Shown here one piece after another: positions 1-64,000 of a stretch of 64,000 nucleotides of DNA. This stretch comes from Cycloclasticus pugetii PS-1. GTDB lineage: Bacteria; Pseudomonadota; Gammaproteobacteria; Methylococcales; Cycloclasticaceae. A program made the translations under genes and the position numbers. The stretch spans positions 2,294,001-2,358,000 of the forward strand of contig NZ_ARVU01000001.1 in the NCBI RefSeq assembly GCF_000384415.1. Direction: 5' to 3'. Numbering within the stretch: position 1 is the first letter of the stretch; the number at the start of each line of letters is the position of its first letter. The notes beneath the pieces were generated by a model. It was not told the origin of the DNA and did no database searches. It saw only the letters and a program-made list of their open reading frames with translations.

Positions 1-538
1 GCTTCGCATACGTGACGGCCCATGAACGAGTTAATGAGATAACCGCCCCTTTTGAAGCACAGTAAGAATGCAGGCCGCCGGGTGTACCTATCAGCCCACC
101 AATAGAGGATGTTGTTGTGATCGAGCCGCCTTTGCCACCCGCTATCATACTTTTAAGTGCATATTTAGCGGCCAAAAATACACCTCGTGTATTAATTGAC
201 TGCACTTTTTCCCAAGCATCAACGTCCAGCTCATCGGTATTGCCATCACCGTCTTCAAAACCGGCATTATTAAATAAGATAGAGACCGAACCAAAAGCCG
301 CTTCTGCCGAGGCGGTCATTTCTTTTACCAGTGTTTCATCTGACACGTCACAGTATTGTGCAATGGCACGCCCACCTTGTTGTTTAATTAATTCCAGCGT
401 TTCGGCATTACCTTCTGTATTAATATCTGCCAAACACACACTGGCCCCTTCTGAAGCTAAACGAAGTGCTGTTGCACGCCCCATTCCCGATGATGAACCT
501 GTCACTATGGCATTATGCCCTTCCATTCGTGCTGTCAT
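1..538 (-). CDS. Short-chain dehydrogenase/reductase, C-terminus cut by window edge
   Basis: The reading frame starts at an ATG ending at 538 and runs off the left edge after about 179 codons. It has the classical SDR layout: a glycine-rich NAD(P) motif near residue 12 (TGSSSGMG), NNAG near residue 86, and the catalytic YCASK near residue 160. SDRs are cytosolic NAD(P)-dependent alcohol or dihydrodiol dehydrogenases. It lies 30 bases downstream of an RHO beta gene on the same strand, so oxidation of a dihydrodiol or alcohol from that oxygenase is the natural guess. The substrate cannot be read from the sequence. An SD-like AAGGAG lies just upstream of the start. Confidence 0.85.
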   Translation of the reverse strand, partial: MTARMEGHNAIVTGSSSGMGRATALRLASEGASVCLADINTEGNAETLELIKQQGGRAIAQYCDVSDETLVKEMTASAEAAFGSVSILFNNAGFEDGDGNTDELDVDAWEKVQSINTRGVFLAAKYALKSMIAGGKGGSITTTSSIGGLIGTPGGLHSYCASKGAVISLTRSWAVTYAK

Positions 539-568
539 TATGACTCCTTAATTAAATTAGTTTTATGC

Positions 569-1111
569 TTAGAAAAACATGTTTAAGTTTTTGTCGACGA
601 TCACCCGCGCAGGTAAAAACACCGTTCTTGCGACTAACTTCAGGCCATCACCAGTATCACGCAACAAATCTTTACGTGTACCGGTATGGCTAATATGGTC
701 TTTATCGCGTCTTGCGCGCAACAAGGTAAATTTACTTCGTACATCGTAAACACTCGCCTCATCGGTACAAAACGACTCAATATTTGTTACGGTACGAACA
801 TGGTGGGTCGCTGGGTCGTTTAGCCAAACCATGCCGGTATCTTCTCTGGCTGCCCGTTGCTTTAACTTTTCAAAGTTTTCATCGTAGATCATCGTTTCAC
901 AAATGGAACTTTTGCCTAGCCTGTTCCTTCGATAAGTATTCATTGGAATAGGCATTTTATAAGCAATGTTTTCATCCAACATGGTCAGCCAATCATCGTA
1001 ACGTTCTTCATCCAAAACACGTGCTTCAGCTGCCAAAAACCGTTCTATTCGATAAGCTGTTTGCATATCTGTGTCTTTGCCCACTGGCGCTATTTTTTGT
1101 TTTCTAGCCAT
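569..1111 (-). CDS. Ring-hydroxylating dioxygenase, beta (small) subunit
   Basis: A 180-residue protein of the SnoaL/NTF2-like fold family used as RHO beta subunits. These subunits are structural and trimerise with the alpha subunit. The motif VWLNDPATHHVRT and the arginine-rich segment RSKFTLLRARRDKD fit the family. I chose the ATG at 1111 (MARKQK) because AGGAG precedes it by 7 bases. The frame is open further upstream, but only across the end of the alpha gene. It overlaps the alpha stop by 8 bases (ATGGCTAG), so translation is probably coupled. The length fits the usual 160-190 residues. Confidence 0.88.
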   Translation of the reverse strand: MARKQKIAPVGKDTDMQTAYRIERFLAAEARVLDEERYDDWLTMLDENIAYKMPIPMNTYRRNRLGKSSICETMIYDENFEKLKQRAAREDTGMVWLNDPATHHVRTVTNIESFCTDEASVYDVRSKFTLLRARRDKDHISHTGTRKDLLRDTGDGLKLVARTVFLPARVIVDKNLNMFF

Positions 1112-2459
1112 TGACAGACTCCTTCTGTACCGGTGCTTGCGGCAAAATATCGCTGGCTGATTCAGCCAACATAGTTCGTTGCCACTGCGCATAAAACTCT
1201 CGCTGACAAAGCTCATTAACAATACCCGGGGAGGCTTCTCCAGGCCCATCCCAATTCATTGTTCGCCCCTTAGCCATACCCAGCCAACCCTTCATTTGCC
1301 TAGTTGCATACCCATTGGGAGAGTGTGTGATCGCTTCGGTAAAATCACCATCATCACCTTCTAATATACCTGCTGAACCAAATGTTTGACCGACATGTTT
1401 AACGATAATATCTTTCACCTCATCAGGTGTGTTTTTATCCGCCATAGAATAGGTTGCCACCTCAAAAGCACCAGGGCCTTTCGGATGAATAACCCGCAGC
1501 AGGTTTAAACCTTGAATAATTTGCAAGTTAGGGAAAACCCCCATATGTGTTTCTGAGCCTAGTAGTTGCTTGCCACGCACCTCACCTAAACGCTCGACAA
1601 CACTTGGCCTCACTTGCTCAAGGTACTCTATACACGGCCCAGGGTTATCGTATAGCGCATAACCGGATTGCCCATCTAACGTCGATAAAATAGTATGTGG
1701 CGGTATGGCCACTTGCATTTGTCCTGAGTCATCAAAGCCTGTGTTATCTTTGCCAATACCAAGAACCGATTCACTCCGTCCTTGACCAATAGTGCCCACC
1801 ACTCGCATAGCACCCGCATGCGCCCAAGCCACGTGGTAGCCATCACCAATCGCATTTTCTACGGGTAACTTCCAGTTACCGGGTATTTCTACTCGGTATG
1901 GCGTGCCGATAAGCTCCATCCCTTCTGGTGAAGCATCGAGTACAACATCTAGGTAATAGGCCATGTCGCCTAAGTATTCCACTAGGTCCGGGCCTTCTTC
2001 GGCAAAGGTACCAAAGATCATTCCCTTGTAGTTTTGTACCCGAGCCACCGGTACCAAACCTAACTTACTACGATCCAAATTGTCATAGATTGATTCTTCT
2101 AGCGGCACGGCAGCCAGCTCACCCATATTGTCATACGCCCAACCGTGATAGGAGCACGTAAAGGCTTTTGTTTTACCCCACTCTGCATGACACACTTTAT
2201 TACCTCGGTGACTACAGGCATTCAAAAAGGCTCTTACCTCACCATCTTCACCACGCACGACAATAACATCGTCTTCGCCCATGTAAGTTCTTAAAAAGTC
2301 GCCTGCTTCAGGTAATTGGCTATCGTGTCCCAAAAAAAGCCAGCAGCGATTAAAGATCTGCTTTAGCTCTTCTTGATAAATCTCTGGTTCCCAAAAAATA
2401 CTGCGTGATTGCAGCGCCGCTTCATTATCTATTAATTTATTATAATCAAACTTACTCAT
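1104..2459 (-). CDS. Ring-hydroxylating dioxygenase, alpha (large) subunit
   Basis: A 451-residue catalytic subunit. The Rieske [2Fe-2S] ligands are C82-x-H84 and C102-x2-H105, in CSHRG and CSYHGW. The mononuclear iron site reads D206-x2-H209-x4-H214 (GDGYHVAWAH), with a further acidic cluster near 368-371 (EGDDGD). This spacing closely matches naphthalene dioxygenase, so it belongs with the alpha/beta aromatic dioxygenases that make cis-dihydrodiols. The beta gene follows with an overlap. No ferredoxin or reductase is adjacent. The most likely partners in this window are the pair at 49.4-50.9 kb. The ring substrate is unknown. Confidence 0.93.
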   Translation of the reverse strand: MSKFDYNKLIDNEAALQSRSIFWEPEIYQEELKQIFNRCWLFLGHDSQLPEAGDFLRTYMGEDDVIVVRGEDGEVRAFLNACSHRGNKVCHAEWGKTKAFTCSYHGWAYDNMGELAAVPLEESIYDNLDRSKLGLVPVARVQNYKGMIFGTFAEEGPDLVEYLGDMAYYLDVVLDASPEGMELIGTPYRVEIPGNWKLPVENAIGDGYHVAWAHAGAMRVVGTIGQGRSESVLGIGKDNTGFDDSGQMQVAIPPHTILSTLDGQSGYALYDNPGPCIEYLEQVRPSVVERLGEVRGKQLLGSETHMGVFPNLQIIQGLNLLRVIHPKGPGAFEVATYSMADKNTPDEVKDIIVKHVGQTFGSAGILEGDDGDFTEAITHSPNGYATRQMKGWLGMAKGRTMNWDGPGEASPGIVNELCQREFYAQWQRTMLAESASDILPQAPVQKESVNG

Positions 2460-2509
2460 CTCTTATCCTCCCTAAGCGCTATACCTTGGCTAAGCACTCG
2501 AATTGACTA

Positions 2510-3169
2510 TTAACCAATTTGTTCTTTACCAGCCTCCATATCCGACATTACCGCTGGCGCTGCTTGCCAAGATGGTTTTTCACGCAAACGAGCTAACCAA
2601 GATAAAATGTTCGGGTAGGGTGATAAATCAAGACCAAGAAGAAAAGATAGCGAGGTAATCGCGCCAATAGCGATATCGGCAATGGAGTAATAACCACAGA
2701 TATAGTCTTGCCCTGCTAATTGCTTATTTAAAATACCTAACGTTCCTAGGAAAGCTTCTTTGGTACTGGCAACAGTTGCTTCATCTGGCTCAGGCGCGGT
2801 CATGGCGAAAAAGAAGTTGAGTAAAGCCGGCGCAAAGGATGCTCCTTCCCACGCTACCCACTGTAGAACTTTGGCACGTTCTTTTAAATCTGTTGGTAAT
2901 AAGCCAGATGACGGATTTGCATCGGCTAGATACTGAAGAATAGCGCCTGACTCCCAAAGAATAAAACCATTATCATCTATCGTGGGTGTGACACCATTTG
3001 GATTTATTTGTCGGTAAGGCGCATCGGCAGGTCGACAATCAGCCATCCGATCTAATGCATTGATTTCATAACCCACACCAATTTCTTCTAATGCAATAAC
3101 GGCTTTACAACCGTTTCGTGAGCCACCGAAGGGATCCCCTTCAGCTTCTATATGATAAAGCTTAATCAT
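2510..3169 (-). CDS. Glutathione S-transferase family protein
   Basis: About 219 residues: an N-terminal thioredoxin-like half with the cis-proline region NGVTPTI and the glutathione-contact ESGAILQYLA, then an all-helical C-terminal domain. Family members conjugate glutathione to electrophiles, and several aromatic catabolic operons carry one for ring-cleavage products or epoxides. The ATG at 3169 is preferred because AAGGA sits 6 bases before it; the in-frame ATG at 3175 directly abuts that SD. It lies between an SDR and an RHO alpha gene in the same leftward operon. Its role there is inferred. Confidence 0.85.
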   Translation of the reverse strand: MIKLYHIEAEGDPFGGSRNGCKAVIALEEIGVGYEINALDRMADCRPADAPYRQINPNGVTPTIDDNGFILWESGAILQYLADANPSSGLLPTDLKERAKVLQWVAWEGASFAPALLNFFFAMTAPEPDEATVASTKEAFLGTLGILNKQLAGQDYICGYYSIADIAIGAITSLSFLLGLDLSPYPNILSWLARLREKPSWQAAPAVMSDMEAGKEQIG

Positions 3170-3194
3170 GTTCATTCCTTATGTGATTGTTTAA

Positions 3195-3974
3195 TTAAAT
3201 AGCCGTGAGGCCACCATCGATACAAAAATTTTGCCCCGTCGCGAAGCGGGATTCTTCTGAGGCCAAATAGAGTGCGCAATAAGCAATATCTTCAGGCTGC
3301 CCTAATATATCCATCAGCTGTAGTTTCATAATGTCATCGATCATTTTCTTCAACAGCGCTTTATCTGGGAAAACAGCAAATGCGGGGGTTTCAATTAATC
3401 CTGGGGAAATACTATTAACGCGTATTTTGGCATCGGCAAACTCTGCCGCTAATGTTCGCGTCATCGCAATCACCCCGCCTTTTGTCATGGAATGTGCAAA
3501 TTGATGGATATGACCTGCAAAAGTAGACCCAATAACACCTGCGGCAGACGCAGTATTGACAATACTGCCACCCCCTCGGCGTTTCATAATTGGAAAGGCA
3601 TGTTTGATCGCGTAATACACCAAATCCAGCTCATTACGAACTAGCCAGTGCCAGTCTTCGGTTGAAAATTCATCAATCTTGCCATAACGTACGGCGGACG
3701 CATTGTTATATAAAATATCAAAATCACCGTAGCTTTCTACTGCAAAATCTATCCAGCTTTTTACTTGATCTTCGTCGCCTAAATCAACAACACGGCTGAC
3801 CATTTCACCACCCGCATCAACAACCCGGCGAACTGTTTCCTCGTGCTCGCCTTCTTTTACGTCACAGCCAACAATTTTTGCGCCTTGTGCGGCAAACATT
3901 TCTGCCGCTGCACGGCCCTGACCACCTGCGGTACCTGTTATTAAAGCAACCTTTCCTGCTAGACGACCGCTCAT
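3195..3974 (-). CDS. Short-chain dehydrogenase/reductase with His at the catalytic Tyr position
   Basis: A 259-residue SDR with the cofactor motif TGTAGGQG near residue 14, a NNAS motif near residue 92 and the active-site Ser in NTASAAG. Where the family has Tyr-x3-Lys, this protein reads H-S-M-T-K, so the general-acid Tyr is replaced by His while the Lys is kept. The C-terminal cofactor region (SPGLIETP, GQNFCIDGG) is intact. The start overlaps the upstream stop as ATGA, indicating coupled translation. It is probably a dehydrogenase acting on an RHO product, but the substitution leaves activity and substrate open. Confidence 0.85.
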   Translation of the reverse strand: MSGRLAGKVALITGTAGGQGRAAAEMFAAQGAKIVGCDVKEGEHEETVRRVVDAGGEMVSRVVDLGDEDQVKSWIDFAVESYGDFDILYNNASAVRYGKIDEFSTEDWHWLVRNELDLVYYAIKHAFPIMKRRGGGSIVNTASAAGVIGSTFAGHIHQFAHSMTKGGVIAMTRTLAAEFADAKIRVNSISPGLIETPAFAVFPDKALLKKMIDDIMKLQLMDILGQPEDIAYCALYLASEESRFATGQNFCIDGGLTAI

Positions 3975-4321
3975 AAGATAACCCTGTCGCTAAAGCCTGA
4001 CTTTTTAACCATTCTCAACGTATCGATGCCGGTGTTTAAAATCGGTGCTTTCCATTTATACACCGCATTATCAACCTCACACATGGCAAGAGCTGCTCTT
4101 GATAGCTTAAGGTCCTCTTCTGATAAGTCAGCCAATTTAAATTGGTTTAAGTAATCAATGATCGCAGGCAGCTTTGGTAACATTGCATAATGGAATGAAT
4201 TAATCTCATCCATTGTGCTATTCATTCGCTTTACCAGCCTATCTTCTGTGGTTGGAAGCGCCCATTTGTTTATTTCAGCCTCAATATCACTGGTATCTGG
4301 GCGTGCTATCGCGTTGCTCAT
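3971..4321 (-). CDS. Uncharacterised 116-residue protein of an oxygenase operon
   Basis: I do not recognise this family. The protein is small, soluble, largely helical by composition, without signal peptide or metal-binding Cys cluster, and rich in charged residues (for example DIEAEINKW near residue 12). It starts one base after the stop of the RHO alpha gene at 4323-5546 and overlaps the following SDR by four bases, so it is firmly embedded in the operon. Its position where an alpha/beta oxygenase would carry a beta gene suggests an accessory subunit or assembly partner, but it does not look like an RHO beta subunit. Confidence 0.7.
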   Translation of the reverse strand: MSNAIARPDTSDIEAEINKWALPTTEDRLVKRMNSTMDEINSFHYAMLPKLPAIIDYLNQFKLADLSEEDLKLSRAALAMCEVDNAVYKWKAPILNTGIDTLRMVKKSGFSDRVIL

Positions 4322-4322
4322 T

Positions 4323-5546
4323 TTATTCTCCTGTTCCTTTCATTGCGCTCATAAGACGATGGTAATAAGCACGAATAGGGATTTCCTGCCTATTAATATG
4401 GATCTCTTTTATGATGCCTGCATTAAAGTTCATCTGAATGCCTTCAGCCGTGTACAAGTCTTCGGTTAATACATCCCTAATCTGAATACGACCTTGTTCA
4501 GAATTGAACAATTGGCCAAAGTTTTCTATTTCACCGGTGTGGAAGAAATCTACTTCCCAAAGACACTTATCGGGCGAAATAGGCAGCGTTCTTTGAACTA
4601 GAATTTGGCCTTTCTGGATAAATAAAACGACGTTAGGAAATAATAAATAAGCATCAAAAATCCACAACGGATGATCATCATTTAAAACACCCGCGCCATC
4701 ATCTGCGCTAAACTCATTTTCAGACTTTGTGTACAAAGAAGTGGCTCCGTGCTTGGCCGACAATAGAGCAACGTCTGTTTGTATACCCATCATTTCCTCC
4801 GGCCGGTATGCACAAACTCTTGCCGGCACGCCAATACTGTCTGGATAAACATCAGCTGGCGCATAAGTACCCGGGATAGCACCCGCGATGGTATTACGGT
4901 GTGTCTGATCAACGTGGTAGCCTTCGATTTGTGCATCCACCAATAATTTCCAGTTGGCATTAAATGTAGAGCGCCAGCCATAGCTCCACGTCCAATCTTT
5001 ATTGCCTAGGTACTTGTCAAAAGACTCATTAAGCGGCTGTAGATATTCTTTCAGAGGAACACTTGGCTTGGGGTCAAGGTTAATAAAAACAAACCCACCC
5101 CATACATCAACAGATACTGGCTTAAGGCCCAATTTACTTTTATCAAAGTCAGCAAAAAGATCTTCACCCGGCACATCTGCTAACTGACCTTCAGCGTCAA
5201 AGACCCAGCCATGAAAGCCACAGGTCATAAATTTTGCTTTACCGCATGGTTCAGTCAAAACATGCGCCCCTCGGTGTGTACACGCATTATAAAAAGCGTT
5301 CACTTGCCCATGCTTATCTCGAGTGATGACGATGGAGACTTCTAAGGCATCAATAAAATAAGTAATATAATCGCCATGCTCGGCAACATCACTTTCTCTG
5401 CCTACCATCAACCATGTTTTCTTAAATATGTTTTCCTTTTCCTGCTCAAAAAAGGCTTGCGACGAATAATGATCGGACGGAATAGCTTCCGTACCAAGTT
5501 CATGTGAGCCCAGTGGCGGTATCGCCATAACACTTGCATTTCCCAT
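4323..5546 (-). CDS. Rieske aromatic oxygenase alpha subunit without a beta gene
   Basis: A 407-residue Rieske non-haem iron oxygenase. The Rieske ligands are C89-x-H91 (CTHRG) and C109-x2-H112 (GFHGW). The iron site reads E208-x2-H211-x4-H216 (EGYHVDQTH). The Glu where naphthalene dioxygenase has Asp, and the absence of an adjacent beta gene, suggest a homo-oligomeric or divergent type rather than a classical PAH dioxygenase. It heads the leftward operon that continues with the 116-residue orphan, SDR and GST. The substrate is not predictable. An SD-like GGAGAAAG precedes the ATG. Confidence 0.9.
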   Translation of the reverse strand: MGNASVMAIPPLGSHELGTEAIPSDHYSSQAFFEQEKENIFKKTWLMVGRESDVAEHGDYITYFIDALEVSIVITRDKHGQVNAFYNACTHRGAHVLTEPCGKAKFMTCGFHGWVFDAEGQLADVPGEDLFADFDKSKLGLKPVSVDVWGGFVFINLDPKPSVPLKEYLQPLNESFDKYLGNKDWTWSYGWRSTFNANWKLLVDAQIEGYHVDQTHRNTIAGAIPGTYAPADVYPDSIGVPARVCAYRPEEMMGIQTDVALLSAKHGATSLYTKSENEFSADDGAGVLNDDHPLWIFDAYLLFPNVVLFIQKGQILVQRTLPISPDKCLWEVDFFHTGEIENFGQLFNSEQGRIQIRDVLTEDLYTAEGIQMNFNAGIIKEIHINRQEIPIRAYYHRLMSAMKGTGE

Positions 5547-5854
5547 TCTCTTTCTCCGAAGTTTCTCCGACCTATGAAGGTGGGATTTATGTTTACCCGC
5601 AAAATTCTAACGAACGTTAATTAGTAAATCATAATGCTTCGTGGCTGTCTATGAAAATTTTCTATTGGCAAGCTATATTTTCAGTCATCTAATTTTTACC
5701 TATAACACCATGCTATTTCTGAGATTTTTAATCGTTCGACTGAAATAAATTTTGTAAACCCCGTCGCAAATTAGCTTCATCTAATATGAAAAAATTCACA
5801 GCTTCGTTAAGGGATGTTAGGGTAAATATCAACTCAATAATTTACGAGGACACC
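5547..5854. promoter_or_regulatory. Divergent intergenic region between RHO operon and azoR-like operon
   Basis: A 308-base AT-rich gap between two divergently transcribed operons that must hold both promoters. It contains the palindrome TAACG-AA-CGTTA at 5608-5619, about 60 bases upstream of the leftward RHO start. The 5786-5854 part is an open in-frame extension of the downstream gene but lacks an SD, whereas ACGAGGA precedes the ATG at 5855. I see no RNA gene here. Confidence 0.5.
5608..5619. promoter_or_regulatory. Palindromic operator candidate TAACGAACGTTA
   Basis: Perfect 5-base arms with a 2-base centre. Short palindromes of this shape are typical of TetR/MarR-type operators, which is family knowledge and not proof. 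The core AAC-N4-GTT recurs in the repeated operators at 23816-23891. Confidence 0.35.
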
Positions 5855-6481
5855 ATGAGCAAACTACTTTATATTCAAGCATCACCACGCGGTGAACGCT
5901 CAAGTTCTACTGATGTTGCGAATACATACATTCGTGCCTTTAAATCAGTTTCAGCAGACAATACTGTTACCACATTAAATATTTGGGATATGAACTTGCC
6001 TGAGTTTGATGGCGATCGCCTGAATGCCAAATACAGTGTTTTACACGGCCAAAACCCCAATGAAGCTGAGGCCCTTGCATGGCAACAGATCGTTACGCTT
6101 ATTGAGCAATTTAAAAACGCAGACTGCTACTTGCTTAGCGTTCCTATGTGGAATTTTTCCATCCCCTATAAGTTAAAACACTATATTGATATCATCACTC
6201 AACCTGGCCTTACTTTTAGCGTTAACCCCGAGACCGGCTTCTTTGGGTTAGTGACAGGAAAACCGGTTACCGCCATTTATTCTCGTGGTGGCGAATACAG
6301 CACTCCTGAGGCGAAGGGCATGGATTTTCAAAAAACTTACCTAGAAATGGCTTTAGGCTTTATTGGCTTTAGGGAAATAAATAGTGTCTTGATAGAACCC
6401 ACTTTAGCCGACCCAAACTCAGTGAACAATGCCATTGCTATAGCGAAGGAAAAAGCAACAACACTCGGAGAAAACACATAA
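5855..6481 (+). CDS. azoR: FMN-dependent NADH:quinone oxidoreductase / azoreductase
   Basis: A 208-residue flavodoxin-fold protein of the AzoR family. It begins MSKLLYIQASPRGERSSS, the FMN phosphate-binding region, and carries the family motifs VPMWNFSIPYKLKHYID and SRGGEYS. Such enzymes reduce quinones by two electrons, or azo dyes, in the cytosol and limit redox cycling of catabolic quinones. The start at 5855 has the SD ACGAGGA. Its stop overlaps the ATG of the next SDR gene (TAATG), so the genes are coupled. Quinone detoxification alongside PAH oxidation is an inference. Confidence 0.85.
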   Translation: MSKLLYIQASPRGERSSSTDVANTYIRAFKSVSADNTVTTLNIWDMNLPEFDGDRLNAKYSVLHGQNPNEAEALAWQQIVTLIEQFKNADCYLLSVPMWNFSIPYKLKHYIDIITQPGLTFSVNPETGFFGLVTGKPVTAIYSRGGEYSTPEAKGMDFQKTYLEMALGFIGFREINSVLIEPTLADPNSVNNAIAIAKEKATTLGENT

Positions 6482-7269
6482 TGGATTTACAAATTAAAGA
6501 TAAAAAAGCCCTCGTTTCAGGCTCTAGCCAAGGCATTGGTTTTGCCATCGCCAAAACGCTCGCAGCAGAAGGCGCACAGCTTATTATTAACGGCAGAAAT
6601 GAAGCCAAATTGGTCGCGGCTAAAGAAAAAATCCTATCTGAATATCCGCAAGCACAGATTGAATATATAAGCGCTGACCTTTCAACCAGCAAAGGCTGTG
6701 ATCAACTAACCGCCGAGCACCCTCACATAGATATTTTGGTCAATGCCTTAGGCATTTTCGAGCCAAAAGACTTTATGGATATTCCTGATGAAGACTGGGA
6801 ACGTTTTTTTAACGTTAACGTTCTCAGCGGTGTCAGACTATCACGTGCTTATTTACCCTATATGCGAGAAAAAAACTGGGGGCGAATTATCTTTATTAGT
6901 AGTGAAAGCGCCATACAAATTCCGCAAGAAATGATTCATTACGGTACCACCAAAACAGCCCAGCTGGCAGTTTCACGCGGCTTAGCTGAAACGTGTGCCG
7001 GTACCGGCATTACTGTTAACGCTGTATTACCTGGCCCCACACGCTCAGAAGGCGTGGTTGAGTTTGTCGATCAGGTCAGCGGCGGTCAAGAGTTTGAAGC
7101 ATTCGAAAAAGAGTTTTTCCAATCTATGCGGCCTTCGTCACTGATCAAACGTTTTGCTGATACACAAGAAGTCGCCAACATGGTCACCTATTTATGCAGC
7201 CCGTTAGCCTCGGCAACCACCGGCGCTGCCGTACGCGTTGATGGTGGTGTTGTAAAATCTTGCGTCTAA
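6481..7269 (+). CDS. Short-chain dehydrogenase/reductase
   Basis: A 262-residue classical SDR. The cofactor motif SGSSQGIG is near residue 14, the NNAG motif is present as NALG near residue 88, and the catalytic set is Ser in FISSESA plus YGTTK. It ends with a typical VRVDGGVV segment. Acidic and basic residues after the second strand (NGRNE) would suit NADP, but this is weak evidence. It is the second gene of the azoR-SDR-ubiA operon: TAATG overlap upstream and 17 bases to the next ATG. A quinol, alcohol or ketone substrate is possible; none is shown. Confidence 0.85.
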   Translation: MDLQIKDKKALVSGSSQGIGFAIAKTLAAEGAQLIINGRNEAKLVAAKEKILSEYPQAQIEYISADLSTSKGCDQLTAEHPHIDILVNALGIFEPKDFMDIPDEDWERFFNVNVLSGVRLSRAYLPYMREKNWGRIIFISSESAIQIPQEMIHYGTTKTAQLAVSRGLAETCAGTGITVNAVLPGPTRSEGVVEFVDQVSGGQEFEAFEKEFFQSMRPSSLIKRFADTQEVANMVTYLCSPLASATTGAAVRVDGGVVKSCV

Positions 7270-7286
7270 TTTAGCATTCTGAATCC

Positions 7287-8174
7287 ATGATGCTCGCCGT
7301 CGCCACTTTATCGATGAGGTTGCCGTTCTTGATTTTAACGATGGCTTGTGTGTTCCTAGGAGCCAGTATTGCGATCTCTAGCCAGCCAGACATTAGCATT
7401 CCCATTCTGTTGCTGGCACTAACCGGCGCTTTATTGACCCACATCAGCGTCAACACCCTTAATGAATATTTTGATTTCAAAAGCGGGCTAGATTCAATCA
7501 CGATAAAAACACCTTTTTCAGGTGGCAGTGGTGCCTTACCTCAACACCCTGACAATGCCAATATGGTCTTCTATATTGGTATTTTTTCTCTCCTTCTAAC
7601 CACTTTGATCGGCTGTTTTTTCCTCTCGCACTGTGGCATTCGATTATTGCCGATCGGGCTGATTGGAATAGGCTTAATACTGACATATACTCAATACATC
7701 AATAAACGACCCATCATTTGCCTCCTCACACCGGGGGTAGGCTTTGGCATTTTGATGGTCGTGGGCACCCAGTTTGTATTAACCGGCGAATATTTGGCTA
7801 AAAGCTTTGTCATTGGCGTAATTCCTTTTTTACTCGCTAATAACCTATTACTGCTTAATCAATACCCCGATATACAAGCCGATGCTCAAATAGGGCGCAA
7901 CCACTTTCCAATTGCCTACGGCTTTAACCTAAGTAATTTTATTTACGGTTTATTCACACTTTTAACAATGTTAATAATTACTGCTAATGTTTTGATTGGT
8001 TATTTGCCCAGCCAAAGTTGGATTGCCTTAACGCCTATGCCACTGGCATGCGTTGCTTTATATGGTGCGATAAAACATAAAGAGTGCATTGGTAAACACC
8101 CACTTTATCTAGCAAGCAATGTTGCCGTTGTAGTATCGATACCCTTGTTGCTTAGCATCGCAATATTGCTCTAA
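7287..8174 (+). CDS. UbiA-family membrane prenyltransferase (MenA-like)
   Basis: A 295-residue polytopic membrane protein with the two Asp-rich motifs of UbiA enzymes: N59-x3-D63-x3-G67-x-D69 (NEYFDFKSGLD) and D195-x3-D199 (YPDIQAD). These bind Mg-prenyl diphosphate. The TPFSGGSGAL segment after the first motif recalls the MenA/COG1575 branch rather than UbiA proper. The family attaches isoprenoid chains to aromatic rings such as 1,4-dihydroxy-2-naphthoate. No other menaquinone gene is visible here. Its place after a quinone reductase and an SDR suggests formation of a prenylated quinone or a related aromatic. Confidence 0.82.
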   Translation: MMLAVATLSMRLPFLILTMACVFLGASIAISSQPDISIPILLLALTGALLTHISVNTLNEYFDFKSGLDSITIKTPFSGGSGALPQHPDNANMVFYIGIFSLLLTTLIGCFFLSHCGIRLLPIGLIGIGLILTYTQYINKRPIICLLTPGVGFGILMVVGTQFVLTGEYLAKSFVIGVIPFLLANNLLLLNQYPDIQADAQIGRNHFPIAYGFNLSNFIYGLFTLLTMLIITANVLIGYLPSQSWIALTPMPLACVALYGAIKHKECIGKHPLYLASNVAVVVSIPLLLSIAILL

Positions 8175-8199
8175 ACGATACACTATTGTTGATAAAGCC

Positions 8200-8712
8200 C
8201 TATTCAGCTGGTTTCGCAATAACAAATAATAAATAAACAATAAATAAGGCCATCACACTAAAAAAGGCCAATAAGGCTTCCGCCATCGTAATGCCAAACG
8301 CTATTTCAGGTGTATAACCACATGTCGTTTGTACTTTAAAAACAAACGGCAGCCATTCATCAAGCGCTAACCAAGCTGGCAAGCCTAAATCGAAACCACA
8401 GCTGCCAAAAATAAAGCCCCGCTCTGTGCCCAATAACATCCAAGAGCGCTCGATAGAAACACCACACACAGCTAACAAGGCCAATAAACTAACAAAGCGT
8501 GAAGACATATAAGCCCTTAATAACAGCCCTATTAACGAAATGACAATCATCGCAACAAGTAAAATTCGTATTTGAATACACACAACGCAAGGAGGGTAAT
8601 CCAAAACATACTGATAAATTAACGCAACTGATTCCAAAAGAAGACTGAAGACAATAAGCATCAACCAAACTAGTTTTTTACTGGGCAATACCGCTGTACA
8701 TGCTTTCATCAT
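8200..8712 (-). CDS. dsbB: Disulfide bond formation protein B
   Basis: A 170-residue inner-membrane protein with four predicted transmembrane segments. The first periplasmic loop has C42-x2-C45 (CVVC) and the second has C105 and C131, the two redox pairs of DsbB, which reoxidises DsbA and passes electrons to ubiquinone. The length matches the family. It is transcribed leftward, convergent with the UbiA gene 25 bases away, and appears monocistronic. Several envelope proteins here (DUF1302, DUF1329) could depend on disulfides, but no link is visible. Confidence 0.9.
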   Translation of the reverse strand: MMKACTAVLPSKKLVWLMLIVFSLLLESVALIYQYVLDYPPCVVCIQIRILLVAMIVISLIGLLLRAYMSSRFVSLLALLAVCGVSIERSWMLLGTERGFIFGSCGFDLGLPAWLALDEWLPFVFKVQTTCGYTPEIAFGITMAEALLAFFSVMALFIVYLLFVIAKPAE

Positions 8713-9028
8713 CTTGATATCTCAATTTTATATTCGTTACTAATCGTGCAGTTTAACGGCTGCTCTATATGCTTACTCAGTAAAATATCAAGAATAATAC
8801 TTAGAATACCCATACTAAAGCTGACCATGCTTATTTCTTAGTCTAGCAAAAAAAGCCTTCAAGCTAAATAAGCCCAAAATCAACCGTCATGACGGCTATA
8901 CAGCTTTAAAGAACTGTGATAAAACATCACTACATTAGCTATTTAAGTTTAATACTGGCTTCAGGGATTGTTCGAATGAATAGCGTGATTGCGTCAGGTA
9001 GTAGCAAAACTCAAAAAAACCAAGGTCG
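8713..9028. promoter_or_regulatory. Divergent intergenic region with two inverted repeats
   Basis: A 316-base gap upstream of both dsbB (leftward) and the rightward small gene/phoH pair. I see a perfect 12-base palindrome CCGTCATGACGG at 8884-8895 and an inverted repeat GTGAT-AAAAC-ATCAC at 8916-8930. No RNA gene or open frame is convincing. Promoters for both directions must lie here, but clear -35/-10 pairs could not be fixed. Confidence 0.4.
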
Positions 9029-9310
9029 ATGACATTGGTCGCTAATGCTCCCTCATCATTAGCTCACAGTGCCACCTTTGCTAAAAACTTGCGCGCAGAT
9101 AACAAGCCTCAACCGATAAGCCATCACGGTGTATTTAATAGACCAAAGAAAAATAAAGTCAGGCATATAAGTCTAATAAGCTTAAACAATATGGATAAGG
9201 GTGCATTAATCGCGCTCTTCAGCTTACTTAGTATTTTCATATGTGCTGTAGCAAGCCATCTACTTATTTTCGACCTAATACTTAATCATCACTCGCTTTA
9301 CCCCCCCTAA
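9029..9310 (+). CDS. Hypothetical small single-span membrane protein
   Basis: A 93-residue frame whose C-terminal half holds one strongly hydrophobic segment (ALIALFSLLSIFICAVASHL, about residues 58-77). The N-terminal half is basic and hydrophilic. No family is recognised. It ends 19 bases before the phoH start, whose own SD (GGAGAT) is separate. A weak AAGG precedes its ATG. Codon use is unremarkable. It could be a real small gene co-transcribed with phoH or a chance frame. Confidence 0.4.
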   Translation: MTLVANAPSSLAHSATFAKNLRADNKPQPISHHGVFNRPKKNKVRHISLISLNNMDKGALIALFSLLSIFICAVASHLLIFDLILNHHSLYPP

Positions 9311-9329
9311 ATGATCTGGAGATAACTTT

Positions 9330-10013
9330 ATGAGCGCCCGTCGTAAAAAGGAAAAGTTCTATGTCGTTGATAACCGCCCGGAAATATTGGCTAAAAATTT
9401 CACCCAGAAAGAGTATATTCGAGCCATTTTTGAAAATGATATGGTTTGCGTGATGGGCCCCGCCGGTACAGGTAAAACATACATAGCGGCTACGCTAGCT
9501 TCACGTATGTATTTTGATGGCGAAATTAACAAAATTGTCTTAACACGGCCTAATGTATCTGCATCGGAGTCACTGGGGTTTTTCCCTGGCACGTTAACTG
9601 AAAAAATGGCGCCTTGGGTGGCCCCATTTACCGATGTTATTCGGCAGCAATTAGGCGACGGAACCTATGACACCATGCTTAAAAACGGCAACTTAGAAAT
9701 AGCCCCTTTTGAAACCATGCGCGGACGATCGTTTAATGATGCATTTGTTATTTTAGATGAAGCACAAAATACTAGTCCGAAAGAAATGGAAATGTTTGTT
9801 ACCCGTGTTGGCGACAATTCACGAGTCATCATCAATGGCGATATTATGCAATCTGACATCATGGGCTCCAATGGCTTACACAAAGTTCTACAACTGATCA
9901 ACAAATTAAACTTACCGGTTCCTATTATAGAGTTTCAAGTTGAAGACATTGTTCGCTCACCACTATGCAAAATGTGGATAGAAGCCTTTATGGAAGACGC
10001 TCAATACAACTAA
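9330..10013 (+). CDS. PhoH family P-loop ATPase
   Basis: A 227-residue cytosolic protein with Walker A GPAGTGKT at residues 43-50, Walker B in VILDEAQN, and the typical NGDIMQSD and VRSPL segments near the C-terminus. PhoH proteins are related to superfamily 1 helicases. Proposed roles in RNA metabolism and phosphate response remain incompletely defined. This is the short single-domain form without a PIN or KH domain. The SD GGAGAT precedes the ATG. It does not look functionally tied to the catabolic neighbours. Confidence 0.85.
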   Translation: MSARRKKEKFYVVDNRPEILAKNFTQKEYIRAIFENDMVCVMGPAGTGKTYIAATLASRMYFDGEINKIVLTRPNVSASESLGFFPGTLTEKMAPWVAPFTDVIRQQLGDGTYDTMLKNGNLEIAPFETMRGRSFNDAFVILDEAQNTSPKEMEMFVTRVGDNSRVIINGDIMQSDIMGSNGLHKVLQLINKLNLPVPIIEFQVEDIVRSPLCKMWIEAFMEDAQYN

Positions 10014-10026
10014 AACCGTCATACTT

Positions 10027-10084
10027 GCCGATAAATAGCTGATATGTATTTACTCATAGAGTACGTAGCCAGCTTTTTATCGGC
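10027..10084. terminator. Long imperfect hairpin after phoH
   Basis: The arms GCCGATAAATAGCTG (10027-10041) and CAGCTTTTTATCGGC (10070-10084) pair over 15 bases with one mismatch around a 28-base loop. It starts 13 bases after the phoH stop and lies downstream of the leftward Ugd gene too, so it may serve as a bidirectional terminator. There is only a short, imperfect T-run, and the loop is long for an intrinsic terminator. Confidence 0.4.
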
Positions 10085-10272
10085 TCTTTCATAAAAAAGC
10101 CTCTTCTCAGCGAAAACCAATATTAGCTCCAAACCCTTTGCGTTTTTGATCAATTGAAGCAGGCAACTTACCCACAACTATACGGTTCGGCAAGCTACCT
10201 GTGCTTAATTTTATTTGAAAGAACTGTGCGTTATAAATAAGCTTATATTGGCTGCAACGATTCTGCTCTCAC

Positions 10273-11448
10273 CTATGCATCATTACCAAATAAATCCCTT
10301 GTATACACTTTGCACAGCACATCGTGTAAATCATTTGATAATCGATTGGCGACAATAAGATCCGCTTGGCTTTTAAAAGAATCCAAATTGCTCATGACCG
10401 GCGAATTAAAAAAACTCGTCTCCTCCAGCACTGGCTCATAAACAATCACCTCAATGCCTTTGGCTTTAATACGCTTCATAATACCCTGCACGGCTGAAGA
10501 ACGAACGTTATCGGAGCCTTGCTTCATAATAAGTCTATATATACCCACTACCTTTGGCTGGGTTTTTATAATTTGCTCGGCAATAAAGTCCTTACGCGTA
10601 TTGTTGGCATCAACAATGGCTTTAATTAAATTATTCGGCACTTGTTGATAGTTTGATAATAATTGCTTGGTATCTTTAGGTAAGCAATAACCACCATAAC
10701 CGAATGACGGGTTGTTGTAATGCTTACCAATCCTTGGGTCTAGACCAACGCCCTCAATCACCTGACGCGTATCTAATTGATGTAACTCGCAATAGCTATC
10801 GAGTTCATTAAAGTAGGCAACCCGCATTGCAAGGTACGTGTTTGAAAACAGCTTAACCCCTTCGGCCTCCGTTGAGTGTGTATATAATATCGGTATTTCA
10901 TCAGCCGGCAGTTTTGCACCATCCACCAACAGCTTAGCAAACACTCTTGCTCGCTCTGATTTTTCACCAACAATAATGCGAGAAGGGTACAAATTGTCAT
11001 GCAGTGCTTTTCCTTCGCGTAAAAACTCCGGCGAAAACAGTATGTTGTTTGTACCGTATTGCTCCCTTACTTTATAGGTATAGCCAACTGGAATCGTTGA
11101 CTTAATAACCATCACAGCCTCAGGGTTAATGCTCAAAACATCGCCAACAACCGTTTCTATAGAAGAGGTATCAAAAGCATTGGTATCCACATTGTAATTG
11201 GTGGGCGTGGCAATAATGACATAATCAGCCTCGTTATACGCCTCATATTGATCGTTGGTAGCCACCAAGGAAAGACTGTCATCCTTTAAAAACTGCTTAA
11301 CGTCTGAATCGTCTATAGGCGATTTTTTCTGTTTTAATAAAGCAATTCTCTCTGCTGAAATATCAAAAATAACAACCTGATTACGTTGTGACAGTAGCAG
11401 AGCTAACGATATGCCTACATAGCCTGCACCTGCTATCGCTATTTTCAT
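10273..11448 (-). CDS. ugd: UDP-glucose 6-dehydrogenase
   Basis: A 391-residue nucleotide-sugar dehydrogenase: N-terminal NAD-binding [13 protein letters not shown], the catalytic Cys in [12 protein letters not shown], the substrate-binding SPEFLREG, and a C-terminal UDP-binding domain with [11 protein letters not shown] and YEP. It oxidises UDP-glucose to UDP-glucuronate in the cytosol. The length fits the short bacterial form (about 388 residues). It is the last gene of the leftward group headed by the anchored aminotransferase and lies 3 bases after the Mpo1-like gene. It probably supplies UDP-glucuronate for a glycan or glycolipid, possibly through the fused glycosyltransferase upstream. 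Confidence 0.92.
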
Positions 11449-11451
11449 TCG

Positions 11452-12096
11452 CTAGCCCACACGGCCATTTTTCTTTAGACTGCCCTGTAAATCTTCATCA
11501 TACCAATCACTCATTTCATCATACATATCGCCCTTTAATAAAAGGTACGGTGATTTGTAATAGATATAAATGTCGTGAAGCGGGTCTGTCATAATTTTAC
11601 TACACCAGACCAAACCGGATTGAACGCCCATAATAAAAAACAAATGAATCGTTCTAAATAAAATAGCGCCAATACCAACAATCAACCAAAGAATTGAGGT
11701 GTTGTATAAATAATCATAGCTCGATGAGGCGTGTTCAAATAAGCCGAAAAAACTAGGGCTTATCAATAAAAATAGAGGCGACAGCAGCCAAACACTCAAT
11801 AAAATTATTTTACGATGTAGGTTATAACCCACCTTCACTTTCTCTTTGTATTCATGTGAAGCGTTATTAACATCATCATAGGTTTTAGGTTCAAAAAAGA
11901 AGTGCCCTATCTGCCTTAACACCATTGCAATTAACCAACCAACCATAACCGCAACAACTGGGTCTTTAAACAAGTAGTAATAACTAAGTAGAAAACTCAT
12001 TGCACTAAAAAGATGTAGCGCTTGGTTTACCCTATTATGATGATAGTAACGGTGATCATCCCAGCGCTGTTGACGTAGCTCTTCAAAAAAACCCAT
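11452..12096 (-). CDS. Membrane protein, possibly Mpo1/DUF962-like
   Basis: A 214-residue protein with about four to five hydrophobic segments. The N-terminus has paired histidines and the HHNRVNQALH segment, followed by a membrane span and RQIGHFFFEP. This is reminiscent of the Mpo1/DUF962 (YGL010w-like) family, whose yeast member is an iron-dependent dioxygenase acting on 2-hydroxy fatty acids. The match is by eye and weak. It lies between psd and ugd on the same strand, which favours a lipid-related role. It could equally be an unrelated integral membrane protein. Confidence 0.5.
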   Translation of the reverse strand: MGFFEELRQQRWDDHRYYHHNRVNQALHLFSAMSFLLSYYYLFKDPVVAVMVGWLIAMVLRQIGHFFFEPKTYDDVNNASHEYKEKVKVGYNLHRKIILLSVWLLSPLFLLISPSFFGLFEHASSSYDYLYNTSILWLIVGIGAILFRTIHLFFIMGVQSGLVWCSKIMTDPLHDIYIYYKSPYLLLKGDMYDEMSDWYDEDLQGSLKKNGRVG

Positions 12097-12197
12097 GGTG
12101 AAATTCCAATCATTAATTTACACCAGCTTGCCGTCTTTATATGACATTAGCATGTCACCCTCATGACCGTTTAGCGAACTGTAATAGCTTTTAATTA

Positions 12198-13061
12198 CTA
12201 TCGAAACGTAGCTTTATGTAACAGCGGCGAACCCATTTTTATACACTCGCCCTGTCTAATGCCTTCGTTTATTACAAATTCGCTGGAGGCAAAAACTAAA
12301 ATAGTTGAGCCATGTTCAAAATAACCCATCTCATCCCCTTTGTTATAAAGGGCTGAGCAAGGCAAGACATTAGGTCCTTTATAGCGAAGATTCAGGGGGG
12401 CTGCTAAACAGTGAAACTGCATGCTAGCCACCAAAATAGCTGCAACGGGCACCAGCACAAGACACTCATCTTTGTGCCCTGTTTTTAACTCTATAAACGC
12501 TCGCTCATTTTTACAAAATAAGTTCTTAATCCGGGTCAGAGCAATTGGGTTTACATTCCATGTGTCACCCGAGATATATGTAACCTTATCTACCTCACAA
12601 TCGATGGGTGCATGAAAACGATGATACATCGTTGAGGTTAGCCTTAACGTTACATAACAGCCATTTTGTAGCCGTTTCTGCAGCGCCTTATCCGGAATTA
12701 AATCGGCAACGTGATAGGGAAAACCCTTCGCCTGGTAGACCACCCCATTATCGATCTTGCCATGACTACCAACAATGCCATCACAAGGGCTAACAACGCC
12801 TCCTTTGTACGTATCTATCGGCCTTACCCCTTCTTTTAGTTGGCGAATAAAGCACTCATGCAATGAATTAAAGCTATGTTTTTTTGCTTCGGAAAAGTCC
12901 AAATCGGGTGAAAAAATACGCCAAATACTGATGGATAAGCTTGTTAGCGTTGGGCTTTGTATCTTGCTGTACCAACCCATTAGGTGAGTGAAAAGTTTAC
13001 GGGGTATACGGTTTGTTAATAAGAAATTTAACCGTTCCATTCGCGTTAGCCTAGAAATCAT
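12198..13061 (-). CDS. psd: Phosphatidylserine decarboxylase
   Basis: About 287 residues. The C-terminal HGST motif (Ser near residue 252) is the self-cleavage site that yields the pyruvoyl cofactor. SPCDG, VTLRLTSTMYHRFHAPI and NER are conserved proenzyme features. The enzyme makes phosphatidylethanolamine at the inner membrane. An upstream TTG at 13070 is possible, but the ATG at 13061 is more plausible. It sits between the PHP-glycosyltransferase and the Mpo1-like gene rather than in the usual housekeeping context, so it may be a second, specialised copy or act on a related serine-containing lipid. The rest of the genome would decide. Confidence 0.88.
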   Translation of the reverse strand: MISRLTRMERLNFLLTNRIPRKLFTHLMGWYSKIQSPTLTSLSISIWRIFSPDLDFSEAKKHSFNSLHECFIRQLKEGVRPIDTYKGGVVSPCDGIVGSHGKIDNGVVYQAKGFPYHVADLIPDKALQKRLQNGCYVTLRLTSTMYHRFHAPIDCEVDKVTYISGDTWNVNPIALTRIKNLFCKNERAFIELKTGHKDECLVLVPVAAILVASMQFHCLAAPLNLRYKGPNVLPCSALYNKGDEMGYFEHGSTILVFASSEFVINEGIRQGECIKMGSPLLHKATFR

Positions 13062-13104
13062 CTGTCTCAAGCCGCACTAACCTTCAACGACATTCACTTT
13101 TTTA

Positions 13105-15780
13105 TTAATCGTTAAGGCCGAGGTTTGTCATAAATTCAGCCATTATTGGTTCCGCTTGATATTGCTGACATCTATTAAGGGCATTTTCTCGCATCGCCGC
13201 TTTATTAACATTGCTTGAAAAAAACTGCTCTATTTGCTCAACCATTTGCTGCTTATCTTCAACCAAAAATCCATTAATTCCATCTTCAATAATATCTTTG
13301 GGGCCTTTTGTATTGTATGCAATCACTGGCATGCCTTGGGTAAATGCTTCTAAAACAACATTTCCAAACGTATCAAAACGTGATGGGAACACTTTTAAAT
13401 CAAGCCCTGCATAAGCAGCTGCCATTGTTTGCTTATCCACCCACCCAAGGAAATTTGCCTCTGGCATTTGAACCTTTAATTCGTCTTCATCTGGCCCAGA
13501 CCCGGCTATCACAAAGCGAATATCTGGCAGCCTTTTTTTCAGTTCTTGATAAATAAACGGCAAATCGAATATGCCCTTTTCTTTGCTTAAGCGGCTGGCA
13601 AAAAGCAGCACCGGTGTTTCACTGTTGGCATCGTTAAACAGCTCTTCTTTTCTCAATGGCATGACTTGCATATCATCAAATTTCCCGACGTGATGTGCAG
13701 TTAAGTGCACCCGACTTTCGTCTAATTGCATATGGTGCCCAGTGAGCCATGACTGATGCTCCGTGTTAAGCACAAAAACACCTTCAAATTGCTTATAAAA
13801 GAAGCGAAGTGCACGCCTAACTCTATCTAATTCATGTTGCGTTAGGTCTGTGGTATTTTTAATAAACTCGACCCAGTCAGTGTGCATAAAAAAGAATGCC
13901 GGCACATTGAACATATGCTTAAGTACCAGTGCAACAATCGCCATAGGGCCTTCAGTTGAACAAATAATTCGGTCATAACCTCCTTCATAAAACACCTTCG
14001 CCACTTCCAGAAAATCAGGCACTCTAAGTTCTTGCTCACCAAACTTCCCAACACTAAACGTTGTTATTGGTTCAACAACATATAAATGCGCCTCTTCTTC
14101 AATATCAGTACTACAAACAAGGAAATCTATTGGCAAATCTGACTGCTGAATTTCCTTAAGTTTGGCTGACAGTGAATTAGAAACACCGTTTTTATCTCTG
14201 AGTGTATCGGTTAAATAAAGCGCACGTTTAGGATGTTGGTTACACCCTAAACGCTCTGAAAAGTCATTAAGGAATGATCTGTTTTGATATAACAATCGTG
14301 TACTAGCGAATGTTGCACTGAAGAGGACCATGCTCACTAACATAGGAAACGATAGATGGTCTAATAGCTCACCAATATTAATATTGCTGATGGAGTCTTG
14401 CTCTGGCTTGTCTTTATAAAACAGCGCCGTTAACTGGCTGGGAATTTCAAACTTACTGGTCAAATCCGCTGTAGAAAAGCTGTTTAACTGCTTACCCGAC
14501 CCAACCGATGACGTCTTTAGCCTCTGTACAATTAATAAACTTAGTTTTTTATAGAGCACCTGAACAGAGCTATTGACTGTATTCACAAAAACATTCGGCG
14601 AGCCGTTTTTACTATCTGCAATACGCGTTAAATGCTCGATACAAAATTTATAATCTTTTTTTACCTTCCAAGACAGCAGTTTGCCTGGTTTTTTACCTTG
14701 CAGCGCCTTATGAATAAATTTAAAAAAATTCTGAGCGTTCTTACTCTTTTTTAGCTCCAACAATAAGTTCGCAATAATAAAGCAGGCTACTTTATCTGAT
14801 GTTTCTCCTCGGTGAAAAAACAGTCTAAGTAAGCCTGGATCTTCTATTTTAACGGCGGCTTGTACAAAGTAGTCCAACAAGGCGATATTCAGTTTTTGAT
14901 TTTCTTCCACATAACCAAATGGCACGACACGGCCCTCAATTAACGCCTCCAAAGCTAACGCAGAAGGTTTTTCTGTTTTCAAGCGCTGCGCTAAGTTTGG
15001 CACATAGAGGTACGATCCACATTCGCCTGCAAACACCCCCATATGATCATCCGAGCCACCCGTTAATACTTTGGGTTTGTCAGGGTCAACAGCAAAGTCA
15101 CCGGGCGTTAAGCCGTGCTTTTCAGCATACATATTAATTTTTTCAGGCGTTAACGTTTTTACCCAGTTTAAGGTTAAAACACTTTGCCATAAATCTCGTT
15201 GACCATTGAGCACTTCATAACGCTGAAATATGACCGCTAATTTCTCGAATAAAGCCTGATCGATATTGTTATCACGGGTATACAAATAAAGCGGGTGAGG
15301 CAATATAACGGGTATATTTTGAGCAGCTGCGAACTTCAAGAATTGGTAAACATTTTCGCGTGTTTTATTAAGCTGTTTTTCTTGCTCTGCATTAAAACCA
15401 TACGCTAACACATGAACAAATAAATTATATTCAGGAAAATAGCAGGTGAATTCAGTACCCACCAGCACATCCTTCCCTTCAGCAATTAACTCCCAACATG
15501 ACCGAGCATTATTATGATTGGTTATCGTCACAACGTCGCAATCATTTTTATGTAAACATTTAACCAAGTTATCCGTCTTAAGCCATGTTTCTGGTAAGCC
15601 AAGGATTCTTCCCCAAAGTTCATCGGGCACATCACTATTGTGATCATGGCAGTGAAAATCAATCTTCAGACAGTTTTCGTAATCCAAGCCTTCTTGTGCT
15701 GTACTCAGGTACTCCCCAAACTCATCTTTTAATGACTGGCGAAAATCACTAATAACCGCATTCGATGTAAAGTCAATCAT
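13105..15780 (-). CDS. PHP-domain phosphoesterase fused to a GT4-type glycosyltransferase
   Basis: About 891 residues. The N-terminal third has the PHP metal-site pattern: H43-x-H45-x-H47 (DFHCHDH), TNHNN, GTEFTCY, PHPLY and GGSDDHMG. The C-terminal third (about 520-891) is a GT-B glycosyltransferase of the GT4 type: TLRDKNGVSNS, SRLSKEKGIFDL, AGSGPDEDEL, and the donor-site segment ending in EAF near residue 811. A helical linker joins them. I chose the ATG at 15780 because it overlaps the preceding stop as ATGA. A combined hydrolase and sugar transferase fits synthesis of a glycolipid or surface glycan; UDP-glucuronate from Ugd is a possible donor. Confidence 0.85.
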   Translation of the reverse strand: MIDFTSNAVISDFRQSLKDEFGEYLSTAQEGLDYENCLKIDFHCHDHNSDVPDELWGRILGLPETWLKTDNLVKCLHKNDCDVVTITNHNNARSCWELIAEGKDVLVGTEFTCYFPEYNLFVHVLAYGFNAEQEKQLNKTRENVYQFLKFAAAQNIPVILPHPLYLYTRDNNIDQALFEKLAVIFQRYEVLNGQRDLWQSVLTLNWVKTLTPEKINMYAEKHGLTPGDFAVDPDKPKVLTGGSDDHMGVFAGECGSYLYVPNLAQRLKTEKPSALALEALIEGRVVPFGYVEENQKLNIALLDYFVQAAVKIEDPGLLRLFFHRGETSDKVACFIIANLLLELKKSKNAQNFFKFIHKALQGKKPGKLLSWKVKKDYKFCIEHLTRIADSKNGSPNVFVNTVNSSVQVLYKKLSLLIVQRLKTSSVGSGKQLNSFSTADLTSKFEIPSQLTALFYKDKPEQDSISNINIGELLDHLSFPMLVSMVLFSATFASTRLLYQNRSFLNDFSERLGCNQHPKRALYLTDTLRDKNGVSNSLSAKLKEIQQSDLPIDFLVCSTDIEEEAHLYVVEPITTFSVGKFGEQELRVPDFLEVAKVFYEGGYDRIICSTEGPMAIVALVLKHMFNVPAFFFMHTDWVEFIKNTTDLTQHELDRVRRALRFFYKQFEGVFVLNTEHQSWLTGHHMQLDESRVHLTAHHVGKFDDMQVMPLRKEELFNDANSETPVLLFASRLSKEKGIFDLPFIYQELKKRLPDIRFVIAGSGPDEDELKVQMPEANFLGWVDKQTMAAAYAGLDLKVFPSRFDTFGNVVLEAFTQGMPVIAYNTKGPKDIIEDGINGFLVEDKQQMVEQIEQFFSSNVNKAAMRENALNRCQQYQAEPIMAEFMTNLGLND

Positions 15781-17456
15781 CGCTTCGCCTCTTTCACTAA
15801 CCTTTTTGCTGATACCGATTTCACCATATCCTTCAACATCCGCCTTTTTATCCATTTATTCGTTAATGCCGAATGCTGCCACCACCAGCCATCTTTTTTC
15901 ATCTTTAGGCCAGCCGATACGAAGTGTTTAATCACCTCAGCGAATTCCTCATCAGTAAAGTTATGGCTCATAATCAGCCTGCCTGTTCCAATCCAGCTAA
16001 GCAGGATGCCTTCCTCCCTGAGGTAATACTGGTACATCCAGTTATAGCGACTCGGTTGGGTATATAAAACAGTGAGAATAGAGCTGAGGTTGACCATTTT
16101 GACTGGCACATTCGCTTCCTTTAATGCTTGGTTCATCTGCTGCACTCTATCGTTCCAGACCTGCTCTAGCACTTGATATGAGCGTTGAATCTCTTCTGTT
16201 TGCAGTGCTTGTAAAAAAGCATCCATACTGGTCATAACGTACGGGTGTGAGTTAAACGTGCCACGCGCAAAAGACACATTCGCCGGCCGATCTTCTTTAA
16301 AACGCTGCATTAAATGATGCCTGCCACATAAAACACCCACCGGTAAACCGCCACCTACGGTCTTACCATAAGTAACCAAATCGGCCTCCACAGCAAAAAA
16401 ACCTTGCGCGCCTTTATGAGAGAGCCTAAACCCGGTAAATACCTCATCAAAAATTAATACAATGGAGCGCTCTTTACACACTTGCTGAAGTTTTTGTAAC
16501 CACTCGCTATACGCTGTCTTATCAAAGGCCGCCGCTCTTTCGCTATTAACCAACATAGCGTCACTTGAGGCATCTGAATTTGGATGCAGCCCTTGCAACG
16601 GATTAACCAACACACAGGCAATGTCACGTCGTGTTCGTAAAATACTCAACGTACGTTCACTCATATCACGTAATGTATAAACATCATTAGTTTTACGTTG
16701 GTTGCCAATGCCTGGCTGAACCCCATCCCACCAGCCATGATAAGCACCACAGAATCTAACTAAATATCGCTTACCGGTATGATAACGAGCCAAGCGTACC
16801 GCTTGCATAACTGCTTCTGTACCAGACATATGAAACGACACCTCATCAAGACCAGATATTCGCTTCAATTCTTCAACATTATTTTTAATTATTGGGTGAT
16901 AAGGCCCCAAGACAGGGCCAAGGTTTTGTGCGTTTTCGAACCCTTTTTTCAAGCAAGACTTATAAAAATCGTAGCCAAAAACATTCACCCCATAGGAACC
17001 GCTCAGGTCAACTCCCCAGCGACCATCGAGATCCTTCAGCATAATGCCTGAGGACTCAGTGACAATTGAGGCCGGTTTTATATGCTGACCAAGGTAGTTA
17101 CGATACGGATAGGGAACCCGGTATAAATTAGTAAAGCGTACATCCGATACACTGTCTTCTATACTGGCATAAAATCCGGTAGATTTTGGCGAATGGCAGG
17201 CTAAGCTTTCACTCAGTTGCTTAAAACCCTCTTTTCGTTGATTAACGACGGCTATTGGTGCGTCATCACTACTAAAAAACACCTCTTCATCGTAAGAAAA
17301 ATAAGGAACCCATTTGGCAATTCGCCTAGCCCATTTTGAATGTCCTCGAACAGAGGGGTGCTTAGCCCTAGAAAGCTTCAGTCGTGTTGAGACTTTTATT
17401 AAAAAGAAAAAGGATAATAGAGCAAGCGCAGTATAGAAGACATCAGTGTCAGGCAT
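15777..17456 (-). CDS. Membrane-anchored class III aminotransferase, GSA-aminomutase-like
   Basis: About 559 residues. Residues 7-21 form a hydrophobic N-terminal anchor, followed by about 80 residues of basic linker and then a PLP fold-type I domain resembling glutamate-1-semialdehyde aminomutase: SGTEAVMQAVRLAR, GAYHGW, IFDEVFTGFR, and the PLP lysine K365 in YGKTVGGG. HemL is about 425 residues and soluble, so the anchor and extra C-terminal basic tail mark a different enzyme. A TTG at 17489 would add 11 residues; neither start has a clear SD. It overlaps the PHP-GT gene by ATGA, so the two probably act together on a membrane substrate. Confidence 0.82.
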   Translation of the reverse strand: MPDTDVFYTALALLSFFFLIKVSTRLKLSRAKHPSVRGHSKWARRIAKWVPYFSYDEEVFFSSDDAPIAVVNQRKEGFKQLSESLACHSPKSTGFYASIEDSVSDVRFTNLYRVPYPYRNYLGQHIKPASIVTESSGIMLKDLDGRWGVDLSGSYGVNVFGYDFYKSCLKKGFENAQNLGPVLGPYHPIIKNNVEELKRISGLDEVSFHMSGTEAVMQAVRLARYHTGKRYLVRFCGAYHGWWDGVQPGIGNQRKTNDVYTLRDMSERTLSILRTRRDIACVLVNPLQGLHPNSDASSDAMLVNSERAAAFDKTAYSEWLQKLQQVCKERSIVLIFDEVFTGFRLSHKGAQGFFAVEADLVTYGKTVGGGLPVGVLCGRHHLMQRFKEDRPANVSFARGTFNSHPYVMTSMDAFLQALQTEEIQRSYQVLEQVWNDRVQQMNQALKEANVPVKMVNLSSILTVLYTQPSRYNWMYQYYLREEGILLSWIGTGRLIMSHNFTDEEFAEVIKHFVSAGLKMKKDGWWWQHSALTNKWIKRRMLKDMVKSVSAKRLVKEAKR

Positions 17457-17567
17457 ATGTGTAATTATTCGCAATAAAATATATCGCAAACATTAACACT
17501 CAAAAATGACAGCCTTGTTTCAGTTAGCTGACAAGCTTCTTACCAAATTACTAATTGCAGATATTTC

Positions 17568-19142
17568 CTAAGCCAAATCCCATGGCACCGACAGACGACC
17601 ATCTTTGAACATGGCTTGCATATCTTTTTTAAGCATTTTCCCCGTCAAGCCTTTTGGCAACTCGTCTACTAGCACGATATGTTTGGGCACTTCAAACTTT
17701 GCCATTCTTGCTTTACTAAATGCAACCATTTCATCGAAATCAAACGCAGCTTTATCTTTGGCAATAATTAACGCGACCACCGCCTCATCCCATTCAGGGT
17801 GTGGCACACCAATAACACCTACTTCAGCAACATTAGGATGTTCATCTAAAACATTTTCAACCATGCTTGGAAAAACATTAGCCGAGCCAGTAATAATAAG
17901 GTTATTTTTACGATCCGTTAGGTAAAGAAAGCCCTCATCGTCTAGATAGCCTAAATCATTAGTTCTGAGCCAACCCTTGTTAAGCACTTCTTTGGTTTGC
18001 TCCTCTAAATCCAAGTAACCACTCATTAAGGTATCAGATTTTAACCAAATTTCACCGCTAGTATTTGGCTCTAAAGCGACGCCATTATCATCACGAATTT
18101 CTATATCAAAATGTAATGCTGGCCGACCACATGAACGAAGAAGATGGTCCTCACCATTTAGACCTCTTTCAGTATCTTCTGGTCTCATAAAACAAATCCA
18201 ACCACCTGTGGTTTCGGTAACACCATACATTTGCATTAAATCACAGTTGAAGGTCTCAGCAGCTTTACGGATTAACTGTGGCGTTGTTGGTGATGAACCA
18301 TAGGTTATTAGTCGCACGGATGGGATTTTAATGTCCGTTTCTTCCATGATTTGAATCATCCGGCGCATCATCAATGGCACCATAATGGTTACCGTTACTT
18401 TCCTCTTATTAATATGTTCAAAGTATTGATCAACATTAAAGTCACCCTCTGGAAGCACTGATGTCATTCCATTAACTGTATTCATTGTTATGAGTACAAA
18501 GGTAATCCAAGCCGATGACGTGGGTGCATACCATACATCATCTGGCGTGAGTCCCATGTTTAACACCGTATTTATCATCGCGTCTTTAAGCGCATGCTGG
18601 GATAAAAGCACGCCTTTTGGCGAACCTGTGGTACCCGATGTATAACTGATGGCTGCCAAGTCATCGTTTTCAAGTACGGGCAGGTCAACCTTACCATCAC
18701 TTTTTGCCAACAACTCTTGATAGTCATAAGGCAGGTTGTGATCTCCACCATAACCAATCAATAAAACACCTTCGGATATCAATTGCTCGGCAACATCGCC
18801 CATCAATGGCACACAGTTAGCTTGTACTAATACTACTTTCGCTTTTGAGTTATGGATGACATACAACATTTCTTTAGGAGAATAGCGCCAGTTAACACCA
18901 ACCCGTGGCGCACCTAATTTTAAGCAGGCATGAAAAGCCTCATAAACTTCAATGTGCTCGTGAGACAAAATAGCGACCACATCGCCCTTGCCAATATTTT
19001 TGGTTTGTAAGGCTTTTGCAAACCGACACGCCCGCTCATTTAGCGTAGCCCAATCGATAGACCTTTCTCCTTCATAAAAAGCTATTCTTTTTGGCATCGC
19101 TTTCGCCGCACGAACCAGGTAATCTCTAACTAATGTTGTCAA
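17568..19142 (-). CDS. Acyl-CoA synthetase (AMP-forming)
   Basis: A 524-residue ANL-superfamily ligase: P-loop YTSGTTGSPKG, YGVTETTG, the hinge YLTDRKNN and the C-terminal catalytic Lys region KGLTGKMLKK. It activates a carboxylic acid to its CoA thioester with ATP in the cytosol. The start is TTG at 19142, supported by GAGGAG eight bases upstream that overlaps the end of the DUF35 gene. It is the last gene of the AlkB/RHO/thiolase-like operon. An aromatic or side-chain carboxylate is a likely substrate; the exact acid is unknown. Confidence 0.9.
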   Translation of the reverse strand: MTTLVRDYLVRAAKAMPKRIAFYEGERSIDWATLNERACRFAKALQTKNIGKGDVVAILSHEHIEVYEAFHACLKLGAPRVGVNWRYSPKEMLYVIHNSKAKVVLVQANCVPLMGDVAEQLISEGVLLIGYGGDHNLPYDYQELLAKSDGKVDLPVLENDDLAAISYTSGTTGSPKGVLLSQHALKDAMINTVLNMGLTPDDVWYAPTSSAWITFVLITMNTVNGMTSVLPEGDFNVDQYFEHINKRKVTVTIMVPLMMRRMIQIMEETDIKIPSVRLITYGSSPTTPQLIRKAAETFNCDLMQMYGVTETTGGWICFMRPEDTERGLNGEDHLLRSCGRPALHFDIEIRDDNGVALEPNTSGEIWLKSDTLMSGYLDLEEQTKEVLNKGWLRTNDLGYLDDEGFLYLTDRKNNLIITGSANVFPSMVENVLDEHPNVAEVGVIGVPHPEWDEAVVALIIAKDKAAFDFDEMVAFSKARMAKFEVPKHIVLVDELPKGLTGKMLKKDMQAMFKDGRLSVPWDLA

Positions 19143-19568
19143 TTAATGCTCCTCCCCATCTAATTTAAAATAAAGCAACTCGTTTTTTTTATCTATTTTT
19201 TTAAAGTGTGCTCTCACCGCTGTACCAACTTGATATGGCTGCCCATCACTCGCTACTATATGGCCCATAACTCGTGGACCTTCCGTTAATTCAACTAAGG
19301 CCACTGTGTAAGGTATTTTGTCATCGTAATAGGGGTGAAAACTACGGTGAAAAACCACGTAACTATATATAACCCCTGTGCCCTTAGCCTCAAACCATTC
19401 GAGTTCATTGCCACCACACTCATCACACACTTTTTGTGCAGGTGGTAGACTGGTTTGGCAGGACGAACAATGCTGAATAAGTAACTTATGTTGCTGCATT
19501 GCCTCATAATAAGGTTTTGCAATATCAACTACCGTTGGCCAAATAATATCTTCTTTTGGATATTCCAT
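19143..19568 (-). CDS. DUF35 / Zn-ribbon OB-fold protein, partner of the thiolase-like protein
   Basis: A 141-residue protein with a rubredoxin-like zinc ribbon, C34-x2-C37 and C48-x2-C51, followed by an acyl-CoA-binding OB fold (TGVIYSYVVFHR, GPRVMGHIV). DUF35 proteins bind thiolase-superfamily partners. Examples are ChsH2 with the retro-aldolase Ltp2 in steroid side-chain cleavage and BbsA with BbsB in toluene catabolism. Here it starts 8 bases after the thiolase-like gene, which strongly supports a complex. It is usually structural and substrate-positioning rather than catalytic. Confidence 0.88.
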   Translation of the reverse strand: MEYPKEDIIWPTVVDIAKPYYEAMQQHKLLIQHCSSCQTSLPPAQKVCDECGGNELEWFEAKGTGVIYSYVVFHRSFHPYYDDKIPYTVALVELTEGPRVMGHIVASDGQPYQVGTAVRAHFKKIDKKNELLYFKLDGEEH

Positions 19569-19576
19569 CGTGCCTC

Positions 19577-20740
19577 CTATCGCCCCATAACTAACGCCGC
19601 ATGGAACTGCATCCGTCCACCATAGCCAGTGACTAACATATTATTGAGTGTATTTAATTGGCGACCTTCTGCACGGTTATGTAATTGCATGACAGCTTCT
19701 GAGACCGCTGTCGCGCCTTGCATATAATAGCCAGATAGATGCCCCCCGCCAGTATTAACGGGTAATTGCCCACCCGGACCAATACCTTCTTCTGCAATAA
19801 ATTGTGCCGCCTTTCCTGGTTCGCAAAAACCGTACATTTCTAAATTTATTAAGGTGGAAATACTAAACGCATCATAAAATTCACAGGCATCAATATCATC
19901 TACCGTGACACCTGCCATCTTAAACGCTGTTTGTGCAGCCATTTTTGCACCCGTTTCTATTTCGGGCTGATAACCACGGCGATTGATATTACCTTTATGA
20001 CCTTGCCCCATTCCATAGATATAAGCGGGGTATTCTTTGGCCGCTTTTGCGGTTTCTACATCACTGACCACCACAGCAATTGCCCCATTGACAGGGTAAG
20101 CACAATCCAGCATCCGTAGTGGTTCAACGAGCCACGGTGATGCATGATGATCTGCCATCGTCATCGGTTTTTTTATTTTAGCTAGCGGATTAAGCCTTGC
20201 CCATTCTCGGTTTGCAATTGCTACTGCTGCAAGGTCATCAGTTGTTCTGTTGTATACCGCTAAATATCGTTGGGCAGCCATTGCATACGCGGCTATCGCG
20301 CTGTAAAAACCATTTGCGACCTCGGTTCCCAATTTACCCATCATCGGCATTGCGATTGCAAAGGATTCTGCGGCAGAACCACCTGGTTGCAAAGGGGTAT
20401 CTGCAAACACACACACCACTTTTTTAGCCAAGCCAGATTGAATCGCCATCGTTGCTTGCTGTAGTGTCTGGACCATTGAGCTACCCTCTGCTTCAACAAC
20501 ATTCAGCAAACTTAAATCCCTAAGGCCAGCATAATCCTGAAGGTCCATCGGCATTGCCGATAAATCTTCAATGGGGCTTTTATTAATCAGCAATCCATCA
20601 ATATCGTGATGCTTTAAGCCTGCATCGCTAATCGCCATACCAATTGCTTCAACTGCTAACTCCCATGAAGCCACCGTGTAATCGCGACGCAACTCAGTCA
20701 TCCCAAGGCCGGTAACGGCTGATAAAGGCTTCCTGCTCAT
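19577..20740 (-). CDS. Thiolase-superfamily protein lacking the catalytic Cys, retro-aldolase candidate
   Basis: A 387-residue lipid-transfer-type thiolase homologue. Where thiolases carry the nucleophilic Cys, residues 82-88 read VEAEGSS. Where they have the GHP histidine, residues 337-339 read GYY. The C-terminal Cys is also missing (TGYGGRM). Loss of these residues with tyrosine in place of the histidine is the signature of Ltp2-type aldolases, which cleave beta-hydroxyacyl-CoA by retro-aldol chemistry together with a DUF35 partner. The adjacent DUF35 and CoA ligase genes fit this. That it is an aldolase is inferred, not shown. Confidence 0.85.
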   Translation of the reverse strand: MSRKPLSAVTGLGMTELRRDYTVASWELAVEAIGMAISDAGLKHHDIDGLLINKSPIEDLSAMPMDLQDYAGLRDLSLLNVVEAEGSSMVQTLQQATMAIQSGLAKKVVCVFADTPLQPGGSAAESFAIAMPMMGKLGTEVANGFYSAIAAYAMAAQRYLAVYNRTTDDLAAVAIANREWARLNPLAKIKKPMTMADHHASPWLVEPLRMLDCAYPVNGAIAVVVSDVETAKAAKEYPAYIYGMGQGHKGNINRRGYQPEIETGAKMAAQTAFKMAGVTVDDIDACEFYDAFSISTLINLEMYGFCEPGKAAQFIAEEGIGPGGQLPVNTGGGHLSGYYMQGATAVSEAVMQLHNRAEGRQLNTLNNMLVTGYGGRMQFHAALVMGR

Positions 20741-20744
20741 CAGT

Positions 20745-21239
20745 CTAAATTAAGAAAGACAGTGTTGGTATAGGTTCAAGCCCATTCACTAAATTAACTT
20801 TCTTTAAGTGTATTTGAAAGCTATCTCCTTTTCGGCTAAGGATATATGTATACCGACCAGACCATATCCTAAAACTATGTACCGATTGAATAGAATATTC
20901 TGGTAAATAGAAATTTGCCTCTACCCTAAACTTGTCATCATTGTCGTTAAAGAACTCGTAATTTGAGATGACACGACGCATACCGGAAATAGGTACTTGG
21001 CTAAATCGGTTACCGGTATTGAGTTGCTTAACCCTTGTTGTTAGCCTCGAATAGTTATCGTATAAATGTGATGCCTTTTTCGCTGGATCGTCACCATCTT
21101 TGCGCGGCACCCAATAAACGGCGTCCTCTGCCCATAATTCATACCATGCCTGGTATTGTCCCTCATCAGCATACTTCGCCTCTTGAATAATAAAGGCTTC
21201 AAGCTCTTTGGTTACCTCAAATGCCACCTGCTTCCCCAT
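20745..21239 (-). CDS. Ring-hydroxylating dioxygenase, beta subunit
   Basis: A 164-residue RHO beta subunit: the N-terminal LEAFIIQEAKYADEGQYQAW helix is typical (EA..LDxxxxxxW in the family), followed by AVYWVPR, the arginine-containing strand MRRVISNYE and FRVEANF. It starts one base after the alpha stop, in the order alpha-beta. It serves as the structural partner of the alpha subunit at 21241-22482. It is distinctly diverged from the other beta subunits in the window. Confidence 0.85.
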   Translation of the reverse strand: MGKQVAFEVTKELEAFIIQEAKYADEGQYQAWYELWAEDAVYWVPRKDGDDPAKKASHLYDNYSRLTTRVKQLNTGNRFSQVPISGMRRVISNYEFFNDNDDKFRVEANFYLPEYSIQSVHSFRIWSGRYTYILSRKGDSFQIHLKKVNLVNGLEPIPTLSFLI

Positions 21240-21240
21240 G

Positions 21241-22482
21241 CTACTTTTCTCCCAACATTACTGAGCGATAGTGGTGCCAAAAACCTCTGTTTGACGTTTC
21301 ATCACTCATTCGCGACTCCTTAACACCATCATCTCTTACCGTTTCTCGATCCATTCCCCTACTTAGATCACACCAAGGTGTACCGGCTTGAAGCGCCTTT
21401 TGCGCGCGTTCAGCTATCGTTGCGTCATCTGCCAATAAAAAAGCAGCAGGGCCTAATGCGCCTTCGCTTTGTCTCAGTAACTTAAAGTTCAACTCTGGCA
21501 CCCCCTTTAAAAACATCGGCGTGCTCCATTGCACACAAGAGTTAACACTGGTCGGCTGGAAAATAACTATATTCATTTCTGCTAAAAATAAATTAGGGAA
21601 AATACAAGCATGTGGCGGCCCATCAAACAACCGCTTGTTGCCTTCTTCTTCGCCATATGCCGCGTGCATTTTTTCAACATATGATTTGGACTTTTCAACC
21701 GTTGAGCCCAGCCAATCAAGTGTATTGACATAGCCTGCGGCAAAATCAATTTCCGTGTGGCCATTGCCCCAGTCTCTGATCACCCCTTGGTTGGTGTCTT
21801 CTCCGCCCACAAATTCGTTATATTGGGAAGGAATAACTTGAACAAATGATTGATGAACATAGTTTACATGGTAACCATCCGTATCATTCTCGGGCAGCAT
21901 TTTCCAGTTTGCATCAAACTTTTGACGCACCCAACCACCTGTTAAATCTACCTCACCTTCTGGAGACAGGTTACAGGCCCGATCTATCAGCTGCTTACCA
22001 TTTCCCAAGTAATCATCAAAACTTATCGTTGGTTCGTTAAAGCTTGCAAAAACAAACCCCCGATAACTATCTGTAATTAATGTCTGTAACCCATGGTCTT
22101 TTTTCTCTTTAGTAAAGCCATCAGGATAAGGTACGTCTAACAAGTCACCATTTAAGCCAAAAACCCAACCATGGTATAGGCAAGAAAAATTGCGTTTATT
22201 GCCTTCCATTTCATTACATAAGTTATTGCCTCGATGCGCACAGCGATTCACCATTACATTCACTGTAGAATCTTTATCCCTGACCATGATCAATGCTGAG
22301 CGGCCTATATCCCTTGCAATAAAGTCGCCTGCTTCCTTGACTTCACTTTCATGCCCGACATAAAACCAGCTATTTTGAAAAATCTTTTCCATTTCATCAG
22401 CATAGATATCTTCTGATGTATATAAAGACCCATGAACCTTGTCCGATTGAATCAGGTGATTGTAATCTATGTTATTTACCAT
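21241..22482 (-). CDS. Ring-hydroxylating dioxygenase, alpha subunit
   Basis: A 413-residue catalytic subunit: Rieske ligands C81-x-H83 (CAHRG) and C101-x2-H104 (CLYHGW), iron site D202-x2-H205-x4-H210 (TDGYHVNYVH). The spacing is that of the naphthalene/biphenyl type. It is followed directly by its beta gene and lies downstream of the AlkB-like gene. With the ligase and aldolase candidate it suggests attack on an aromatic acid or alkyl-substituted aromatic. Electron carriers are not local. Confidence 0.92.
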   Translation of the reverse strand: MVNNIDYNHLIQSDKVHGSLYTSEDIYADEMEKIFQNSWFYVGHESEVKEAGDFIARDIGRSALIMVRDKDSTVNVMVNRCAHRGNNLCNEMEGNKRNFSCLYHGWVFGLNGDLLDVPYPDGFTKEKKDHGLQTLITDSYRGFVFASFNEPTISFDDYLGNGKQLIDRACNLSPEGEVDLTGGWVRQKFDANWKMLPENDTDGYHVNYVHQSFVQVIPSQYNEFVGGEDTNQGVIRDWGNGHTEIDFAAGYVNTLDWLGSTVEKSKSYVEKMHAAYGEEEGNKRLFDGPPHACIFPNLFLAEMNIVIFQPTSVNSCVQWSTPMFLKGVPELNFKLLRQSEGALGPAAFLLADDATIAERAQKALQAGTPWCDLSRGMDRETVRDDGVKESRMSDETSNRGFWHHYRSVMLGEK

Positions 22483-22545
22483 ATTGCTCTCCTATGTATG
22501 CCTTTGCACTGAAAAAGGCCTTTATTCCTTTCTTAATTTGTCGCT

Positions 22546-23748
22546 CTACTTCTCTGCTATAACCGCTCTATCAAGAAAACGCTCGGGCAAGGTATTAGGC
22601 AATGCATAAGGCACGATATCTGCTGTGTCATAAAACTCTTCAATAATTGGATGCATGATTTTTCTCCATAAAGGAGGAAACATCGTTACAAATAAGATAT
22701 TTAGGTAACCTAATGGTAAACGTGGTGCCTTATCCATCACCCTTAATATCTGATAAGGCCGCCCTACATTCGCGTGATGGTCTGAATGCCGATCAATTTG
22801 ACACATAAAAAAGCTACTAATAATCATACTGTCATCCCAAGCATGTTCTGCCCTTACTTTTTCATAGCTACCGTCTTCAAGCTGTTTACGCATCAAACCA
22901 TAGTGTTCTGCAAAGTCTGCTGTGGCTAATAGCAGCCTTGGGAAAAGATATTGCATAATAAATAACGGCAATGAAATCCAGCCAAAAAGATAAACAAGTA
23001 GTGAAAACCATGCGATTTGTGCAATAGTTATTTTTATCATTTTATTATCTAAACTTATCCAACTTGAACCCTTTCGGCCAAGGCGTTCCGCTTCTACTTT
23101 CCATGCAGTAATTGACTTTAATACTGTACTTCTAAGTGCAAACCTCCAAAAATTTTCACCATATGGGGACGTTGCAGGATCTAGTGGGGTCGCTACATGA
23201 ATATGATGATGGAAATTATGATAAACATAGAAATCAGCCATACTAATTGGCGTCATCAAGGCTTGACCCATAAAACGGTCAAACTGATTCCCATGATGAC
23301 ACAGCTCATGCCCTGGAGTTGCACCTGTTGCCGTAACAAAGGCCAAAGAAAGGGCTAAGAAAACCATTTCTGCTGTGCTAAGTGGGTAGTAGCTTACACC
23401 TAACACGGTGAACATTTCCATCGGCGTATTTGTTATCAATGAATAACAAAACAAAGTAATTAGAAACTGTATCGGGACATAGATCCAAAGCATAAAGCGA
23501 AAAAAAGAACTTTCCTCTAATTCTTTTTCCATCTCTTCTGGTGCATTAATAGGATCATCTCCTACAATTGGGTCAAGTATCATACAGATACCAAATACAG
23601 CAAGGGTTAACAAATACCAATACCCCCCACCTAAAAAATGAGCAATAACAGGTGTTGTAGAAAACAACAATATAGGGATTGTGGTATAGCGAGCGACTAT
23701 ACTAACTTTTCTTTTAATACTATCTGGGGCATTCATTTTGGGAAACAT
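22546..23748 (-). CDS. AlkB-family membrane di-iron hydroxylase
   Basis: A 400-residue integral membrane protein with the histidine boxes of alkane and xylene monooxygenases: HELCHH near residue 148, NFHHHIHVATPLDPA near 176, and RHSDHHANVGRPYQ near 318, plus AEHYGL. These coordinate two irons that hydroxylate alkyl groups using rubredoxin or ferredoxin electrons. No rubredoxin gene is nearby. It heads the leftward operon; the SD is GGAGAG. Methyl or alkyl side-chain oxidation before ring attack is a reasonable inference, but n-alkane activity cannot be excluded. Confidence 0.88.
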   Translation of the reverse strand: MFPKMNAPDSIKRKVSIVARYTTIPILLFSTTPVIAHFLGGGYWYLLTLAVFGICMILDPIVGDDPINAPEEMEKELEESSFFRFMLWIYVPIQFLITLFCYSLITNTPMEMFTVLGVSYYPLSTAEMVFLALSLAFVTATGATPGHELCHHGNQFDRFMGQALMTPISMADFYVYHNFHHHIHVATPLDPATSPYGENFWRFALRSTVLKSITAWKVEAERLGRKGSSWISLDNKMIKITIAQIAWFSLLVYLFGWISLPLFIMQYLFPRLLLATADFAEHYGLMRKQLEDGSYEKVRAEHAWDDSMIISSFFMCQIDRHSDHHANVGRPYQILRVMDKAPRLPLGYLNILFVTMFPPLWRKIMHPIIEEFYDTADIVPYALPNTLPERFLDRAVIAEK

Positions 23749-23815
23749 GTTCTCTCCTGGATCTCATTAATTTGCATTTATTTATACAATTGATTATAAC
23801 CAGTTAAACAAACTG

Positions 23816-23891
23816 AACGCTAGTTAGAAATAATCATTTTTTTAATGTAACAATTTTTCTTTAAACAACCTATTGATCTTAAACTAGCGTT
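23816..23891. promoter_or_regulatory. Pair of inverted 10-base operator candidates in divergent promoter
   Basis: AACGCTAGTT at 23816-23825 and its exact reverse complement AACTAGCGTT at 23882-23891 lie in the 197-base gap between the AlkB-like gene (leftward) and the hydrolase gene (rightward). One copy faces each gene: about 68 bases upstream of the first start and 55 upstream of the second. A dimeric regulator controlling both operons is likely. The regulator is not encoded nearby. Confidence 0.5.
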
Positions 23892-23945
23892 GTTAACTAT
23901 CTTTAGAAACACTATAACTTCAAACTTTTAGAAATAAGGAATGCT

Positions 23946-24794
23946 ATGCAAACATCAAACATCCAAACCGGTTCTTTTAATACTTTTTTAAATGAAACAG
24001 GAACCGATAAGGACACCAGTATTTTATTGCTACATGGTTCTGGTCCTGGTGCTAACGCCATGTCAAACTGGCAATATGCACTGCCTTTTCTAGCTGAGAA
24101 CTACCATTGCCTTGCACCAGATATTGCAGGTTTTGGCCTTAGTCAACATGACTGCCCACCCAATGGAACCAGCCACTGGATTGATATTTGGGTGCAGCAA
24201 CAAATAGATTTATTAGATGCTAAAGGGATTGAGCAAACACATATTGTCGGCAATTCCATGGGCGGTGGCGTTACCCTTCATTTACTTAACAGGCACCCTG
24301 AACGCTTTAAAAAAGCAGTTCTTATGGGCCCAGTAGGTGCTCCATTTGCCCCTACCGAAGGCCTCACAAAAGGGTGGGAGTTTTATAAAGACCCTTCCAA
24401 AGAGGCTTTAGAATACTTAATTACTAAATTTCTTTTTGACCCGAGTTTACTTGGCAATGATATCGCTAGCATTGCTGCTCAACGCTTCGATAACGTTATG
24501 AAAGATGAAGTACGCCTTCAGTTTGAAGCCATGTTTAGCGGTGGTACAAAAAAAGGTATTGATGCGTTTGTTTTATCAGACGACGAGTTAAATAATATTT
24601 CCCACCAAATGCTGGTCACCCATGCCCGAGAAGATTTTTTTATTCCTCTGAATAATGCATATCATTTAATAGATAGAATCCCTAATGCGCAATTGCATGT
24701 CTTTGACCATTGCGGCCACTGGGTTCAAATTGAAAAGAAAAAAGCATTTAATAATTTAACTAAACTATTCTTCGACGGCATGTTTGATGACTAA
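23946..24794 (+). CDS. Alpha/beta hydrolase of the meta-cleavage product hydrolase type
   Basis: A 282-residue alpha/beta hydrolase: oxyanion region HGSGPGANAMSNW at residues 30-42, nucleophile Ser104 in GNSMGGG, and the catalytic His in DHCGHW near 262. The GSGPGA-x-W pattern is that of BphD/DmpD-like C-C hydrolases, which cleave the ring-fission product from extradiol dioxygenases. No extradiol gene is adjacent; the nearest is at 53.7 kb. It is divergent from the AlkB/RHO operon with shared operator-like repeats, so coordinated expression is likely. Confidence 0.87.
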   Translation: MQTSNIQTGSFNTFLNETGTDKDTSILLLHGSGPGANAMSNWQYALPFLAENYHCLAPDIAGFGLSQHDCPPNGTSHWIDIWVQQQIDLLDAKGIEQTHIVGNSMGGGVTLHLLNRHPERFKKAVLMGPVGAPFAPTEGLTKGWEFYKDPSKEALEYLITKFLFDPSLLGNDIASIAAQRFDNVMKDEVRLQFEAMFSGGTKKGIDAFVLSDDELNNISHQMLVTHAREDFFIPLNNAYHLIDRIPNAQLHVFDHCGHWVQIEKKKAFNNLTKLFFDGMFDD

Positions 24795-24836
24795 CACCCA
24801 CTCTCATAACATCAATTAAACACTCGTTTAATTAAA

Positions 24837-24874
24837 CAATAAAGCCCAGACTTTCATCTGGGCTTTATTGTTTT
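24837..24874. terminator. Bidirectional intrinsic terminator
   Basis: A perfect 14-base stem (24837-24850 with 24857-24870) around the loop CTTTCA, followed by a T-run. It separates the convergent hydrolase and RHO alpha genes. The A-rich 5' side makes it usable in both directions. Confidence 0.88.
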
Positions 24875-24905
24875 AGAATTCATACCTCTTCATTTTATTC
24901 AATAC

Positions 24906-26156
24906 TTAAAAGCCCATCATCTCTCGATACCCTTGCCACATTGAACGAATCATTCCTTCCGTGACTAGATGCTTTGCTCCTTCAGGCTCTTTACCATCCA
25001 TCTCTATCACACTAGTGTATTCCCCATCCCGAACTATCGCTTTTTGACATAGCTCTGTTGATTCACCATCTTCCATTGAGATAAGTCCAGCAGGTCCAAT
25101 AAGGTTAAATTGCTTTAAACGAATATTTCTAAGCTCTTCAGTGTCGTCTTTATAACCAAAGTAAGTCCAGACTAACTCAAATTCATCCTTACCTTTTGGT
25201 AAGATCTGACGAAAAGCTAGGGTATTTTGAATTTGCTGCAGCACTAACGAAGGAAACATCGATAATATATCCAAGCTATGTCCGTCTTCAAACTCCTGCT
25301 GGCCTGCTAGTAAAGACTCATCTGCTAATGCATAATTTCCTTGCTGCATCGTTCTAAGGTTCTCTTTCTTAACATCGTCCAGAGCACTTTTCTTTTCCTC
25401 TGAACTCTTAACCCAAATTAAGCAGTGAACTTTATTATTTACGATTGATTCACCTTGTTGAGACGATCGATACAGCCCAAAAGTTGCATGAAAGAGGTGC
25501 AATAAACTTGCATGATAAGGGTCTTTGGTATTTTCAGCGTAGAACTTCCAATTCCCTTTAATATATTGCCGAGTTGTACCGAGTATTTCTATCGGCTTAT
25601 TTAGCAGTCGACGCATATGGTAGCTAACATCATCGCCCATATATTCTTCAATATCCGGCGTATCATCACTAAAGGTACCAAAAATCGCACCATGGTAATT
25701 AACCACACGGACCTTACGTAGACCGTGCTTTTTCTTATCAAAGTCTTTTGGCATGCCACCTTTGCCAGCGAGTCCACGCTGGAAGGGGACCCCATGAAGG
25801 TCACCCTTCGCATCATAAGCCCATTGGTGATATACGCAGGTGTAAACACCATCTTCAGACTTACCGTGACGCTCTCGACAAATCTCAGCGCCACGGTGAG
25901 CACAACGGTTAACCCAAGCATAGATTTCATTATCTTGCCCACGGGTAACCACAACAGGGGTATCACCAATATAGGTTGATTTGAAGCTACCTTTTTCTGG
26001 CAACTCTGCGTCAGCGGCTAAAAAATTCCACGTTGGGCCATTATAAATTTTCTCCTGCTCAAGGTCGTAAACTTCTTGATTATTAAACACCCAATAAGGC
26101 ACCGCCGTACAACCTGCATCTGCAGGCCACTTTAAACGATCAAGCATACTTCTCAT
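24906..26156 (-). CDS. RHO alpha subunit without adjacent beta gene, mosaic paralogue of 60246-61499
   Basis: A 416-residue Rieske oxygenase: C85-x-H87 and C107-x2-H110 with YHQW in place of the usual YHGW, and iron site D212-x2-H215-x4-H220 (KDPYHASLLH). It resembles salicylate/anthranilate-type alpha subunits. Residues 39-206 and a second block around 300-364 are almost identical to the paralogue 35 kb away even at DNA level; the segment between has diverged. It follows the RND gene by 63 bases, has the SD AAAGGAG and lacks its own beta gene. It may borrow the beta subunit encoded at 59749-60234. Confidence 0.92.
   Translation of the reverse strand: MRSMLDRLKWPADAGCTAVPYWVFNNQEVYDLEQEKIYNGPTWNFLAADAELPEKGSFKSTYIGDTPVVVTRGQDNEIYAWVNRCAHRGAEICRERHGKSEDGVYTCVYHQWAYDAKGDLHGVPFQRGLAGKGGMPKDFDKKKHGLRKVRVVNYHGAIFGTFSDDTPDIEEYMGDDVSYHMRRLLNKPIEILGTTRQYIKGNWKFYAENTKDPYHASLLHLFHATFGLYRSSQQGESIVNNKVHCLIWVKSSEEKKSALDDVKKENLRTMQQGNYALADESLLAGQQEFEDGHSLDILSMFPSLVLQQIQNTLAFRQILPKGKDEFELVWTYFGYKDDTEELRNIRLKQFNLIGPAGLISMEDGESTELCQKAIVRDGEYTSVIEMDGKEPEGAKHLVTEGMIRSMWQGYREMMGF
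25066..25256. repeat. Second high-identity tract shared with 61149-61339 (inverted)
   Basis: 191 bases matching the paralogous alpha gene in opposite orientation with about 9 mismatches by hand count. It encodes the C-terminal beta-sheet part around FRQILPKGKDEF. Confidence 0.85.
25539..26042. repeat. High-identity tract shared with 60363-60866 (inverted)
   Basis: 504 bases with about 8 mismatches to the other alpha gene by hand count, including long stretches with no synonymous change. Identity falls sharply at both ends. It encodes the Rieske domain and the lead-in to the iron site. Confidence 0.9.
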
Positions 26157-26219
26157 AAGAATACTCCTTTATTAAGCTATTGAAGAATAAGGCTTTAGAA
26201 CCTTCTGCCGCTAGCATTT

Positions 26220-28589
26220 TTAGTTACTTTCTTGCACCGTTCCTTCTCTGTCTTTAAGCGGATAAATGAAACTTGCCAGCGCCGGAATAAGAATAATAGC
26301 GCCCAACATATTCACGAAGAACATATACGCTAACAAGATACCCATATCTGCCTGAAACTTAAGATCTGAGAAGTACCAAGTTGCCACACCAATCGTCATC
26401 GTCACTGATGTAAAGACAACTCCTGTTCCCACCTCTTTTAACGATTCATAATACGATTTCTGTAACGACTCTCCCATTGTCATGTGAGCCCTCATCCGTG
26501 CGAACAAATAGATGCCGTAATCAACCCCTACGCCAACACCCATTGCTAATACAGGCAAGGTAGATACTTTCAAACCTATCCCTAAATAAACCATGACAAC
26601 GTTTGCTAAATAAGCAACTAGAGCCAAGGGTACAACAATACATATTGTTGCTCTGATAGACATAAATGTTACAAAGCAGAAAATACCCACTGCCGCAAAC
26701 AAAATAAGTTCTATTCGAGCTTGCGCTTTAGCCACAATTTCATTTGTTGCCGCCATGATGCCTGCATTACCCATCGCAGGTACAAAGTCGACATGCTCAT
26801 TTGTATTGAGCTCTCTGAAATTTTTGACTGCATCCATTACACGGTCTAATGTTTGCGCTCGATGGTCTGTAAGATAAATTGTTACCGGCATAATCGTACA
26901 ATCATTTGAAAATAATGCCTGAGACATCTCTACTCTGTAGATATTAGCCGATATCATTTTCTCATTCCGTGGGATACCCAAAAACTTAGGGTTCGCTTCG
27001 TAGTTACCAATATTACGCTCACGAATCACTTGAGACAGAGCCTTAACAGACTGCACGCCTTCAACATTTTGCATCTGCCAAACAAAGTCATCGATCGTTT
27101 GCATAATACTGAAATTAACACACGAACCTTTTTGATCGGCTTTTGCTAAGATCACCAATTCATCCAAGCCGACAGAAAAATTTTCCTGTATCGCATTAGC
27201 ATCCAAATTATATTGAGAATCTGGCCAGAACTCCGGTGCACCTGCTTCAACATCGCCGACAATCAATTGATCTTGAACTGATAAAGTGTAAACACTCAGG
27301 CCAAAGGCAAACACCAATACAATTGTTGCATACCGTCTATCTGTTAACTTTGAGAGCATTGCCCAAAAAGAATGGTCAGCGCCTTTAATACTTCCTTCAG
27401 CCCTTTTTAATTCCTTATCAGTCAATTTAATATACGACAATAAAATAGGCAGCATGATTTTATTGGTTAACAGCATCACCGCTACCCCAATACTAGCGAT
27501 TATTCCAAGCTCTCTAATGATAGGAATATCAATCAAGACAATAACGCCAAAACCTACTGCATCTGAAACTAGTGCTGTAGCACCCGGTATAAATAACTTA
27601 TAAAAAGCATGACGTGCCGCACCGACCGAATCTTCGCCATTAACAACGCCAATCCGCCAAACATTGGTCATTTGAATTGCATGACTAACGCCGATAGCTA
27701 GAATTAAAAACGGAACCAGTATTGACATAGGGTCAACACCGTAACCTAATATTTTGACCAACCCCAGCTGCCAACTGACAGAAATCAATGCTGTCGCAAT
27801 CACTGCCAGCGCCAGTTTCATTGAGCCTGCAAAAAAGTGTAGCAAAATAAAGGTAATGATTAATGTAATAACAAAAAAGCTAATTACGCCTTCTGCACCA
27901 TCAATCACATCGCCTATGAATGGCGCAAAACCAATAATATGAATAGCGGTTTCTTCTGTTTCATAAGTCGCTCTGATTTTGTCTAATTTTTCAGCAAACA
28001 ACTCATAGTCAATTTTTTCCTTTGTAATCGGATCAACTTCGACCAAATCGGCAATCACCAAAGCGCCCGATAGATCCTTCGCAACTGTTTTACCTATTTC
28101 AGAAGACTTAAAAAGATTACTTTTAACCTCTTCAATACGTTCAGGTGTTGCAATAAAGTCGGCGGCTACGATTCTTGAGCCCGTAAACCCTTCTTCACTA
28201 ACAGCGACATAGTTAACGTTTGGAGTAAACAATGAGGTTACGGTCCGCGCGTCAATACCATCCATCACTAAGACTTCAGACGTGATGCCTTCCAACACGG
28301 TAAAAAACTCGGGCGTAAACATCTCACCATCTTTATTCTCTACAAAAATGGTAATACGGTTTGCGCCACCAAATTCATCACGGTAATTTGTGAAGGTTTT
28401 CATGTACGGGTGTGACAAGGGGATAGCCTTATCAAACCCTGGAGACAACTGTTGATTGAACCCTTGATAGGATAAAAATACTGTTACCAATAGACCAAGA
28501 GTTAAGAATAATAAACGATGCTTCAATAAAGCATCTGCCATAAAATCAGAAATATTATGCACTAAGGTTGATTCATGTTTAATACTCAT
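26220..28589 (-). CDS. RND superfamily (MMPL-type) transporter
   Basis: A 789-residue inner-membrane protein with an N-terminal span, a large periplasmic loop, a block of membrane segments, a second loop and a second block, the usual RND duplication. Segments such as DPMSILVPFLILAIGVSHAIQ and GVGVGVDYGIYLFAR carry the Asp residues of transmembrane segments 4 and 10 used for proton coupling. Its start overlaps the stop of the YCF48-like gene (TAATG). With DUF1302 and DUF1329 it forms a module often found beside hydrocarbon, steroid or terpene catabolism. Movement of hydrophobic molecules is assumed; the direction is unknown. Confidence 0.9.
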   Translation of the reverse strand: MSIKHESTLVHNISDFMADALLKHRLLFLTLGLLVTVFLSYQGFNQQLSPGFDKAIPLSHPYMKTFTNYRDEFGGANRITIFVENKDGEMFTPEFFTVLEGITSEVLVMDGIDARTVTSLFTPNVNYVAVSEEGFTGSRIVAADFIATPERIEEVKSNLFKSSEIGKTVAKDLSGALVIADLVEVDPITKEKIDYELFAEKLDKIRATYETEETAIHIIGFAPFIGDVIDGAEGVISFFVITLIITFILLHFFAGSMKLALAVIATALISVSWQLGLVKILGYGVDPMSILVPFLILAIGVSHAIQMTNVWRIGVVNGEDSVGAARHAFYKLFIPGATALVSDAVGFGVIVLIDIPIIRELGIIASIGVAVMLLTNKIMLPILLSYIKLTDKELKRAEGSIKGADHSFWAMLSKLTDRRYATIVLVFAFGLSVYTLSVQDQLIVGDVEAGAPEFWPDSQYNLDANAIQENFSVGLDELVILAKADQKGSCVNFSIMQTIDDFVWQMQNVEGVQSVKALSQVIRERNIGNYEANPKFLGIPRNEKMISANIYRVEMSQALFSNDCTIMPVTIYLTDHRAQTLDRVMDAVKNFRELNTNEHVDFVPAMGNAGIMAATNEIVAKAQARIELILFAAVGIFCFVTFMSIRATICIVVPLALVAYLANVVMVYLGIGLKVSTLPVLAMGVGVGVDYGIYLFARMRAHMTMGESLQKSYYESLKEVGTGVVFTSVTMTIGVATWYFSDLKFQADMGILLAYMFFVNMLGAIILIPALASFIYPLKDREGTVQESN

Positions 28590-29557
28590 TATTTACCACC
28601 CCTGTCTGATTTTGTTAATTCACTGATTGACATTTTTTCAATACCGCCCGACATTGATGATAAATAAACATTCTCACCGTGAATAGTTAGCGCGGTGTAG
28701 TCGGCCCGGCTCTTACTTTCTACTGTATTCACCAATTCACCTTGACCATTAATCACCAAAATAATCCCACCACGTCCAACGACTAAAAGATTTTTAGCAT
28801 CATCTGTTATCGCTGAGCCCAATAAAAACTGATCTGTTTTACTATTAATTTTTTTCCATTCTAAAGTCTCAGAATCAAGCAAATATAAGTTGCCACTCAT
28901 GCCAAAAACCACAAAATCCTTTGCTAATTTATTAACACCAAAAAACGAGCCTTCATAAGGAGAAGGCACAACTTGCCAATTCGAAAATTTATCTTTTGAA
29001 TAAAAAATTCCACCACGTTCAGAAACAACCAGCGATGTATCCATAATTTGTTCGATCGCAAAGAGATGATTTTGATACCATTCTTCTACGGATAATAACG
29101 TCAACTTCCACGTTTCTCCCGCATCTTCGGTTACCCAAAGCTCGCCATCTGTGCCTAGTACATAACCCTGCTGAGGGCTAACAAAGTTTACCGACATATA
29201 AAACCGTTCTTCTTCCGGTTTATAACGCTTTATAACCCAAGTTTCTCCGCCATCCGTTGTTTGCAAAATAGTCGATTCATGGCCAACAATCCAACCCGTT
29301 GTTTTTGAGGAAAATGATACCCCCGTTAACGTCACATCTACTGGCGACTTAATTTGTTTCCAAGATTTTCCGCTATCAGTCGAACTTAAAATAATGCCTC
29401 TTTCTCCGACGGCAAAAACTTTATCTTCATTAACATCTAAATCAAGGAAAATTGCTTTCGTTGATAATGGCATCTCCAATGCTGGTCTAGCAAGGGTTTC
29501 CGCAAACGCAGAACCACTCATCAACAGCATTAGACATAAAATAATTCTTAACATCAT
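28589..29557 (-). CDS. YCF48/BNR-repeat exported protein
   Basis: A 322-residue protein with a clear signal peptide (cleavage near ...SGSAFA-ET). It has repeated blade motifs of the photosystem II stability factor type: SSTDSGKSWKQI, QTTDGGETWVIKR, VTEDAGETWKL. This predicts a periplasmic beta-propeller. Such proteins accompany RND and DUF1329 genes in many non-photosynthetic bacteria, where their job is undefined; scaffolding of the transporter is plausible. Translationally coupled to the RND gene. Confidence 0.85.
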   Translation of the reverse strand: MMLRIILCLMLLMSGSAFAETLARPALEMPLSTKAIFLDLDVNEDKVFAVGERGIILSSTDSGKSWKQIKSPVDVTLTGVSFSSKTTGWIVGHESTILQTTDGGETWVIKRYKPEEERFYMSVNFVSPQQGYVLGTDGELWVTEDAGETWKLTLLSVEEWYQNHLFAIEQIMDTSLVVSERGGIFYSKDKFSNWQVVPSPYEGSFFGVNKLAKDFVVFGMSGNLYLLDSETLEWKKINSKTDQFLLGSAITDDAKNLLVVGRGGIILVINGQGELVNTVESKSRADYTALTIHGENVYLSSMSGGIEKMSISELTKSDRGGK

Positions 29558-29584
29558 AATTATTACCTATAAAATTCAAAAAAA

Positions 29585-29613
29585 GACCGAAGCTAAACTG
29601 TCTAGCCTCGGTC
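29585..29613 (-). terminator. Intra-operon hairpin between DUF1329 and YCF48-like genes
   Basis: An 11-base stem with one G-U-type mismatch (29585-29595 with 29603-29613), 7-base loop. Reading leftward, it is followed by a U-rich stretch from the A-run at 29574-29584. It probably attenuates transcription so that the two outer genes are made in excess over the YCF48/RND pair. Confidence 0.65.
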
Positions 29614-29646
29614 CTAATCTAATCATTTAAAACAACGCTGCGCTTC

Positions 29647-31107
29647 TTATCTCCGGCCAAACTTTCTTAAGCCTTGCGGTGTAAAAATGTCAATGTTGAA
29701 GCCAATATCTTCTTCTTTTGATACCACTTTCTGACCACCAAAGCCCATTTCTTTACCTGCTTGGTACTGCCAGTATGGGAAGGTTGTGTATCGGCCATTA
29801 ATCAAGTCCACTTGCATATCGCCTAATGGACCTGCGACATTTGGTCCAGGAATGAAGGCATTGTATTGCTCACCCACACGCCATAAACGATCTTTCGCAT
29901 CATATGCTTCAAATGCGACACCTAACCAAGTATCTTCATCAAAATAAGCGGTATGACGTTTATAAAGATGACGCTGCCCTTCTTTTAATGTCGAATCAAG
30001 AACCCATACACGGTGCAACTCATATCGAACAACTTCTGGGTTGATATGCTCTTCTCCAAAAATTTCATCAAAAGGCAAGTCTTTATTACCTAGTTTGTAA
30101 TTGTTGTATGCAACATATATTTCCTTTCTAACAGGTTTAGCATAATCAAAGCGGGTATGTTTACCACCAAAATAGTGCATCCAACGACTGGCTACTGTTC
30201 GCTGACCATCTGACGCAAATGATGGGCTATCATGGAAACCAATTTCCGGTGCTTTACGAACACGGCGTTGTCCTGGAACATATAAATAAGTTTGAAAATC
30301 AAAATCATTTACATAGTTACAGCCACCAAATACTAAGCCTGATGAACGCGGTGGTTTTTCAACCTGCCAAGAGTCACACAACATAGCGATGCCATCACGG
30401 TTGTACCATTTAACACTTCTGATTTCTGAATCTGCTGAAAACCAATAAGGAGAAATCGTCCGCTGCCGAATAATCACGTCGGTACGGTTTCCATTTGAAT
30501 CGATTAAAGCACCATTAATCATTCGGTCATTTGCAAGCCCTTTGAAAGAAAAAAAGTGGTTATATGCTGCTTCTGCACCTGATTTAGGAATCGGAAACGG
30601 GATACCGCCACCAGCAATATTGTTCTTTAAGCAAACTTTTGATTCCGTTGCATATTCATCACACATTTCAACATTTTTTGCTTGTGCCATGGTTGCATCG
30701 TAGACCCATTTATCGTATGCACCTGTACGGTGAGTAGGGTATACATGCATTTTATAGCTGTCAGGATATTGCTTAAATAAACCAATTTGGCCAGCCGTTA
30801 ATTTATCCATGTGCTCTGTATAATTTTGAGCTGTAATGGTAAATAATGGTTTTTCGTCTGCAAAGGGATCTGCCAAACTATCAACAGTTCCTCCAGCAGG
30901 TATCGGCATCGGTTCACTATTCCATGCAGGAATTGTACCTTCAGCATTGCCGGCTCTCACCGCCCCCATTGGGGTTAACTCAGTATCATTAATGCCCAAT
31001 TTAGCTTCTTCTTCGGCAGTTAACTTTGCCATCGCTAAGCCGGGCAATAATGCCGCTGACAGCACAATGCCTATGGTTTTTTTAGTTCTTGATGTTAAAA
31101 ATTTCAT
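29647..31107 (-). CDS. DUF1329 envelope protein
   Basis: A 486-residue protein with a signal peptide (cleavage near ...PGLAMA-KL) and the family's conserved start LTPMGAVRAGNAEGTIPAW. LolA/LolB-like folds have been proposed for DUF1329 and it is typically paired with DUF1302, as here, 53 bases downstream. Likely periplasmic or outer-membrane-associated and involved in handling lipophilic compounds; the function is not established. Direct repeats of about 10 bases at 31118-31141 lie just before its ATG and provide several SD-like AG-rich stretches. Confidence 0.88.
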   Translation of the reverse strand: MKFLTSRTKKTIGIVLSAALLPGLAMAKLTAEEEAKLGINDTELTPMGAVRAGNAEGTIPAWNSEPMPIPAGGTVDSLADPFADEKPLFTITAQNYTEHMDKLTAGQIGLFKQYPDSYKMHVYPTHRTGAYDKWVYDATMAQAKNVEMCDEYATESKVCLKNNIAGGGIPFPIPKSGAEAAYNHFFSFKGLANDRMINGALIDSNGNRTDVIIRQRTISPYWFSADSEIRSVKWYNRDGIAMLCDSWQVEKPPRSSGLVFGGCNYVNDFDFQTYLYVPGQRRVRKAPEIGFHDSPSFASDGQRTVASRWMHYFGGKHTRFDYAKPVRKEIYVAYNNYKLGNKDLPFDEIFGEEHINPEVVRYELHRVWVLDSTLKEGQRHLYKRHTAYFDEDTWLGVAFEAYDAKDRLWRVGEQYNAFIPGPNVAGPLGDMQVDLINGRYTTFPYWQYQAGKEMGFGGQKVVSKEEDIGFNIDIFTPQGLRKFGRR

Positions 31108-31117
31108 CCTATCTCCT

Positions 31118-31141
31118 TAAACTCTCTTAAACTCTCTTAAA
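31118..31141. repeat. Short direct repeats in DUF1329 leader
   Basis: TTAAACTCTC occurs twice in tandem with a partial third copy. On the transcribed strand this gives repeated GAGAG elements immediately before the DUF1329 SD, so copy changes by slippage could alter translation. Confidence 0.5.
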
Positions 31142-31160
31142 TTATTTTAATTAACAATAT

Positions 31161-32861
31161 TTAGAATGAGTAACTAATATTTGCTTGTATGAAATCACGA
31201 TCCGTACGGCCGTTTAAGCGACTACCCGCTTGATTTAGCATGCCATTTCCGCCATCGAACATAGTCCAACTAACACCACCCGTCCATGTTCCCCCGCCGT
31301 ATCCAAAGTTAGCACCAATTGTTAACGCTTTTCGGTCATCAACAAATAGGGGAACAATTTCATTGGAAACACCTTCAACATCGTATTTAAATGCGATAAA
31401 AGGAGAAACGGATGCGACATTAAACAATGCTGCTTCATAAGTAAGACTTTGCTTAATTTGGAAGCCCCAAAAGCTCTCAGTCACTTGAGGATTAAACACT
31501 GATCTAAAGGCACCACCAACAATCGGCTCATTTTTGGTTGGCAAATCATCAACCCAGCCATACGCAACTTCTAGTAAGGTGCTATTAGCATCTGCATCCA
31601 TAAAGCCAACACCCCAAATACGTTGGAAGGTCATTTGCATTTGATGCCTATCAACGAAGTCATATCCAGTTACCTCGTCACCTACCGCACAAGTACCACA
31701 TAGTCCTAAGCCTGCTGGAAATGGGCCTGCTGCTCCTAATCCTGATAGCACCCCACCAGTCATTTGTATCGGCGCATCTTTTCTTACGTGGTACTCACCG
31801 CCTATCGCCCAGCCAGAAATATTGGTATTAAATGACATACCAATACGCTCAATATTCTCTACGTATTCTAAAAAGAATTGACCGGTTCCGTAAAATGTTG
31901 AGATCATCGGTGTATGGTCATGAAGACTTTGGTAATACAACGCGAGCTCTGTTCCACCAAATACTTCTGGAAAGAATTTACGAATTGCCAAACCATATTG
32001 ACCACCTTCAGCAAACTTATCACCCACTCTTACTAAAGAACCACCTACTAGACCGCAATCATCTAATTGATCAGGCGAAATACAGGCTCCAGAAGGCGCA
32101 CCAAAAGGTAGGTTAGCTGCACCTGTGGCCACACCGCCGACAACACCATCACCTGCCGTATCAAAACCACCGCCTGCACCTACTGCATCGAGGGTAGTAA
32201 AGTATGAGCCTGCTGGATCTAATTGAACTTGGTCAAATTCAAAAAGGTAGAAAGATTCAATAGACCACTCGTCATCAATATTCCATGAAACATAAGCAGC
32301 ATTTGTACCAATAAATGCATCCTTAAGTGCAAGCCCAGGCTGTCTTAGTTTGTTTACGTCAACAGTATTAATATCATTAATTGAGCCTTGAATAAAGGTA
32401 TTCTCACCCCAGCTAATAACCTGCTTACCAACCCTTATGTTAACTTGATCATTATCACCAAAATAGCCATAAAACATTAAGTCAGTTAGTGACAAATCAC
32501 GCGCTAATTTATCATGCGCTTGGTCAGCTAAATCTTCATTATCATACGCATAGTCATAAAAATAATTACCTCGCGCCAGCATGCCATAATCGCCATACTC
32601 TAAGCTTAATGTACTAGATCCACGGATAGAATTACTGAACACATCGCCAGCATCTTTAAAAATTCTATTACCATGCGCGCCGAAATTATCACTATCGGCA
32701 TCTTCTGTACGCATTGAAATACCATACGTTACATCCGTATCAAAAGAACCTCTTAACTCACCTTTATGAAAACTAAAAGCGTGTGCTGTGCCTATTTGAG
32801 ACAATAATAACGCCGAGCTTAGCGCAACACCTGCACTCGATTTTATAATCGATTTCTTCAT
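31161..32861 (-). CDS. DUF1302 outer-membrane beta-barrel protein
   Basis: A 566-residue protein with a signal peptide (cleavage near ...GTAHA-FS). It shows alternating-residue strands throughout and a C-terminal ...ISYSF ending in Phe, the outer-membrane barrel signature. The GKQVISWGENTFI segment is typical of DUF1302. Probably an outer-membrane channel or lipid-binding barrel for hydrophobic substrates, heading the DUF1302-DUF1329-YCF48-RND operon. An FNR-like box lies about 100 bases upstream. Roles in uptake or export are both possible. Confidence 0.9.
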   Translation of the reverse strand: MKKSIIKSSAGVALSSALLLSQIGTAHAFSFHKGELRGSFDTDVTYGISMRTEDADSDNFGAHGNRIFKDAGDVFSNSIRGSSTLSLEYGDYGMLARGNYFYDYAYDNEDLADQAHDKLARDLSLTDLMFYGYFGDNDQVNIRVGKQVISWGENTFIQGSINDINTVDVNKLRQPGLALKDAFIGTNAAYVSWNIDDEWSIESFYLFEFDQVQLDPAGSYFTTLDAVGAGGGFDTAGDGVVGGVATGAANLPFGAPSGACISPDQLDDCGLVGGSLVRVGDKFAEGGQYGLAIRKFFPEVFGGTELALYYQSLHDHTPMISTFYGTGQFFLEYVENIERIGMSFNTNISGWAIGGEYHVRKDAPIQMTGGVLSGLGAAGPFPAGLGLCGTCAVGDEVTGYDFVDRHQMQMTFQRIWGVGFMDADANSTLLEVAYGWVDDLPTKNEPIVGGAFRSVFNPQVTESFWGFQIKQSLTYEAALFNVASVSPFIAFKYDVEGVSNEIVPLFVDDRKALTIGANFGYGGGTWTGGVSWTMFDGGNGMLNQAGSRLNGRTDRDFIQANISYSF

Positions 32862-32961
32862 GAAACTCCCCCTGTTTAATTTTTACTACACCTTTATATG
32901 TTGGTGTTGTAAAAAGCATACAGGCTTGAACGAGCAGCTGTTAGAAATTTTTCTCAAAAAA

Positions 32962-32975
32962 TTGACGCTGATCAA
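32962..32975. promoter_or_regulatory. FNR-like box upstream of the DUF1302 operon
   Basis: TTGAC-GCTG-ATCAA differs from TTGAT-N4-ATCAA at one position, and the flanking bases extend the symmetry (ATTGA...TCAAT). It is centred 107 bases upstream of the DUF1302 ATG, so its position relative to the transcription start is unknown. It is nested within a longer imperfect inverted repeat (32941-32990). Confidence 0.5.
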
Positions 32976-33011
32976 TTTTATTTTTTCTAACTACATGATT
33001 TTATTTACTCC

Positions 33012-34841
33012 TTATTCAACCGTTACTGATTTGGCAAGGTTACGCGGTTGGTCGACATCGGTTCCTTTAATAACCGCGACATGGTAGGCCAATAATTGCA
33101 GCGGTACCGTATAAATAATGGGAGCAACTATTTCATTAATCTCTGATACTCGAATAATTTTTAACCCCTTTACCTCTTCAAATATTGCATGTGTATCAGC
33201 AAAAACAAACAACTCGCCCCCTCTAGCCTGCACTTCTTGCAGGTTGGACTTCAGCTTTTCTAATAAATCATTGTTTGGCGCCACAGCAACAACCGGCATT
33301 TGGTCATCAACAAGTGCTAATGGCCCATGCTTTAACTCACCTGCTGGGTAAGCTTCTGCATGGATATAAGAAATCTCTTTAAGCTTCAAGGCACCTTCCA
33401 TTGCAACGGGGTATTGCTCGCCACGGCCCAAAAATAATGCATGGTGTTTATTACTAAACTGCTTTGCAAACTCAATAATGTCTGGCTCAAGACGAAGTAC
33501 TTCCGCCACTTGTTCTGGTAATACTTCTAATTGCCTGACGATTTCTATCTCTTTTTTATCATCAATTTTATGGTGCTTGCCCAACGCTATAACCAGTAGC
33601 AACAATGCTGTTAATTGTGTGGTAAATGCTTTTGTTGATGCCACACCTATTTCTGGCCCTGCTTTCGTCATCAATGCCCATTCGGATTCTCTAACTAATG
33701 AACTTTCAGGAACATTACAAATCGTTAATGTATGTGCATAACCAATATCCGAGGCGGCTTGGAGAGCAGCCAGAGTATCCGCCGTTTCTCCTGACTGTGA
33801 AATCGTGACAAACAATGTTTTCCTAATAACAATATGTGGCCTGTATCTAAACTCACTCGCCACTTCGATATGACAAGGTAGGCCAGCCACTGATTCAAAC
33901 CAGTACTTTGCTACCAGCCCTGCATGAAAACTAGTTCCACAGGCCACAATTTGGACTTCTTCAATGCTTCTGAACGCCTCCTCAGCATCTTTGCCAAAAC
34001 AATCTGATAATAATCGCCCATTTGCGATACGTCCTTCAAGGGTTTGTTTAAGTACCGCTGCCTGCTCAAAAATTTCTTTTTGCATGTAGTGGTCATACTC
34101 CCCTATACCAGCATCATTAACTTGTAATTTTGTTTTATTAATTTTGCGCTTAACCTGCCGGCCCTTGGCATCGTATATCGTCACACCCTTATGAGTAATG
34201 TCTGCCACATCACCATCTTCTAAATAAATAAAGTGCTCTGCTTCTCCCAACAAAGCAAAAACATCAGAGGCAATAAAATGTTCGTTATTGCCAATACCAA
34301 TCACTAAGGGGCTGCCTTTTCTTACTGCTATTAAATGATCATTATTACCTTTTTCAACAACGCCCAATGCATAGGCGCCCTCTAATGACTTAACTGTTTT
34401 TTGAACTGAAGTCAGCAAATCATTGGTTTTTTTATATGCATCAGACACAGCATGAACAATCACTTCTGTATCCGTGTCTGAATCGAATTGGTGGCCTGTT
34501 TCTAATTGCTGCTTACGTAATACTTCATAATTTTCAATAATGCCATTATGCACCAGTGCAACGTCACCACACATATGCGGGTGTGCATTAGTTTCTGAAG
34601 GAACACCATGCGTTGCCCAGCGGGTATGAGCAATACCGCAAAAGCCCGATAAAGGCTGAGCCTCAATTAACTCTTCAAGGTTTTTTACCTTGCCTACGGT
34701 GCGGCGCCTTTCGAGTTCATCATTATCCGTAACGATACAAACGCCGGCCGAGTCATAGCCACGGTACTCCAGTCTTTGAAGGCCTTTTACTAAAATATTC
34801 GTGATATCTCGTTGTGATACCGCTCCTACTATTCCACACAT
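33012..34841 (-). CDS. glmS: Glutamine-fructose-6-phosphate aminotransferase (isomerizing)
   Basis: A 609-residue protein starting MCGIVGAVS, whose Cys2 is the glutaminase nucleophile. It has two SIS domains (ACGTSFHAG, SQSGETADT) and ends KSVTVE. It makes glucosamine-6-phosphate, the entry to amino-sugar, peptidoglycan and LPS synthesis. It lies 10 bases after glmU in the conserved atp-glmU-glmS order. No glmS riboswitch or GlmZ-type leader is apparent. Confidence 0.97.
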   Translation of the reverse strand: MCGIVGAVSQRDITNILVKGLQRLEYRGYDSAGVCIVTDNDELERRRTVGKVKNLEELIEAQPLSGFCGIAHTRWATHGVPSETNAHPHMCGDVALVHNGIIENYEVLRKQQLETGHQFDSDTDTEVIVHAVSDAYKKTNDLLTSVQKTVKSLEGAYALGVVEKGNNDHLIAVRKGSPLVIGIGNNEHFIASDVFALLGEAEHFIYLEDGDVADITHKGVTIYDAKGRQVKRKINKTKLQVNDAGIGEYDHYMQKEIFEQAAVLKQTLEGRIANGRLLSDCFGKDAEEAFRSIEEVQIVACGTSFHAGLVAKYWFESVAGLPCHIEVASEFRYRPHIVIRKTLFVTISQSGETADTLAALQAASDIGYAHTLTICNVPESSLVRESEWALMTKAGPEIGVASTKAFTTQLTALLLLVIALGKHHKIDDKKEIEIVRQLEVLPEQVAEVLRLEPDIIEFAKQFSNKHHALFLGRGEQYPVAMEGALKLKEISYIHAEAYPAGELKHGPLALVDDQMPVVAVAPNNDLLEKLKSNLQEVQARGGELFVFADTHAIFEEVKGLKIIRVSEINEIVAPIIYTVPLQLLAYHVAVIKGTDVDQPRNLAKSVTVE

Positions 34842-34851
34842 ACAAGCCCTT

Positions 34852-36210
34852 TTAATCCTTCATCGGCTTCTTCCAGCCATTTAATGTTATTTGTTTTGCA
34901 CGAGTCACTGTTAGGGAATTAGCGGGAGCATCTTTTGACAATGTTGTTCCGGCACCTAAAGTAGCCCCTTCCTCTACTGTAACCGGGGCAACTAGTTGTG
35001 TGCCAGAGCCAATAAATGCACCATCTTTGATAGCGGTTTTATGTTTATTAACACCGTCATAATTACATGTAATAGTACCGGCGCCAACATTAACGAATTT
35101 ACCAACTTCAGCATCACCAATATAACTTAAGTGGTTTACCTTTGATCCCTCATCAATAGTTGCTTTTTTCACTTCAACAAAGTTGCCGATATGCACACCT
35201 TTTGCCAGCTCTGCACCAGGACGAAGTCGAGCAAAGGGGCCGATTGTACTATTTTCACCGACAACACAATTTTCTAATACAGAATTAGCTTTAATGACAA
35301 CACTATCAGCAATAATCGCATTTTCAATCACACAATTTGGCCCAATATGTACATTACTACCTAAGCTAACTGCCCCAATAAAAACATTATTGATATCTAT
35401 ATAAACGTCATTACCGGCTAACGTCAATTCACCTCGGACATCTATCCTCGACTTATCTGCAAGTGTAGCACCTAAGTTCATCAACGCTTTTGCCTTACAC
35501 AGTTGATAATATCTCTCAAGTTCATTCAGTTGTATTTTTGAATTAACACCTTGTACTTCAAATTCATCTAAAGCCTGTACTGTATTAACGCTAACACCTT
35601 CAGTAACCGCCATTTCAATAATATCTGTTAAGTAATATTCTCCCTGAGCATTACTATTATTTAATTTCCCCAACCAGTTTACTAAATGCTTCCCGTGAAC
35701 CGCCATAATGCCGGTATTAACCTCATTAATTTGTAATTGAACATCTGTCGCATCTTTCTGCTCAACTATCTTACAAACCTTATTACCCTCTCTAACGATT
35801 CGCCCGTAACCCATTGGGTTTTTGAGTGTTACCGTTAATAAAGACATAGACTTAGTACTAACCTGTGTAATCAACTTATGCAGTGTAGAACTGTGAATTA
35901 ATGGCACATCGCCATATAAAATTAATACAATATCGTCTTCAGCTATGTAATGTGATGCCTGCTTGACTGCATGGCCTGTTCCCAATTGTTCGGTTTGTTC
36001 AACCCAATTAATATCAAACTGCGAATGTTTCTTTTTAACCTCTTCGCCATTATGACCATAAACAACAACAACCTCACTGCTCAATGGTCTAGCTGACTCA
36101 ATAACGTGCTGTAACATAGGTTTTCCACCAATTTGATGCAACACTTTTGCTTTATTCGACTTCATCCGCGTGCCTTTGCCCGCAGCTAATACGATGGTTT
36201 TTATATTCAT
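34852..36210 (-). CDS. glmU: Bifunctional UDP-GlcNAc pyrophosphorylase / GlcN-1-P acetyltransferase
   Basis: A 452-residue protein: N-terminal uridylyltransferase with VLAAGKGTRMKS, then a left-handed beta-helix of hexapeptide repeats (for example IGPFARLRPGAEL) with acetyltransferase residues in NYDGVNKHKT. It produces UDP-GlcNAc. The length matches E. coli GlmU (456). Co-transcribed with glmS; a terminator separates it from atpC. Confidence 0.97.
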   Translation of the reverse strand: MNIKTIVLAAGKGTRMKSNKAKVLHQIGGKPMLQHVIESARPLSSEVVVVYGHNGEEVKKKHSQFDINWVEQTEQLGTGHAVKQASHYIAEDDIVLILYGDVPLIHSSTLHKLITQVSTKSMSLLTVTLKNPMGYGRIVREGNKVCKIVEQKDATDVQLQINEVNTGIMAVHGKHLVNWLGKLNNSNAQGEYYLTDIIEMAVTEGVSVNTVQALDEFEVQGVNSKIQLNELERYYQLCKAKALMNLGATLADKSRIDVRGELTLAGNDVYIDINNVFIGAVSLGSNVHIGPNCVIENAIIADSVVIKANSVLENCVVGENSTIGPFARLRPGAELAKGVHIGNFVEVKKATIDEGSKVNHLSYIGDAEVGKFVNVGAGTITCNYDGVNKHKTAIKDGAFIGSGTQLVAPVTVEEGATLGAGTTLSKDAPANSLTVTRAKQITLNGWKKPMKD

Positions 36211-36254
36211 TTTGATAATATTTCCAGATCAAGCCCTAGTTTAACAGGTATAAA

Positions 36255-36278
36255 AAAACCCGCCTATGGACGGGTTTT
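36255..36278 (-). terminator. Terminator of the atp operon
   Basis: The perfect 8-base stem AAAACCCG / CGGGTTTT around an 8-base loop, followed leftward by an A-run that reads as U's. It lies between atpC and glmU, so glmUS probably has its own promoter. Confidence 0.88.
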
Positions 36279-36343
36279 ATTTTTATATCCAACGATCTGC
36301 TACACAAACGGTAACTTCTCTTAGTAACTTATTTAAACCAAGC

Positions 36344-36760
36344 TTAACGTGTTTTCCTTAACCGGCTAATTGCCTGTAACTGTGCTGCAGCTTCAGCTAA
36401 CTCTGCTTGAGCCTTAGCAAAATCAATATCAGATGTTTTATTTGCTAATACCTCTTCAGCTTGTTTCTTGGCTGCCAACGCTTTTGCTTCATCTAAGTCA
36501 TCCGCTCTAACAGCTGTATCAGCAAGAACCGTCACTAGATGAGGTTGAATCTCGAGAATACCACCTGAAATAAAGAAATCCAACTCAACTTTACCAGTAT
36601 TCACACGAACCTCACCCGGTTTAAGTCGAGTAACAAGTGGCGCATGCCGTGGCGCAATACCCAGTTCACCCAGTTCACCCGGAGCGAAAACCATTTCAGC
36701 CAATCCAGAAAAAATGGAAGCTTCTGCACTTACAATGTCGACATGAATTGTCATGCTCAT
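36344..36760 (-). CDS. atpC: ATP synthase epsilon subunit
   Basis: A 138-residue F1 central-stalk subunit: N-terminal beta-sandwich ([14 protein letters not shown]) and C-terminal helical hairpin rich in Ala and Lys. It regulates hydrolysis and links F1 to the c-ring. Last gene of the operon, 14 bases after atpD. Confidence 0.96.
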
Positions 36761-36774
36761 TTTGGCCCCTTAAT

Positions 36775-38166
<1,392 letters not shown>

Positions 38167-38190
38167 TCAATATTCTTAATTTAAAATTTT

Positions 38191-39054
38191 CTATACCGCT
38201 GCTGCACCAGCAACGATTTCCGATAGTTCTTGTGTAATTGCTGCTTGCCTTGCTTTGTTATAAATCAGCTGCAATTCATCAATTAATGTACCTGCGTTGT
38301 CGGATGCACTTTTCATAGCAACCATTCGAGCTGCTTGTTCACAAGCATTATTTTCTAATAGCCCTTGGTATACCAGCGATTCGATGTATCTAACCAATAA
38401 TTGATCCAATACTTCTTTTGCATCTGGTTCATAGATATAGTCCCAATGATGTGTAAGTTCATCATCTAACTCTTCTGTGTATACAGGCAGTAGCTGAGTG
38501 ATTTCTGGTGTTTGAGTCATTGTGTTTACATAGTCATTATGCGCTATATAAAAACGATCAATATTACCTTCGTCATATTCATCTAACATGCTTTTAACAA
38601 CACCAATGATGTCTTCTAACGATGGTGTCTCACCGATATGAGTCACAGAGCCAAGAACGTTACCACCTAACCGGCCTAAAAACCCTTCGCCTTTTGAGCC
38701 GATTGATGCCATAACAACATCAACACCTTCTTCATCCCAGGTTTTCAGCTGACCTACAAACTTACGAAATAAATTTGAGTTCAAACCACCACATAATCCA
38801 CGATCACTGCTGATTAATATGATGCCAACGCGCTTACATTCTCTATCTGCCAAATAAGGGTGCTTATATTCGGTTCTAGCCTGAGCCAAATGACGTATAA
38901 CCTGCCCTATTTTTTTAGCATATGGACGAGCCGCAAAAACACGCTCTTGTGTTTTACGCATTTTACTTGCGGCGACCATTTCCATTGCGCGTGTTATTTT
39001 TTGTGTACTTTGAACACTCGCAATCTTGGTCTTAATTTCTTTTCCAACTGCCAT
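38191..39054 (-). CDS. atpG: ATP synthase gamma subunit
   Basis: A 287-residue rotor shaft with long N- and C-terminal helices ([40 protein letters not shown]) and the [11 protein letters not shown] segment. It couples c-ring rotation to catalysis. Confidence 0.97.
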
Positions 39055-39066
39055 CGCTTTTCTCGC

Positions 39067-40608
39067 TTACCAGGTTTGTGTGTTTACAAACTCTTCGATA
39101 GAAGACTTCAAGTCAGCAATAATCTCATCGTTATAGTGACCTTCATCACCAATTGCTGCAACAAGATCAGCCTTTTCTCTTTCCATAAAACCATGAAGAG
39201 CTGCTTCAAAATCTAGTACTTTATCAACATCAACTGCGTCAATAAAACCTTCATTAGCTGCAAACAATGAAATCGACATTTGAGGCACACTTAATGGCGC
39301 ATACTGATTTTGTTTCATCAATTCAGTCACACGAATTCCACGATCAATTTGCGCTTTAGTCGCCGCATCAAGATCTGATGCAAACTGTGCAAAGGCTGCC
39401 AATTCACGATACTGAGCCAAATCAAGACGTGTACCACCGCCTAGCTTCTTAACTGATTTAGTTTGCGCTGCGCCACCCACACGAGAGACAGACAAGCCAG
39501 CATTAACCGCTGGTCTAATACCCGCATTAAATAAATCTGTTTCTAAGAAAATTTGACCATCAGTAATAGAAATAACGTTGGTAGGAACAAATGCAGAAAC
39601 GTCACCTGCTTGAGTTTCAATAATAGGTAAGGCGGTTAATGAGCCTGTTTTACCTTTAACTTTACCATCTGTTAGTCTCTCAACTTCTTCAACATTAATT
39701 CTAGCTGCACGCTCTAATAGTCTAGAGTGAAGATAAAAGACATCTCCTGGGTATGCTTCACGTCCTGGTGGACGACGAAGTAATAATGAAATTTGACGAT
39801 ACGCCCATGCTTGTTTTGTTAAATCATCATAAATGATTAACGCATCTTCGCCCTTATCACGGAAATACTCGCCCATTGCACAACCAGCGTATGGTGCAAT
39901 AAATTGTAGTGCTGGCGAATCAGCTGCACCCGCATTGACCACAATTGTGTGATCCATCGCGCCATGCTCTTCAAGTTTTCTAACAACATTTGCAATTGAA
40001 GACTGTTTTTGACCAATCGCAACATAGATACACTTAATACCTGTGCCTTTTTGATTGATAATTGCATCAATAGCGATGGCTGTTTTTCCAGTTTGTCTGT
40101 CGCCGATAATTAATTCACGTTGGCCACGACCTAATGGAATCATTGCATCAATTGATTTCAAACCTGTTTGCACTGGTTCGTCCACTGATTGACGTGCAAT
40201 CACACCTGGTGCAATTCGCTCTACTGGCGATGATGACTCAGCATTAATGGCTCCTTTACCGTCAATTGGGCTACCTAATGCATCAACTACACGACCTAGC
40301 ATTGCCTCACCAGTTGGAACTTCTAAAATTCGACCAGTACATTTTACACTGTCACCCTCTGAAAGGTGCAGGTATGAGCCCATGATAACAACCCCTACAG
40401 AGTCTCTTTCAAGGTTAAGTGCCATACCAAATGTATTGCCAGGAAACTCTAACATCTCACCTTGCATAGCATCTGATAAGCCATGTACTCGAGCAATGCC
40501 GTCTGTTAAAGAAACGATTGTGCCTTCTGTTTTAGCTTCTACGTCTGTATCGAAGTTTTCGATTTTTTTCTTGATAAGATCACTTATCTCGGATGGATTT
40601 AATTGCAT
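39067..40608 (-). CDS. atpA: ATP synthase alpha subunit
   Basis: A 513-residue non-catalytic nucleotide-binding subunit with P-loop GDRQTGKT and the conserved [15 protein letters not shown]. Length identical to E. coli AtpA. It lies between atpH and atpG. Confidence 0.98.
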
Positions 40609-40622
40609 CGTTTTTACCTTTG

Positions 40623-41156
40623 CTATTTTAGCTTATTAGCCAATTGTTTAATCTGACTATTTAAAGAGCCGTCAATCACTTTATCACCAGCACGAATTAT
40701 CATGCCGCCTATTAAGCTTGAATCCTCTTCAACGTTAATCGTTACTTTTTTGCCGAACGAGTCCGATAAAGACACACTTAACTTAGCCTTATCTTCGTCA
40801 GTCATAGGAAAGGCTGATATTACTTTTACACCAAGCTCTCCGCATTTTTCAGCTTTTTTAATTTCGTACTGGCTGGTAATTTCGCTGGTTAATGACAAGC
40901 GATTGTTTTTAGTCAGTAGCTTAACGAAATTGAGCCCTCTAGCATCCATTTGCCCTTCACAAATGCCCGTCATGGCATTTTCTAGATCATTTTTGGATAA
41001 TTTTGGGTTATCTATTAGCTTCTTGACTTGTTCGTCGCTCATGACTAGATTTAAAAAACCTAACATTTTTGACCACTGGTCAAACTCACCTTTTTCATCA
41101 GCCATTAAGAACACAGCTTCAGCATAAGGTCTCGCAAGCGCTGCTAACTCAGCCAT
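40623..41156 (-). CDS. atpH: ATP synthase delta subunit
   Basis: A 177-residue peripheral-stalk subunit connecting F1 to the b-dimer: N-terminal helical bundle ([10 protein letters not shown]) and the C-terminal [20 protein letters not shown] signature. Adjacent to atpF (the last base of atpH's start region meets the atpF stop). Confidence 0.96.
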
Positions 41157-41635
41157 TAAACCGCACCTAATTTGCCACTGATATCGTCAATGATAGCTTG
41201 GTGCTTGGACGCATCGATTTCGCTTTTAATAATTTTCTCTGCTGCTGATACGGCTAAAACAGATACCTGCTGGCGAAGTGCTTCACGTGCACTAGCAATT
41301 TCTTGCTCAATCTCAGCTTCCGCGCCTTTTTTTACTTTTACGGCTTCTTCAACTGCTTTGCTTTTTGCCTCTTCAACCATTTCTCCAGCACGTACATTTG
41401 CTAAATTGATGATATCTGACGCTTCAGCGCGCGCTTCTTGCAACACTTCTTTAGCTCGTTTTTCAGCTAATTCATGTTCCTTTTTTCCACGTTCGCCCGC
41501 CGCTAGGCCTTCAGCAATTTTGCTTTTCCGCTCTTCCATAGCTGCCATTAAAGGCGGCCATACAAATTTCATGCAGAACCAAACGAACATAAAAAATGCT
41601 ATCGTTTGGCCTATTAGGGTTGCATTAATATTCAT
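41156..41635 (-). CDS. atpF: ATP synthase b subunit
   Basis: A 159-residue protein with one N-terminal membrane span ([19 protein letters not shown]) and a long, highly charged coiled coil ([17 protein letters not shown]). Forms the peripheral stalk as a dimer. Confidence 0.96.
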
Positions 41636-41671
41636 TATTAAACCTTAGTTTAGGGTTAATCTTCGTTTAAT

Positions 41672-41917
<246 letters not shown>

Positions 41918-41946
41918 CTATTGAGTTTACTAAAATTAATAAAAAA

Positions 41947-43144
<1,198 letters not shown>

Positions 43145-43205
43145 TTTATAATGCCCGTCGCATTCAGCCGCCCATTATAATTTTTGCTGCACCTCACAGT
43201 CAAGT

Positions 43206-44054
43206 TTATTTAAAATGACCTAACACACCCTCTAATTCATCCAATGATGAAAATTGAATTATTATCTTCCCATCCCCTTTACTAGAGTGGCTAATCTTCA
43301 CCTTAGCGCCTAGTTTTTCTGATATATCTTGCTCCAGCCTTTCAACGTCAGGGTCTTTCACTAGAGCATTTTTCTTTTCTTCGCCGCTTTTTAGCGCTCG
43401 CTTTACCATTGCTTCTGTTGCGCGCACCGACAAGCCACCAACCACTACTTTATTAACCATGGTTGATTGTTGCGATTCATTTAATGCTAATAACGCTCTT
43501 CCGTGCCCCATTTCGATTTTTCCAGCTCGAAGGCTTTCTTTTGCCTCCTGGCCTAATTCTAATAAACGCAATAAATTACTGACCGCTGCCCTTGATCTTC
43601 CTACTGCATCCGCTGCCTGCTGATGCGTCATCTCAAACTCATTGATTAGTCGCTGCAAAGCCTCTGACTCATCCAGAATATTTAAATTTTCTCGTTGAAT
43701 ATTTTCAATCAATGAAATGGCTATTGCAGCACGATCATCTACATCATTAATAACTACCTCAACATCTTGCAGACCGGCTAATTGCGCAGCACGCCAGCGT
43801 CGTTCGCCGGCCAAAATTTCATAATTATTACCACTAATAGGCCGCACAACAATTGGCTGAATAATGCCTTGCGCACTGATTGAATCGGCTAACTCTTGCA
43901 GTTGAACCGGATCAAACTCTGTTCTTGGTTGGTATTTACCACGCTGTAATAAATCTATTGGAAGTTTTTTAGTTTCCTTTGCATGACCACCTACCTTTGG
44001 ATGACTCAACAATGCATCTAACCCGCGGCCCAACCCTCTTTTCTTTGTAGACAT
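43206..44054 (-). CDS. parB: Chromosome partitioning protein ParB
   Basis: A 282-residue CTP-binding clamp: N-terminal ParB domain with AGERRWRAAQLAG and ENIQRENLN, a helix-turn-helix in the middle (HQQAADAVGRSRAAVSNLLRL), and a C-terminal dimerisation domain. It loads at parS sites and partners ParA. Nine bases after parA. I did not see a consensus parS in the window. Confidence 0.96.
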   Translation of the reverse strand: MSTKKRGLGRGLDALLSHPKVGGHAKETKKLPIDLLQRGKYQPRTEFDPVQLQELADSISAQGIIQPIVVRPISGNNYEILAGERRWRAAQLAGLQDVEVVINDVDDRAAIAISLIENIQRENLNILDESEALQRLINEFEMTHQQAADAVGRSRAAVSNLLRLLELGQEAKESLRAGKIEMGHGRALLALNESQQSTMVNKVVVGGLSVRATEAMVKRALKSGEEKKNALVKDPDVERLEQDISEKLGAKVKISHSSKGDGKIIIQFSSLDELEGVLGHFK

Positions 44055-44063
44055 TCTTAAATC

Positions 44064-44828
44064 CTAGTAGTGTTTTTCGTCTAGTTCACGCGCCAGATCC
44101 ATATAAGCCTGCGCCCCGCGGGAACTTTTATCGTAAAGAATAGCGGGCAAGCCAAAACTTGGCGCTTCGGCAAGTCGTACATTTCTTGGCACAATCGTTT
44201 CAAATAACCTATCTGAAAAGTGCGCTGTTAGCTGCTCACTGACTTCACGAGTCAGGCGGCTACGCCCATCAAACATCGTCCTTAAAAGCCCTTCTAGACT
44301 TAAATTTTTGTTAACGGTTTCCTGCACCTGTTTTAATGTATCCATTAAAGATGACAAGCCTTCTAGTGCAAAATACTCACACTGCATAGGCACCAATACG
44401 CTATCAGCCGCAACCAACGCATTAATAGTCAGCATGTTCATCGAGGGAGGACAGTCAATAAAAATATAATCGTAGTTATCGGCTAATATACCAATGGCTT
44501 TTTTTAAACGGCGATCACGGTCAACCGCCTCTAATAAATGAACTTCGGCGCCTGCAAGGTCCATATTGCTCGGTAGCACCTGATGTTTAATTGTTTGCGA
44601 ACTGACTACTGCTTGGAATGGATCGCAATCCTCCAATAGCACATCATAACAAGACAGCTCGATATCTTGCTTATCAACACCACTGCCCATAGTCGCATTA
44701 CCTTGCGGATCCATATCAACTAATAAAACACGCCGACCAAGTTCTGCCATAGATGCAGCCAAGTTAATGCTTGTCGTTGTTTTGCCCACACCACCTTTTT
44801 GATTAGCAACCGCTATTATTCTTGCCAC
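44064..44828 (-). CDS. parA: Chromosome partitioning ATPase ParA
   Basis: A 254-residue deviant Walker ATPase: KGGVGKTTTSINLA at the N-terminus and the switch region DCPPSMNML. Works with ParB in origin segregation. The start is GTG at 44828, preceded by AAAGGTG. Gene order mnmG-rsmG-parA-parB-atp is the conserved near-origin arrangement of gammaproteobacteria. Confidence 0.96.
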   Translation of the reverse strand: MARIIAVANQKGGVGKTTTSINLAASMAELGRRVLLVDMDPQGNATMGSGVDKQDIELSCYDVLLEDCDPFQAVVSSQTIKHQVLPSNMDLAGAEVHLLEAVDRDRRLKKAIGILADNYDYIFIDCPPSMNMLTINALVAADSVLVPMQCEYFALEGLSSLMDTLKQVQETVNKNLSLEGLLRTMFDGRSRLTREVSEQLTAHFSDRLFETIVPRNVRLAEAPSFGLPAILYDKSSRGAQAYMDLARELDEKHY

Positions 44829-44861
44829 TAATAGACACCTTTCTTTATCATATTGATACCA

Positions 44862-45485
44862 CTATACAGCTGTATAAATAACAAGATTTCGCGTCACTTC
44901 GAGTTCAGGTATTACTAGAGATTCTACACAACTGAACTGAAACCCTTTACTATCTACCGCCTTCGTTTCTTTTGATTTCATCGCTAGCAATCTACCCCCT
45001 AGCGCTAATAGATGACGTGTCTTTACTAATAAATTTGGCATTGAGGTAAATGCCCGTGCGGTTACCGTATCAAATTTTTGTTCTGGCTGATACTCTTCAA
45101 TACGCTCGTTTAGAACCGACACATGATCCAACCCTAACTCAATACATGCTTGCTGAATAAAACGCGTTTTCTTTGAGTTGCTATCAAGTAGTGCAAACTG
45201 CATATCTGGCCTTGCAATCGCTAGCGGGATACCAGGTAATCCAGCCCCAGTGCCTACATCAATACAACGTTTTCCGTGTAAGAAAGGTAACACTGCTAAA
45301 CTATCCAATAAATGCATATTCACCATTTGCTCGGGCTCTCTAATTGCAGATAGGTTATATACCTTATTCCACTTCACCATCATACGGAGAAAATCAATCA
45401 TTTTAGCAATGCTTTGCGAAGGTAACTCTATCTTCATTTCTGCAAGCCCTTTTTCTAATTGGAGCCTATGCGCTTCATTAAACAT
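44862..45485 (-). CDS. rsmG: 16S rRNA (guanine-527-N7) methyltransferase
   Basis: A 207-residue Rossmann-fold methyltransferase: the SAM-binding CIDVGTGAGLPGIPLAI and TARAFTSMPNL are family signatures. Methylates G527 of 16S rRNA. Five bases downstream of mnmG. Confidence 0.95.
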   Translation of the reverse strand: MFNEAHRLQLEKGLAEMKIELPSQSIAKMIDFLRMMVKWNKVYNLSAIREPEQMVNMHLLDSLAVLPFLHGKRCIDVGTGAGLPGIPLAIARPDMQFALLDSNSKKTRFIQQACIELGLDHVSVLNERIEEYQPEQKFDTVTARAFTSMPNLLVKTRHLLALGGRLLAMKSKETKAVDSKGFQFSCVESLVIPELEVTRNLVIYTAV

Positions 45486-45490
45486 CTACG

Positions 45491-47365
45491 TTACCCACTT
45501 TTCTTCTTCAAGTGCACCAACAACAACGAAATAGCTGCCGGCGTTACCCCTTGTATTCGACTCGCTTGACCCAATGTCTCTGGCCTGTGCCGATCGAGCT
45601 TTTCAACGACCTCAGACGATAACCCGGGAACCTGTCGATAGTCAGCCTCCGCTGATAAAATAAGCTCCTCATAACGTAACGTCCGCGCAATTTCTGTTTG
45701 CTGACGGTCTATATAACCTGCGTACTTGGCTTGTATTTCTACTTGGTTGCGAACTGAGTCATCAGCCACAGTGCTCTCGATATCCGGCAGATTAGCGATA
45801 TTCTCATACTTTACCTCTGGTCTACGAAGCAAATCCAATAAGTTAGCCTCGCGTTGCAATGGCGTTTTCAAGAATTCGTTTGCATCTTTAGATGCCGCAG
45901 TGTTCGGCTGAACCCAAGTCGCCTTTAAACGCGCCTGCTCCAACTCAATTGCCTCTCTTTTAACATTAAATTTCTGCCACTGCGCCTCACTAACCAAGCC
46001 CATCTGATAACCTAATTCGGTTAGCCTTAAATCGGCATTATCCTCACGTAGCAACAGCCTGTATTCTGCTCGGCTAGTAAACATACGATAAGGCTCAAGC
46101 GTGCCATTGGTGACCAAATCATCAATCATCACGCCGATATAAGCCTCATCTCGACGAGGACACCAAGGTGCCAACCCTCTTGCTTGGCGCGCTGCGTTTA
46201 AACCAGCAATCAACCCTTGAGCTGCTGCTTCTTCATAACCCGTTGTACCATTAATTTGTCCCGCAAAAAACAAGCCTGGCATATGCTTTGTTTCAAGCGA
46301 TGATTTAAGATCCCTTGGGTCAAAAAAATCATATTCAATCGCATACCCGGGGCGCACAATATGCGCATTCTCAAACCCTGCAATCGTTTTAATAAATGCC
46401 TCTTGAATATCAAATGGCAAACTAGTTGAAATACCATTAGGGTACACTTCTGTTGTAGTTAAACCTTCCGGCTCAACAAATATCTGGTGTGAATCTTTAT
46501 CTGCAAAACGCATCACCTTATCTTCGATTGAAGGGCAATACCTTGGCCCAACACCCTCAATTACCCCTGTGTACATCGGTGACCGGTCCAGTCCTGAACG
46601 GATAATATCGTGACCTTTCTCATTCGTCCTGGTGATATAACAAGATATTTGTTTCGGGTGATCTTTTACCGACCCCATAAATGAAAAGACTGGCAATGGT
46701 GTATCACCCGGCTGCTCCTGCATAACACTAAAATCAATACTTCGGCCATCTATCCTTGGTGGCGTACCTGTTTTTAATCGATCAACATTAAAGGGCAAGG
46801 CGCGTAATCGTTTGGACAACGCATTTGATGGCGCATCACCAGCACGACCACCTTCATAATTCTCTAAACCAATATGAATTCTACCGCCCAAAAATGTACC
46901 CGCCGTTAACACCACGGTTGCCGCTTTAAATTTTAGTCCCATTTGCGTTACAACGCCTTGCACACGGTCATTCTCAACAATAAGGTCCGACACCGTTTGC
47001 TGAAACAAGCTCAAGTTTTCTTGATTTTCTAGAGTCTCTCTAACGGCATTTTTATATAACAAACGGTCTGCTTGTGCTCGTGTTGCGCGTACCGCAGGGC
47101 CTTTACTTGAATTCAATGTGCGAAACTGAATCCCTGCTTTATCCGTTGCTTTTGCCATCACACCGCCAAGCGCATCCACTTCTTTAACCAAGTGCCCCTT
47201 ACCGATGCCACCAATCGCTGGGTTACAACTCATCTGCCCCAGAGTCTCGATATTCTGTGTTAACAACAATGTTTTTGCGCCTGTACGTGCGGCTGCCAAT
47301 GCTGCTTCTGTGCCGGCGTGACCACCGCCAATAACGATAACGTCAAATCTATTTGGATGTAACAT
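45491..47365 (-). CDS. mnmG: tRNA U34 carboxymethylaminomethyl-modifying enzyme MnmG
   Basis: About 624 residues. FAD-binding [19 protein letters not shown] at the N-terminus, [11 protein letters not shown], and the C-terminal [19 protein letters not shown]. With MnmE it modifies the wobble uridine of certain tRNAs. I start at the ATG at 47365 ([10 protein letters not shown]) because it gives the family length; the frame stays open 14 codons further upstream. Confidence 0.96.
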
Positions 47366-47501
47366 AACTCTAACTATATGGGTATAAGCTGTTGATTTTA
47401 ACATCATTCAACTCATTTAGTGGTCTCGTTAAAAACACATACAGATTCTATTTGCTAGAATAAACCTATACAACGTTAACCAGCACCCTTGCCAACGCCT
47501 T

Positions 47502-48413
47502 ATGAACCAACTTATTCAAGCTTTTTTAGAGCAAACAAATTCAATCATTTTAGGTAAAGATAAAACAATTAAATTAGCGTTAGCCTGTATTTTGGCAAAA
47601 GGGCATCTGTTGATAGAAGATATTCCCGGCGTTGGCAAAACCACCCTGGCTCATAGCTTTGCCATCTTACTTGGATTAAATTTTCAACGTATTCAATTTA
47701 CCAGCGATTTATTACCTGCCGATATTATTGGCTCAAGTATTTTTGACCGTGACAATAGTAATTTTGAATTTCACCCTGGGCCTATTTTTTCCAATTTTAT
47801 TTTGGCCGATGAAATTAACCGTGCTACCCCAAAAACACAAAGCGCTCTGCTTGAGGCCATGGAAGAACGCCAGATCACTATTGAAAAAAAGACTTACCCA
47901 ATGAGCAACCCTTTTATTGTAGTTGCCACTCAGAATCCTGGACATCAAATTGGCACCTTTGCTTTACCTGAGTCTCAGCTAGACCGGTTCTTAATGCGAC
48001 TCTCTATTGGATACCCGGACTCAGCATCCGAAAAACAGCTGCTCACTGGCACCAGCACTCGTTTAAAACTCGAGTCGTGTCAGCCTATTATTAGCGCTGA
48101 CCAGCTGATTGCGCTTCAACAACAGGTCCAAACCGTCCATGTTGCCGAACCATTGATCGCTTACGTTCAAGCCTTATTGGCCTTTTCTCGAACCTCTCCT
48201 TTGTTTAGCCAAGGCCTATCCCCAAGGGCCGGCATCGCGTTAATTCAAGCAGCAAAATCATGGGCGCTGATTGATAATCGCGATAACGTATACCCCGAAG
48301 ATATTCAAGCCATTACACCATCAATCATCGAGCATCGGCTAGCACTTCAAGATAACAGCACCTCAAGCAAGGCCGCCTCTACAGCACTGCTCACAGAAGT
48401 AGCTATACCTTAA
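47502..48413 (+). CDS. MoxR-family AAA+ ATPase
   Basis: A 303-residue protein with Walker A GVGKTTLA, Walker B ILADEINRA, and LLEAMEERQ plus the sensor-1 segment VVATQNPG, all typical of MoxR. MoxR ATPases act as chaperones for metal insertion or complex assembly, usually with adjacent VWA-domain and DUF58 proteins. None follows here: the next gene is an acetyltransferase, so it is a solitary copy in this window. Confidence 0.9.
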   Translation: MNQLIQAFLEQTNSIILGKDKTIKLALACILAKGHLLIEDIPGVGKTTLAHSFAILLGLNFQRIQFTSDLLPADIIGSSIFDRDNSNFEFHPGPIFSNFILADEINRATPKTQSALLEAMEERQITIEKKTYPMSNPFIVVATQNPGHQIGTFALPESQLDRFLMRLSIGYPDSASEKQLLTGTSTRLKLESCQPIISADQLIALQQQVQTVHVAEPLIAYVQALLAFSRTSPLFSQGLSPRAGIALIQAAKSWALIDNRDNVYPEDIQAITPSIIEHRLALQDNSTSSKAASTALLTEVAIP

Positions 48414-48415
48414 TA

Positions 48416-48841
48416 TTGAGCATACTTATTAAAACAGGCTCTTGGTCTGACTTAGAACCCTATTGTCGGACTGTTCGGTTATCTGTATTTGTTGAAGAAC
48501 AAGGGATTCCCCAGCAACTAGAACTAGATAAACAAGATAATCACTTTTTACATGTTGTTATTTTTAATGGCAACAATACACCTATCGCCACAGCTCGACT
48601 TGCTGATAATGGTCAGTTTGGAAGAATGGCCGTTCTAAAGAGTTACCGCACACAAGGACTGGGCAATCAATTACTAAAGCAGATCACTAAGCAAGCAAGA
48701 CTTCAAGGACTCCAACAATTAACTTGCCACGCACAACAAAGCGCTGTTGGTTTTTATAAAAAAAATGGCTTCCATATTACAGGGAAGCCATTTCAAGAAG
48801 CTAGGTTCACACATATTAAAATGCTGAAGAACTTAACTTAA
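48416..48841 (+). CDS. GNAT family N-acetyltransferase
   Basis: A 141-residue GNAT: RLSVFVEEQGIP at the N-terminus and the acetyl-CoA loop RTQGLGNQLL, then FYKKNGFH. Resembles ElaA/YjcF-type proteins. The start appears to be TTG at 48416, two bases after the moxR stop; no nearby ATG gives a comparable protein. It overlaps the convergent isomerase gene by four bases. Its 3' coding end contains the opposing operon's terminator. Confidence 0.82.
   Translation: MSILIKTGSWSDLEPYCRTVRLSVFVEEQGIPQQLELDKQDNHFLHVVIFNGNNTPIATARLADNGQFGRMAVLKSYRTQGLGNQLLKQITKQARLQGLQQLTCHAQQSAVGFYKKNGFHITGKPFQEARFTHIKMLKNLT
48763..48793 (-). terminator. Terminator of the phn-type operon inside the GNAT coding sequence
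   Basis: A perfect 11-base stem (48763-48773 with 48783-48793) with a 9-base loop. Read leftward it is followed by the run of A's at 48758-48765, giving U's. It lies about 45 bases past the isomerase stop, within the antisense of the GNAT gene. Confidence 0.78.
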
Positions 48842-49434
48842 TTTTTCCGATCTTTAAGATACTCTTCCATAAACATGAAGCGATCATTACCCCACCAGGC
48901 TTGGTCATCTAACATCATAATAGGGGCACCAAAGACACCCTCTTTATGTGCCTCTACACAAGCTTTACGAAAACGAGTCTGCCCTTCATTTGACTGCACA
49001 TAGGCAATAAACTCATCCGCATTCCAACCCAGTTGATCTGCTACTTGCGATAGCTCGGCCATGTCTGTTGGGTCACAACCATCTGCCCAGATCTTTGCAT
49101 AAGCTGCATTGACATAGGCTTCTGCTTGATCTTTATCATTGGCATATAAAACACCAATATTCCAAGGCTCTATTTCAAGGTTTTTAGGAAACGTAAACGG
49201 CACATCATAATGTGCTGCCCAGCGTTTAATGTCTTGCAACATCACTTTAATTTTGGCAGGCACCTCTCTATTTGAAGGCCCGTAATTACCCGCAGCAATT
49301 TTTGCTACTGGGATACTCATCGGCAAATACTTAACGGTTAAACCATACTTTCTCGCCAAATCGGGTAACTGAGTATGAGCCAAATAACTAAATGGGCTCA
49401 TCATGTCAAAATAAAAGTCTATTGATTCTTGCAT
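48838..49434 (-). CDS. phnD: 2-hydroxychromene-2-carboxylate isomerase family protein
   Basis: A 198-residue DsbA/kappa-GST-fold protein: the N-terminal FYFDMMSPFSYLAHTQL carries the glutathione-activating Ser seen in NahD, and GVFGAPIMMLDDQAWWGNDR is the C-terminal family motif. NahD-type enzymes isomerise the ring-fission product of dihydroxynaphthalene using glutathione. It follows the ferredoxin gene by 14 bases. The symbol follows Cycloclasticus phn usage and is inferred from the family and its neighbours. Confidence 0.88.
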   Translation of the reverse strand: MQESIDFYFDMMSPFSYLAHTQLPDLARKYGLTVKYLPMSIPVAKIAAGNYGPSNREVPAKIKVMLQDIKRWAAHYDVPFTFPKNLEIEPWNIGVLYANDKDQAEAYVNAAYAKIWADGCDPTDMAELSQVADQLGWNADEFIAYVQSNEGQTRFRKACVEAHKEGVFGAPIMMLDDQAWWGNDRFMFMEEYLKDRKN

Positions 49435-49448
49435 AATCTTAGCTAACC

Positions 49449-49763
49449 TTATTCAGCGGCTGGAATACAAATATTGCCATCTTCAACTGTAACAGGGTAC
49501 GTTTTAATCGGTATCTGGCAAGGGAATGAAGTTGGATCACCTGTCTTAATGGAGAACGCGCCGCCATGGAATGGGCATTCAACTTCATCACCGTCTTGAT
49601 AACCATCTGTCAGCATCGCCATTCCATGCGTACACAAATTGTCCGTAACATAGTATTCACCTTCAAATACATAGACTGCTAATGCTGGAAAACCTTCAGG
49701 CGTTACAGCAACAGGCGCTTCGTCTTTAACCTCATCTGTTTTACATAATACTATATTGCTCAT
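49449..49763 (-). CDS. phnA3: Rieske-type ferredoxin of a dioxygenase system
   Basis: A 104-residue small Rieske protein: C44-x-H46 (CTHG) and C63-x2-H66 (CPFHGG). It carries electrons from the reductase to the RHO alpha subunits. The only such ferredoxin in the window, which contains eight RHO alpha genes. Lies between the reductase and isomerase genes. The start has no strong SD. Confidence 0.93.
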   Translation of the reverse strand: MSNIVLCKTDEVKDEAPVAVTPEGFPALAVYVFEGEYYVTDNLCTHGMAMLTDGYQDGDEVECPFHGGAFSIKTGDPTSFPCQIPIKTYPVTVEDGNICIPAAE

Positions 49764-49858
49764 AATTTTAGCTCTTTGTTAGTGTTATTAGTTTTTCTTA
49801 CAATTTCTGGCTATCATACCGAATACCAGTAGAAATTCGCAGACCCTTTAATATTATT

Positions 49859-50881
49859 TTAATAAAAACGATCGTAATGAATTTGATCAAACGGCACTTT
49901 GTATTCAGTCATCAGCATACGTGTTAAAGCATCTGTCATAGGAGGAGGGCCACAGAAATAAAATTCGTGCTCTGGAAGTTTTTCTCCCAATGTTTTTCCT
50001 AACAACTCATGGATAAACCCAACATCACCATTCCACCCTGCTGCTTCGGCTGCTTCAACGTCTGATACGGCATTGAAATTCTTCACTCGGCCACGTAAAT
50101 CATCATCTGCTTCAATAAGCTTAGGCGGACAAATATCACTTGGTGTACGACCTCCGTAGAACAAATAAATATTTCTATCACTTAGCTGAGGATCTCTGGC
50201 AGCTGCCTTAATGATCGACATCTCGGGTGACAAGCCTGAACCACCACCCACACAAACGATATCTCTTGGAATTTCTGGTTTCAAATATGCCAAACCATAA
50301 GGCCCGTCGATTACAATCTCCGCACCCACTTCATAATCTTCAAATAAAGTTGTGGTGGCACTACCGTCTGGCATTTTCTTAATAATAAAACGCCACTCAC
50401 CTTCCTCATTTGGCAGGTTACACATTGAATAACCACGTGAGCCTGTAATGCCCGGGAAATCTAATAAGGCAAATTGCCCTGCTTTAAAATGAGCAGGATG
50501 CTCCGTTTTAAAGCAAAACTCTGCCATATCTTCTGTTAGTTTATTTATTTCAAATAAAACGGCCTTACCCTTAATTGGCTTATGTAACGGCATCGCTTCG
50601 GGGTTTAAGCGAACCTTAATCTCAAGGTCTTCAGTTGGAATACATTGACAGCTCAATTTGCGACCTTTTTTAATATCACGAGGTGACAGGCCCGGCGCAT
50701 CTTCCCAAATATTCTCCACTTCACCGTTTAACACTTCAACTTTACAGGCACCACAACCACCTGAATTACATTCGTAAGGCATGCCTACACCTGCGCGTAG
50801 TGCTGCACGCAAAATAGTATCTCCTTCCTCACAAGCAAACTCCAGTTCCTGTCCGCTGATTTTTACGTTATAACTTGTCAT
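49859..50881 (-). CDS. phnA4: Ferredoxin reductase of a dioxygenase system
   Basis: A 340-residue iron-sulfur flavoprotein: N-terminal plant-type [2Fe-2S] domain with C38, C43, C46 and C78 (or C80), then an FAD domain (RGYSMCN) and NAD domain (CVGGGSGLSPEMS; FYFCGPPPMTD). This is the NahAa-type layout. It passes NADH electrons to the Rieske ferredoxin encoded next. The only such reductase in the window. The upstream gap is divergent to DUF2461. Confidence 0.93.
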   Translation of the reverse strand: MTSYNVKISGQELEFACEEGDTILRAALRAGVGMPYECNSGGCGACKVEVLNGEVENIWEDAPGLSPRDIKKGRKLSCQCIPTEDLEIKVRLNPEAMPLHKPIKGKAVLFEINKLTEDMAEFCFKTEHPAHFKAGQFALLDFPGITGSRGYSMCNLPNEEGEWRFIIKKMPDGSATTTLFEDYEVGAEIVIDGPYGLAYLKPEIPRDIVCVGGGSGLSPEMSIIKAAARDPQLSDRNIYLFYGGRTPSDICPPKLIEADDDLRGRVKNFNAVSDVEAAEAAGWNGDVGFIHELLGKTLGEKLPEHEFYFCGPPPMTDALTRMLMTEYKVPFDQIHYDRFY

Positions 50882-50982
50882 GCCTCTCCTCTTAATTCAA
50901 ACATTGTTAACCTATAAAGAATATTATATTCACACTAAACAAACAAGCCGTGTTTTAAATCAACTTCAGATCGACTAATCCA

Positions 50983-51669
50983 ATGAATACTTCCTTTTTC
51001 AACCATCAAACACTTTCTTTCCTTCAACAATTATCAAATAACAATAATCGCCCTTGGTTTAATGAAAGAAAATCGCTTTATGAACAAAGTGTCCGTGAAC
51101 CGTCTTTGGCTTTTATTGAGGCCATGGAGCCTAGTATAAAATCACTCTCTCCTAATTTTACTGCAGTGGCCAAAAAAACAGGTGGCTCATTAATGCGCAT
51201 TTATCGAGATGCGCGTTTCAGTAACGATAAAACACCGTATAAAACGAATATAGGCATCCAGTTTAGACATACTGCTGGCAAGGATGTCCACGCCCCTGGG
51301 TTCTATCTACATATCTCACCTGACACTTGCTTTGTTGGTGCCGGTATTTGGCGGCCCAACAGTAAAGCGTTAAGCAATATTAGAGAGATGATTAGTGACA
51401 GCCCTAATGCTTGGAAAAACATTACACGCCACAATACTTTCAAACGATATTATACATTGTCAGGTGACTCATTAAAAACCTACCCGCGAGGTTACGCAAA
51501 AGATCACCCGATGATTAATGATTTAAAACGTAAGGACTTTATTGCTATCCACACTTTAACTCATGAAGAAATTTTAAGCCCTAATTTAACTAAAACAATC
51601 CATCACCGCTTTAAAGTCGCCAGCGATTTGATGGACTACCTGTGCAATGCGCTGGAACTGCCCTACTAA
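50983..51669 (+). CDS. DUF2461 (TIGR02453) family protein
   Basis: A 228-residue protein with the family motif RIYRDARFSNDKTPYKTN near residue 75 and FYLHISP. DUF2461 is widespread and uncharacterised. Transcribed away from the reductase gene and toward trpB, apparently alone. No link to the catabolic genes is evident. Confidence 0.88.
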   Translation: MNTSFFNHQTLSFLQQLSNNNNRPWFNERKSLYEQSVREPSLAFIEAMEPSIKSLSPNFTAVAKKTGGSLMRIYRDARFSNDKTPYKTNIGIQFRHTAGKDVHAPGFYLHISPDTCFVGAGIWRPNSKALSNIREMISDSPNAWKNITRHNTFKRYYTLSGDSLKTYPRGYAKDHPMINDLKRKDFIAIHTLTHEEILSPNLTKTIHHRFKVASDLMDYLCNALELPY

Positions 51670-51815
51670 ATTTAAACTGCCCAGTCTTTGTTGTTGCTAA
51701 GGTCGTGCCAATTATCTTCTTTTCAAGAACTCATCAAAGACTCTAAGTTGATTAACTAGTTTAAGCTCGTCGAGGTCTTAACAATTGCGCTGCTTTTCTC
51801 CAGACAACGGGCCTC

Positions 51816-53015
51816 CTACAACCCTAACTTATCTGCTATAAAGTCAGCATCCTTATCACCACGACCAGATAGGTTTACTAAAATCGTCTCATTTGAGCTC
51901 ATTTTTTTTGCTATTTTCATCGCGTACGCCACAGCATGTGCGCTTTCTAGTGCTGGAATAATGCCTTCTACCCTTGATAAGGTCATAAAGGCATCAATAC
52001 ACTCTTCATCATCTATAGCAACATATTTCGCTCGACCCAAATCTTTTAACAAACAGTGCTGAGGTCCAACCCCTGGATAATCCAACCCTGATGCAATCGA
52101 ATAGACAGGTAGCGGCTCACCTGATTGATCTTGTAAGTTGTAGCACTCAAATCCATGCAAAGCTCCTTTAACCCCTTTACTCATGGTTGCCGCATGCTCA
52201 CCTGTTTCTAAGCCTCGTCCTGCTGGCTCCACCCCAACAATATCAACCAATTCGTCGTCCAAAAAAGCTGTAAATAGTCCTATTGCATTTGAACCACCAC
52301 CAACACATGCAGTAATAACATCAGGCAAACGCCCCTGCTCCTCAAGAAACTGCGCGCGCGCTTCTTTACCTATAATGCTTTGGAAGTCTCTTACCATCAT
52401 GGGGAAAGGGTGCGGCCCAACAACCGAGCCAATCGCATAAATAAAATTAACTGGGTCTTTTAAGTATTCTTCAAACGCACTATCTACAGCGTCCTTCAAT
52501 GTTCTCGTCCCACGACTGACCGGCACTAAAGTACAACCCAATATTTTCATCTTCGTCACATTAGGGCGTTCTTTTTCAATATCCACCTCACCCATGTGAA
52601 TTTCGCAATCGATACCCACTAAGGCACAAGCCGTTGCTAACGCCACCCCATGCTGACCCGCTCCTGTTTCAGCGATCACCTTAGTTTTACCCATGTGTCG
52701 TGCTAATAATGCCTCGCCAAGGCAATGATTTATCTTATGCGCACCCGTATGGTTTAGATCCTCTCTTTTTAGAAAAATTTTAGCACCACCTAACTTTTCC
52801 GTTAATCGTTTTGCATAAAAAATAGGACTTGGACGTCCCACATAATGGGTGTACAAATCATTTAACTCATCTTTAAAAGACGGTGTCTTTGAAATGTTTT
52901 GGTAAGCTCTGTTAATGTCATTCATGATGGCAATAAGATCAGGCGGTATAACCTGTCCACCGTACTCACCAAAGTAACCCTTCTCGTCCGGCATGGGAAT
53001 TGTATTATGCTTCAA
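51816..53015 (-). CDS. trpB: Tryptophan synthase beta chain (TrpB-like), without trpA
   Basis: A 399-residue PLP enzyme: the PLP Lys lies in NHTGAHKIN, the catalytic Glu in ETGAGQHG and the phosphate loop in GGGSNAIG. TrpB condenses indole with serine. The start is TTG at 53015, with AGGA seven bases before it; an ATG at 52994 lacks an SD. Some normally invariant positions differ, for example GGQVIPPD where GG-F-VPE is usual and [13 protein letters not shown] in the YMGA region. No trpA, trpF or other trp gene is near, so it may be a paralogue with another role. Confidence 0.87.
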
Positions 53016-53111
53016 GCGCTGTTCCTTTTATTAAGGTTGATATCTAAGCTACTTTAGTATTAATCACCTTACTTGACAATACGCTCAGCGGACTTGAAAA
53101 ATTACTGTAAT

Positions 53112-53125
53112 TTGATTTGGATCAT
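53112..53125. promoter_or_regulatory. FNR-like box upstream of the truncated haemoglobin
   Basis: TTGAT-TTGG-ATCAT matches TTGAT-N4-ATCAA at 9 of 10 positions. It is centred about 69 bases upstream of the haemoglobin ATG, which suits a class II site near -41 if the leader is short. Confidence 0.55.
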
Positions 53126-53187
53126 GGTTGATATTTCTGCATCATGCGACAGTTAACATTTACGCTAAAATTAATGCAGGATAGACC

Positions 53188-53595
53188 ATGAGCGAAGCAA
53201 ACCAAACAAGCGAACAACAAACAACAATGTATGACTGGATTGGCGGCGAAGAAGGCGTCCGTAAGCTAGTTAATCGGTTTTACGACATTATGGACTCGGA
53301 CGAAGAGGCAAAAACTATTCGAGCCATGCATAAAGATGACTTAACCAATATTCGAGATGGTTTATTTGAGTACCTTTCTGGTTGGTTAGGTGGCCCACCG
53401 CTATATGTTGCGAAACATGGCAGCCCCTGCATTACTAAACAACATAAGCCCTTTAAGATTGATCAGCAAGCATCCAATGCTTGGATGCACTGCATGCAAC
53501 AAGCCATGAAAGATGTTGATATTGATAAAAAATATCGTGACATGTTAACACCTGCTTTTCAGCGCATCTGCGATACCCTAATGAATCATCATTAA
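53188..53595 (+). CDS. Group II truncated haemoglobin
   Basis: A 135-residue 2-on-2 globin: MYDWIGGEEGVRKLVNRFYD at the N-terminus, LSGWLGGPPLYVAKHG around the proximal region, and a Trp at G8 (NAWMHCM), all typical of group II. Binds oxygen or NO; proposed roles are oxygen delivery to oxygenases or NO detoxification. Faces away from trpB, with an FNR-like box upstream and its own terminator. Near the dioxygenase genes, oxygen supply is an attractive inference. Confidence 0.9.
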   Translation: MSEANQTSEQQTTMYDWIGGEEGVRKLVNRFYDIMDSDEEAKTIRAMHKDDLTNIRDGLFEYLSGWLGGPPLYVAKHGSPCITKQHKPFKIDQQASNAWMHCMQQAMKDVDIDKKYRDMLTPAFQRICDTLMNHH

Positions 53596-53650
53596 CACTC
53601 AATCATCTTGCTCTAGCTAATCATGTCATTGATTGCTATCTGCACAATAA

Positions 53651-53677
53651 AAAGGGCGCCTTTGGCGCCCTTTTTTT
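53651..53677. terminator. Bidirectional terminator between haemoglobin and extradiol genes
   Basis: The perfect stem AAAGGGCGCC / GGCGCCCTTT with a 3-base loop and a T7 run. It serves both the rightward globin and the leftward extradiol gene. Confidence 0.92.
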
Positions 53678-53692
53678 GATACTAAATATTAC

Positions 53693-54589
53693 TTAAATAT
53701 CAACATTCATTCCATAACCGGTAGCTTCTGGCTTGTGACCAAAAATATCTCCAGTGTAATGCTCTTGCTCTCTCACTGCTTCACGTGCGCCATGGCCTAA
53801 TTCTAACAACCATCCAGATGGTGTAGCAAAGTAGAACGTATAGGCTTGGTCATTCGAATGCTTTCCAAGCTGCATCGCCACATCAATACCTTCTCTACGC
53901 GCTGTATCGTGGGCTATGCCCAAATCATCCAGCTCTGTGTACTCTAACATTAAATGATTGATTCTTTTTTCCATTGGGCCAAGTCCAAATGCCAATGAGT
54001 GCTGACGATCGTTACAGTGCATAAAAACTGGTTTTGCAATCATGCCATTAGGTAACTTAATTTTATATTCAACAGATCCTTCAAGACCTAACATTGAATA
54101 AAACGCATATGTGGCATCATCATCTAGTGAACGAATAATGAAATGCCCAATACCTTGGTTACCAGTTAGAAACTTGCCATACATTGGTCGACCCGGGTGA
54201 AAAGGCTTCATTACATCCATTTGAGGGCTGTAGAAAATTTCTGTCGGGTTGCCTGATGGGTCCTCTAATTTAAGCAGGCCTAAAACGAAACGCTCTTCAC
54301 ATTCTTCTTCAGACGCTACACGAAAATCAACGCCATTAGCTGTTAAGTGTTGCTGCATCGCTTTGAATTCTTCAAAGCCTTTTACTCTCCAACCTGCATA
54401 TGCCAAATCGTCTTCATCTGATTGATGAACTGTAAAGCGGTGATGCTGACCATCCATTCTTAGGTAAAAGCGATCATCGCGATCACCTTCTTCGATTTCC
54501 AAACCAACACATTTCGTTGCGTACTCACGCCATGCGTCCATATCTGTGACGTTAAACCCCATATAGCCTAACTCTATTACTTTTACCAT
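53693..54589 (-). CDS. phnC: Extradiol ring-cleavage dioxygenase (dihydroxynaphthalene type)
   Basis: A 298-residue two-domain vicinal-oxygen-chelate dioxygenase. The likely iron ligands are His in GIGHFII, His in QHSLAFG and Glu in LLELGHGA of the C-terminal domain. The N-terminal domain is a degenerate repeat. NahC/BphC-like enzymes open 1,2-dihydroxynaphthalene or dihydroxybiphenyl. It follows the RHO beta gene by 45 bases. The product would go to the hydrolase at 24 kb or the isomerase at 49 kb. Confidence 0.92.
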   Translation of the reverse strand: MVKVIELGYMGFNVTDMDAWREYATKCVGLEIEEGDRDDRFYLRMDGQHHRFTVHQSDEDDLAYAGWRVKGFEEFKAMQQHLTANGVDFRVASEEECEERFVLGLLKLEDPSGNPTEIFYSPQMDVMKPFHPGRPMYGKFLTGNQGIGHFIIRSLDDDATYAFYSMLGLEGSVEYKIKLPNGMIAKPVFMHCNDRQHSLAFGLGPMEKRINHLMLEYTELDDLGIAHDTARREGIDVAMQLGKHSNDQAYTFYFATPSGWLLELGHGAREAVREQEHYTGDIFGHKPEATGYGMNVDI

Positions 54590-54634
54590 TTGTTAAATCC
54601 TCTTATTTTAGTTTTAAAACTTACCGCTTATCGA

Positions 54635-55168
54635 TCAGAAGAATATATATAAATTTTTATCTTCCGTTACTCTAGCATCTAGAGACACCTTACGCCGTAC
54701 TAACTGAAAGCCATTACCCACTTTTCGTATTAAATCTTGACGGCAGCCTACATGCTCGGAGTGTTCTAACTGTCCTCTATGGCGATACACGACAAAATTA
54801 CTGCGCACAACAAACTCATCGTCTTTATCAGTATGAAACGCCTCAATATTGGTAATAAGATAACGAACCGTTGAGCGTGGATCTTCCATCCACACCGCCC
54901 CTGTTAGCAACCGCGCCACTCGATCCTTTACTTCATCATAATCGTCATTATATATTGCCATGTCATATGGCGTAGGTTCAGGGCGCTTATCTTTAGAGTA
55001 ACGGCGCTCTGTCACTGGCATCCAGTAATGCAAATCTTTGGCAACAAAGGTCTCAATCCATGTATTAAACTCTCCATTTTGAAGCAACGTCGCTTCTTGA
55101 TAATAATGTTGAGATAACTCGTAATGTAGCTCTGAAGATACGCGTTCTTTCGCTTCAGTATTATGCAT
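54635..55168 (-). CDS. phnA2: PAH dioxygenase beta subunit
   Basis: A 177-residue RHO beta subunit: YYQEATLLQNGEFNTWIE, LHYWMPV, DPRSTVRYLITNIEA and the C-terminal LVRRKVSLDARVTEDKNLYIFF, typical of the naphthalene/biphenyl group. Starts one base after the alpha stop. Structural partner of the alpha subunit at 55170-56552. Confidence 0.92.
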   Translation of the reverse strand: MHNTEAKERVSSELHYELSQHYYQEATLLQNGEFNTWIETFVAKDLHYWMPVTERRYSKDKRPEPTPYDMAIYNDDYDEVKDRVARLLTGAVWMEDPRSTVRYLITNIEAFHTDKDDEFVVRSNFVVYRHRGQLEHSEHVGCRQDLIRKVGNGFQLVRRKVSLDARVTEDKNLYIFF

Positions 55169-55169
55169 C

Positions 55170-56552
55170 TTATTCGCCCTCTGCCTCTGCCGCCTTAGCC
55201 GCTATTCGGTCTTTCCAATAATTTTTATTTGGGAAACAATCAGCCCAATGTTCATCGTTTGCACGTATATCATCCCAGCTATCAGCCGACATCATTTCTT
55301 GATAAAAGCGATAAAACCCTCGATACGATGTTTCTCCAATAAAACTTGAACCCACAATACCCGGGTAATCTGGGTGCTCACCTTCATACCCTTGCCCCAT
55401 CGTTGAGTTCATCGTACCCTCACGCGTATAATTGCCTCTATTAACGTGCGTTGATTGCACCATATTATCACCGTCATCACTTTCCAATGTACCCGCCGTA
55501 CCGAAACTTCTAACTGCTTGTTTAACAACTTCTCTTTTGCCTTCGTCACTCATATCTTTGTGCACAATGACCCAAGACCATACTTCAATTTCATGTGGCC
55601 CACGTGGGTGCCATACCTTAAAGATATTGGTTCCATATAAAAAAGAACAATTTGGGAAGGTTGAGCAGTTCCAATGGCCATTAAATAACTTTGCTCTTGG
55701 CTCTCCAAGATTCTCTGCCACCTTGGGTATGGTCTCTTCCATATATTTAGCATACTCATCTCTTTTCGCATGAATAGCGATGGCTGCATTATCAATAACA
55801 CCAAAACCATGCCCATGGCGCGTTGTGACTTGAATCCCTAACTCATCAAATGGCATCTCAGCTTGGTTTCCAGCTAGTCCACCCAACTCTCCACCCAATA
55901 CATGTAGAGCAGATGCATGTGTCCACCCAACATGGTAGCCATCACCCACAAAGTTTTCAGTTGGTACTTTCCAGTTACATTTGAGAATAGATTTCATCGG
56001 CGGACCAACCAATTCAGCCCCTTCGCCAGCACCTACCATCCATGTATCTAAGTACCAACCCCAGTCGCCTAAAAAGTCTTCTAAGCTAGGTGCTGTTTCA
56101 TCAAAACAGCCAAAAACAAAACCTCGATAGCTCTCAACTCTGATGGTTTTTAAGCTTAACGAATCTCTATCCAACTCATCGTGGTAGCATTTTTCTCTTA
56201 ATGGCACATCCACCAACTTTCCATCGGTCGAAAACACCCAGCCATGATAGTTACATACAAATGACTTGGTATTACCACTGTCTGCCGAACAAATGCTATT
56301 ACCTCTATGCGTACATGAGTTAACAAATGCCTTTAATGAACCATCAGTATGGCGAGTAACGATCACTGAATCTTCAGCCATTTTGGTGGTAATAAAGTCA
56401 CCCTTCTTTTCCAGCATACATTCATGCGTTAGGAACAACCAACTCCGCCCAAAAATATTTTTTATTTCCCGATCATAAACCTCTTGATCCCAAAAAACTT
56501 CTTTTGACTGTGTCGATGCCTTCGTATCAACCAGTTTATTAATATCTACCAT
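55170..56552 (-). CDS. phnA1: PAH dioxygenase alpha subunit
   Basis: A 460-residue catalytic subunit: C80-x-H82 (CTHRG), C100-x2-H103 (CNYHGW), iron site D204-x2-H207-x4-H212 (GDGYHVGWTH), and the acidic ESDDGDN segment near residue 370. The order alpha-beta-extradiol dioxygenase, with ferredoxin reductase, ferredoxin and isomerase on the same strand, matches the PAH dioxygenase clusters named phn in Cycloclasticus. It makes cis-dihydrodiols from two- and three-ring aromatics by family analogy. The symbol is inferred from this context. Confidence 0.93.
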   Translation of the reverse strand: MVDINKLVDTKASTQSKEVFWDQEVYDREIKNIFGRSWLFLTHECMLEKKGDFITTKMAEDSVIVTRHTDGSLKAFVNSCTHRGNSICSADSGNTKSFVCNYHGWVFSTDGKLVDVPLREKCYHDELDRDSLSLKTIRVESYRGFVFGCFDETAPSLEDFLGDWGWYLDTWMVGAGEGAELVGPPMKSILKCNWKVPTENFVGDGYHVGWTHASALHVLGGELGGLAGNQAEMPFDELGIQVTTRHGHGFGVIDNAAIAIHAKRDEYAKYMEETIPKVAENLGEPRAKLFNGHWNCSTFPNCSFLYGTNIFKVWHPRGPHEIEVWSWVIVHKDMSDEGKREVVKQAVRSFGTAGTLESDDGDNMVQSTHVNRGNYTREGTMNSTMGQGYEGEHPDYPGIVGSSFIGETSYRGFYRFYQEMMSADSWDDIRANDEHWADCFPNKNYWKDRIAAKAAEAEGE

Positions 56553-56573
56553 TTCATACCCCCTTACTTAAAT

Positions 56574-57827
56574 TTAGTCTCTAGCCATTACTGCTCGATA
56601 ACCTTTCCAAAACCCTCGCACAGCATTTTCATCCATGCCCATTGGGCTGGTGTAATCTTCAACATCATTACCACCCATTTCAATAAATGAACGCAATTCT
56701 CCATCACGGTGGACGCCGTTTTGAACCAATTCGACAGCCTCGCCATCTTCCATTGATATTAAACCAGCAGGCCCAACTAGATTGATATTACGCAACCGAT
56801 GCTCATCCATGGCCGCATCATCATCCTCATAACCAAAAAATGTCCAAACTAGTTCTGTTTCATTTGTACTTTTAGGCAGCACTTGACGAGCTGCTAATGT
56901 ATTTTGAATTTGCTGCAAGACGACACTTGGAAAAAGCGACTGAATACTTAAGGCAACATTATCATCCCGCTCAGGAATAAAGTTTAAAACCCGTGTGTCC
57001 TGTAACTGATGTGGGCCTTGCATTTCTCTATTCGCCTCGTCCGCATAATCTTTATAATCAAGATCCTCTTTAGGCGGCGCTGAAACATTAAAATAGTTAT
57101 GACAACCCACTTTATCGGTTATCCCTTCACTAATTTGCCCCTGACGATAAATACCAAATGTTGGGTAAAATAAATGCAATAAAGCACCATGGTAGCTGTC
57201 TCGACTGTTTTCAGCATAGGCCTTCCAATTGCCTTTCATAAACTGGCGAGTATGCCCAATTAACTTAAGCGGCTTATGCATAATACGCCTAATGTTTTCA
57301 CACATTTTTTCGCCAAGAAACTCTTCTAAATCAGGTGTTTCTGGGTCAAAGGTTGCAAAAATCATTTGTGCTACCGTCTCAACACGTAATGTTTCTAGAC
57401 CATGATTTTTCATATCAAAGTCTTTTGCATAACCGCCTTGCCCTTTCATACCCCGCCTAAAAGGTACACCTTTTAAATCACCTTTTGCATCATATGCCCA
57501 CTGATGATAAACACAGGTAAAAGCACCATCATCAGAATGCCCATGGCGTTCACGACAAATAACCGCACCTTTATGCGCACAACGATTGACCCACGCATTA
57601 AGACTACCGTCTTCGCCTCTCGTCAACACGATGGGTGTATCGCCCACAAAAGTTGTTTTGTAATCGCCTGGTTGAGGCACCTCAACATCTAGACCGATAT
57701 ATGACCAAACCTTTCCACGGTATAAATTTTCTTGTTCCAACTTAAAGACATCTTCATCTAAATAAGTTGCGAAAGGGGAATGATTACCATTAACATCGAT
57801 TTTATTGATTATTTCTTGCGCATTCAT
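56574..57827 (-). CDS. RHO alpha subunit, salicylate-hydroxylase-like, no adjacent beta gene
   Basis: A 417-residue Rieske oxygenase: C83-x-H85 (CAHKG) and C105-x2-H108 with YHQW rather than YHGW, iron site D210-x2-H213-x4-H218 (RDSYHGALLH). The same YHQW and ALLHLF features occur in the alpha subunits at 24906 and 60246, so these form one subfamily. It heads the leftward phn operon, 21 bases before phnA1. It may use the beta subunit encoded at 59749 or the neighbouring phnA2. Hydroxylation of an aromatic acid such as salicylate is a family-based guess. Confidence 0.9.
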   Translation of the reverse strand: MNAQEIINKIDVNGNHSPFATYLDEDVFKLEQENLYRGKVWSYIGLDVEVPQPGDYKTTFVGDTPIVLTRGEDGSLNAWVNRCAHKGAVICRERHGHSDDGAFTCVYHQWAYDAKGDLKGVPFRRGMKGQGGYAKDFDMKNHGLETLRVETVAQMIFATFDPETPDLEEFLGEKMCENIRRIMHKPLKLIGHTRQFMKGNWKAYAENSRDSYHGALLHLFYPTFGIYRQGQISEGITDKVGCHNYFNVSAPPKEDLDYKDYADEANREMQGPHQLQDTRVLNFIPERDDNVALSIQSLFPSVVLQQIQNTLAARQVLPKSTNETELVWTFFGYEDDDAAMDEHRLRNINLVGPAGLISMEDGEAVELVQNGVHRDGELRSFIEMGGNDVEDYTSPMGMDENAVRGFWKGYRAVMARD

Positions 57828-57865
57828 ATAACTGTTCTCCTATTATTAATTCAAGAAGCCCTCCC

Positions 57866-57884
57866 ATTGAATATACCCTTCAAT
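57866..57884. promoter_or_regulatory. Inverted repeat upstream of the phn-type operon
   Basis: ATTGAA-N7-TTCAAT, perfect 6-base arms, centred about 48 bases upstream of the start of the alpha gene at 57827. It could be an operator. The spacing is too long for an FNR box. Confidence 0.35.
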
Positions 57885-57985
57885 TTAGGAGTAGCCTTGA
57901 GATTAGTTGCTTTAAAATACCTATCTATCGAGCATGTCTACATAAGACAATAGACAGAGCATACTGTTCCAGCAACCCTACAACT

Positions 57986-58963
57986 TTATTCGCTAAAAAA
58001 GCCGTTACCTGCAGCTAAATTACCCGTCAACTTAATCGCTTCTAGCATCATTGTATGGTCTGCCTTACCTGTTCCAACAAGATCATAAGCCGTACCATGC
58101 GCCACAGACATATGAAGGTATGGAGGCCCCATGATCAAGGCGCAATTACCTGAAAACCCCCATGTTTTAATTGCAATGTGTCCTTGGTCATGAAACATCG
58201 CCAACACAACATCATATTTATCTTCTATACATTGTCTGAAAACGGAGTCTGGTGGCATCGGCCCTTCGACGTTGATACCCAATGCTTTTGCTTGCTCAAC
58301 ACCTGGTCTAATTTCATTGTCTTCTTCTGCACCACTCGCATGCGGATTAAGTCCTGCCACAACTATTCGCGGATCACTAATACCCCACTCTATTAGCGAG
58401 TCATTGAGTTTTTCAATAGCACCCGCCACAAGGTCTTTACTAATCAGTTCGCATACATCACGCAAAGGAATATGGTCCGTTAAATGCATCACTCTTAAGG
58501 GGCCGCTAATTAGAAATAAATAACTATGGCCTGGCTCAATTTCAATAATCTTATCAAGCACATTGGCCATTTTCATTGATACTGAGCTAATTGGCGCCAT
58601 AACCGTTGCATCTACTGCTCCAGACAACGCTAGCTGATCCATTTCTTCAAGCCAATCAGCACTAATTTGACCACAAGACACGTTATCTTGCCCCTTGGTG
58701 TAACTTCCCATGTCAAATTTCCCTGAATCCAAAATATCTATAACAGCAGGGTCATTTGTCTTTTCATCAACCGATTGAATCATATTAATCGTTAATGACA
58801 ATTGATTCTCATCAACAACATCTTGCATCACATCTGCACTACCCACTAAAACAGGTTCACAGTATTGATGAATTTCACCGCTGGCCCATGCCTTAGCAAC
58901 GACCTCTGGTCCTATACCCGCTGGATCGCCTATCATTGTTGCTACAATTGGCTTTTTGTTCAT
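57986..58963 (-). CDS. PdxA-family dehydrogenase, probably catabolic
   Basis: A 325-residue metal- and NAD-dependent dehydrogenase: GDPAGIGPEV at the N-terminus and three metal-binding His regions, TDHIPLRD, GLNPHASG and MFHDQGH. PdxA makes pyridoxine precursors, but homologues such as TphB oxidise carboxylated cis-dihydrodiols. Differences from housekeeping PdxA include HIPL for HLPL and MFHDQG for MYHDQG. Its place between RHO genes, not near ksgA or surA, favours a dihydrodiol dehydrogenase. It is divergent from the Roadblock-like gene, with an FNR-like box between. Confidence 0.82.
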   Translation of the reverse strand: MNKKPIVATMIGDPAGIGPEVVAKAWASGEIHQYCEPVLVGSADVMQDVVDENQLSLTINMIQSVDEKTNDPAVIDILDSGKFDMGSYTKGQDNVSCGQISADWLEEMDQLALSGAVDATVMAPISSVSMKMANVLDKIIEIEPGHSYLFLISGPLRVMHLTDHIPLRDVCELISKDLVAGAIEKLNDSLIEWGISDPRIVVAGLNPHASGAEEDNEIRPGVEQAKALGINVEGPMPPDSVFRQCIEDKYDVVLAMFHDQGHIAIKTWGFSGNCALIMGPPYLHMSVAHGTAYDLVGTGKADHTMMLEAIKLTGNLAAGNGFFSE

Positions 58964-59066
58964 TATTTAGGCTCTCCTAGTTAAAACATTAACGCTAATA
59001 ATTATTTTTATAAAAAATTTAGTAAATATTAGCATAACATTATTTTTTAAAAAACATATGTTGTTA

Positions 59067-59080
59067 TTGATCTACATCAA
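59067..59080. promoter_or_regulatory. Perfect FNR-type box in the pdxA-like/Roadblock divergence
   Basis: TTGAT-CTAC-ATCAA, an exact match to the FNR consensus. AT-rich -10 candidates lie near 59098-59107, which would place the site roughly at -37 to -41 for the rightward gene, suiting activation. It is about 110 bases from the start of the leftward pdxA-like gene. Confidence 0.68.
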
Positions 59081-59220
59081 TTCCATTTCAACCCCATTAT
59101 AAATTATGCAATAAAAACAGAATAATAAGTTGCCATTCTCCTAACTCCTGCGCTAACCTCTGTAGCAACATTACTATAAAAATACAGATAATCAATATAG
59201 AAAAACCTTAGGAGAATTTT

Positions 59221-59607
59221 ATGTCTACACCCGTTCCTTTTGAGTCCCTATTAGATATTGAAGGCATTGTTGGCGCTGTGCGCTGGCGTGAAACTGTTGC
59301 AGGGAAAGGCGCCGTCACTCCTCCTTTTTTAACAGAGTATATCGGCAACATTACCGAGGATCGCGCTGAACGACTTATGGCTCACGCTGAAGCAGCTGGC
59401 CTTGCCATTATGGGCATTAGCCAACTTAGTCACCTACGCGCATCACACGACCCTTCCGTTGTTTACCCATTAGATTCTTATTATGTACATAGCATGCGAG
59501 GGTCAGTTGTCTGCACCATTAATCGTGTAGCTGCATTAATTGATAATGATGTTAACGTCGATATCCAAAAACTTATTGCTAAAATGAATTTAATAGATAA
59601 CTCCTAA
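59221..59607 (+). CDS. Small Roadblock/LC7-like (DUF2173-type) protein, tentative
   Basis: A 128-residue soluble protein. The N-terminal SLLDIEGIVGAVRWRE, then a helix (RAERLMAHAEAAGLAIMG) and later strand-like YYVHSMRGSVVCTINR resemble the alternating pattern of Roadblock/LC7 domains such as DUF2173; the match is by eye. Roadblock proteins bind small GTPases or act as scaffolds. The SD is AGGAG. Monocistronic, between an FNR-like box and a strong terminator, which suggests it is a highly regulated single gene. Confidence 0.65.
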   Translation: MSTPVPFESLLDIEGIVGAVRWRETVAGKGAVTPPFLTEYIGNITEDRAERLMAHAEAAGLAIMGISQLSHLRASHDPSVVYPLDSYYVHSMRGSVVCTINRVAALIDNDVNVDIQKLIAKMNLIDNS

Positions 59608-59631
59608 AAACTCATTAACTATTATCATGCC

Positions 59632-59664
59632 AAAAAGCCTCTTTAGTTGATAAAGAGGCTTTTT
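59632..59664 (+). terminator. Terminator after the Roadblock-like gene
   Basis: The perfect 14-base stem AAAAAGCCTCTTTA / TAAAGAGGCTTTTT with the loop GTTGA and continuing T's. Separates the gene from the following RHO operon. Confidence 0.92.
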
Positions 59665-59678
59665 TTGATCATAGTCAT
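59665..59678. promoter_or_regulatory. Weak FNR-like site before RHO beta/alpha
   Basis: TTGAT-CATA-GTCAT: one perfect half-site and one half with 3 of 5 matches. It directly follows the terminator and lies 71-84 bases before the RHO beta ATG. Weak taken alone. Confidence 0.25.
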
Positions 59679-59748
59679 TTTCTTATAAAAAGACCCCCGT
59701 ATACTCAACGGTTAAATTTATCCAAAAAAAACAAAAAGAGGAGGCCAT

Positions 59749-60234
59749 ATGCCAAACAATGCTATAACCCTTGAACTAAAAAGCGAAATAGAAGACCTAC
59801 TTAACAGCTATGTTCAATGCATCGATGATGATGATTTAGAAAACTGGCCAAATTTTTTTACTGACCAGTGCTTATATCAAATCATTCCAAGAGAAAACCA
59901 TGAAATAGGCTTACCAACTGCTGTGATGTGGTGTGATAGCCGCGGCATGCTAGAGGACCGCATTACCGCGTTACGTCATGCTAATGTCTATCAAGTTCAA
60001 TGGTATCGCCATATTATTAGCAACCCTGTTATTACAACTGATGACGGCGAAACATTTCACGTACAGTCAAATTATGCAGTATTCAAAACCTGTAATGACG
60101 GAGAAAGTACTGTTTATAACGTTGGCCGTTATGTTGATGAGATTGTCCGCGATAAAGGCGCTCTTAAATTTAAAAAACGAAGCGCTATTTACGACACTCA
60201 TCGAATCACTACCCTATTGGTCATCCCTGTTTAA
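59749..60234 (+). CDS. Ring-hydroxylating oxygenase beta subunit
   Basis: A 161-residue RHO beta subunit: LLNSYVQCIDDDDLENWPNF and CLYQIIPRENHE, typical of the small subunits that accompany salicylate/anthranilate-type alpha subunits. SD GAGGAGG. It precedes its alpha gene, 11 bases upstream, so the order is beta-alpha, opposite to the other pairs. It could also serve the beta-less alpha subunits at 24906 and 56574. Confidence 0.87.
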   Translation: MPNNAITLELKSEIEDLLNSYVQCIDDDDLENWPNFFTDQCLYQIIPRENHEIGLPTAVMWCDSRGMLEDRITALRHANVYQVQWYRHIISNPVITTDDGETFHVQSNYAVFKTCNDGESTVYNVGRYVDEIVRDKGALKFKKRSAIYDTHRITTLLVIPV

Positions 60235-60245
60235 GGAGAAAAATA

Positions 60246-61499
60246 ATGAATGCAATAACACCTCCACATTTAAAATGGTCTGCTGACGAAAGCCACACCT
60301 CAGTACCGTATTCCGTTTTTAATGATCAGGAAGTCTACGATCTGGAGCAAGCCAGAATCTACAATGGCCCAACGTGGAATTTTTTAGCCGCTGATGCAGA
60401 ACTGCCAGAAAAAGGTAGCTTCAAATCAACCTATATTGGTGATACCCCTGTTGTCGTTACCCGTGGGCAAGATAATGAAATCTATGCTTGGGTTAACCGT
60501 TGTGCTCACCGTGGCGCTGAGATTTGTCGAGAGCGTCACGGTAAGTCTGAAGATGGTGCTTACACATGTGTATATCACCAATGGGCTTATGATGCGAAGG
60601 GTGACCTTCATGGGGTCCCCTTCCAGCGTGGACTCGCTGGCAAAGGTGGCATGCCAAAAGACTTTGATAAGAAAAAGCACGGTCTACGTAAGGTCCGTGT
60701 GGTTAATTACCATGGTGCGATTTTTGGTACCTTTAGCGATGATACGCCGGATATTGAAGAATATATGGGCGATGATGTTAGCTACCATATGCGTCGACTG
60801 CTAAATAAGCCGATAGAAATACTCGGTACAACTCGGCAATATATTAAAGGGAATTGGAAGTTCTACTCAGAAAACACCAAAGACCCTTACCATGCAAGCT
60901 TGTTACATCTCTTCCATGCAACCTTTGGGCTATATAGATCTTCACAAAAAGGTGAGTCCATCGCCAACAACGACTATCACTCGATCCTATGGGCAAGTGG
61001 TGGTACTGAAGATGAGACCGCTCTTGATGACATGAAGAAAGATAAGCTTAGAACGCTTCAAACTGGCGAATATGAGCTTAAAGATATGTCTTTATTAGCT
61101 GGTAAACAAGAATTCGAAGATGGCGTAACTTTAGTTATCTTGTCACTTTTTCCTTCGTTAGTTGTACAGCAAATTCAAAATACCCTCGCTTTTCGTCAGA
61201 TCTTACCGAAAGGCAAGGATGAATTTGAGTTAGTCTGGACTTACTTTGGTTATAAAGATGACACCGAAGAACTTAGAAATATTCGTTTAAAGCAATTTAA
61301 CCTTATTGGACCTGCTGGACTTATCTCAATGGAAGATGGCGAGTCAACAGAATTGTGCCAAAATGCCATTATCAGGGATGGTGAGTTTACAAACGTTATC
61401 CGTATGGCTGGTGATGAAGCGAAGGGAGACGACCACCTTGTTACTGAAGGTTTGATCCGAGGCTTATGGAAAGGTTACCGAGAAATAATGGACTTCTAA
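60246..61499 (+). CDS. RHO alpha subunit, mosaic paralogue of 24906-26156
   Basis: A 417-residue Rieske oxygenase: C86-x-H88 and C108-x2-H111 (YHQW), iron site D213-x2-H216-x4-H221 (KDPYHASLLH). Its Rieske domain and C-terminal sheet are nearly identical, at DNA level, to the alpha gene at 24906, while the intervening stretch (about residues 208-300) and the N- and C-terminal ends differ. SD AAGGAG. Coupled to the beta gene upstream and closed by a terminator. The residues lining the substrate pocket are expected in the divergent part. Confidence 0.93.
   Translation: MNAITPPHLKWSADESHTSVPYSVFNDQEVYDLEQARIYNGPTWNFLAADAELPEKGSFKSTYIGDTPVVVTRGQDNEIYAWVNRCAHRGAEICRERHGKSEDGAYTCVYHQWAYDAKGDLHGVPFQRGLAGKGGMPKDFDKKKHGLRKVRVVNYHGAIFGTFSDDTPDIEEYMGDDVSYHMRRLLNKPIEILGTTRQYIKGNWKFYSENTKDPYHASLLHLFHATFGLYRSSQKGESIANNDYHSILWASGGTEDETALDDMKKDKLRTLQTGEYELKDMSLLAGKQEFEDGVTLVILSLFPSLVVQQIQNTLAFRQILPKGKDEFELVWTYFGYKDDTEELRNIRLKQFNLIGPAGLISMEDGESTELCQNAIIRDGEFTNVIRMAGDEAKGDDHLVTEGLIRGLWKGYREIMDF
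60363..60866. repeat. High-identity tract shared with 25539-26042 (inverted)
   Basis: 504-base counterpart of the tract in the other alpha gene, about 8 mismatches by hand count, with sharp edges. Confidence 0.9.
61149..61339. repeat. Second high-identity tract shared with 25066-25256 (inverted)
   Basis: 191-base counterpart, about 9 mismatches by hand count. The 282 bases between the two tracts (60867-61148) have diverged while keeping equal length. Confidence 0.85.
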
Positions 61500-61520
61500 A
61501 TCCTACTTTAGCAGTAAAAC

Positions 61521-61556
61521 AAAAGCCTCTAATGCCTTGCATTAGGGGCTTTTTTT
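61521..61556 (+). terminator. Terminator after RHO beta/alpha
   Basis: A 14-base stem with one G-U-type mismatch (61521-61534 with 61540-61553) followed by T's. Separates the oxygenase genes from the FNR-type regulator, which needs its own promoter. Confidence 0.88.
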
Positions 61557-61632
61557 CATCGCTTTAAAAAGTTTTGAATCTATCTAATTATAGTTTACAG
61601 TAGGGCTTATAATAAAAACGGCGTTGCCTGCT

Positions 61633-62349
61633 ATGCAAAAAAACAAAGCCGCTTCCAACTGTGTCGAATGTGTGCTCGCAAAACAATGCGTCCCTTCTGG
61701 AATGCCGGCCAACAAGCTATTTCGCTTTGAAAATATAGTCCAAACTAATATCCCATACAAAATGGGCGAGGCATTATTTCAACAGCACACTGAAACAAGC
61801 TTTTTATATGTTGTTAAGACAGGTTCATTTAAAACAAAAATGATTTCACCTCATGGCACCGAACATGTACACAACTTTTTTCTGCCCGGTGAAGTCATCG
61901 GTCTGGACAGTGTAGGGCTTGGAATGACACTAAACAGTGCTGATGCCCTTGAAGCCAGTTTAGCTTGTAAAATAGACTACCCCTCGCTGCGCATGTTGCG
62001 TAAGGAGTTTCCAACCTTGTCTGACTTCTCAGTGAAGCTGTATAGCACCGCCTTAGCTTCCATGAGTCGCGTGCAAAACATCATATCCCTACAGTCCGCC
62101 TCGTCTCGATTAGCAGCCTTTTTGATTTTATATCATAGTCGTATTTCATCCTCTAATTTACAGTCATCCTCATTTCAACTACCGATGACTCGCCAAGATA
62201 TTGCCAGCCACCTTGGACTGGCTGTTGAGACAGTCAGCCGGTCTTTTTCCAAACTCATTGATACCGGCTGCATTAATAAGGATGGACGTAAAATTCAAAT
62301 TTTAGAACTTAAAAAATTGGAGCAACTTGCAAACTCATCTGCCCGCTAA
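61633..62349 (+). CDS. FNR-type oxygen-responsive transcription regulator
   Basis: A 238-residue Crp/Fnr protein. The N-terminus has C10-x2-C13-x5-C19 and a fourth Cys at 112 (SLACKI), the exact [4Fe-4S] ligand pattern of E. coli FNR. The effector domain is a cNMP-like barrel. The recognition helix reads VETVSRSF; the E-x2-S-R motif contacts TTGAT half-sites. FNR is active as a dimer without oxygen and is inactivated by oxygen. A TTG at 61624 would add 3 residues; neither start has a clear SD. It lies between two RHO operons, and FNR-like boxes occur upstream of several genes in the window. Confidence 0.9.
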   Translation: MQKNKAASNCVECVLAKQCVPSGMPANKLFRFENIVQTNIPYKMGEALFQQHTETSFLYVVKTGSFKTKMISPHGTEHVHNFFLPGEVIGLDSVGLGMTLNSADALEASLACKIDYPSLRMLRKEFPTLSDFSVKLYSTALASMSRVQNIISLQSASSRLAAFLILYHSRISSSNLQSSSFQLPMTRQDIASHLGLAVETVSRSFSKLIDTGCINKDGRKIQILELKKLEQLANSSAR

Positions 62350-62358
62350 GAGGCCTTA

Positions 62359-62372
62359 GTGACATATATCAA
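62359..62372. promoter_or_regulatory. Weak FNR/CRP-like site before RHO alpha/beta
   Basis: GTGAC-ATAT-ATCAA: one perfect half-site, the other matching 3 of 5. It is 77-90 bases before the alpha ATG at 62449. Weak taken alone. Confidence 0.3.
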
Positions 62373-62448
62373 ATTCAAAGACAAAAACAATAGGTCACTT
62401 TTAAAAAACTATATATATTCTTTTTACGATTAACCAATAGGAGAGAAC

Positions 62449-63639
62449 ATGACGCAAATACCTAATAACAGTGCCACACTAGAATGGCCGGCTAAATATA
62501 ATGAAGTACCTAAAGAGGTTTTCGAACGGGCTGATTTATGGCCAAAAGAACTTGAAAATATCTTTTATGGTGCCGAATGGCACCCAATCGTTCATCAAAG
62601 TGAAATCCCAAATATCGGCGATTATAAGGCTGCTGATTTGGGTGAAATCCCTGTTTTCGCTGTGCGCGGTGAAGACAATAAGATTCGTATCTTTCAAAAC
62701 GCCTGTACTCATCGAGGCACAACCCTTGTTACCGAAAGTTTAGGCAACAAAACAGAATTTGAATGCCCTTACCATCGTTGGCTATTCAGCCCTGAAGGTG
62801 AGTTAGTCGGTTGCCCAAATAGCCGTGAATTTACACCCGATTTTGACAAGAAAAACTTTAGTTTACCCACCTTCCGAACAGAAGAATTCTGTGGCTTATA
62901 TTTTATTACTATGAGCGAGACAGTTGCTCCTCTTAAGGAATATCTCGGTGAAAACTTCTACGAACCTCTTAGTCGAATCCTTGGTGGTGACGGGCGTTTA
63001 AAGTTCATTGGCTATCAAAAAGTTCATTATGACTGTAACTGGAAAGCATACTGCGATAACGATGGTTATCACGCTCCACTCCTTCACCTAGCTTTTAAAA
63101 TGCTTAACTGGCAGGGTGGCAAAGGTGTTCAAAATGTATCTGAAAATGGTCATTTATCCTTTGAATCTGAACTTAAAATCCCTGATGACATTACAGCCCT
63201 AAAAGACGCCTCTATATTAGATTTTAAAGGCACCGAAACCAGTACAGGCTCCATTGTACAAATGCAATTCCCTCTTACTGTTTATTCCAAACATATGGAT
63301 ATGCTAAATATTCGTTATGCTTTTCCTAAAGGCCCTAAAGGCATTGAAGTCCATTACGCATATTTCACTCATGAAGATGATGACGATGAAATGATTGCGC
63401 ATAGAATTCGCCAATCTAGTAACTTGCTTGGCCCTAGTGGTTTAATCAGCATGGAAGATGCCTCTGTTTTTTCCCGCATTGATAAGGGTAATAAAACACC
63501 TGGTATGGCAATATTCCAGAAAGGTGTTAAAGACGAATACCAACTTGAACTTCAGGTTGGGCAAAATGATGAATCTGGAAACCTACCACGTTGGGAACAC
63601 TATAGAAAATTAATGGGCTTTAAGAGGGCAGAAGCATGA
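62449..63639 (+). CDS. RHO alpha subunit with YHRW Rieske variant
   Basis: A 396-residue Rieske oxygenase: C86-x-H88 (CTHRG) and C106-x2-H109, followed by R110 where nearly all relatives have Gly (YHRW). The iron site is D205-x2-H208-x4-H213 (NDGYHAPLLH), and the lead-in YCDNDGYH replaces the usual EN-x2-D. The protein is shorter than typical alpha subunits. It is followed by a beta gene overlapping as ATGA. It belongs loosely with the salicylate-type group (ALLH/PLLH, LGPSGLISMED). The substrate is unknown. Confidence 0.9.
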   Translation: MTQIPNNSATLEWPAKYNEVPKEVFERADLWPKELENIFYGAEWHPIVHQSEIPNIGDYKAADLGEIPVFAVRGEDNKIRIFQNACTHRGTTLVTESLGNKTEFECPYHRWLFSPEGELVGCPNSREFTPDFDKKNFSLPTFRTEEFCGLYFITMSETVAPLKEYLGENFYEPLSRILGGDGRLKFIGYQKVHYDCNWKAYCDNDGYHAPLLHLAFKMLNWQGGKGVQNVSENGHLSFESELKIPDDITALKDASILDFKGTETSTGSIVQMQFPLTVYSKHMDMLNIRYAFPKGPKGIEVHYAYFTHEDDDDEMIAHRIRQSSNLLGPSGLISMEDASVFSRIDKGNKTPGMAIFQKGVKDEYQLELQVGQNDESGNLPRWEHYRKLMGFKRAEA

Positions 63640-64000
63640 GCGAGATTGAACCTAACGTAATTTTTAGTATTGAGAACTTAAATAGAGACTATATTTGTGC
63701 GCTCGACAATTTAGATATGGAAAAATGGTTAGCCTGTTTTAATAAACAAGGCAGCTATACTTTGATTTCAAATGAAAATGAATCTAAGGGTTTTCCTATT
63801 GCCTTTATGCTCGATGATAAATATGAACGTCTGCAAGACAGAGTCACACAGGTCACGGTCATTCAAAATGATTCAACTGAACATTATCAAATGAGACACA
63901 TGACTCAGCTGACTTCTATTAAAGATTTAGGCAATAATCGTTACCAAGCTAACTATAATTTTTCTATTTTCTACACCCAGAATCTTGTTGAGAAAAGTGA
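63636..64000 (+). CDS. RHO beta subunit, cut by window end
   Basis: It starts at the ATG overlapping the alpha stop and stays open for about 121 codons to the window edge. The N-terminal pattern LNRDYICALDNLDMEKWLACF and the later LDDKYERLQDRVTQV are those of RHO beta subunits, matching positions in the beta at 59749. It pairs with the alpha at 62449-63639 in alpha-beta order. The C-terminus is not visible. Confidence 0.88.
   Translation, partial: MSEIEPNVIFSIENLNRDYICALDNLDMEKWLACFNKQGSYTLISNENESKGFPIAFMLDDKYERLQDRVTQVTVIQNDSTEHYQMRHMTQLTSIKDLGNNRYQANYNFSIFYTQNLVEKS

Follow-up and report, generated by a model that had tools for sequence, protein, structure and literature searches.

The ipfABDEF genes, found in Sphingomonas Ibu-2 and on plasmid pIBU218 of Rhizorhabdus wittichii MPO218, encode an upper pathway in which CoA ligation and dioxygenation are followed by a retro-aldol step that takes off the side chain and yields a catechol, a scheme partly supported by mutants (PMC9195938). 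The products reported for ibuprofen are 4-isobutylcatechol and propionyl-CoA, and other reported substrates of the same genes include 2-phenylpropionic, tolylacetic, and 2-tolylpropionic acids. Clusters of ipfABDEF in Cycloclasticus spp. were published in a 2018 review, the available part of which proposes ibuprofen as their substrate (Zur et al. 2018; PMC6063337).

A six-gene operon resembling ipfABDEF

The window analysed here is a stretch of 64,000 nucleotides from Cycloclasticus pugetii PS-1 (contig NZ_ARVU01000001.1, positions 2,294,001 to 2,358,000), and all coordinates are counted from its first letter. Positions 17568-23748 are filled exactly by six open reading frames on the minus strand, separated by 63, 1, 4, 8, and 0 bases from the AlkB-like end to the ligase end (Table 1). 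The tight spacing on one strand given in a preliminary description is thereby borne out, and its naming of an AlkB-like hydroxylase, an RHO, an aldolase candidate, and a CoA ligase was right, each call having Pfam support. The ligase frame opens with TTG, with a GGAGG-like site immediately upstream. Neither an alcohol nor an aldehyde dehydrogenase lies inside the six-gene operon, and a Pfam scan found no MaoC hydratase there.

Table 1. Features of the operon and its surroundings in window coordinates; percentages are identities to the pIBU218 proteins.
Feature	Position	Strand	Evidence
AlkB-like membrane di-iron hydroxylase, 400 aa	22546..23748	-	Pfam FA_desaturase 7.9e-27; PDB; His boxes; tree
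RHO alpha subunit, IpfA-type	21241..22482	-	Pfam Rieske + Ring_hydroxyl_A; 53% to IpfA (408 aa); clade
RHO beta subunit, IpfB-type	20745..21239	-	Pfam Ring_hydroxyl_B 1.3e-24; 41% to IpfB
SCP2-thiolase-fold retro-aldolase candidate, IpfD-type	19577..20740	-	Pfam Thiolase_C_1 9e-38; 48% to IpfD; clade; active-site letters
DUF35 zinc-ribbon/OB (ChsH2-type) partner, IpfE position	19143..19568	-	Pfam OB_ChsH2_C 5.8e-19; PDB 6ok1_B, ChsH2(DUF35), 9.3e-21; 31% to IpfE (80 aa)
Acyl-CoA ligase, IpfF-type	17568..19142	-	Pfam AMP-binding 1.7e-75; 44% to IpfF (523 aa)
Divergent intergenic region, presumed promoters	23749..23945		197 bases; 10-bp inverted repeat
Meta-cleavage-product-type alpha/beta hydrolase, divergent neighbour	23946..24794	+	Below cut-off, best to HsaD/BphD models
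AntC/BenC/MmoC-like reductase, 340 aa, possible electron donor	49859..50881	-	NCBIfam matches below cut-off

Five of the six genes correspond one-to-one, and in the same order, to ipfA-B-D-E-F of pIBU218, with identities of 31-53%. The RHO alpha subunit contains both the Rieske motif and the D-x2-H-x4-H iron site and forms a single clade with IpfA (96/97) in a tree computed without two long-branched rows (w_RHO3_4323 and w_62449); this clade was absent from a first tree including both, in which the group needed two changes. The likeness to the ipf systems of Ibu-2 and MPO218 extends from the five genes and their order to the clades of the RHO alpha subunit and the aldolase and to the active-site signature of the latter. 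Unlike the Cycloclasticus operon, however, the stretch of pIBU218 examined contains no AlkB-like gene, and its IpfE lacks the Cys4 zinc ribbon, whereas the Cycloclasticus DUF35 protein keeps it (C-x2-C-x10-C-x2-C).

The clusters of Zur et al. (2018; PMC6063337) match in genus and in the five genes and very probably represent the same operon in sister strains; the AlkB-like sixth gene is absent from the available part of that account. Because of the ipf homology, the shared clades, and the shared IpfD active site, the biochemistry predicted for the five genes is largely described, namely formation of an arylacetyl-CoA-type thioester, dioxygenation at the side-chain ring carbon, and retro-aldol release of an acyl-CoA to leave a catechol. 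The earlier claim that the combination is not a described pathway fails for these genes, which are of the ipfABDEF type (PMC9195938) and have been reported from Cycloclasticus (PMC6063337); it stands only for the linkage of an AlkB-like hydroxylase to an ipf-type module, which was not found in the literature searched.

The inverted repeat in the divergent intergenic region was rejected as a conserved operator, as its two arms are not conserved together across the eight related intergenic regions compared, and a promoter and terminator scan gave counts near shuffle level (14 observed versus 18.4 in shuffles, and 7 versus 5.8). The hydrolase adjoins the AlkB-like gene in nine of ten Cycloclasticus loci, and PAH genes stand beside the operon in PS-1. 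The reductase elsewhere in the window, which might donate electrons to the enzymes of the operon, has the same length as FerR of Cycloclasticus P1; FerR is reported to be shared by every PAH pathway (PMC8547461). PaaA/C, representing the usual phenylacetyl-CoA route, were undetected in all 18 Cycloclasticus genomes, an absence weakened by an E. coli control that gave no match either. A PrpD-type gene, considered as a sign of propionyl-CoA use, proved uninformative (present in 12 of 18 genomes).

The aldolase candidate and its DUF35 partner

The steroid aldolases Ltp2-ChsH2(DUF35) and Sal-Shy(DUF35) resemble the Cycloclasticus pair in fold and in possessing a DUF35 partner, and Ltp2 also in its catalytic tyrosine pair. 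A thiolase activity of the Claisen type was rejected for the Cycloclasticus protein, in which the nucleophilic cysteine is missing and Glu-Gly-Ser occupies its position; the protein further contains YDAF and GG[HQ]LSG[YF]Y. Among 17 rows of ipf-linked aldolases, all lack the cysteine and keep YDAF and the second tyrosine, and they read E-G-S/A and GG[HQ]LSG[YF]Y with one exception (CycG017, LSSYY). Literature and alignment together identify both tyrosines, located in YDAF and SGYYMQG of the Cycloclasticus protein, as the catalytic ones in TcLtp2, the second being Tyr344 of Ltp2. In contrast, the oxyanion-hole histidine of Ltp2 (YDHF) is replaced by alanine both in the candidate and in IpfD, with which it shares a clade (99/96), and Sal reads YDCY. 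A glutamate in the old nucleophile region also distinguishes the Cycloclasticus protein from Ltp2 and Sal.

Ltp2 (6ok1, Z 39.7) and Sal (9myr, Z 39.0) are the best matches to the predicted aldolase structure and are tied, TbSLP and 6esq lying with them within Z 1. Since the AlphaFold model is middling (mean pLDDT 63.7, pTM 0.72, eight sequences), this ranking backs the fold only.

The AlkB-like hydroxylase and its linkage to the module

AlkB usually works with rubredoxin as its partner. The same superfamily includes the XylM xylene monooxygenase of the TOL upper pathway, which stands for alkyl-aromatic hydroxylation. The Cycloclasticus hydroxylase resembles AlkB alkane 1-monooxygenase (PDB 8f6t, 8sbb) in alignment and in its histidine boxes: the best PDB match is 8f6t (4.2e-65, about 330 residues aligned), and the boxes HELCHH, HNFHHH, AEHYGL, and RHSDHH are of the AlkB type. 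Despite this likeness, it belongs to a separate clade (100/98), sister to and outside the rubredoxin-linked AlkB clade (99/98), in a tree computed without the XylM-like row L086 and with several rows flagged as long branches. An XylM-type identity is rejected by the same tree, where XylM forms another clade; two other PS-1 paralogs fall on the XylM side. A second difference from AlkB is that no rubredoxin was detected in the PS-1 genome at E 0.001, in a search that found it in 7 of 14 control genomes. Rubredoxin was undetected in 16 of 18 Cycloclasticus genomes, PS-1 included. It is present in genomes G007, G014, G061, and G063. In seven relatives, about 550 bases separate the AlkB-like and RHO alpha genes; a hidden rubredoxin was rejected there, a gene of the PEMT/ICMT-like methyltransferase family being present in the three loci examined (Pfam on one).

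Gene order was compared in 20 loci chosen from 75, an earlier pass having covered 41. In all ten readable Cycloclasticus loci (PS-1, L034, and L060-L067), the AlkB-like gene lies directly upstream on the same strand; the contigs of L065, L066, and L067 end inside the aldolase gene, so that the DUF35 and ligase genes are out of view. This placement, together with the recurrence of the five-gene order in distant gammaproteobacteria and on pIBU218, puts the gene association far beyond chance. Ten of 18 genomes have both the AlkB-like gene and the module, seven have neither, and one has the AlkB-like gene only, at a contig edge (Fisher 2.5e-4, n = 18, a statistic that ignores relatedness). Three Immundisolibacterales-type loci (L036, L037, and L121) carry the AlkB-like gene divergently linked to the module. 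An extradiol dioxygenase gene separates the two in L036 and L121, and a Zn-ADH gene follows downstream in L036 and L037. The module does not always come with a linked AlkB-like gene, since three other loci of this type (L118-L120) lack one within the 20 kb examined and G329 carries two AlkB-clade genes far from the module, near unrelated genes such as one for a sulfate permease and one for an aldehyde dehydrogenase. The four plasmids examined likewise carry the module without a linked AlkB-like gene.

A proposed side-chain-removal route and its alternatives

It seems reasonably probable that the operon places an AlkB-type hydroxylase in front of an ipf-type module for side-chain removal, the two together leading from an alkylarene to a catechol. 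Alkylated aromatics, already suggested in the preliminary description and a large fraction of crude oil, would be the most coherent substrate class. First, the AlkB-like enzyme would hydroxylate the end of a ring alkyl side chain of at least two carbons, drawing electrons from a 2Fe-2S reductase chain instead of rubredoxin. In a second step, dehydrogenases encoded elsewhere, with beta-oxidation for longer chains, would yield an arylacetic or 2-arylpropionic acid. The ligase would then form the CoA thioester of this acid, and the RHO would introduce a cis-diol at the chain-bearing ring carbon and its neighbour. Next, the aldolase-DUF35 pair would cut the bond between ring and chain in a retro-aldol reaction, giving acetyl-CoA or propionyl-CoA and a catechol, which would undergo extradiol cleavage followed by the action of the adjacent hydrolase. 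The ligase, RHO, and aldolase steps are proposed from homology to ipfABDEF, whereas we infer the two preceding oxidations and the substrate. The linkage and co-occurrence of the AlkB-like gene with the module, the scarcity of rubredoxin in the genus, and the undetected PaaA/C speak for this route; the modules with no linked AlkB-like gene, the alanine at the oxyanion-hole position of Ltp2, the rubredoxin of G007, G014, G061, and G063, and the lack of a dehydrogenase gene in the operon speak against it.

The gene neighbourhoods bear on whether hydroxylase and module act on the same compound. The module might remove side chains in the ipf manner while the AlkB-like enzyme, merely co-regulated, served another substrate such as alkanes or cycloalkanes; the unlinked modules of L118-L120 and of the four plasmids, and the unrelated surroundings of the AlkB-clade genes in G329, are consistent with this. 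The linkage in ten of ten Cycloclasticus loci, the divergent linkage in the three Immundisolibacterales-type loci, and the co-occurrence argue against it, and we consider it unlikely. That the operon constitutes a pathway for the drug ibuprofen, as put forward for Cycloclasticus in the available part of the 2018 review (PMC6063337) and in line with the ipfABDEF homology, appears highly improbable: the arrangement is the same throughout the genus, which would be hard to reconcile with a recent drug, the module recurs in Immundisolibacterales-type genomes, the operon stands beside PAH genes, and its identity to pIBU218 is only 31-53%.

The nearest characterised solved structures, Ltp2-DUF35 and Sal-DUF35, instead point to side chains of terpenoids, steranes, or resin acids, removed by a steroid Ltp2/Sal-like or a dit-like cluster. 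According to the literature, growth on resin acids requires ditF, whose product is a putative protein of the sterol-carrier-like kind. Such a substrate appears improbable in view of the IpfD signature YDAF in place of YDHF or YDCY and of the operon's lack of a MaoC hydratase.

Returning to alkylarenes, a wider claim is more tentative, and we give it slightly less than an even chance: the operon may represent a complete hydrocarbon pathway from alkylarene to catechol and acetyl- or propionyl-CoA, undescribed as such and involving a rubredoxin-independent AlkB clade, then dioxygenation at the ring carbon that carries the chain, and finally retro-aldol cleavage. Such a pathway would be the ancestral natural role of the ibuprofen enzymes. 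Reads assigned to "ibuprofen-CoA dioxygenase" in oil-fed marine samples (PMC4656828) would then be oil genes rather than signs of drug pollution, and ipf-like genes in oil metagenomes would have to be treated with caution as markers of the latter. The AlkB relative would also offer a system for asking which electron donor replaces rubredoxin. If true, the proposed pathway would constitute a side-chain-first route for alkylated aromatics in a major marine oil degrader and would account for a possible origin of ibuprofen catabolism.

Structure of the operon and its surroundings

Six minus-strand genes with gaps of 63, 1, 4, 8, and 0 bases fill the stretch from the AlkB-like gene to the CoA ligase, which bears out the tightly spaced operon of the preliminary description. 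By Pfam and NCBIfam, they encode an FA_desaturase/AlkB-like hydroxylase (without a match in NCBIfam), Rieske oxygenase (RHO) alpha and beta subunits, a thiolase-fold protein (the aldolase candidate), a ChsH2-type DUF35 protein, and an AMP-binding ligase. The genome is a single contig of 2,383,924 bases; the nearest named relatives of the aldolase gene are found in uncultured Cycloclasticus genomes (84–96% identity).

Positions of features in the window and in compared loci
Feature	Locus	Position	Strand
Glycosyltransferase ORF	window	13105-15855	
Aminotransferase-fold ORF	window	15777-17489	
Six-gene operon	window	17568-23748	-
Aldolase candidate	window	19577-20740	-
Divergent promoter region	window	23749-23945	
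Divergent hydrolase	window	23946-24794	
Second RHO alpha (first AndAc-like)	window	24906-26156	
MMPL, BNR/YCF48-like, DUF1329, DUF1302 genes	window	26220-32861	
PAH cluster	window	49859-63639	
PAH-cluster reductase	window	49859-50881	
AndAc-like RHO alpha	window	56574-57827	
AndAc-like RHO alpha	window	60246-61499	
PEMT/ICMT-like gene	L060	12369-12857	-
PEMT/ICMT-like gene	L063	12118-12582	-
PEMT/ICMT-like gene	L062	7098-7562	+
IpfE of pIBU218	L042	12115-12513	
Hydroxylase-paralog cluster	L069 (same genome, C1:1998000-2016000)	6090-14400	

Seventy-eight bases after the ligase gene lies an ORF that overlaps the glycosyltransferase ORF; its 570-aa product has a class-III aminotransferase fold and, from residue 128 onward, resembles glutamate-semialdehyde aminomutase. 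The divergent promoter region contains a perfect 10-bp inverted repeat (AACGCTAGTT/AACTAGCGTT), of which the related locus L034 retains one half-site; the seven further relatives in the comparison retain neither. The three AndAc-like RHO alpha subunits form one clade, and no beta subunit was detected directly adjoining the first. The MMPL, BNR/YCF48-like, DUF1329, and DUF1302 genes that follow it may serve together in the uptake of hydrophobic substrates; three of them (MMPL, BNR, and DUF1329) accompany the operon in L034, L060, L063, and L067. In the PAH cluster, the reductase has 340 aa and the extradiol dioxygenase 298 aa, the same lengths as those reported for ferR and rcd in Cycloclasticus P1 (PMC8547461). 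At L069, a XylM-side hydroxylase paralog next to an extradiol dioxygenase, together with an amidohydrolase, two Zn alcohol dehydrogenases, and a TonB receptor, forms a second, separate alkyl-aromatic-looking cluster.

Relation of five genes to the ipf module

Among the plasmid matches obtained by tblastn with the window RHO alpha and thiolase-fold protein was pIBU218 of Rhizorhabdus wittichii MPO218, which carries ibuprofen-degradation (ipf) genes. Its annotated gene order is RHO alpha, RHO beta, hypothetical, OB-fold protein, AMP-binding protein, and our search matched the hypothetical protein as a thiolase-fold protein. In BLASTP comparisons, the window proteins align with IpfA (RHO alpha, 53% over 408 aa), IpfB (RHO beta, 41% over 162 aa), IpfD (aldolase, 48% over 380 aa), IpfE (DUF35, 31% over 80 aa), and IpfF (ligase, 44% over 523 aa), the Ipf names being assigned by gene order in the paper rather than by database record. 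Judged from homology and gene order, five of the six operon genes form an ipf-type module. A 21-row RHO alpha tree contains no single ipf group; a 19-row tree that left out two long-branched window oxygenases recovers one (support 96/97). The window DUF35 protein keeps the zinc-ribbon motif C-x2-C-x10-C-x2-C, as do its Cycloclasticus and Immundisolibacterales-type counterparts, whereas in pIBU218 IpfE no longer has this Cys4 ribbon.

The aldolase candidate, IpfD, and 15 other ipf-linked proteins fall on one side of a branch supported at 99/96 (25 rows). In a 25-row aldolase alignment, all 17 ipf-linked rows lack a Cys in the thiolase nucleophile region, having E-G-S/A instead, and carry both YDAF and GG[HQ]LS[GS][YF]Y. 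TcLtp2 relies for catalysis on Tyr294 of its YDHF motif and on Tyr344, and CtSal on Tyr302 and Cys304 of YDCY (PMC12329534). In a phmmer alignment with Ltp2 (6ok1), Tyr294 pairs with the YDAF tyrosine and Tyr344 with the second Tyr of SGYYMQG, whereas the oxyanion His is replaced by Ala in the window protein. The nearest chains to the predicted structure (mean pLDDT 63.7) are Ltp2 6ok1 (Z 39.7, rmsd 3.0, 361 aligned) and Sal 9myr (Z 39.0, rmsd 3.0, 370 aligned), in a tie that also takes in TbSLP and 6esq.

MPO218 can no longer grow on ibuprofen when ipfD carries an insertion, and the route described for it runs from CoA ligation through dioxygenation to a retro-aldol cleavage that yields propionyl-CoA and 4-isobutylcatechol (PMC9195938). 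Zur et al. (2018) reported the ipfABDEF cluster from C. zancles 78-ME, Cycloclasticus sp. DSM 27168, C. pugetii PS-1, and Cycloclasticus spp. P1 and PY97M. They found it in five further genomes as well, TR3.2 among them, and inferred ibuprofen-degrading ability (PMC6063337). A 2023 review repeats the finding and states that it is not known whether those strains use ibuprofen (PMC10004696). The five-gene set is therefore not new in the genus, and the initial impression that the combination belonged to no described pathway falls for these genes. No report of ipf genes linked to an AlkB-like gene was found in searches of open-licence PMC papers.

The AlkB-like hydroxylase, its linkage, and electron supply

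Only two structures, both AlkB, match the hydroxylase among PDB sequences (4.2e-65 and 1.7e-62). In a 25-row tree with one row lost and several long branches flagged, it forms a clade (100/98) with nine Cycloclasticus copies and those of the Immundisolibacterales-type loci L036 and L037; this clade adjoins rubredoxin-type AlkB (99/98), and XylM stands separate from it (100/99). Among 369 sampled Gammaproteobacteria, five genomes (two Cycloclasticus, three of another family) score above 480 bits; the next-best score is 273 bits.

In all 10 readable Cycloclasticus loci, the AlkB-like gene immediately precedes RHO alpha and shares its strand; the hydrolase is divergent in nine. The intervening gap measures ~550 bases in seven of the ten, and in the three that were read it is occupied by a small methyltransferase-like gene. 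This gene encodes a 154–162-aa PEMT/ICMT-like membrane protein and is missing from this position in the window, L034, and L067. AlkB-clade genes (at least 690 bits) occur in 11 of 18 Cycloclasticus genomes and aldolase orthologs (69–100% identity, partial in three) in 10, a co-occurrence with Fisher p 2.5e-4, relatedness ignored. The sole mismatch is genome G003, whose AlkB-like gene lies 170 bases from a contig start, on the side where the remaining genes would be expected.

Six of eight genomes of the order holding G062 have the aldolase at 54–57%. The five-gene order recurs in L036, L037, L118, L119, L120, and L038, the last truncated within RHO alpha, where its contig begins. An AlkB-like gene stands divergent beside the module in L036 and L037, and L121 has one in divergent orientation next to a partial RHO alpha; none was seen within the stretches read of L118–L120, and genome G329 has two AlkB-clade copies elsewhere than the module. 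In L036 and L121 the hydroxylase is separated from RHO alpha by an extradiol dioxygenase; L036 and L037 have a Zn-dependent alcohol dehydrogenase downstream.

Canonical AlkB receives its electrons from rubredoxin (PMC11409719), and rubredoxin genes adjoin AlkB on several plasmids read. Rubredoxin was not found in 16 of the 18 Cycloclasticus genomes, this one included; it is present in G007 and in G014, where it adjoins another AlkB-family gene (233 bits, G014:C41). Genomes G061 and G063 also have it, and G062 and G064 have none. We infer that a 2Fe-2S reductase, perhaps the PAH-cluster reductase at positions 49859-50881, may be the hydroxylase donor.

Proposed working and substrates

The hydroxylase would act on the end of an aromatic side chain with at least two carbons, and dehydrogenation of the hydroxylated chain would then give arylacetic or 2-arylpropionic acids. 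A methyl side chain would yield a benzoate, to which the retro-aldol step should not be applicable; ethyl, isopropyl, or even-numbered longer chains would therefore fit better than the methylnaphthalenes originally envisaged as well. Arylacetic and 2-arylpropionic acids are those that Ipf reportedly strips to catechols (PMC6063337). PaaA/C was detected in none of the 18 Cycloclasticus genomes by a search in which the E. coli control was silent too, and on this ground the usual phenylacetyl-CoA route may have its place taken here by the ipf-type module. An 'ibuprofen-CoA dioxygenase' has been identified in marine oil microcosms, with bilge water or urban run-off suggested as the source of ibuprofen (PMC4656828); the linkage of AlkB-like and ipf genes suggests an alternative reading of that enzyme.

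Follow-up and report, generated by a model that had tools for sequence, protein, structure and literature searches.

The two minus-strand genes at 19143–20740, which encode a thiolase homologue and a DUF35 protein, very probably specify a retro-aldolase of the IpfD–IpfE type, predicted to remove the side chain of aryl-acyl-CoA esters. What annotation calls a 'thiolase' gene pair would then be a probable aryl side-chain aldolase. The case is built from our own evidence on homology, synteny, fold, loss of cysteine and conservation of a tyrosine pair, and from published evidence on what the homologous ipf operon catalyses and on how the tyrosines act in TcLtp2; from these we infer what the window protein does, which substrate it takes and the part played by AlkB. 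The original prediction, that the CoA ester of an aromatic side chain undergoes aldol cleavage, matches the role reported for the homologous ipfABDEF (PMC9195938, PMC6063337), and its retro-aldolase reading is strengthened by the place of the protein among Cys-less aldolases such as Ltp2 and Sal, and not among active thiolases, and by the retention of both catalytic tyrosines of TcLtp2. That prediction named neither ipfABDEF nor its earlier listing in Cycloclasticus.

The presence of the ipf gene cluster in Cycloclasticus is already known and is not new here, because a 2018 review listed ipfABDEF in Cycloclasticus zancles 78-ME, C. pugetii PS-1, P1, PY97M and DSM 27168, together with several bacteria outside the genus (PMC6063337). 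The Cycloclasticus listing was repeated in PMC10004696, where ibuprofen use by those strains is given as not known. The 2018 review mentions neither alkanes nor an alkane gene and, in the text excerpted, gives no active-site residues (PMC6063337), and a 2024 paper notes that the literature nowhere states explicitly which residues form the active site of IpfD and IpfE (PMC11347016). The literature that we searched yielded no active-site assignment for IpfD-type proteins, no constant linkage of AlkB and a meta-cleavage hydrolase in Cycloclasticus, no protein-level activity of IpfD itself and no enzyme activity of the window's IpfD homologue. The likely additions of our study are the probable catalytic residues and the constant alkB linkage of the Cycloclasticus ipf cluster.

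Gene string and its match to ipfABDEF

The window (the whole stretch of 64,000 nucleotides that was analysed) belongs to a genome of 2.38 Mb in one contig. On its minus strand, the gene order is AlkB-like hydroxylase, Rieske oxygenase alpha subunit, beta subunit, thiolase homologue, DUF35 protein and acyl-CoA ligase (Table 1), with a gap of 63 bases downstream of alkB and gaps of at most 8 bases elsewhere; the ligase has a TTG start immediately 3' of the ipfE stop. Pfam searches bear out the setting that had been read from the letters, finding both the DUF35 zinc-ribbon gene and the CoA ligase downstream of the thiolase homologue and the genes for the two oxygenase subunits and the AlkB-like protein upstream. 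Both the Rieske motif and the His205/His210 iron-ligand motif are found in the IpfA homologue, and with its histidine boxes HELCHH, HNFHHH and RHSDHH, the first gene of the string is, by its sequence, a genuine member of the AlkB family. A promoter/terminator scan of 17400–26300 gave no excess over shuffled sequences (16 versus 22.7 and 8 versus 8.1, respectively), and we therefore make no claim on regulation.

Table 1. Coordinates of the gene string and of the residues discussed in the text (window positions; identities are to the pIBU218 proteins)
Feature	Position	Strand	Evidence
IpfF homologue, acyl-CoA ligase	17568..19142	-	AMP-binding 1.7e-75; 44% identity
IpfE homologue, DUF35 partner (zinc ribbon + OB fold), 141 aa	19143..19568	-	OB_ChsH2_C 5.8e-19, zf-ChsH2 4.6e-07; 33% identity (part of length)
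Intact Cys4 zinc ribbon, Cys34, 37, 48, 51	19416..19469	-	
IpfD homologue, Cys-less thiolase-fold protein, proposed retro-aldolase catalytic subunit, 387 aa, ATG start	19577..20740	-	Pfam Thiolase_C_1 9e-38; 48% identity
His380, family-invariant	19601..19603	-	84/84
GYY, residues 337–339; Tyr339 proposed catalytic acid (TcLtp2 Tyr344)	19724..19732	-	
YDAF, residues 289–292; Tyr289 proposed catalytic base; Ala291 where SCP2 thiolases/Sal carry Cys	19865..19876	-	
VEAEGSS, residues 82–88; Gly86 at thiolase nucleophilic-Cys position	20477..20497	-	Alignment
IpfB homologue, ring-hydroxylating oxygenase beta subunit	20745..21239	-	PF00866 1.3e-24; 41% identity
IpfA homologue, Rieske oxygenase alpha subunit	21241..22482	-	PF00355, PF00848; 53% identity
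AlkB-family membrane hydroxylase, first gene of string	22546..23748	-	PDB AlkB 8f6t 4e-65, 8sbb 2e-62
Divergent meta-cleavage-product hydrolase, BphD/HsaD type	23946..24794	+	HsaD 186 bits, BphD 151 bits

When plasmids were searched at the protein level, a match came from pIBU218, which belongs to the ibuprofen degrader Rhizorhabdus wittichii MPO218. The window reproduces the order of its ipf genes on one strand, from the oxygenase alpha and beta subunits through the thiolase-like and DUF35 proteins to the CoA ligase, and the five predicted products thus match ipfABDEF, the upper-pathway operon of ibuprofen degradation, in both order and homology. In the ipf route, IpfF ligates CoA, IpfAB with electron carriers form a 1,2-cis-diol and IpfDE carry out a retro-aldol cleavage; from ibuprofen, the operon yields 4-isobutylcatechol and propionyl-CoA, and an ipfD insertion mutant lost growth on ibuprofen (PMC9195938). 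Sphingomonas Ibu-2 likewise turns 2-phenylpropionic and tolylacetic acids into catechols with the side chain removed, according to the 2018 review (PMC6063337).

The surroundings of the string are rich in further genes. Beside the operon, window 10273–17489 carries a run of genes for a UDP-glucose dehydrogenase-like protein, a phosphatidylserine decarboxylase, a 916-aa protein resembling, on inspection by eye, a fusion of PHP and glycosyltransferase parts, and a class III aminotransferase of the HemL type. The operon's oxygenase alpha subunit has 21 matching places in the genome, seven further ones being within the 64-kb window, and some AndAc-like alpha subunits have no obvious beta gene alongside (e.g., 24906–26156). 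A second catabolic cluster at window 53693–58963 holds a BphC-type extradiol dioxygenase (above the NCBIfam cut-off), an HcaF/HcaE-like oxygenase beta and alpha pair, an AndAc-like oxygenase alpha and a PdxA-like dehydrogenase.

Active site, fold and family of the thiolase-like protein

The absence of the catalytic Cys, noted earlier from VEAEGSS at residues 82–88, is exact: the nucleophilic Cys of the active thiolases 6esq and 7yvy aligns with Gly86 in both the HMM alignment and MAFFT. Similarly, the GHP His is replaced within GYY as predicted, its slot falling on Tyr338 in the HMM alignment and on Tyr339 in MAFFT, an ambiguity of one residue. Together with the Cys of the HDCF motif, all three residues that mark a catalytic SCP2-type thiolase are thus replaced. 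What the protein retains are Tyr289 and Tyr339, which pair in the alignment with Tyr294 and Tyr344 of TcLtp2, the catalytic base and acid of that enzyme, respectively; in CtSal, Tyr302 and Cys304 do the work, and Gln stands in for the second Tyr (PMC12329534). The oxyanion-hole His296 of Ltp2 is replaced by Ala291 in the window protein (YDAF, not YDHF), and the stabilisation of the enolate must therefore differ from that in Ltp2; with YDHF lacking, the protein would work like Ltp2 but is not classed as Ltp2.

Residues were counted over 84 full-length family members, 36 of them linked to oxygenase genes and 48 unlinked, from a non-exhaustive homologue sample that consisted of the best 80 of 406 reachable by two peptide patterns and of five plasmid loci. 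Tyr289, Tyr339 and His380 are unchanged in all 84; at position 86, 82 members carry Gly and two carry Ala. Position 291 is A, P, S or N in 36/36 oxygenase-linked homologues and C in 48/48 unlinked ones, a split that reflects few evolutionary events and not 84 independent ones. In other homologues that align at His380, the counterpart is Gln (CtSal among them) or Ala, and the aligned stretch of TcLtp2 has no counterpart. Tyr289, Tyr339 and the loss of Cys at 86 and 291 are the residues by which Ipf-type enzymes may be recognised and tested.

In structural comparisons, the AlphaFold model of the IpfD homologue (pLDDT 89.7) has as its top fold match 6ok1, the Ltp2–ChsH2(DUF35) aldolase (TM 0.87), and as its second the Sal–Shy(DUF35) aldolase, with thiolases ranking lower. 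The comparison proposed at the outset, against Ltp2–ChsH2 and BbsAB, places Ltp2–ChsH2(DUF35) best at 31% identity and BbsAB (7pxp) at 21%. Aldolases and thiolases are separated by residues, not by fold alone, and the low identity to the characterised Ltp2, 31% in the structural alignment, counts against our reading. The DUF35 gene adjoins that of the thiolase homologue, and the best PDB matches of its protein are ChsH2(DUF35) 6ok1_B and 9myr_B, the two aldolase partners. The zinc-ribbon cysteines, all four kept in the window protein, are gone from IpfE of pIBU218 (L003:10177-10575) and of Paraburkholderia pBN3 (L004:16192-16566); the zinc site is therefore missing in some members of the family.

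The maximum-likelihood tree for the thiolase-like protein (91 proteins) places all 36 oxygenase-linked homologues in a single clade (100/99), inside which the Cycloclasticus branch stands apart, and the 48 without oxygenase neighbours on the opposite side (92/96). Steroid aldolases and thiolases fall outside both groups; Ltp2 sits on a long branch, whose attachment to the Ipf family is weak on one support measure (97/50). Clustering with active thiolases, which would have spoken against an aldolase, is not seen, the protein being parted from 6esq and 7yvy. The unlinked sister family (48 loci, L039-L106 and L006) is mostly from Chloroflexota, with some Actinomycetota and Acetobacteraceae, and its thiolase-like genes nearly always adjoin a DUF35 gene; for two Chloroflexota relatives lacking oxygenase genes, the gene context revealed no clear pathway. 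As its proteins carry Cys at 291, the Sal-type catalytic position, and both Ltp2-type tyrosines, the family may stand between the two types of aldolase known so far. The genome of the window also has a second Cys-less thiolase homologue (G000:C1:1225698-1226810, L002), 34% identical and accompanied by a DUF35-like gene; it has YDAF, carries His at the Tyr339 position and groups with the uncharacterised structure 4u4e.

Proposed reaction, its rivals and the possible role of AlkB

In the reaction that we propose, IpfF would convert an aryl-acetic or 2-aryl-propionic acid into its CoA ester, and IpfAB would place a cis-diol across the side-chain-bearing ring carbon and its neighbour (ipso-dioxygenation), creating a tertiary alcohol beta to the thioester. 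This is the arrangement that Ltp2 cleaves at steroid C17, and it fits the shared tyrosine pair. With the DUF35 protein as its cap, the thiolase-fold subunit would then split the side chain from the ring: Tyr289 would deprotonate the tertiary alcohol, the acyl-CoA would depart as an enolate, Tyr339 would protonate the enolate to acetyl- or propionyl-CoA, and the remaining ring ketone would rearomatise to a catechol. Overall, an aryl-acyl-CoA cis-dihydrodiol would give a catechol and acetyl- or propionyl-CoA. Extradiol cleavage of the catechol would lead to the divergent hydrolase as a probable step of the lower pathway, and the linkage of this hydrolase fits a catechol product; the gene string itself has no extradiol dioxygenase, candidates elsewhere including 53693–54589.

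The name given by most annotation models, thiolase or acetyltransferase, is understandable from the fold, and one could imagine a true thiolase, active in beta-oxidation or a pathway akin to it, working with an alternative nucleophile, for which Cys213, kept in 84/84 members, might seem to speak. We consider this highly improbable and reject the canonical thiolase: the protein has other residues in place of the nucleophilic Cys, of the second Cys (291) and of the GHP His, the oxygenase-linked homologues never have Cys at 86 or 291, Cys213 is found in the aldolase TcLtp2 as well, the neighbours form no beta-oxidation set, and the tree sets the protein apart from 6esq and 7yvy. The same evidence upholds the original view that this is not a beta-oxidation thiolase. 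That the top PDB matches are steroid aldolases and that the hydrolase scores best to HsaD would suit a steroid or bile-acid side-chain aldolase, Ltp2 or Sal proper, acting on steroid CoA esters, yet the gene string contains no hydratase (ChsH1/ChsH2 or a Shy MaoC domain), the DUF35 protein stands alone, and the hydroxyl would come more simply from the adjacent Rieske oxygenase. As the protein also branches within the Ipf clade and not with TcLtp2 or CtSal, and the hydrolase stays under the NCBIfam cut-offs, reaching only 186 of 400 bits for HsaD and falling under the BphD cut-off too, we reject this origin as extremely improbable.

The remaining doubt concerns the substrate, and here the rival is a variant of our explanation and not its opposite: an aldolase of the same kind may act on another dihydroxylated CoA ester, polycyclic aromatic or terpenoid, supplied via AlkB. 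Cycloclasticus lives on hydrocarbons, AlkB always adjoins, and the separate branch and the 33–53% identity to the ibuprofen enzymes leave room for such a shift; all five enzymes, however, match the arylacetate set in order and the other substrate has no direct evidence in its favour, and we regard it as rather unlikely. The competing phenylacetate epoxidase route is out, as PaaA and PaaC are absent from the window's genome and therefore no ring-epoxidation route competes for phenylacetyl-CoA.

The IpfD-type gene is present in 10 of 18 Cycloclasticus genomes, the window's included, at 69–100% identity and, as far as the contigs reach, in the same order at every copy, and the string is therefore not a chance arrangement. 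The alkB gene adjoins ipfA in all 10 Cycloclasticus loci, whereas the 30 oxygenase-linked loci of the tree from elsewhere lack this neighbour within the flanks fetched; the divergent hydrolase is kept in 9/9 Cycloclasticus loci that reach far enough. In another gammaproteobacterial family, three genomes possess ipfABDEF with no adjacent alkB in the regions read, and two of the three carry a 46–52% identical AlkB elsewhere. The second oxygenase (24906–26156) and the MMPL, YCF48, DUF1329 and DUF1302 genes vary among Cycloclasticus loci; in the window, the latter stand in series at 26220–32861 and are perhaps a set for the uptake of hydrophobic substrates.

The constant adjacency of AlkB and a meta-cleavage hydrolase hints at a hydrocarbon-derived substrate, and it is from this adjacency only that we infer a supply of the acid from an alkyl-arene by the AlkB-type hydroxylase; the gene string has no genes for alcohol or aldehyde oxidation. 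Extending this, the Cycloclasticus ipf-type operon could tentatively be seen, though we hold it for somewhat doubtful, as a dedicated hydrocarbon side-chain pathway and not an ibuprofen pathway. AlkB would hydroxylate the terminal carbon of the ring's alkyl group, oxidation and possibly chain shortening would lead to an arylacetyl- or 2-arylpropionyl-CoA, and IpfAB and IpfDE would remove the side chain and leave a catechol. If true, this would be a route independent of Paa and would give the enzyme type of ibuprofen degraders a natural context, and oil metagenomes with signals of 'ibuprofen-CoA dioxygenase' may reflect the use of hydrocarbons, not drug pollution. Caution is due in reading ipf-type genes in marine oil samples as ibuprofen use (compare PMC4656828). 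As a constant neighbour, AlkB points to a natural role, open to testing, for enzymes that owe their name to a synthetic drug.

Comparison with known systems

The closest system is ipfABDEF of Ibu-2 and of pIBU218 in MPO218, alike in the five genes, their order and orientation and the homology of each; unlike the pIBU218 operon, the window's cluster is chromosomal, comes from a marine hydrocarbon degrader, shares only the 33–53% identities given above, has alkB directly upstream and a divergent hydrolase, and encodes an IpfE whose Cys4 zinc ribbon is intact. The Cycloclasticus ipfABDEF clusters listed in PMC6063337 agree in genus and cluster and are essentially the same finding. Among the aldolases, TcLtp2–ChsH2(DUF35) (6ok1) shares the lack of the nucleophilic Cys, the thiolase fold, the DUF35 partner and the Tyr pair, and its chemistry on a tertiary beta-hydroxy-acyl-CoA is analogous to that proposed for the window protein; it differs in its steroid substrate, in a hydroxyl that comes from a hydratase, and in YDHF with His296 in place of YDAF. 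The bile-acid aldolase CtSal–CtShy(DUF35) (9myr) has the thiolase fold, Gly for Cys, the first Tyr and a DUF35 partner in common with the window pair, but uses Tyr302–Cys304 and has Gln at the second Tyr, whereas the window protein keeps that Tyr and has Ala for Cys. BbsAB, the benzoylsuccinyl-CoA thiolase (7pxp), resembles the pair in thiolase fold and DUF35 but is a thiolase by name and stands further off in structure, and its NCBIfam model gives 84 bits against a cut-off of 750.

Follow-up and report, generated by a model that had tools for sequence, protein, structure and literature searches.

Very probable origin of a chimeric Rieske oxygenase alpha gene in Cycloclasticus pugetii PS-1 by one-way partial gene conversion between loci

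The window analysed here is a stretch of 64,000 nucleotides from Cycloclasticus pugetii PS-1, a marine oil-degrading bacterium whose genome (labelled G000) is a single contig of 2,383,924 bases. It contains two RHO alpha genes, which we refer to as genes A and B, lying 34 kb apart on the same chromosome (Table 1). The Rieske and Ring_hydroxyl_A domains score over the Pfam cut-offs in both, and alignment to TphA2 shows that the Fe ligands His216, His221 and Asp364 and the bridging Asp213 are present in B. The AndAc equivalog model NF041684 gives 557 and 552 bits for the pair, and by these scores, which fall below the curated cut-off of 750 bits, A and B are classed as relatives of the anthranilate dioxygenase AndAc and not as equivalogs; the nearest solved structures over the full length are those of terephthalate 1,2-dioxygenase TphA2 and salicylate 5-hydroxylase NagG. 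B probably corresponds to rhdPS1alpha, judging from its size and the order of the genes around it; that gene is strongly induced by naphthalene in PS-1 and is 98.01% identical to those of P1 and 78-ME, with its beta gene at 99.79% (PMC11099662), which amounts to about 25 differences in alpha and 1 in beta. The excess divergence of this alpha gene over its beta gene could reflect strain-specific conversion.

Table 1. Genes, segments and candidate partner genes of the A and B loci, in positions of the window
Feature	Position	Strand	Basis
Gene A, AndAc/TphA2-like alpha subunit (416 aa) of a Rieske oxygenase; mosaic gene on the recipient side	24906..26156	-	ORF and profiles
N of A, A-type, with 63% identity to B	26043..26156	-	segment alignment
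T1 in A, converted tract covering the Rieske domain and the beginning of the catalytic domain	25539..26042	-	alignment, trees
M in A, catalytic segment kept as A-type; holds the two Fe-ligand histidines and 15 residues fixed by locus	25257..25538	-	
T2 in A, 191 bp long with 9 mismatches; includes the conserved Arg316 and the Fe ligand Asp363	25066..25256	-	
C-end of A, A-type, 96.7% to the G001 A ortholog, 64% to B	24906..25065	-	
Gene B, alpha subunit (417 aa) of a Rieske oxygenase; donor-type gene	60246..61499	+	ORF and profiles
T1 in B, donor-type tract copy	60363..60866	+	alignment, trees
M in B, B-type counterpart	60867..61148	+	
T2 in B, with Arg317 and Asp364	61149..61339	+	
C-end of B	61340..61499	+	
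AndAd-like beta gene directly before B	59749..60234	+	profile and sequence
Rieske-type ferredoxin, 104 aa	49449..49763	-	sequence
Ferredoxin reductase, 340 aa	49859..50881	-	sequence

There is no beta gene adjacent to A, and the beta gene before B is a candidate shared partner for this orphan alpha subunit. Further AndAd-like beta genes are present at two other loci, D and C, and are 87% and 76% identical, respectively, to the beta of B. In strain P1 one ferredoxin and one reductase are reported to be common to all of the PAH pathways (PMC8547461), and the 104-residue ferredoxin and 340-residue reductase in the window are the probable counterparts of that pair; by analogy, A and B probably use the same ferredoxin and reductase. 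We note that the alpha genes of loci D and E share only about 55% and 51% protein identity with B, such that at locus D the alpha and the beta (G000:C1:991368-991850), which differ so widely in their similarity to the B locus, seem to have had different histories. Another AndAc-like alpha gene (56574-57827), 51% identical to B, lies beside the rhd3 genes and lacks its own AndAd-type beta, and a PdxA-family gene (57986-58963) within the PAH cluster is, from gene order, probably the one to which the PS-1 paper assigns the second-step dehydrogenase annotation.

Comparison of the window with itself shows that A and B form its best repeat by far, and that their similarity is uneven. Numbered according to the B gene, the pair divides from 5′ to 3′ into segments N, T1, M, T2 and C-end: T1 (nt 118-621) is 504 bp long with 8 mismatches, T2 (nt 904-1094) is 191 bp long with 9 mismatches, and the 282 bases of M between them are diverged. 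These counts agree exactly with those of an earlier sequence-only reading, in which the two tracts were taken to suggest gene conversion. Identity by segment is 63% in N, 98% in T1, 68% in M, 94% in T2 and 64% in C-end, with cut points slightly off the exact tract ends. The reading had described the tract edges as sharp, which holds for the left edge of T1 but not to the right of it, where nt 622-690 are still approximately 80–88% identical before similarity drops. The 17 mismatches within T1 and T2 are scattered and mostly silent, and the reading frames are intact.

Silent divergence between A and B, estimated by NG86, is a dS of 0.08 in T1 (pS 0.07) and 0.32 in T2, while N, M and C-end are saturated with pS values of 0.78–1.01. 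The longest run without a silent change is beyond that of all 20,000 permutations, and in a GENECONV-like test on the silent sites of 12 sequences A and B are the sole globally significant pair (0/2000). Together with conflicting trees for T1 and M, described below, these results bear out the proposal of gene conversion; the two outcomes named beforehand as contrary to it, a uniform dS and a single phylogeny for all segments, were both looked for and are absent, as dS runs from 0.08 through 0.32 to saturation and the T1 and M phylogenies disagree.

We searched 18 congeneric genomes and GTDB contigs for orthologs; A-locus genes turned up in only two other Cycloclasticus genomes (G001 and G016) and B-locus genes in many species, alongside a third paralog, C. 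Comparisons of the A locus thus rest on three genes, those of G000, G001 and G016, each from a different species. In all three the order of hydrolase, A and MMPL/RND transporter is syntenic; in two further Cycloclasticus genomes, G009 and G006, about 200–305 bp separate the match to the hydrolase from that to the transporter, which leaves no room for A and corresponds to an empty site. Because A is syntenic in two other species, the event can be polarised. Relative to its G001 ortholog, the A gene of PS-1 is 92.6% identical in M and 96.7% in C-end but only 77% in T1, where it is instead 98% identical to the resident B and 86% identical to B of G016. The T1 of the resident B is 87% identical to that of B of G016, as is its M, showing that B-locus relationships were kept and that the donor-type copy was unaltered, as in a non-reciprocal exchange.

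The same direction is seen at individual sites. Among the positions that distinguish A from its G001 ortholog, A has the base of B at 109 of 115 in T1, at 8 of 20 in M and at none of 6 in C-end, and a 3SEQ-like scan finds a B-type block in A at nt 120-621 (109 versus 2; 0/20,000), which persists when B of G016 is used as the parent. In the T1 tree, A and B of PS-1 are joined (98/98) beside B of G016, and an A-locus clade is rejected (AU test, p 0.0096); in the M tree, the A-locus clade has support of 97/100 and a grouping of A with B is rejected (AU test, p 5e-7). The diagnostic sites, the scan and the trees therefore provide strong support for T1 being a one-way copy of B-type DNA into A, and the resident B is the closest to the T1 of A among all sampled sequences. 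At the protein level, 167 of the 168 residues of A equivalent to B 40–207 match B, and all 210 of those equivalent to B 208–417 match the G001 A ortholog, and the A protein is therefore a chimera. Relative to the A orthologs, the T1 exchange amounts to some 18–21 residue changes. We note also that from M to C-end, outside T2 (24906-25538), A is 93–97% identical to the G001 gene while the flanks are mostly at 75–88%, raising the possibility of an exchange of A alleles between species.

The call of direction, from B-type DNA into A, covers T1 only. T2 differs from T1 in its divergence (8/176 versus 8/498 in the tract cores, Fisher p 0.04), and the two are therefore probably separate events, with the T2 exchange apparently older than that of T1, or repeated. 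At T2 sites A has the base of B in 16 of 22, and at four of the five strictly diagnostic sites it has the A-type base; the T2 tree carries a weak signal in which an A clade is not rejected (p 0.13).

The distribution of fixed differences reveals where the identity of each locus resides. Counted across species and leaving out the A gene of PS-1, residues fixed for one state in A and another in B number 15 of 94 in M, 3 of 52 in C-end, 1 of 168 in T1, none of 39 in N and none of 64 in T2, so that 15 of the 19 sit in M (M versus T1, Fisher p 1e-6). M itself differs among A orthologs at 0–5 of its 94 residues, compared to 30 between A and B. Because the fixed differences are gathered in M and M is conserved among A orthologs, this segment is an old, conserved A-type sequence under purifying selection that bears the locus identity, and not a newly diversified patch. 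The sequence-only reading had proposed that the substrate-pocket region was kept or selected to differ: its being kept fits the 0–5 changes of 94, but no diversifying selection or recent divergence is visible.

For the pocket itself we relied on sequence alignment to TphA2, with first-shell contact residues taken from PMC9060491; an AlphaFold model of A had low confidence (mean pLDDT 57) and was set aside. Most contacts are alike in the two enzymes, the same residue being present in A and B at Tyr230, Ile298, Arg317 and Leu398 as well as at His216, His221, Asp364 and Asp213 (B numbering). The TphA2 motif consists of Asn224, Ser243 and Arg390 (PMC9060491), and the position of Ser243 corresponds to Leu248 of B (a fixed Ile in A) if the alignment is anchored on a histidine, or to Ser251 of B (a fixed Lys in A) in the MAFFT alignment; in addition, the fixed differences T295S, V297D and L301M flank Ile298. 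With fixed differences at one contact position and beside Ile298, and the remaining contacts mostly shared, the term pocket segment is a plausible, homology-based label for M as a candidate specificity region. The equivalent of Arg317 is the carboxylate anchor in TphA2 (PMC9060491), and since this arginine is conserved, the substrate of A and B may be an aryl-carboxylate rather than naphthalene itself. A terephthalate role appears unlikely for either enzyme, as TphA2 Asn224 and Arg390 are Tyr and Leu in both. We note that B, probably rhdPS1alpha and thus the gene put forward in the PS-1 paper for the initial step on naphthalene, keeps the arginine, and that a substrate resembling salicylate would seem no less likely for it.

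Several other explanations for the mosaic can be considered. A could be a recent duplicate of B in which the middle and the ends were later replaced from a divergent homologue, and the two genes are indeed highly identical over most of their length; this is very improbable, since the locus of A is syntenic in G001 and G016, where its flanks are conserved too, and the N, M and C-end of A follow the A-locus genes, leaving the B-type part as the import. Strong constraint on T1 and T2, at the protein or the DNA level, with M free to diverge, would fit the unconverted A/B pair of G016, in which pN is 0.08 in T1 and 0.02 in T2 versus 0.21 in M. However, pS in T1 is 0.49–0.87 between orthologs and 0.85 between A and B of G016, yet 0.07 between A and B of PS-1; with silent sites low in one pair only, constraint is not viable for T1, and we give it equally little credence overall. 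Near-identical repeats can be mis-assembled, but an artefact joining two similar genes is the least credible explanation of all, given two distinct tracts, 17 scattered and mostly silent mismatches, intact frames, conserved flanks at both loci and a single-contig genome. An unlikely alternative, although one with appreciably more in its favour, is that T1 came from a B-type gene of another strain or species and not from the resident B: exchange between species in the genus is suggested by the 93–97% identity of M and C-end of A to the G001 gene between flanks mostly at 75–88%, and B of PS-1 clusters with B of G016, in conflict with the atp tree. Against this, no sampled sequence is nearer to the T1 of A than the resident B (dS 0.08), and no closer outside donor is known.

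We consider it very probable that A is a natural chimera generated by ectopic (interlocus) gene conversion at an A locus that predates the event, with an older or repeated exchange at T2 and with M, N and C-end kept. The A locus would already have been in place when approximately 504 bp of B-type DNA was copied one-way into it, after the lineage had split from the sampled relatives; T2 would be a second, shorter tract from an older or repeated exchange, and N, M and C-end would have stayed A-type throughout. The copying could have proceeded by RecA-type strand invasion, either between the two copies or with a B-type copy from another cell. Proxies for T1 before conversion indicate a probable identity of ~77% between the loci, with exact shared runs of no more than ~21 bp; this is a poor substrate for RecA, and an intermediate or an outside donor may therefore have taken part. 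Replacement of T1 was presumably tolerated because this part would serve both enzymes alike, in the cluster, in electron transfer between alpha subunits, with the shared ferredoxin and possibly with a shared beta; if ferredoxin and reductase are indeed shared, the Rieske halves of A and B may be interchangeable, and M not. M and C-end may have been spared either because changes there were selected against, or because the sequences were too diverged to recombine.

The latter could be the whole explanation for the tract edges and the sparing of M, with selection on specificity playing no role, and we regard this as a serious possibility, if somewhat short of even. Exact runs between unconverted A and B genes are shortest in M, N and C-end (14 bp or less), compared to 14–21 bp in T1 and 17–42 bp in T2, and mismatch repair shortens conversion tracts (PMC5485169). 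The runs in T1 are only slightly longer than those in M, however, and the 15 locus-fixed residues of M have been kept across species with near-saturated silent sites, which suggests that converting M would likely be costly.

There are hints of a similar event elsewhere in the genus. In G001, the 5′ parts of the B and C alpha genes are near-identical (GENECONV-like test, pair p 0.0005, global p 0.09), and both genes are interrupted by contig ends at matching positions, on the upstream and the downstream side alike, with 55 bp identical between the corresponding ends (the ends of contigs C5 and C35 and the starts of C1 and C38), an arrangement that would be expected for a collapsed repeat of ~300 bp, although this is suggestive only. 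The corresponding beta genes are 92–98% alike across most of the 3′-terminal two thirds. These observations suggest an independent conversion tract between B and C in G001 that would take in the 5′ portion of alpha together with the 3′ portion of beta; a run test for conversion among the beta genes gave no significant global result. Contig breaks within T1 in G012, another Cycloclasticus genome, and in L040 were also considered as hints of a repeat and discarded, each being a single fragmentary contig and the L040 end looking adapter-like. Recurrent modular conversion among the A, B and C alphas of Cycloclasticus, in which the Rieske half is exchanged and the substrate-side segment is kept by selection, is at present a rather doubtful generalisation; if it is correct, these enzymes would be refreshed by domain and not by gene, along one shared ferredoxin chain.

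Gene A thus offers a clean and polarised natural experiment in the domain modularity of Rieske oxygenases, in which 18–21 residues of the Rieske half, counted against the A orthologs, changed in one step, with the catalytic half unchanged, in an organism with many coexisting dioxygenase copies. It also illustrates that segments of a single alpha gene can differ in age, such that gene trees, primers or markers based on T1 would misassign A to B, a point that bears on the use of alpha genes as markers of hydrocarbon degradation.

Partial ectopic gene conversion between duplicates is already known, and A is a clean further case; a literature search for gene conversion in ring-hydroxylating oxygenases returned only an unrelated mention in a review. 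Ectopic conversion of bacterial paralogs has been described for tufA and tufB (PMC5485169), and cases of long-lasting concerted evolution in bacterial paralogs have been reported (PMC6053082). The A/B pair resembles these in the one-way copying between paralogs on one chromosome and in the lowered silent divergence within tracts, but whereas in those cases near-identical whole genes are kept uniform, A and B are a diverged pair that is only partly homogenised and their proteins stay distinct. Gene conversion also occurs among the pca and cat paralogs of Acinetobacter baylyi, which are likewise aromatic catabolic paralogs exchanging tracts, although the enzymes differ. TphA2 (PDB 7q04-06, 7vju) and NagG (7c8z) have the same Rieske and Fe ligands and carboxylate-anchoring arginine as A and B. 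TphA2 departs from both in its Asn224 and Arg390, the positions of the Tyr and Leu noted above. Chimeras of Rieske oxygenase alpha subunits, with the Rieske part of one parent and the catalytic part of another, have been constructed in the laboratory; A, by comparison, is of natural origin and forms part of a complete genome.
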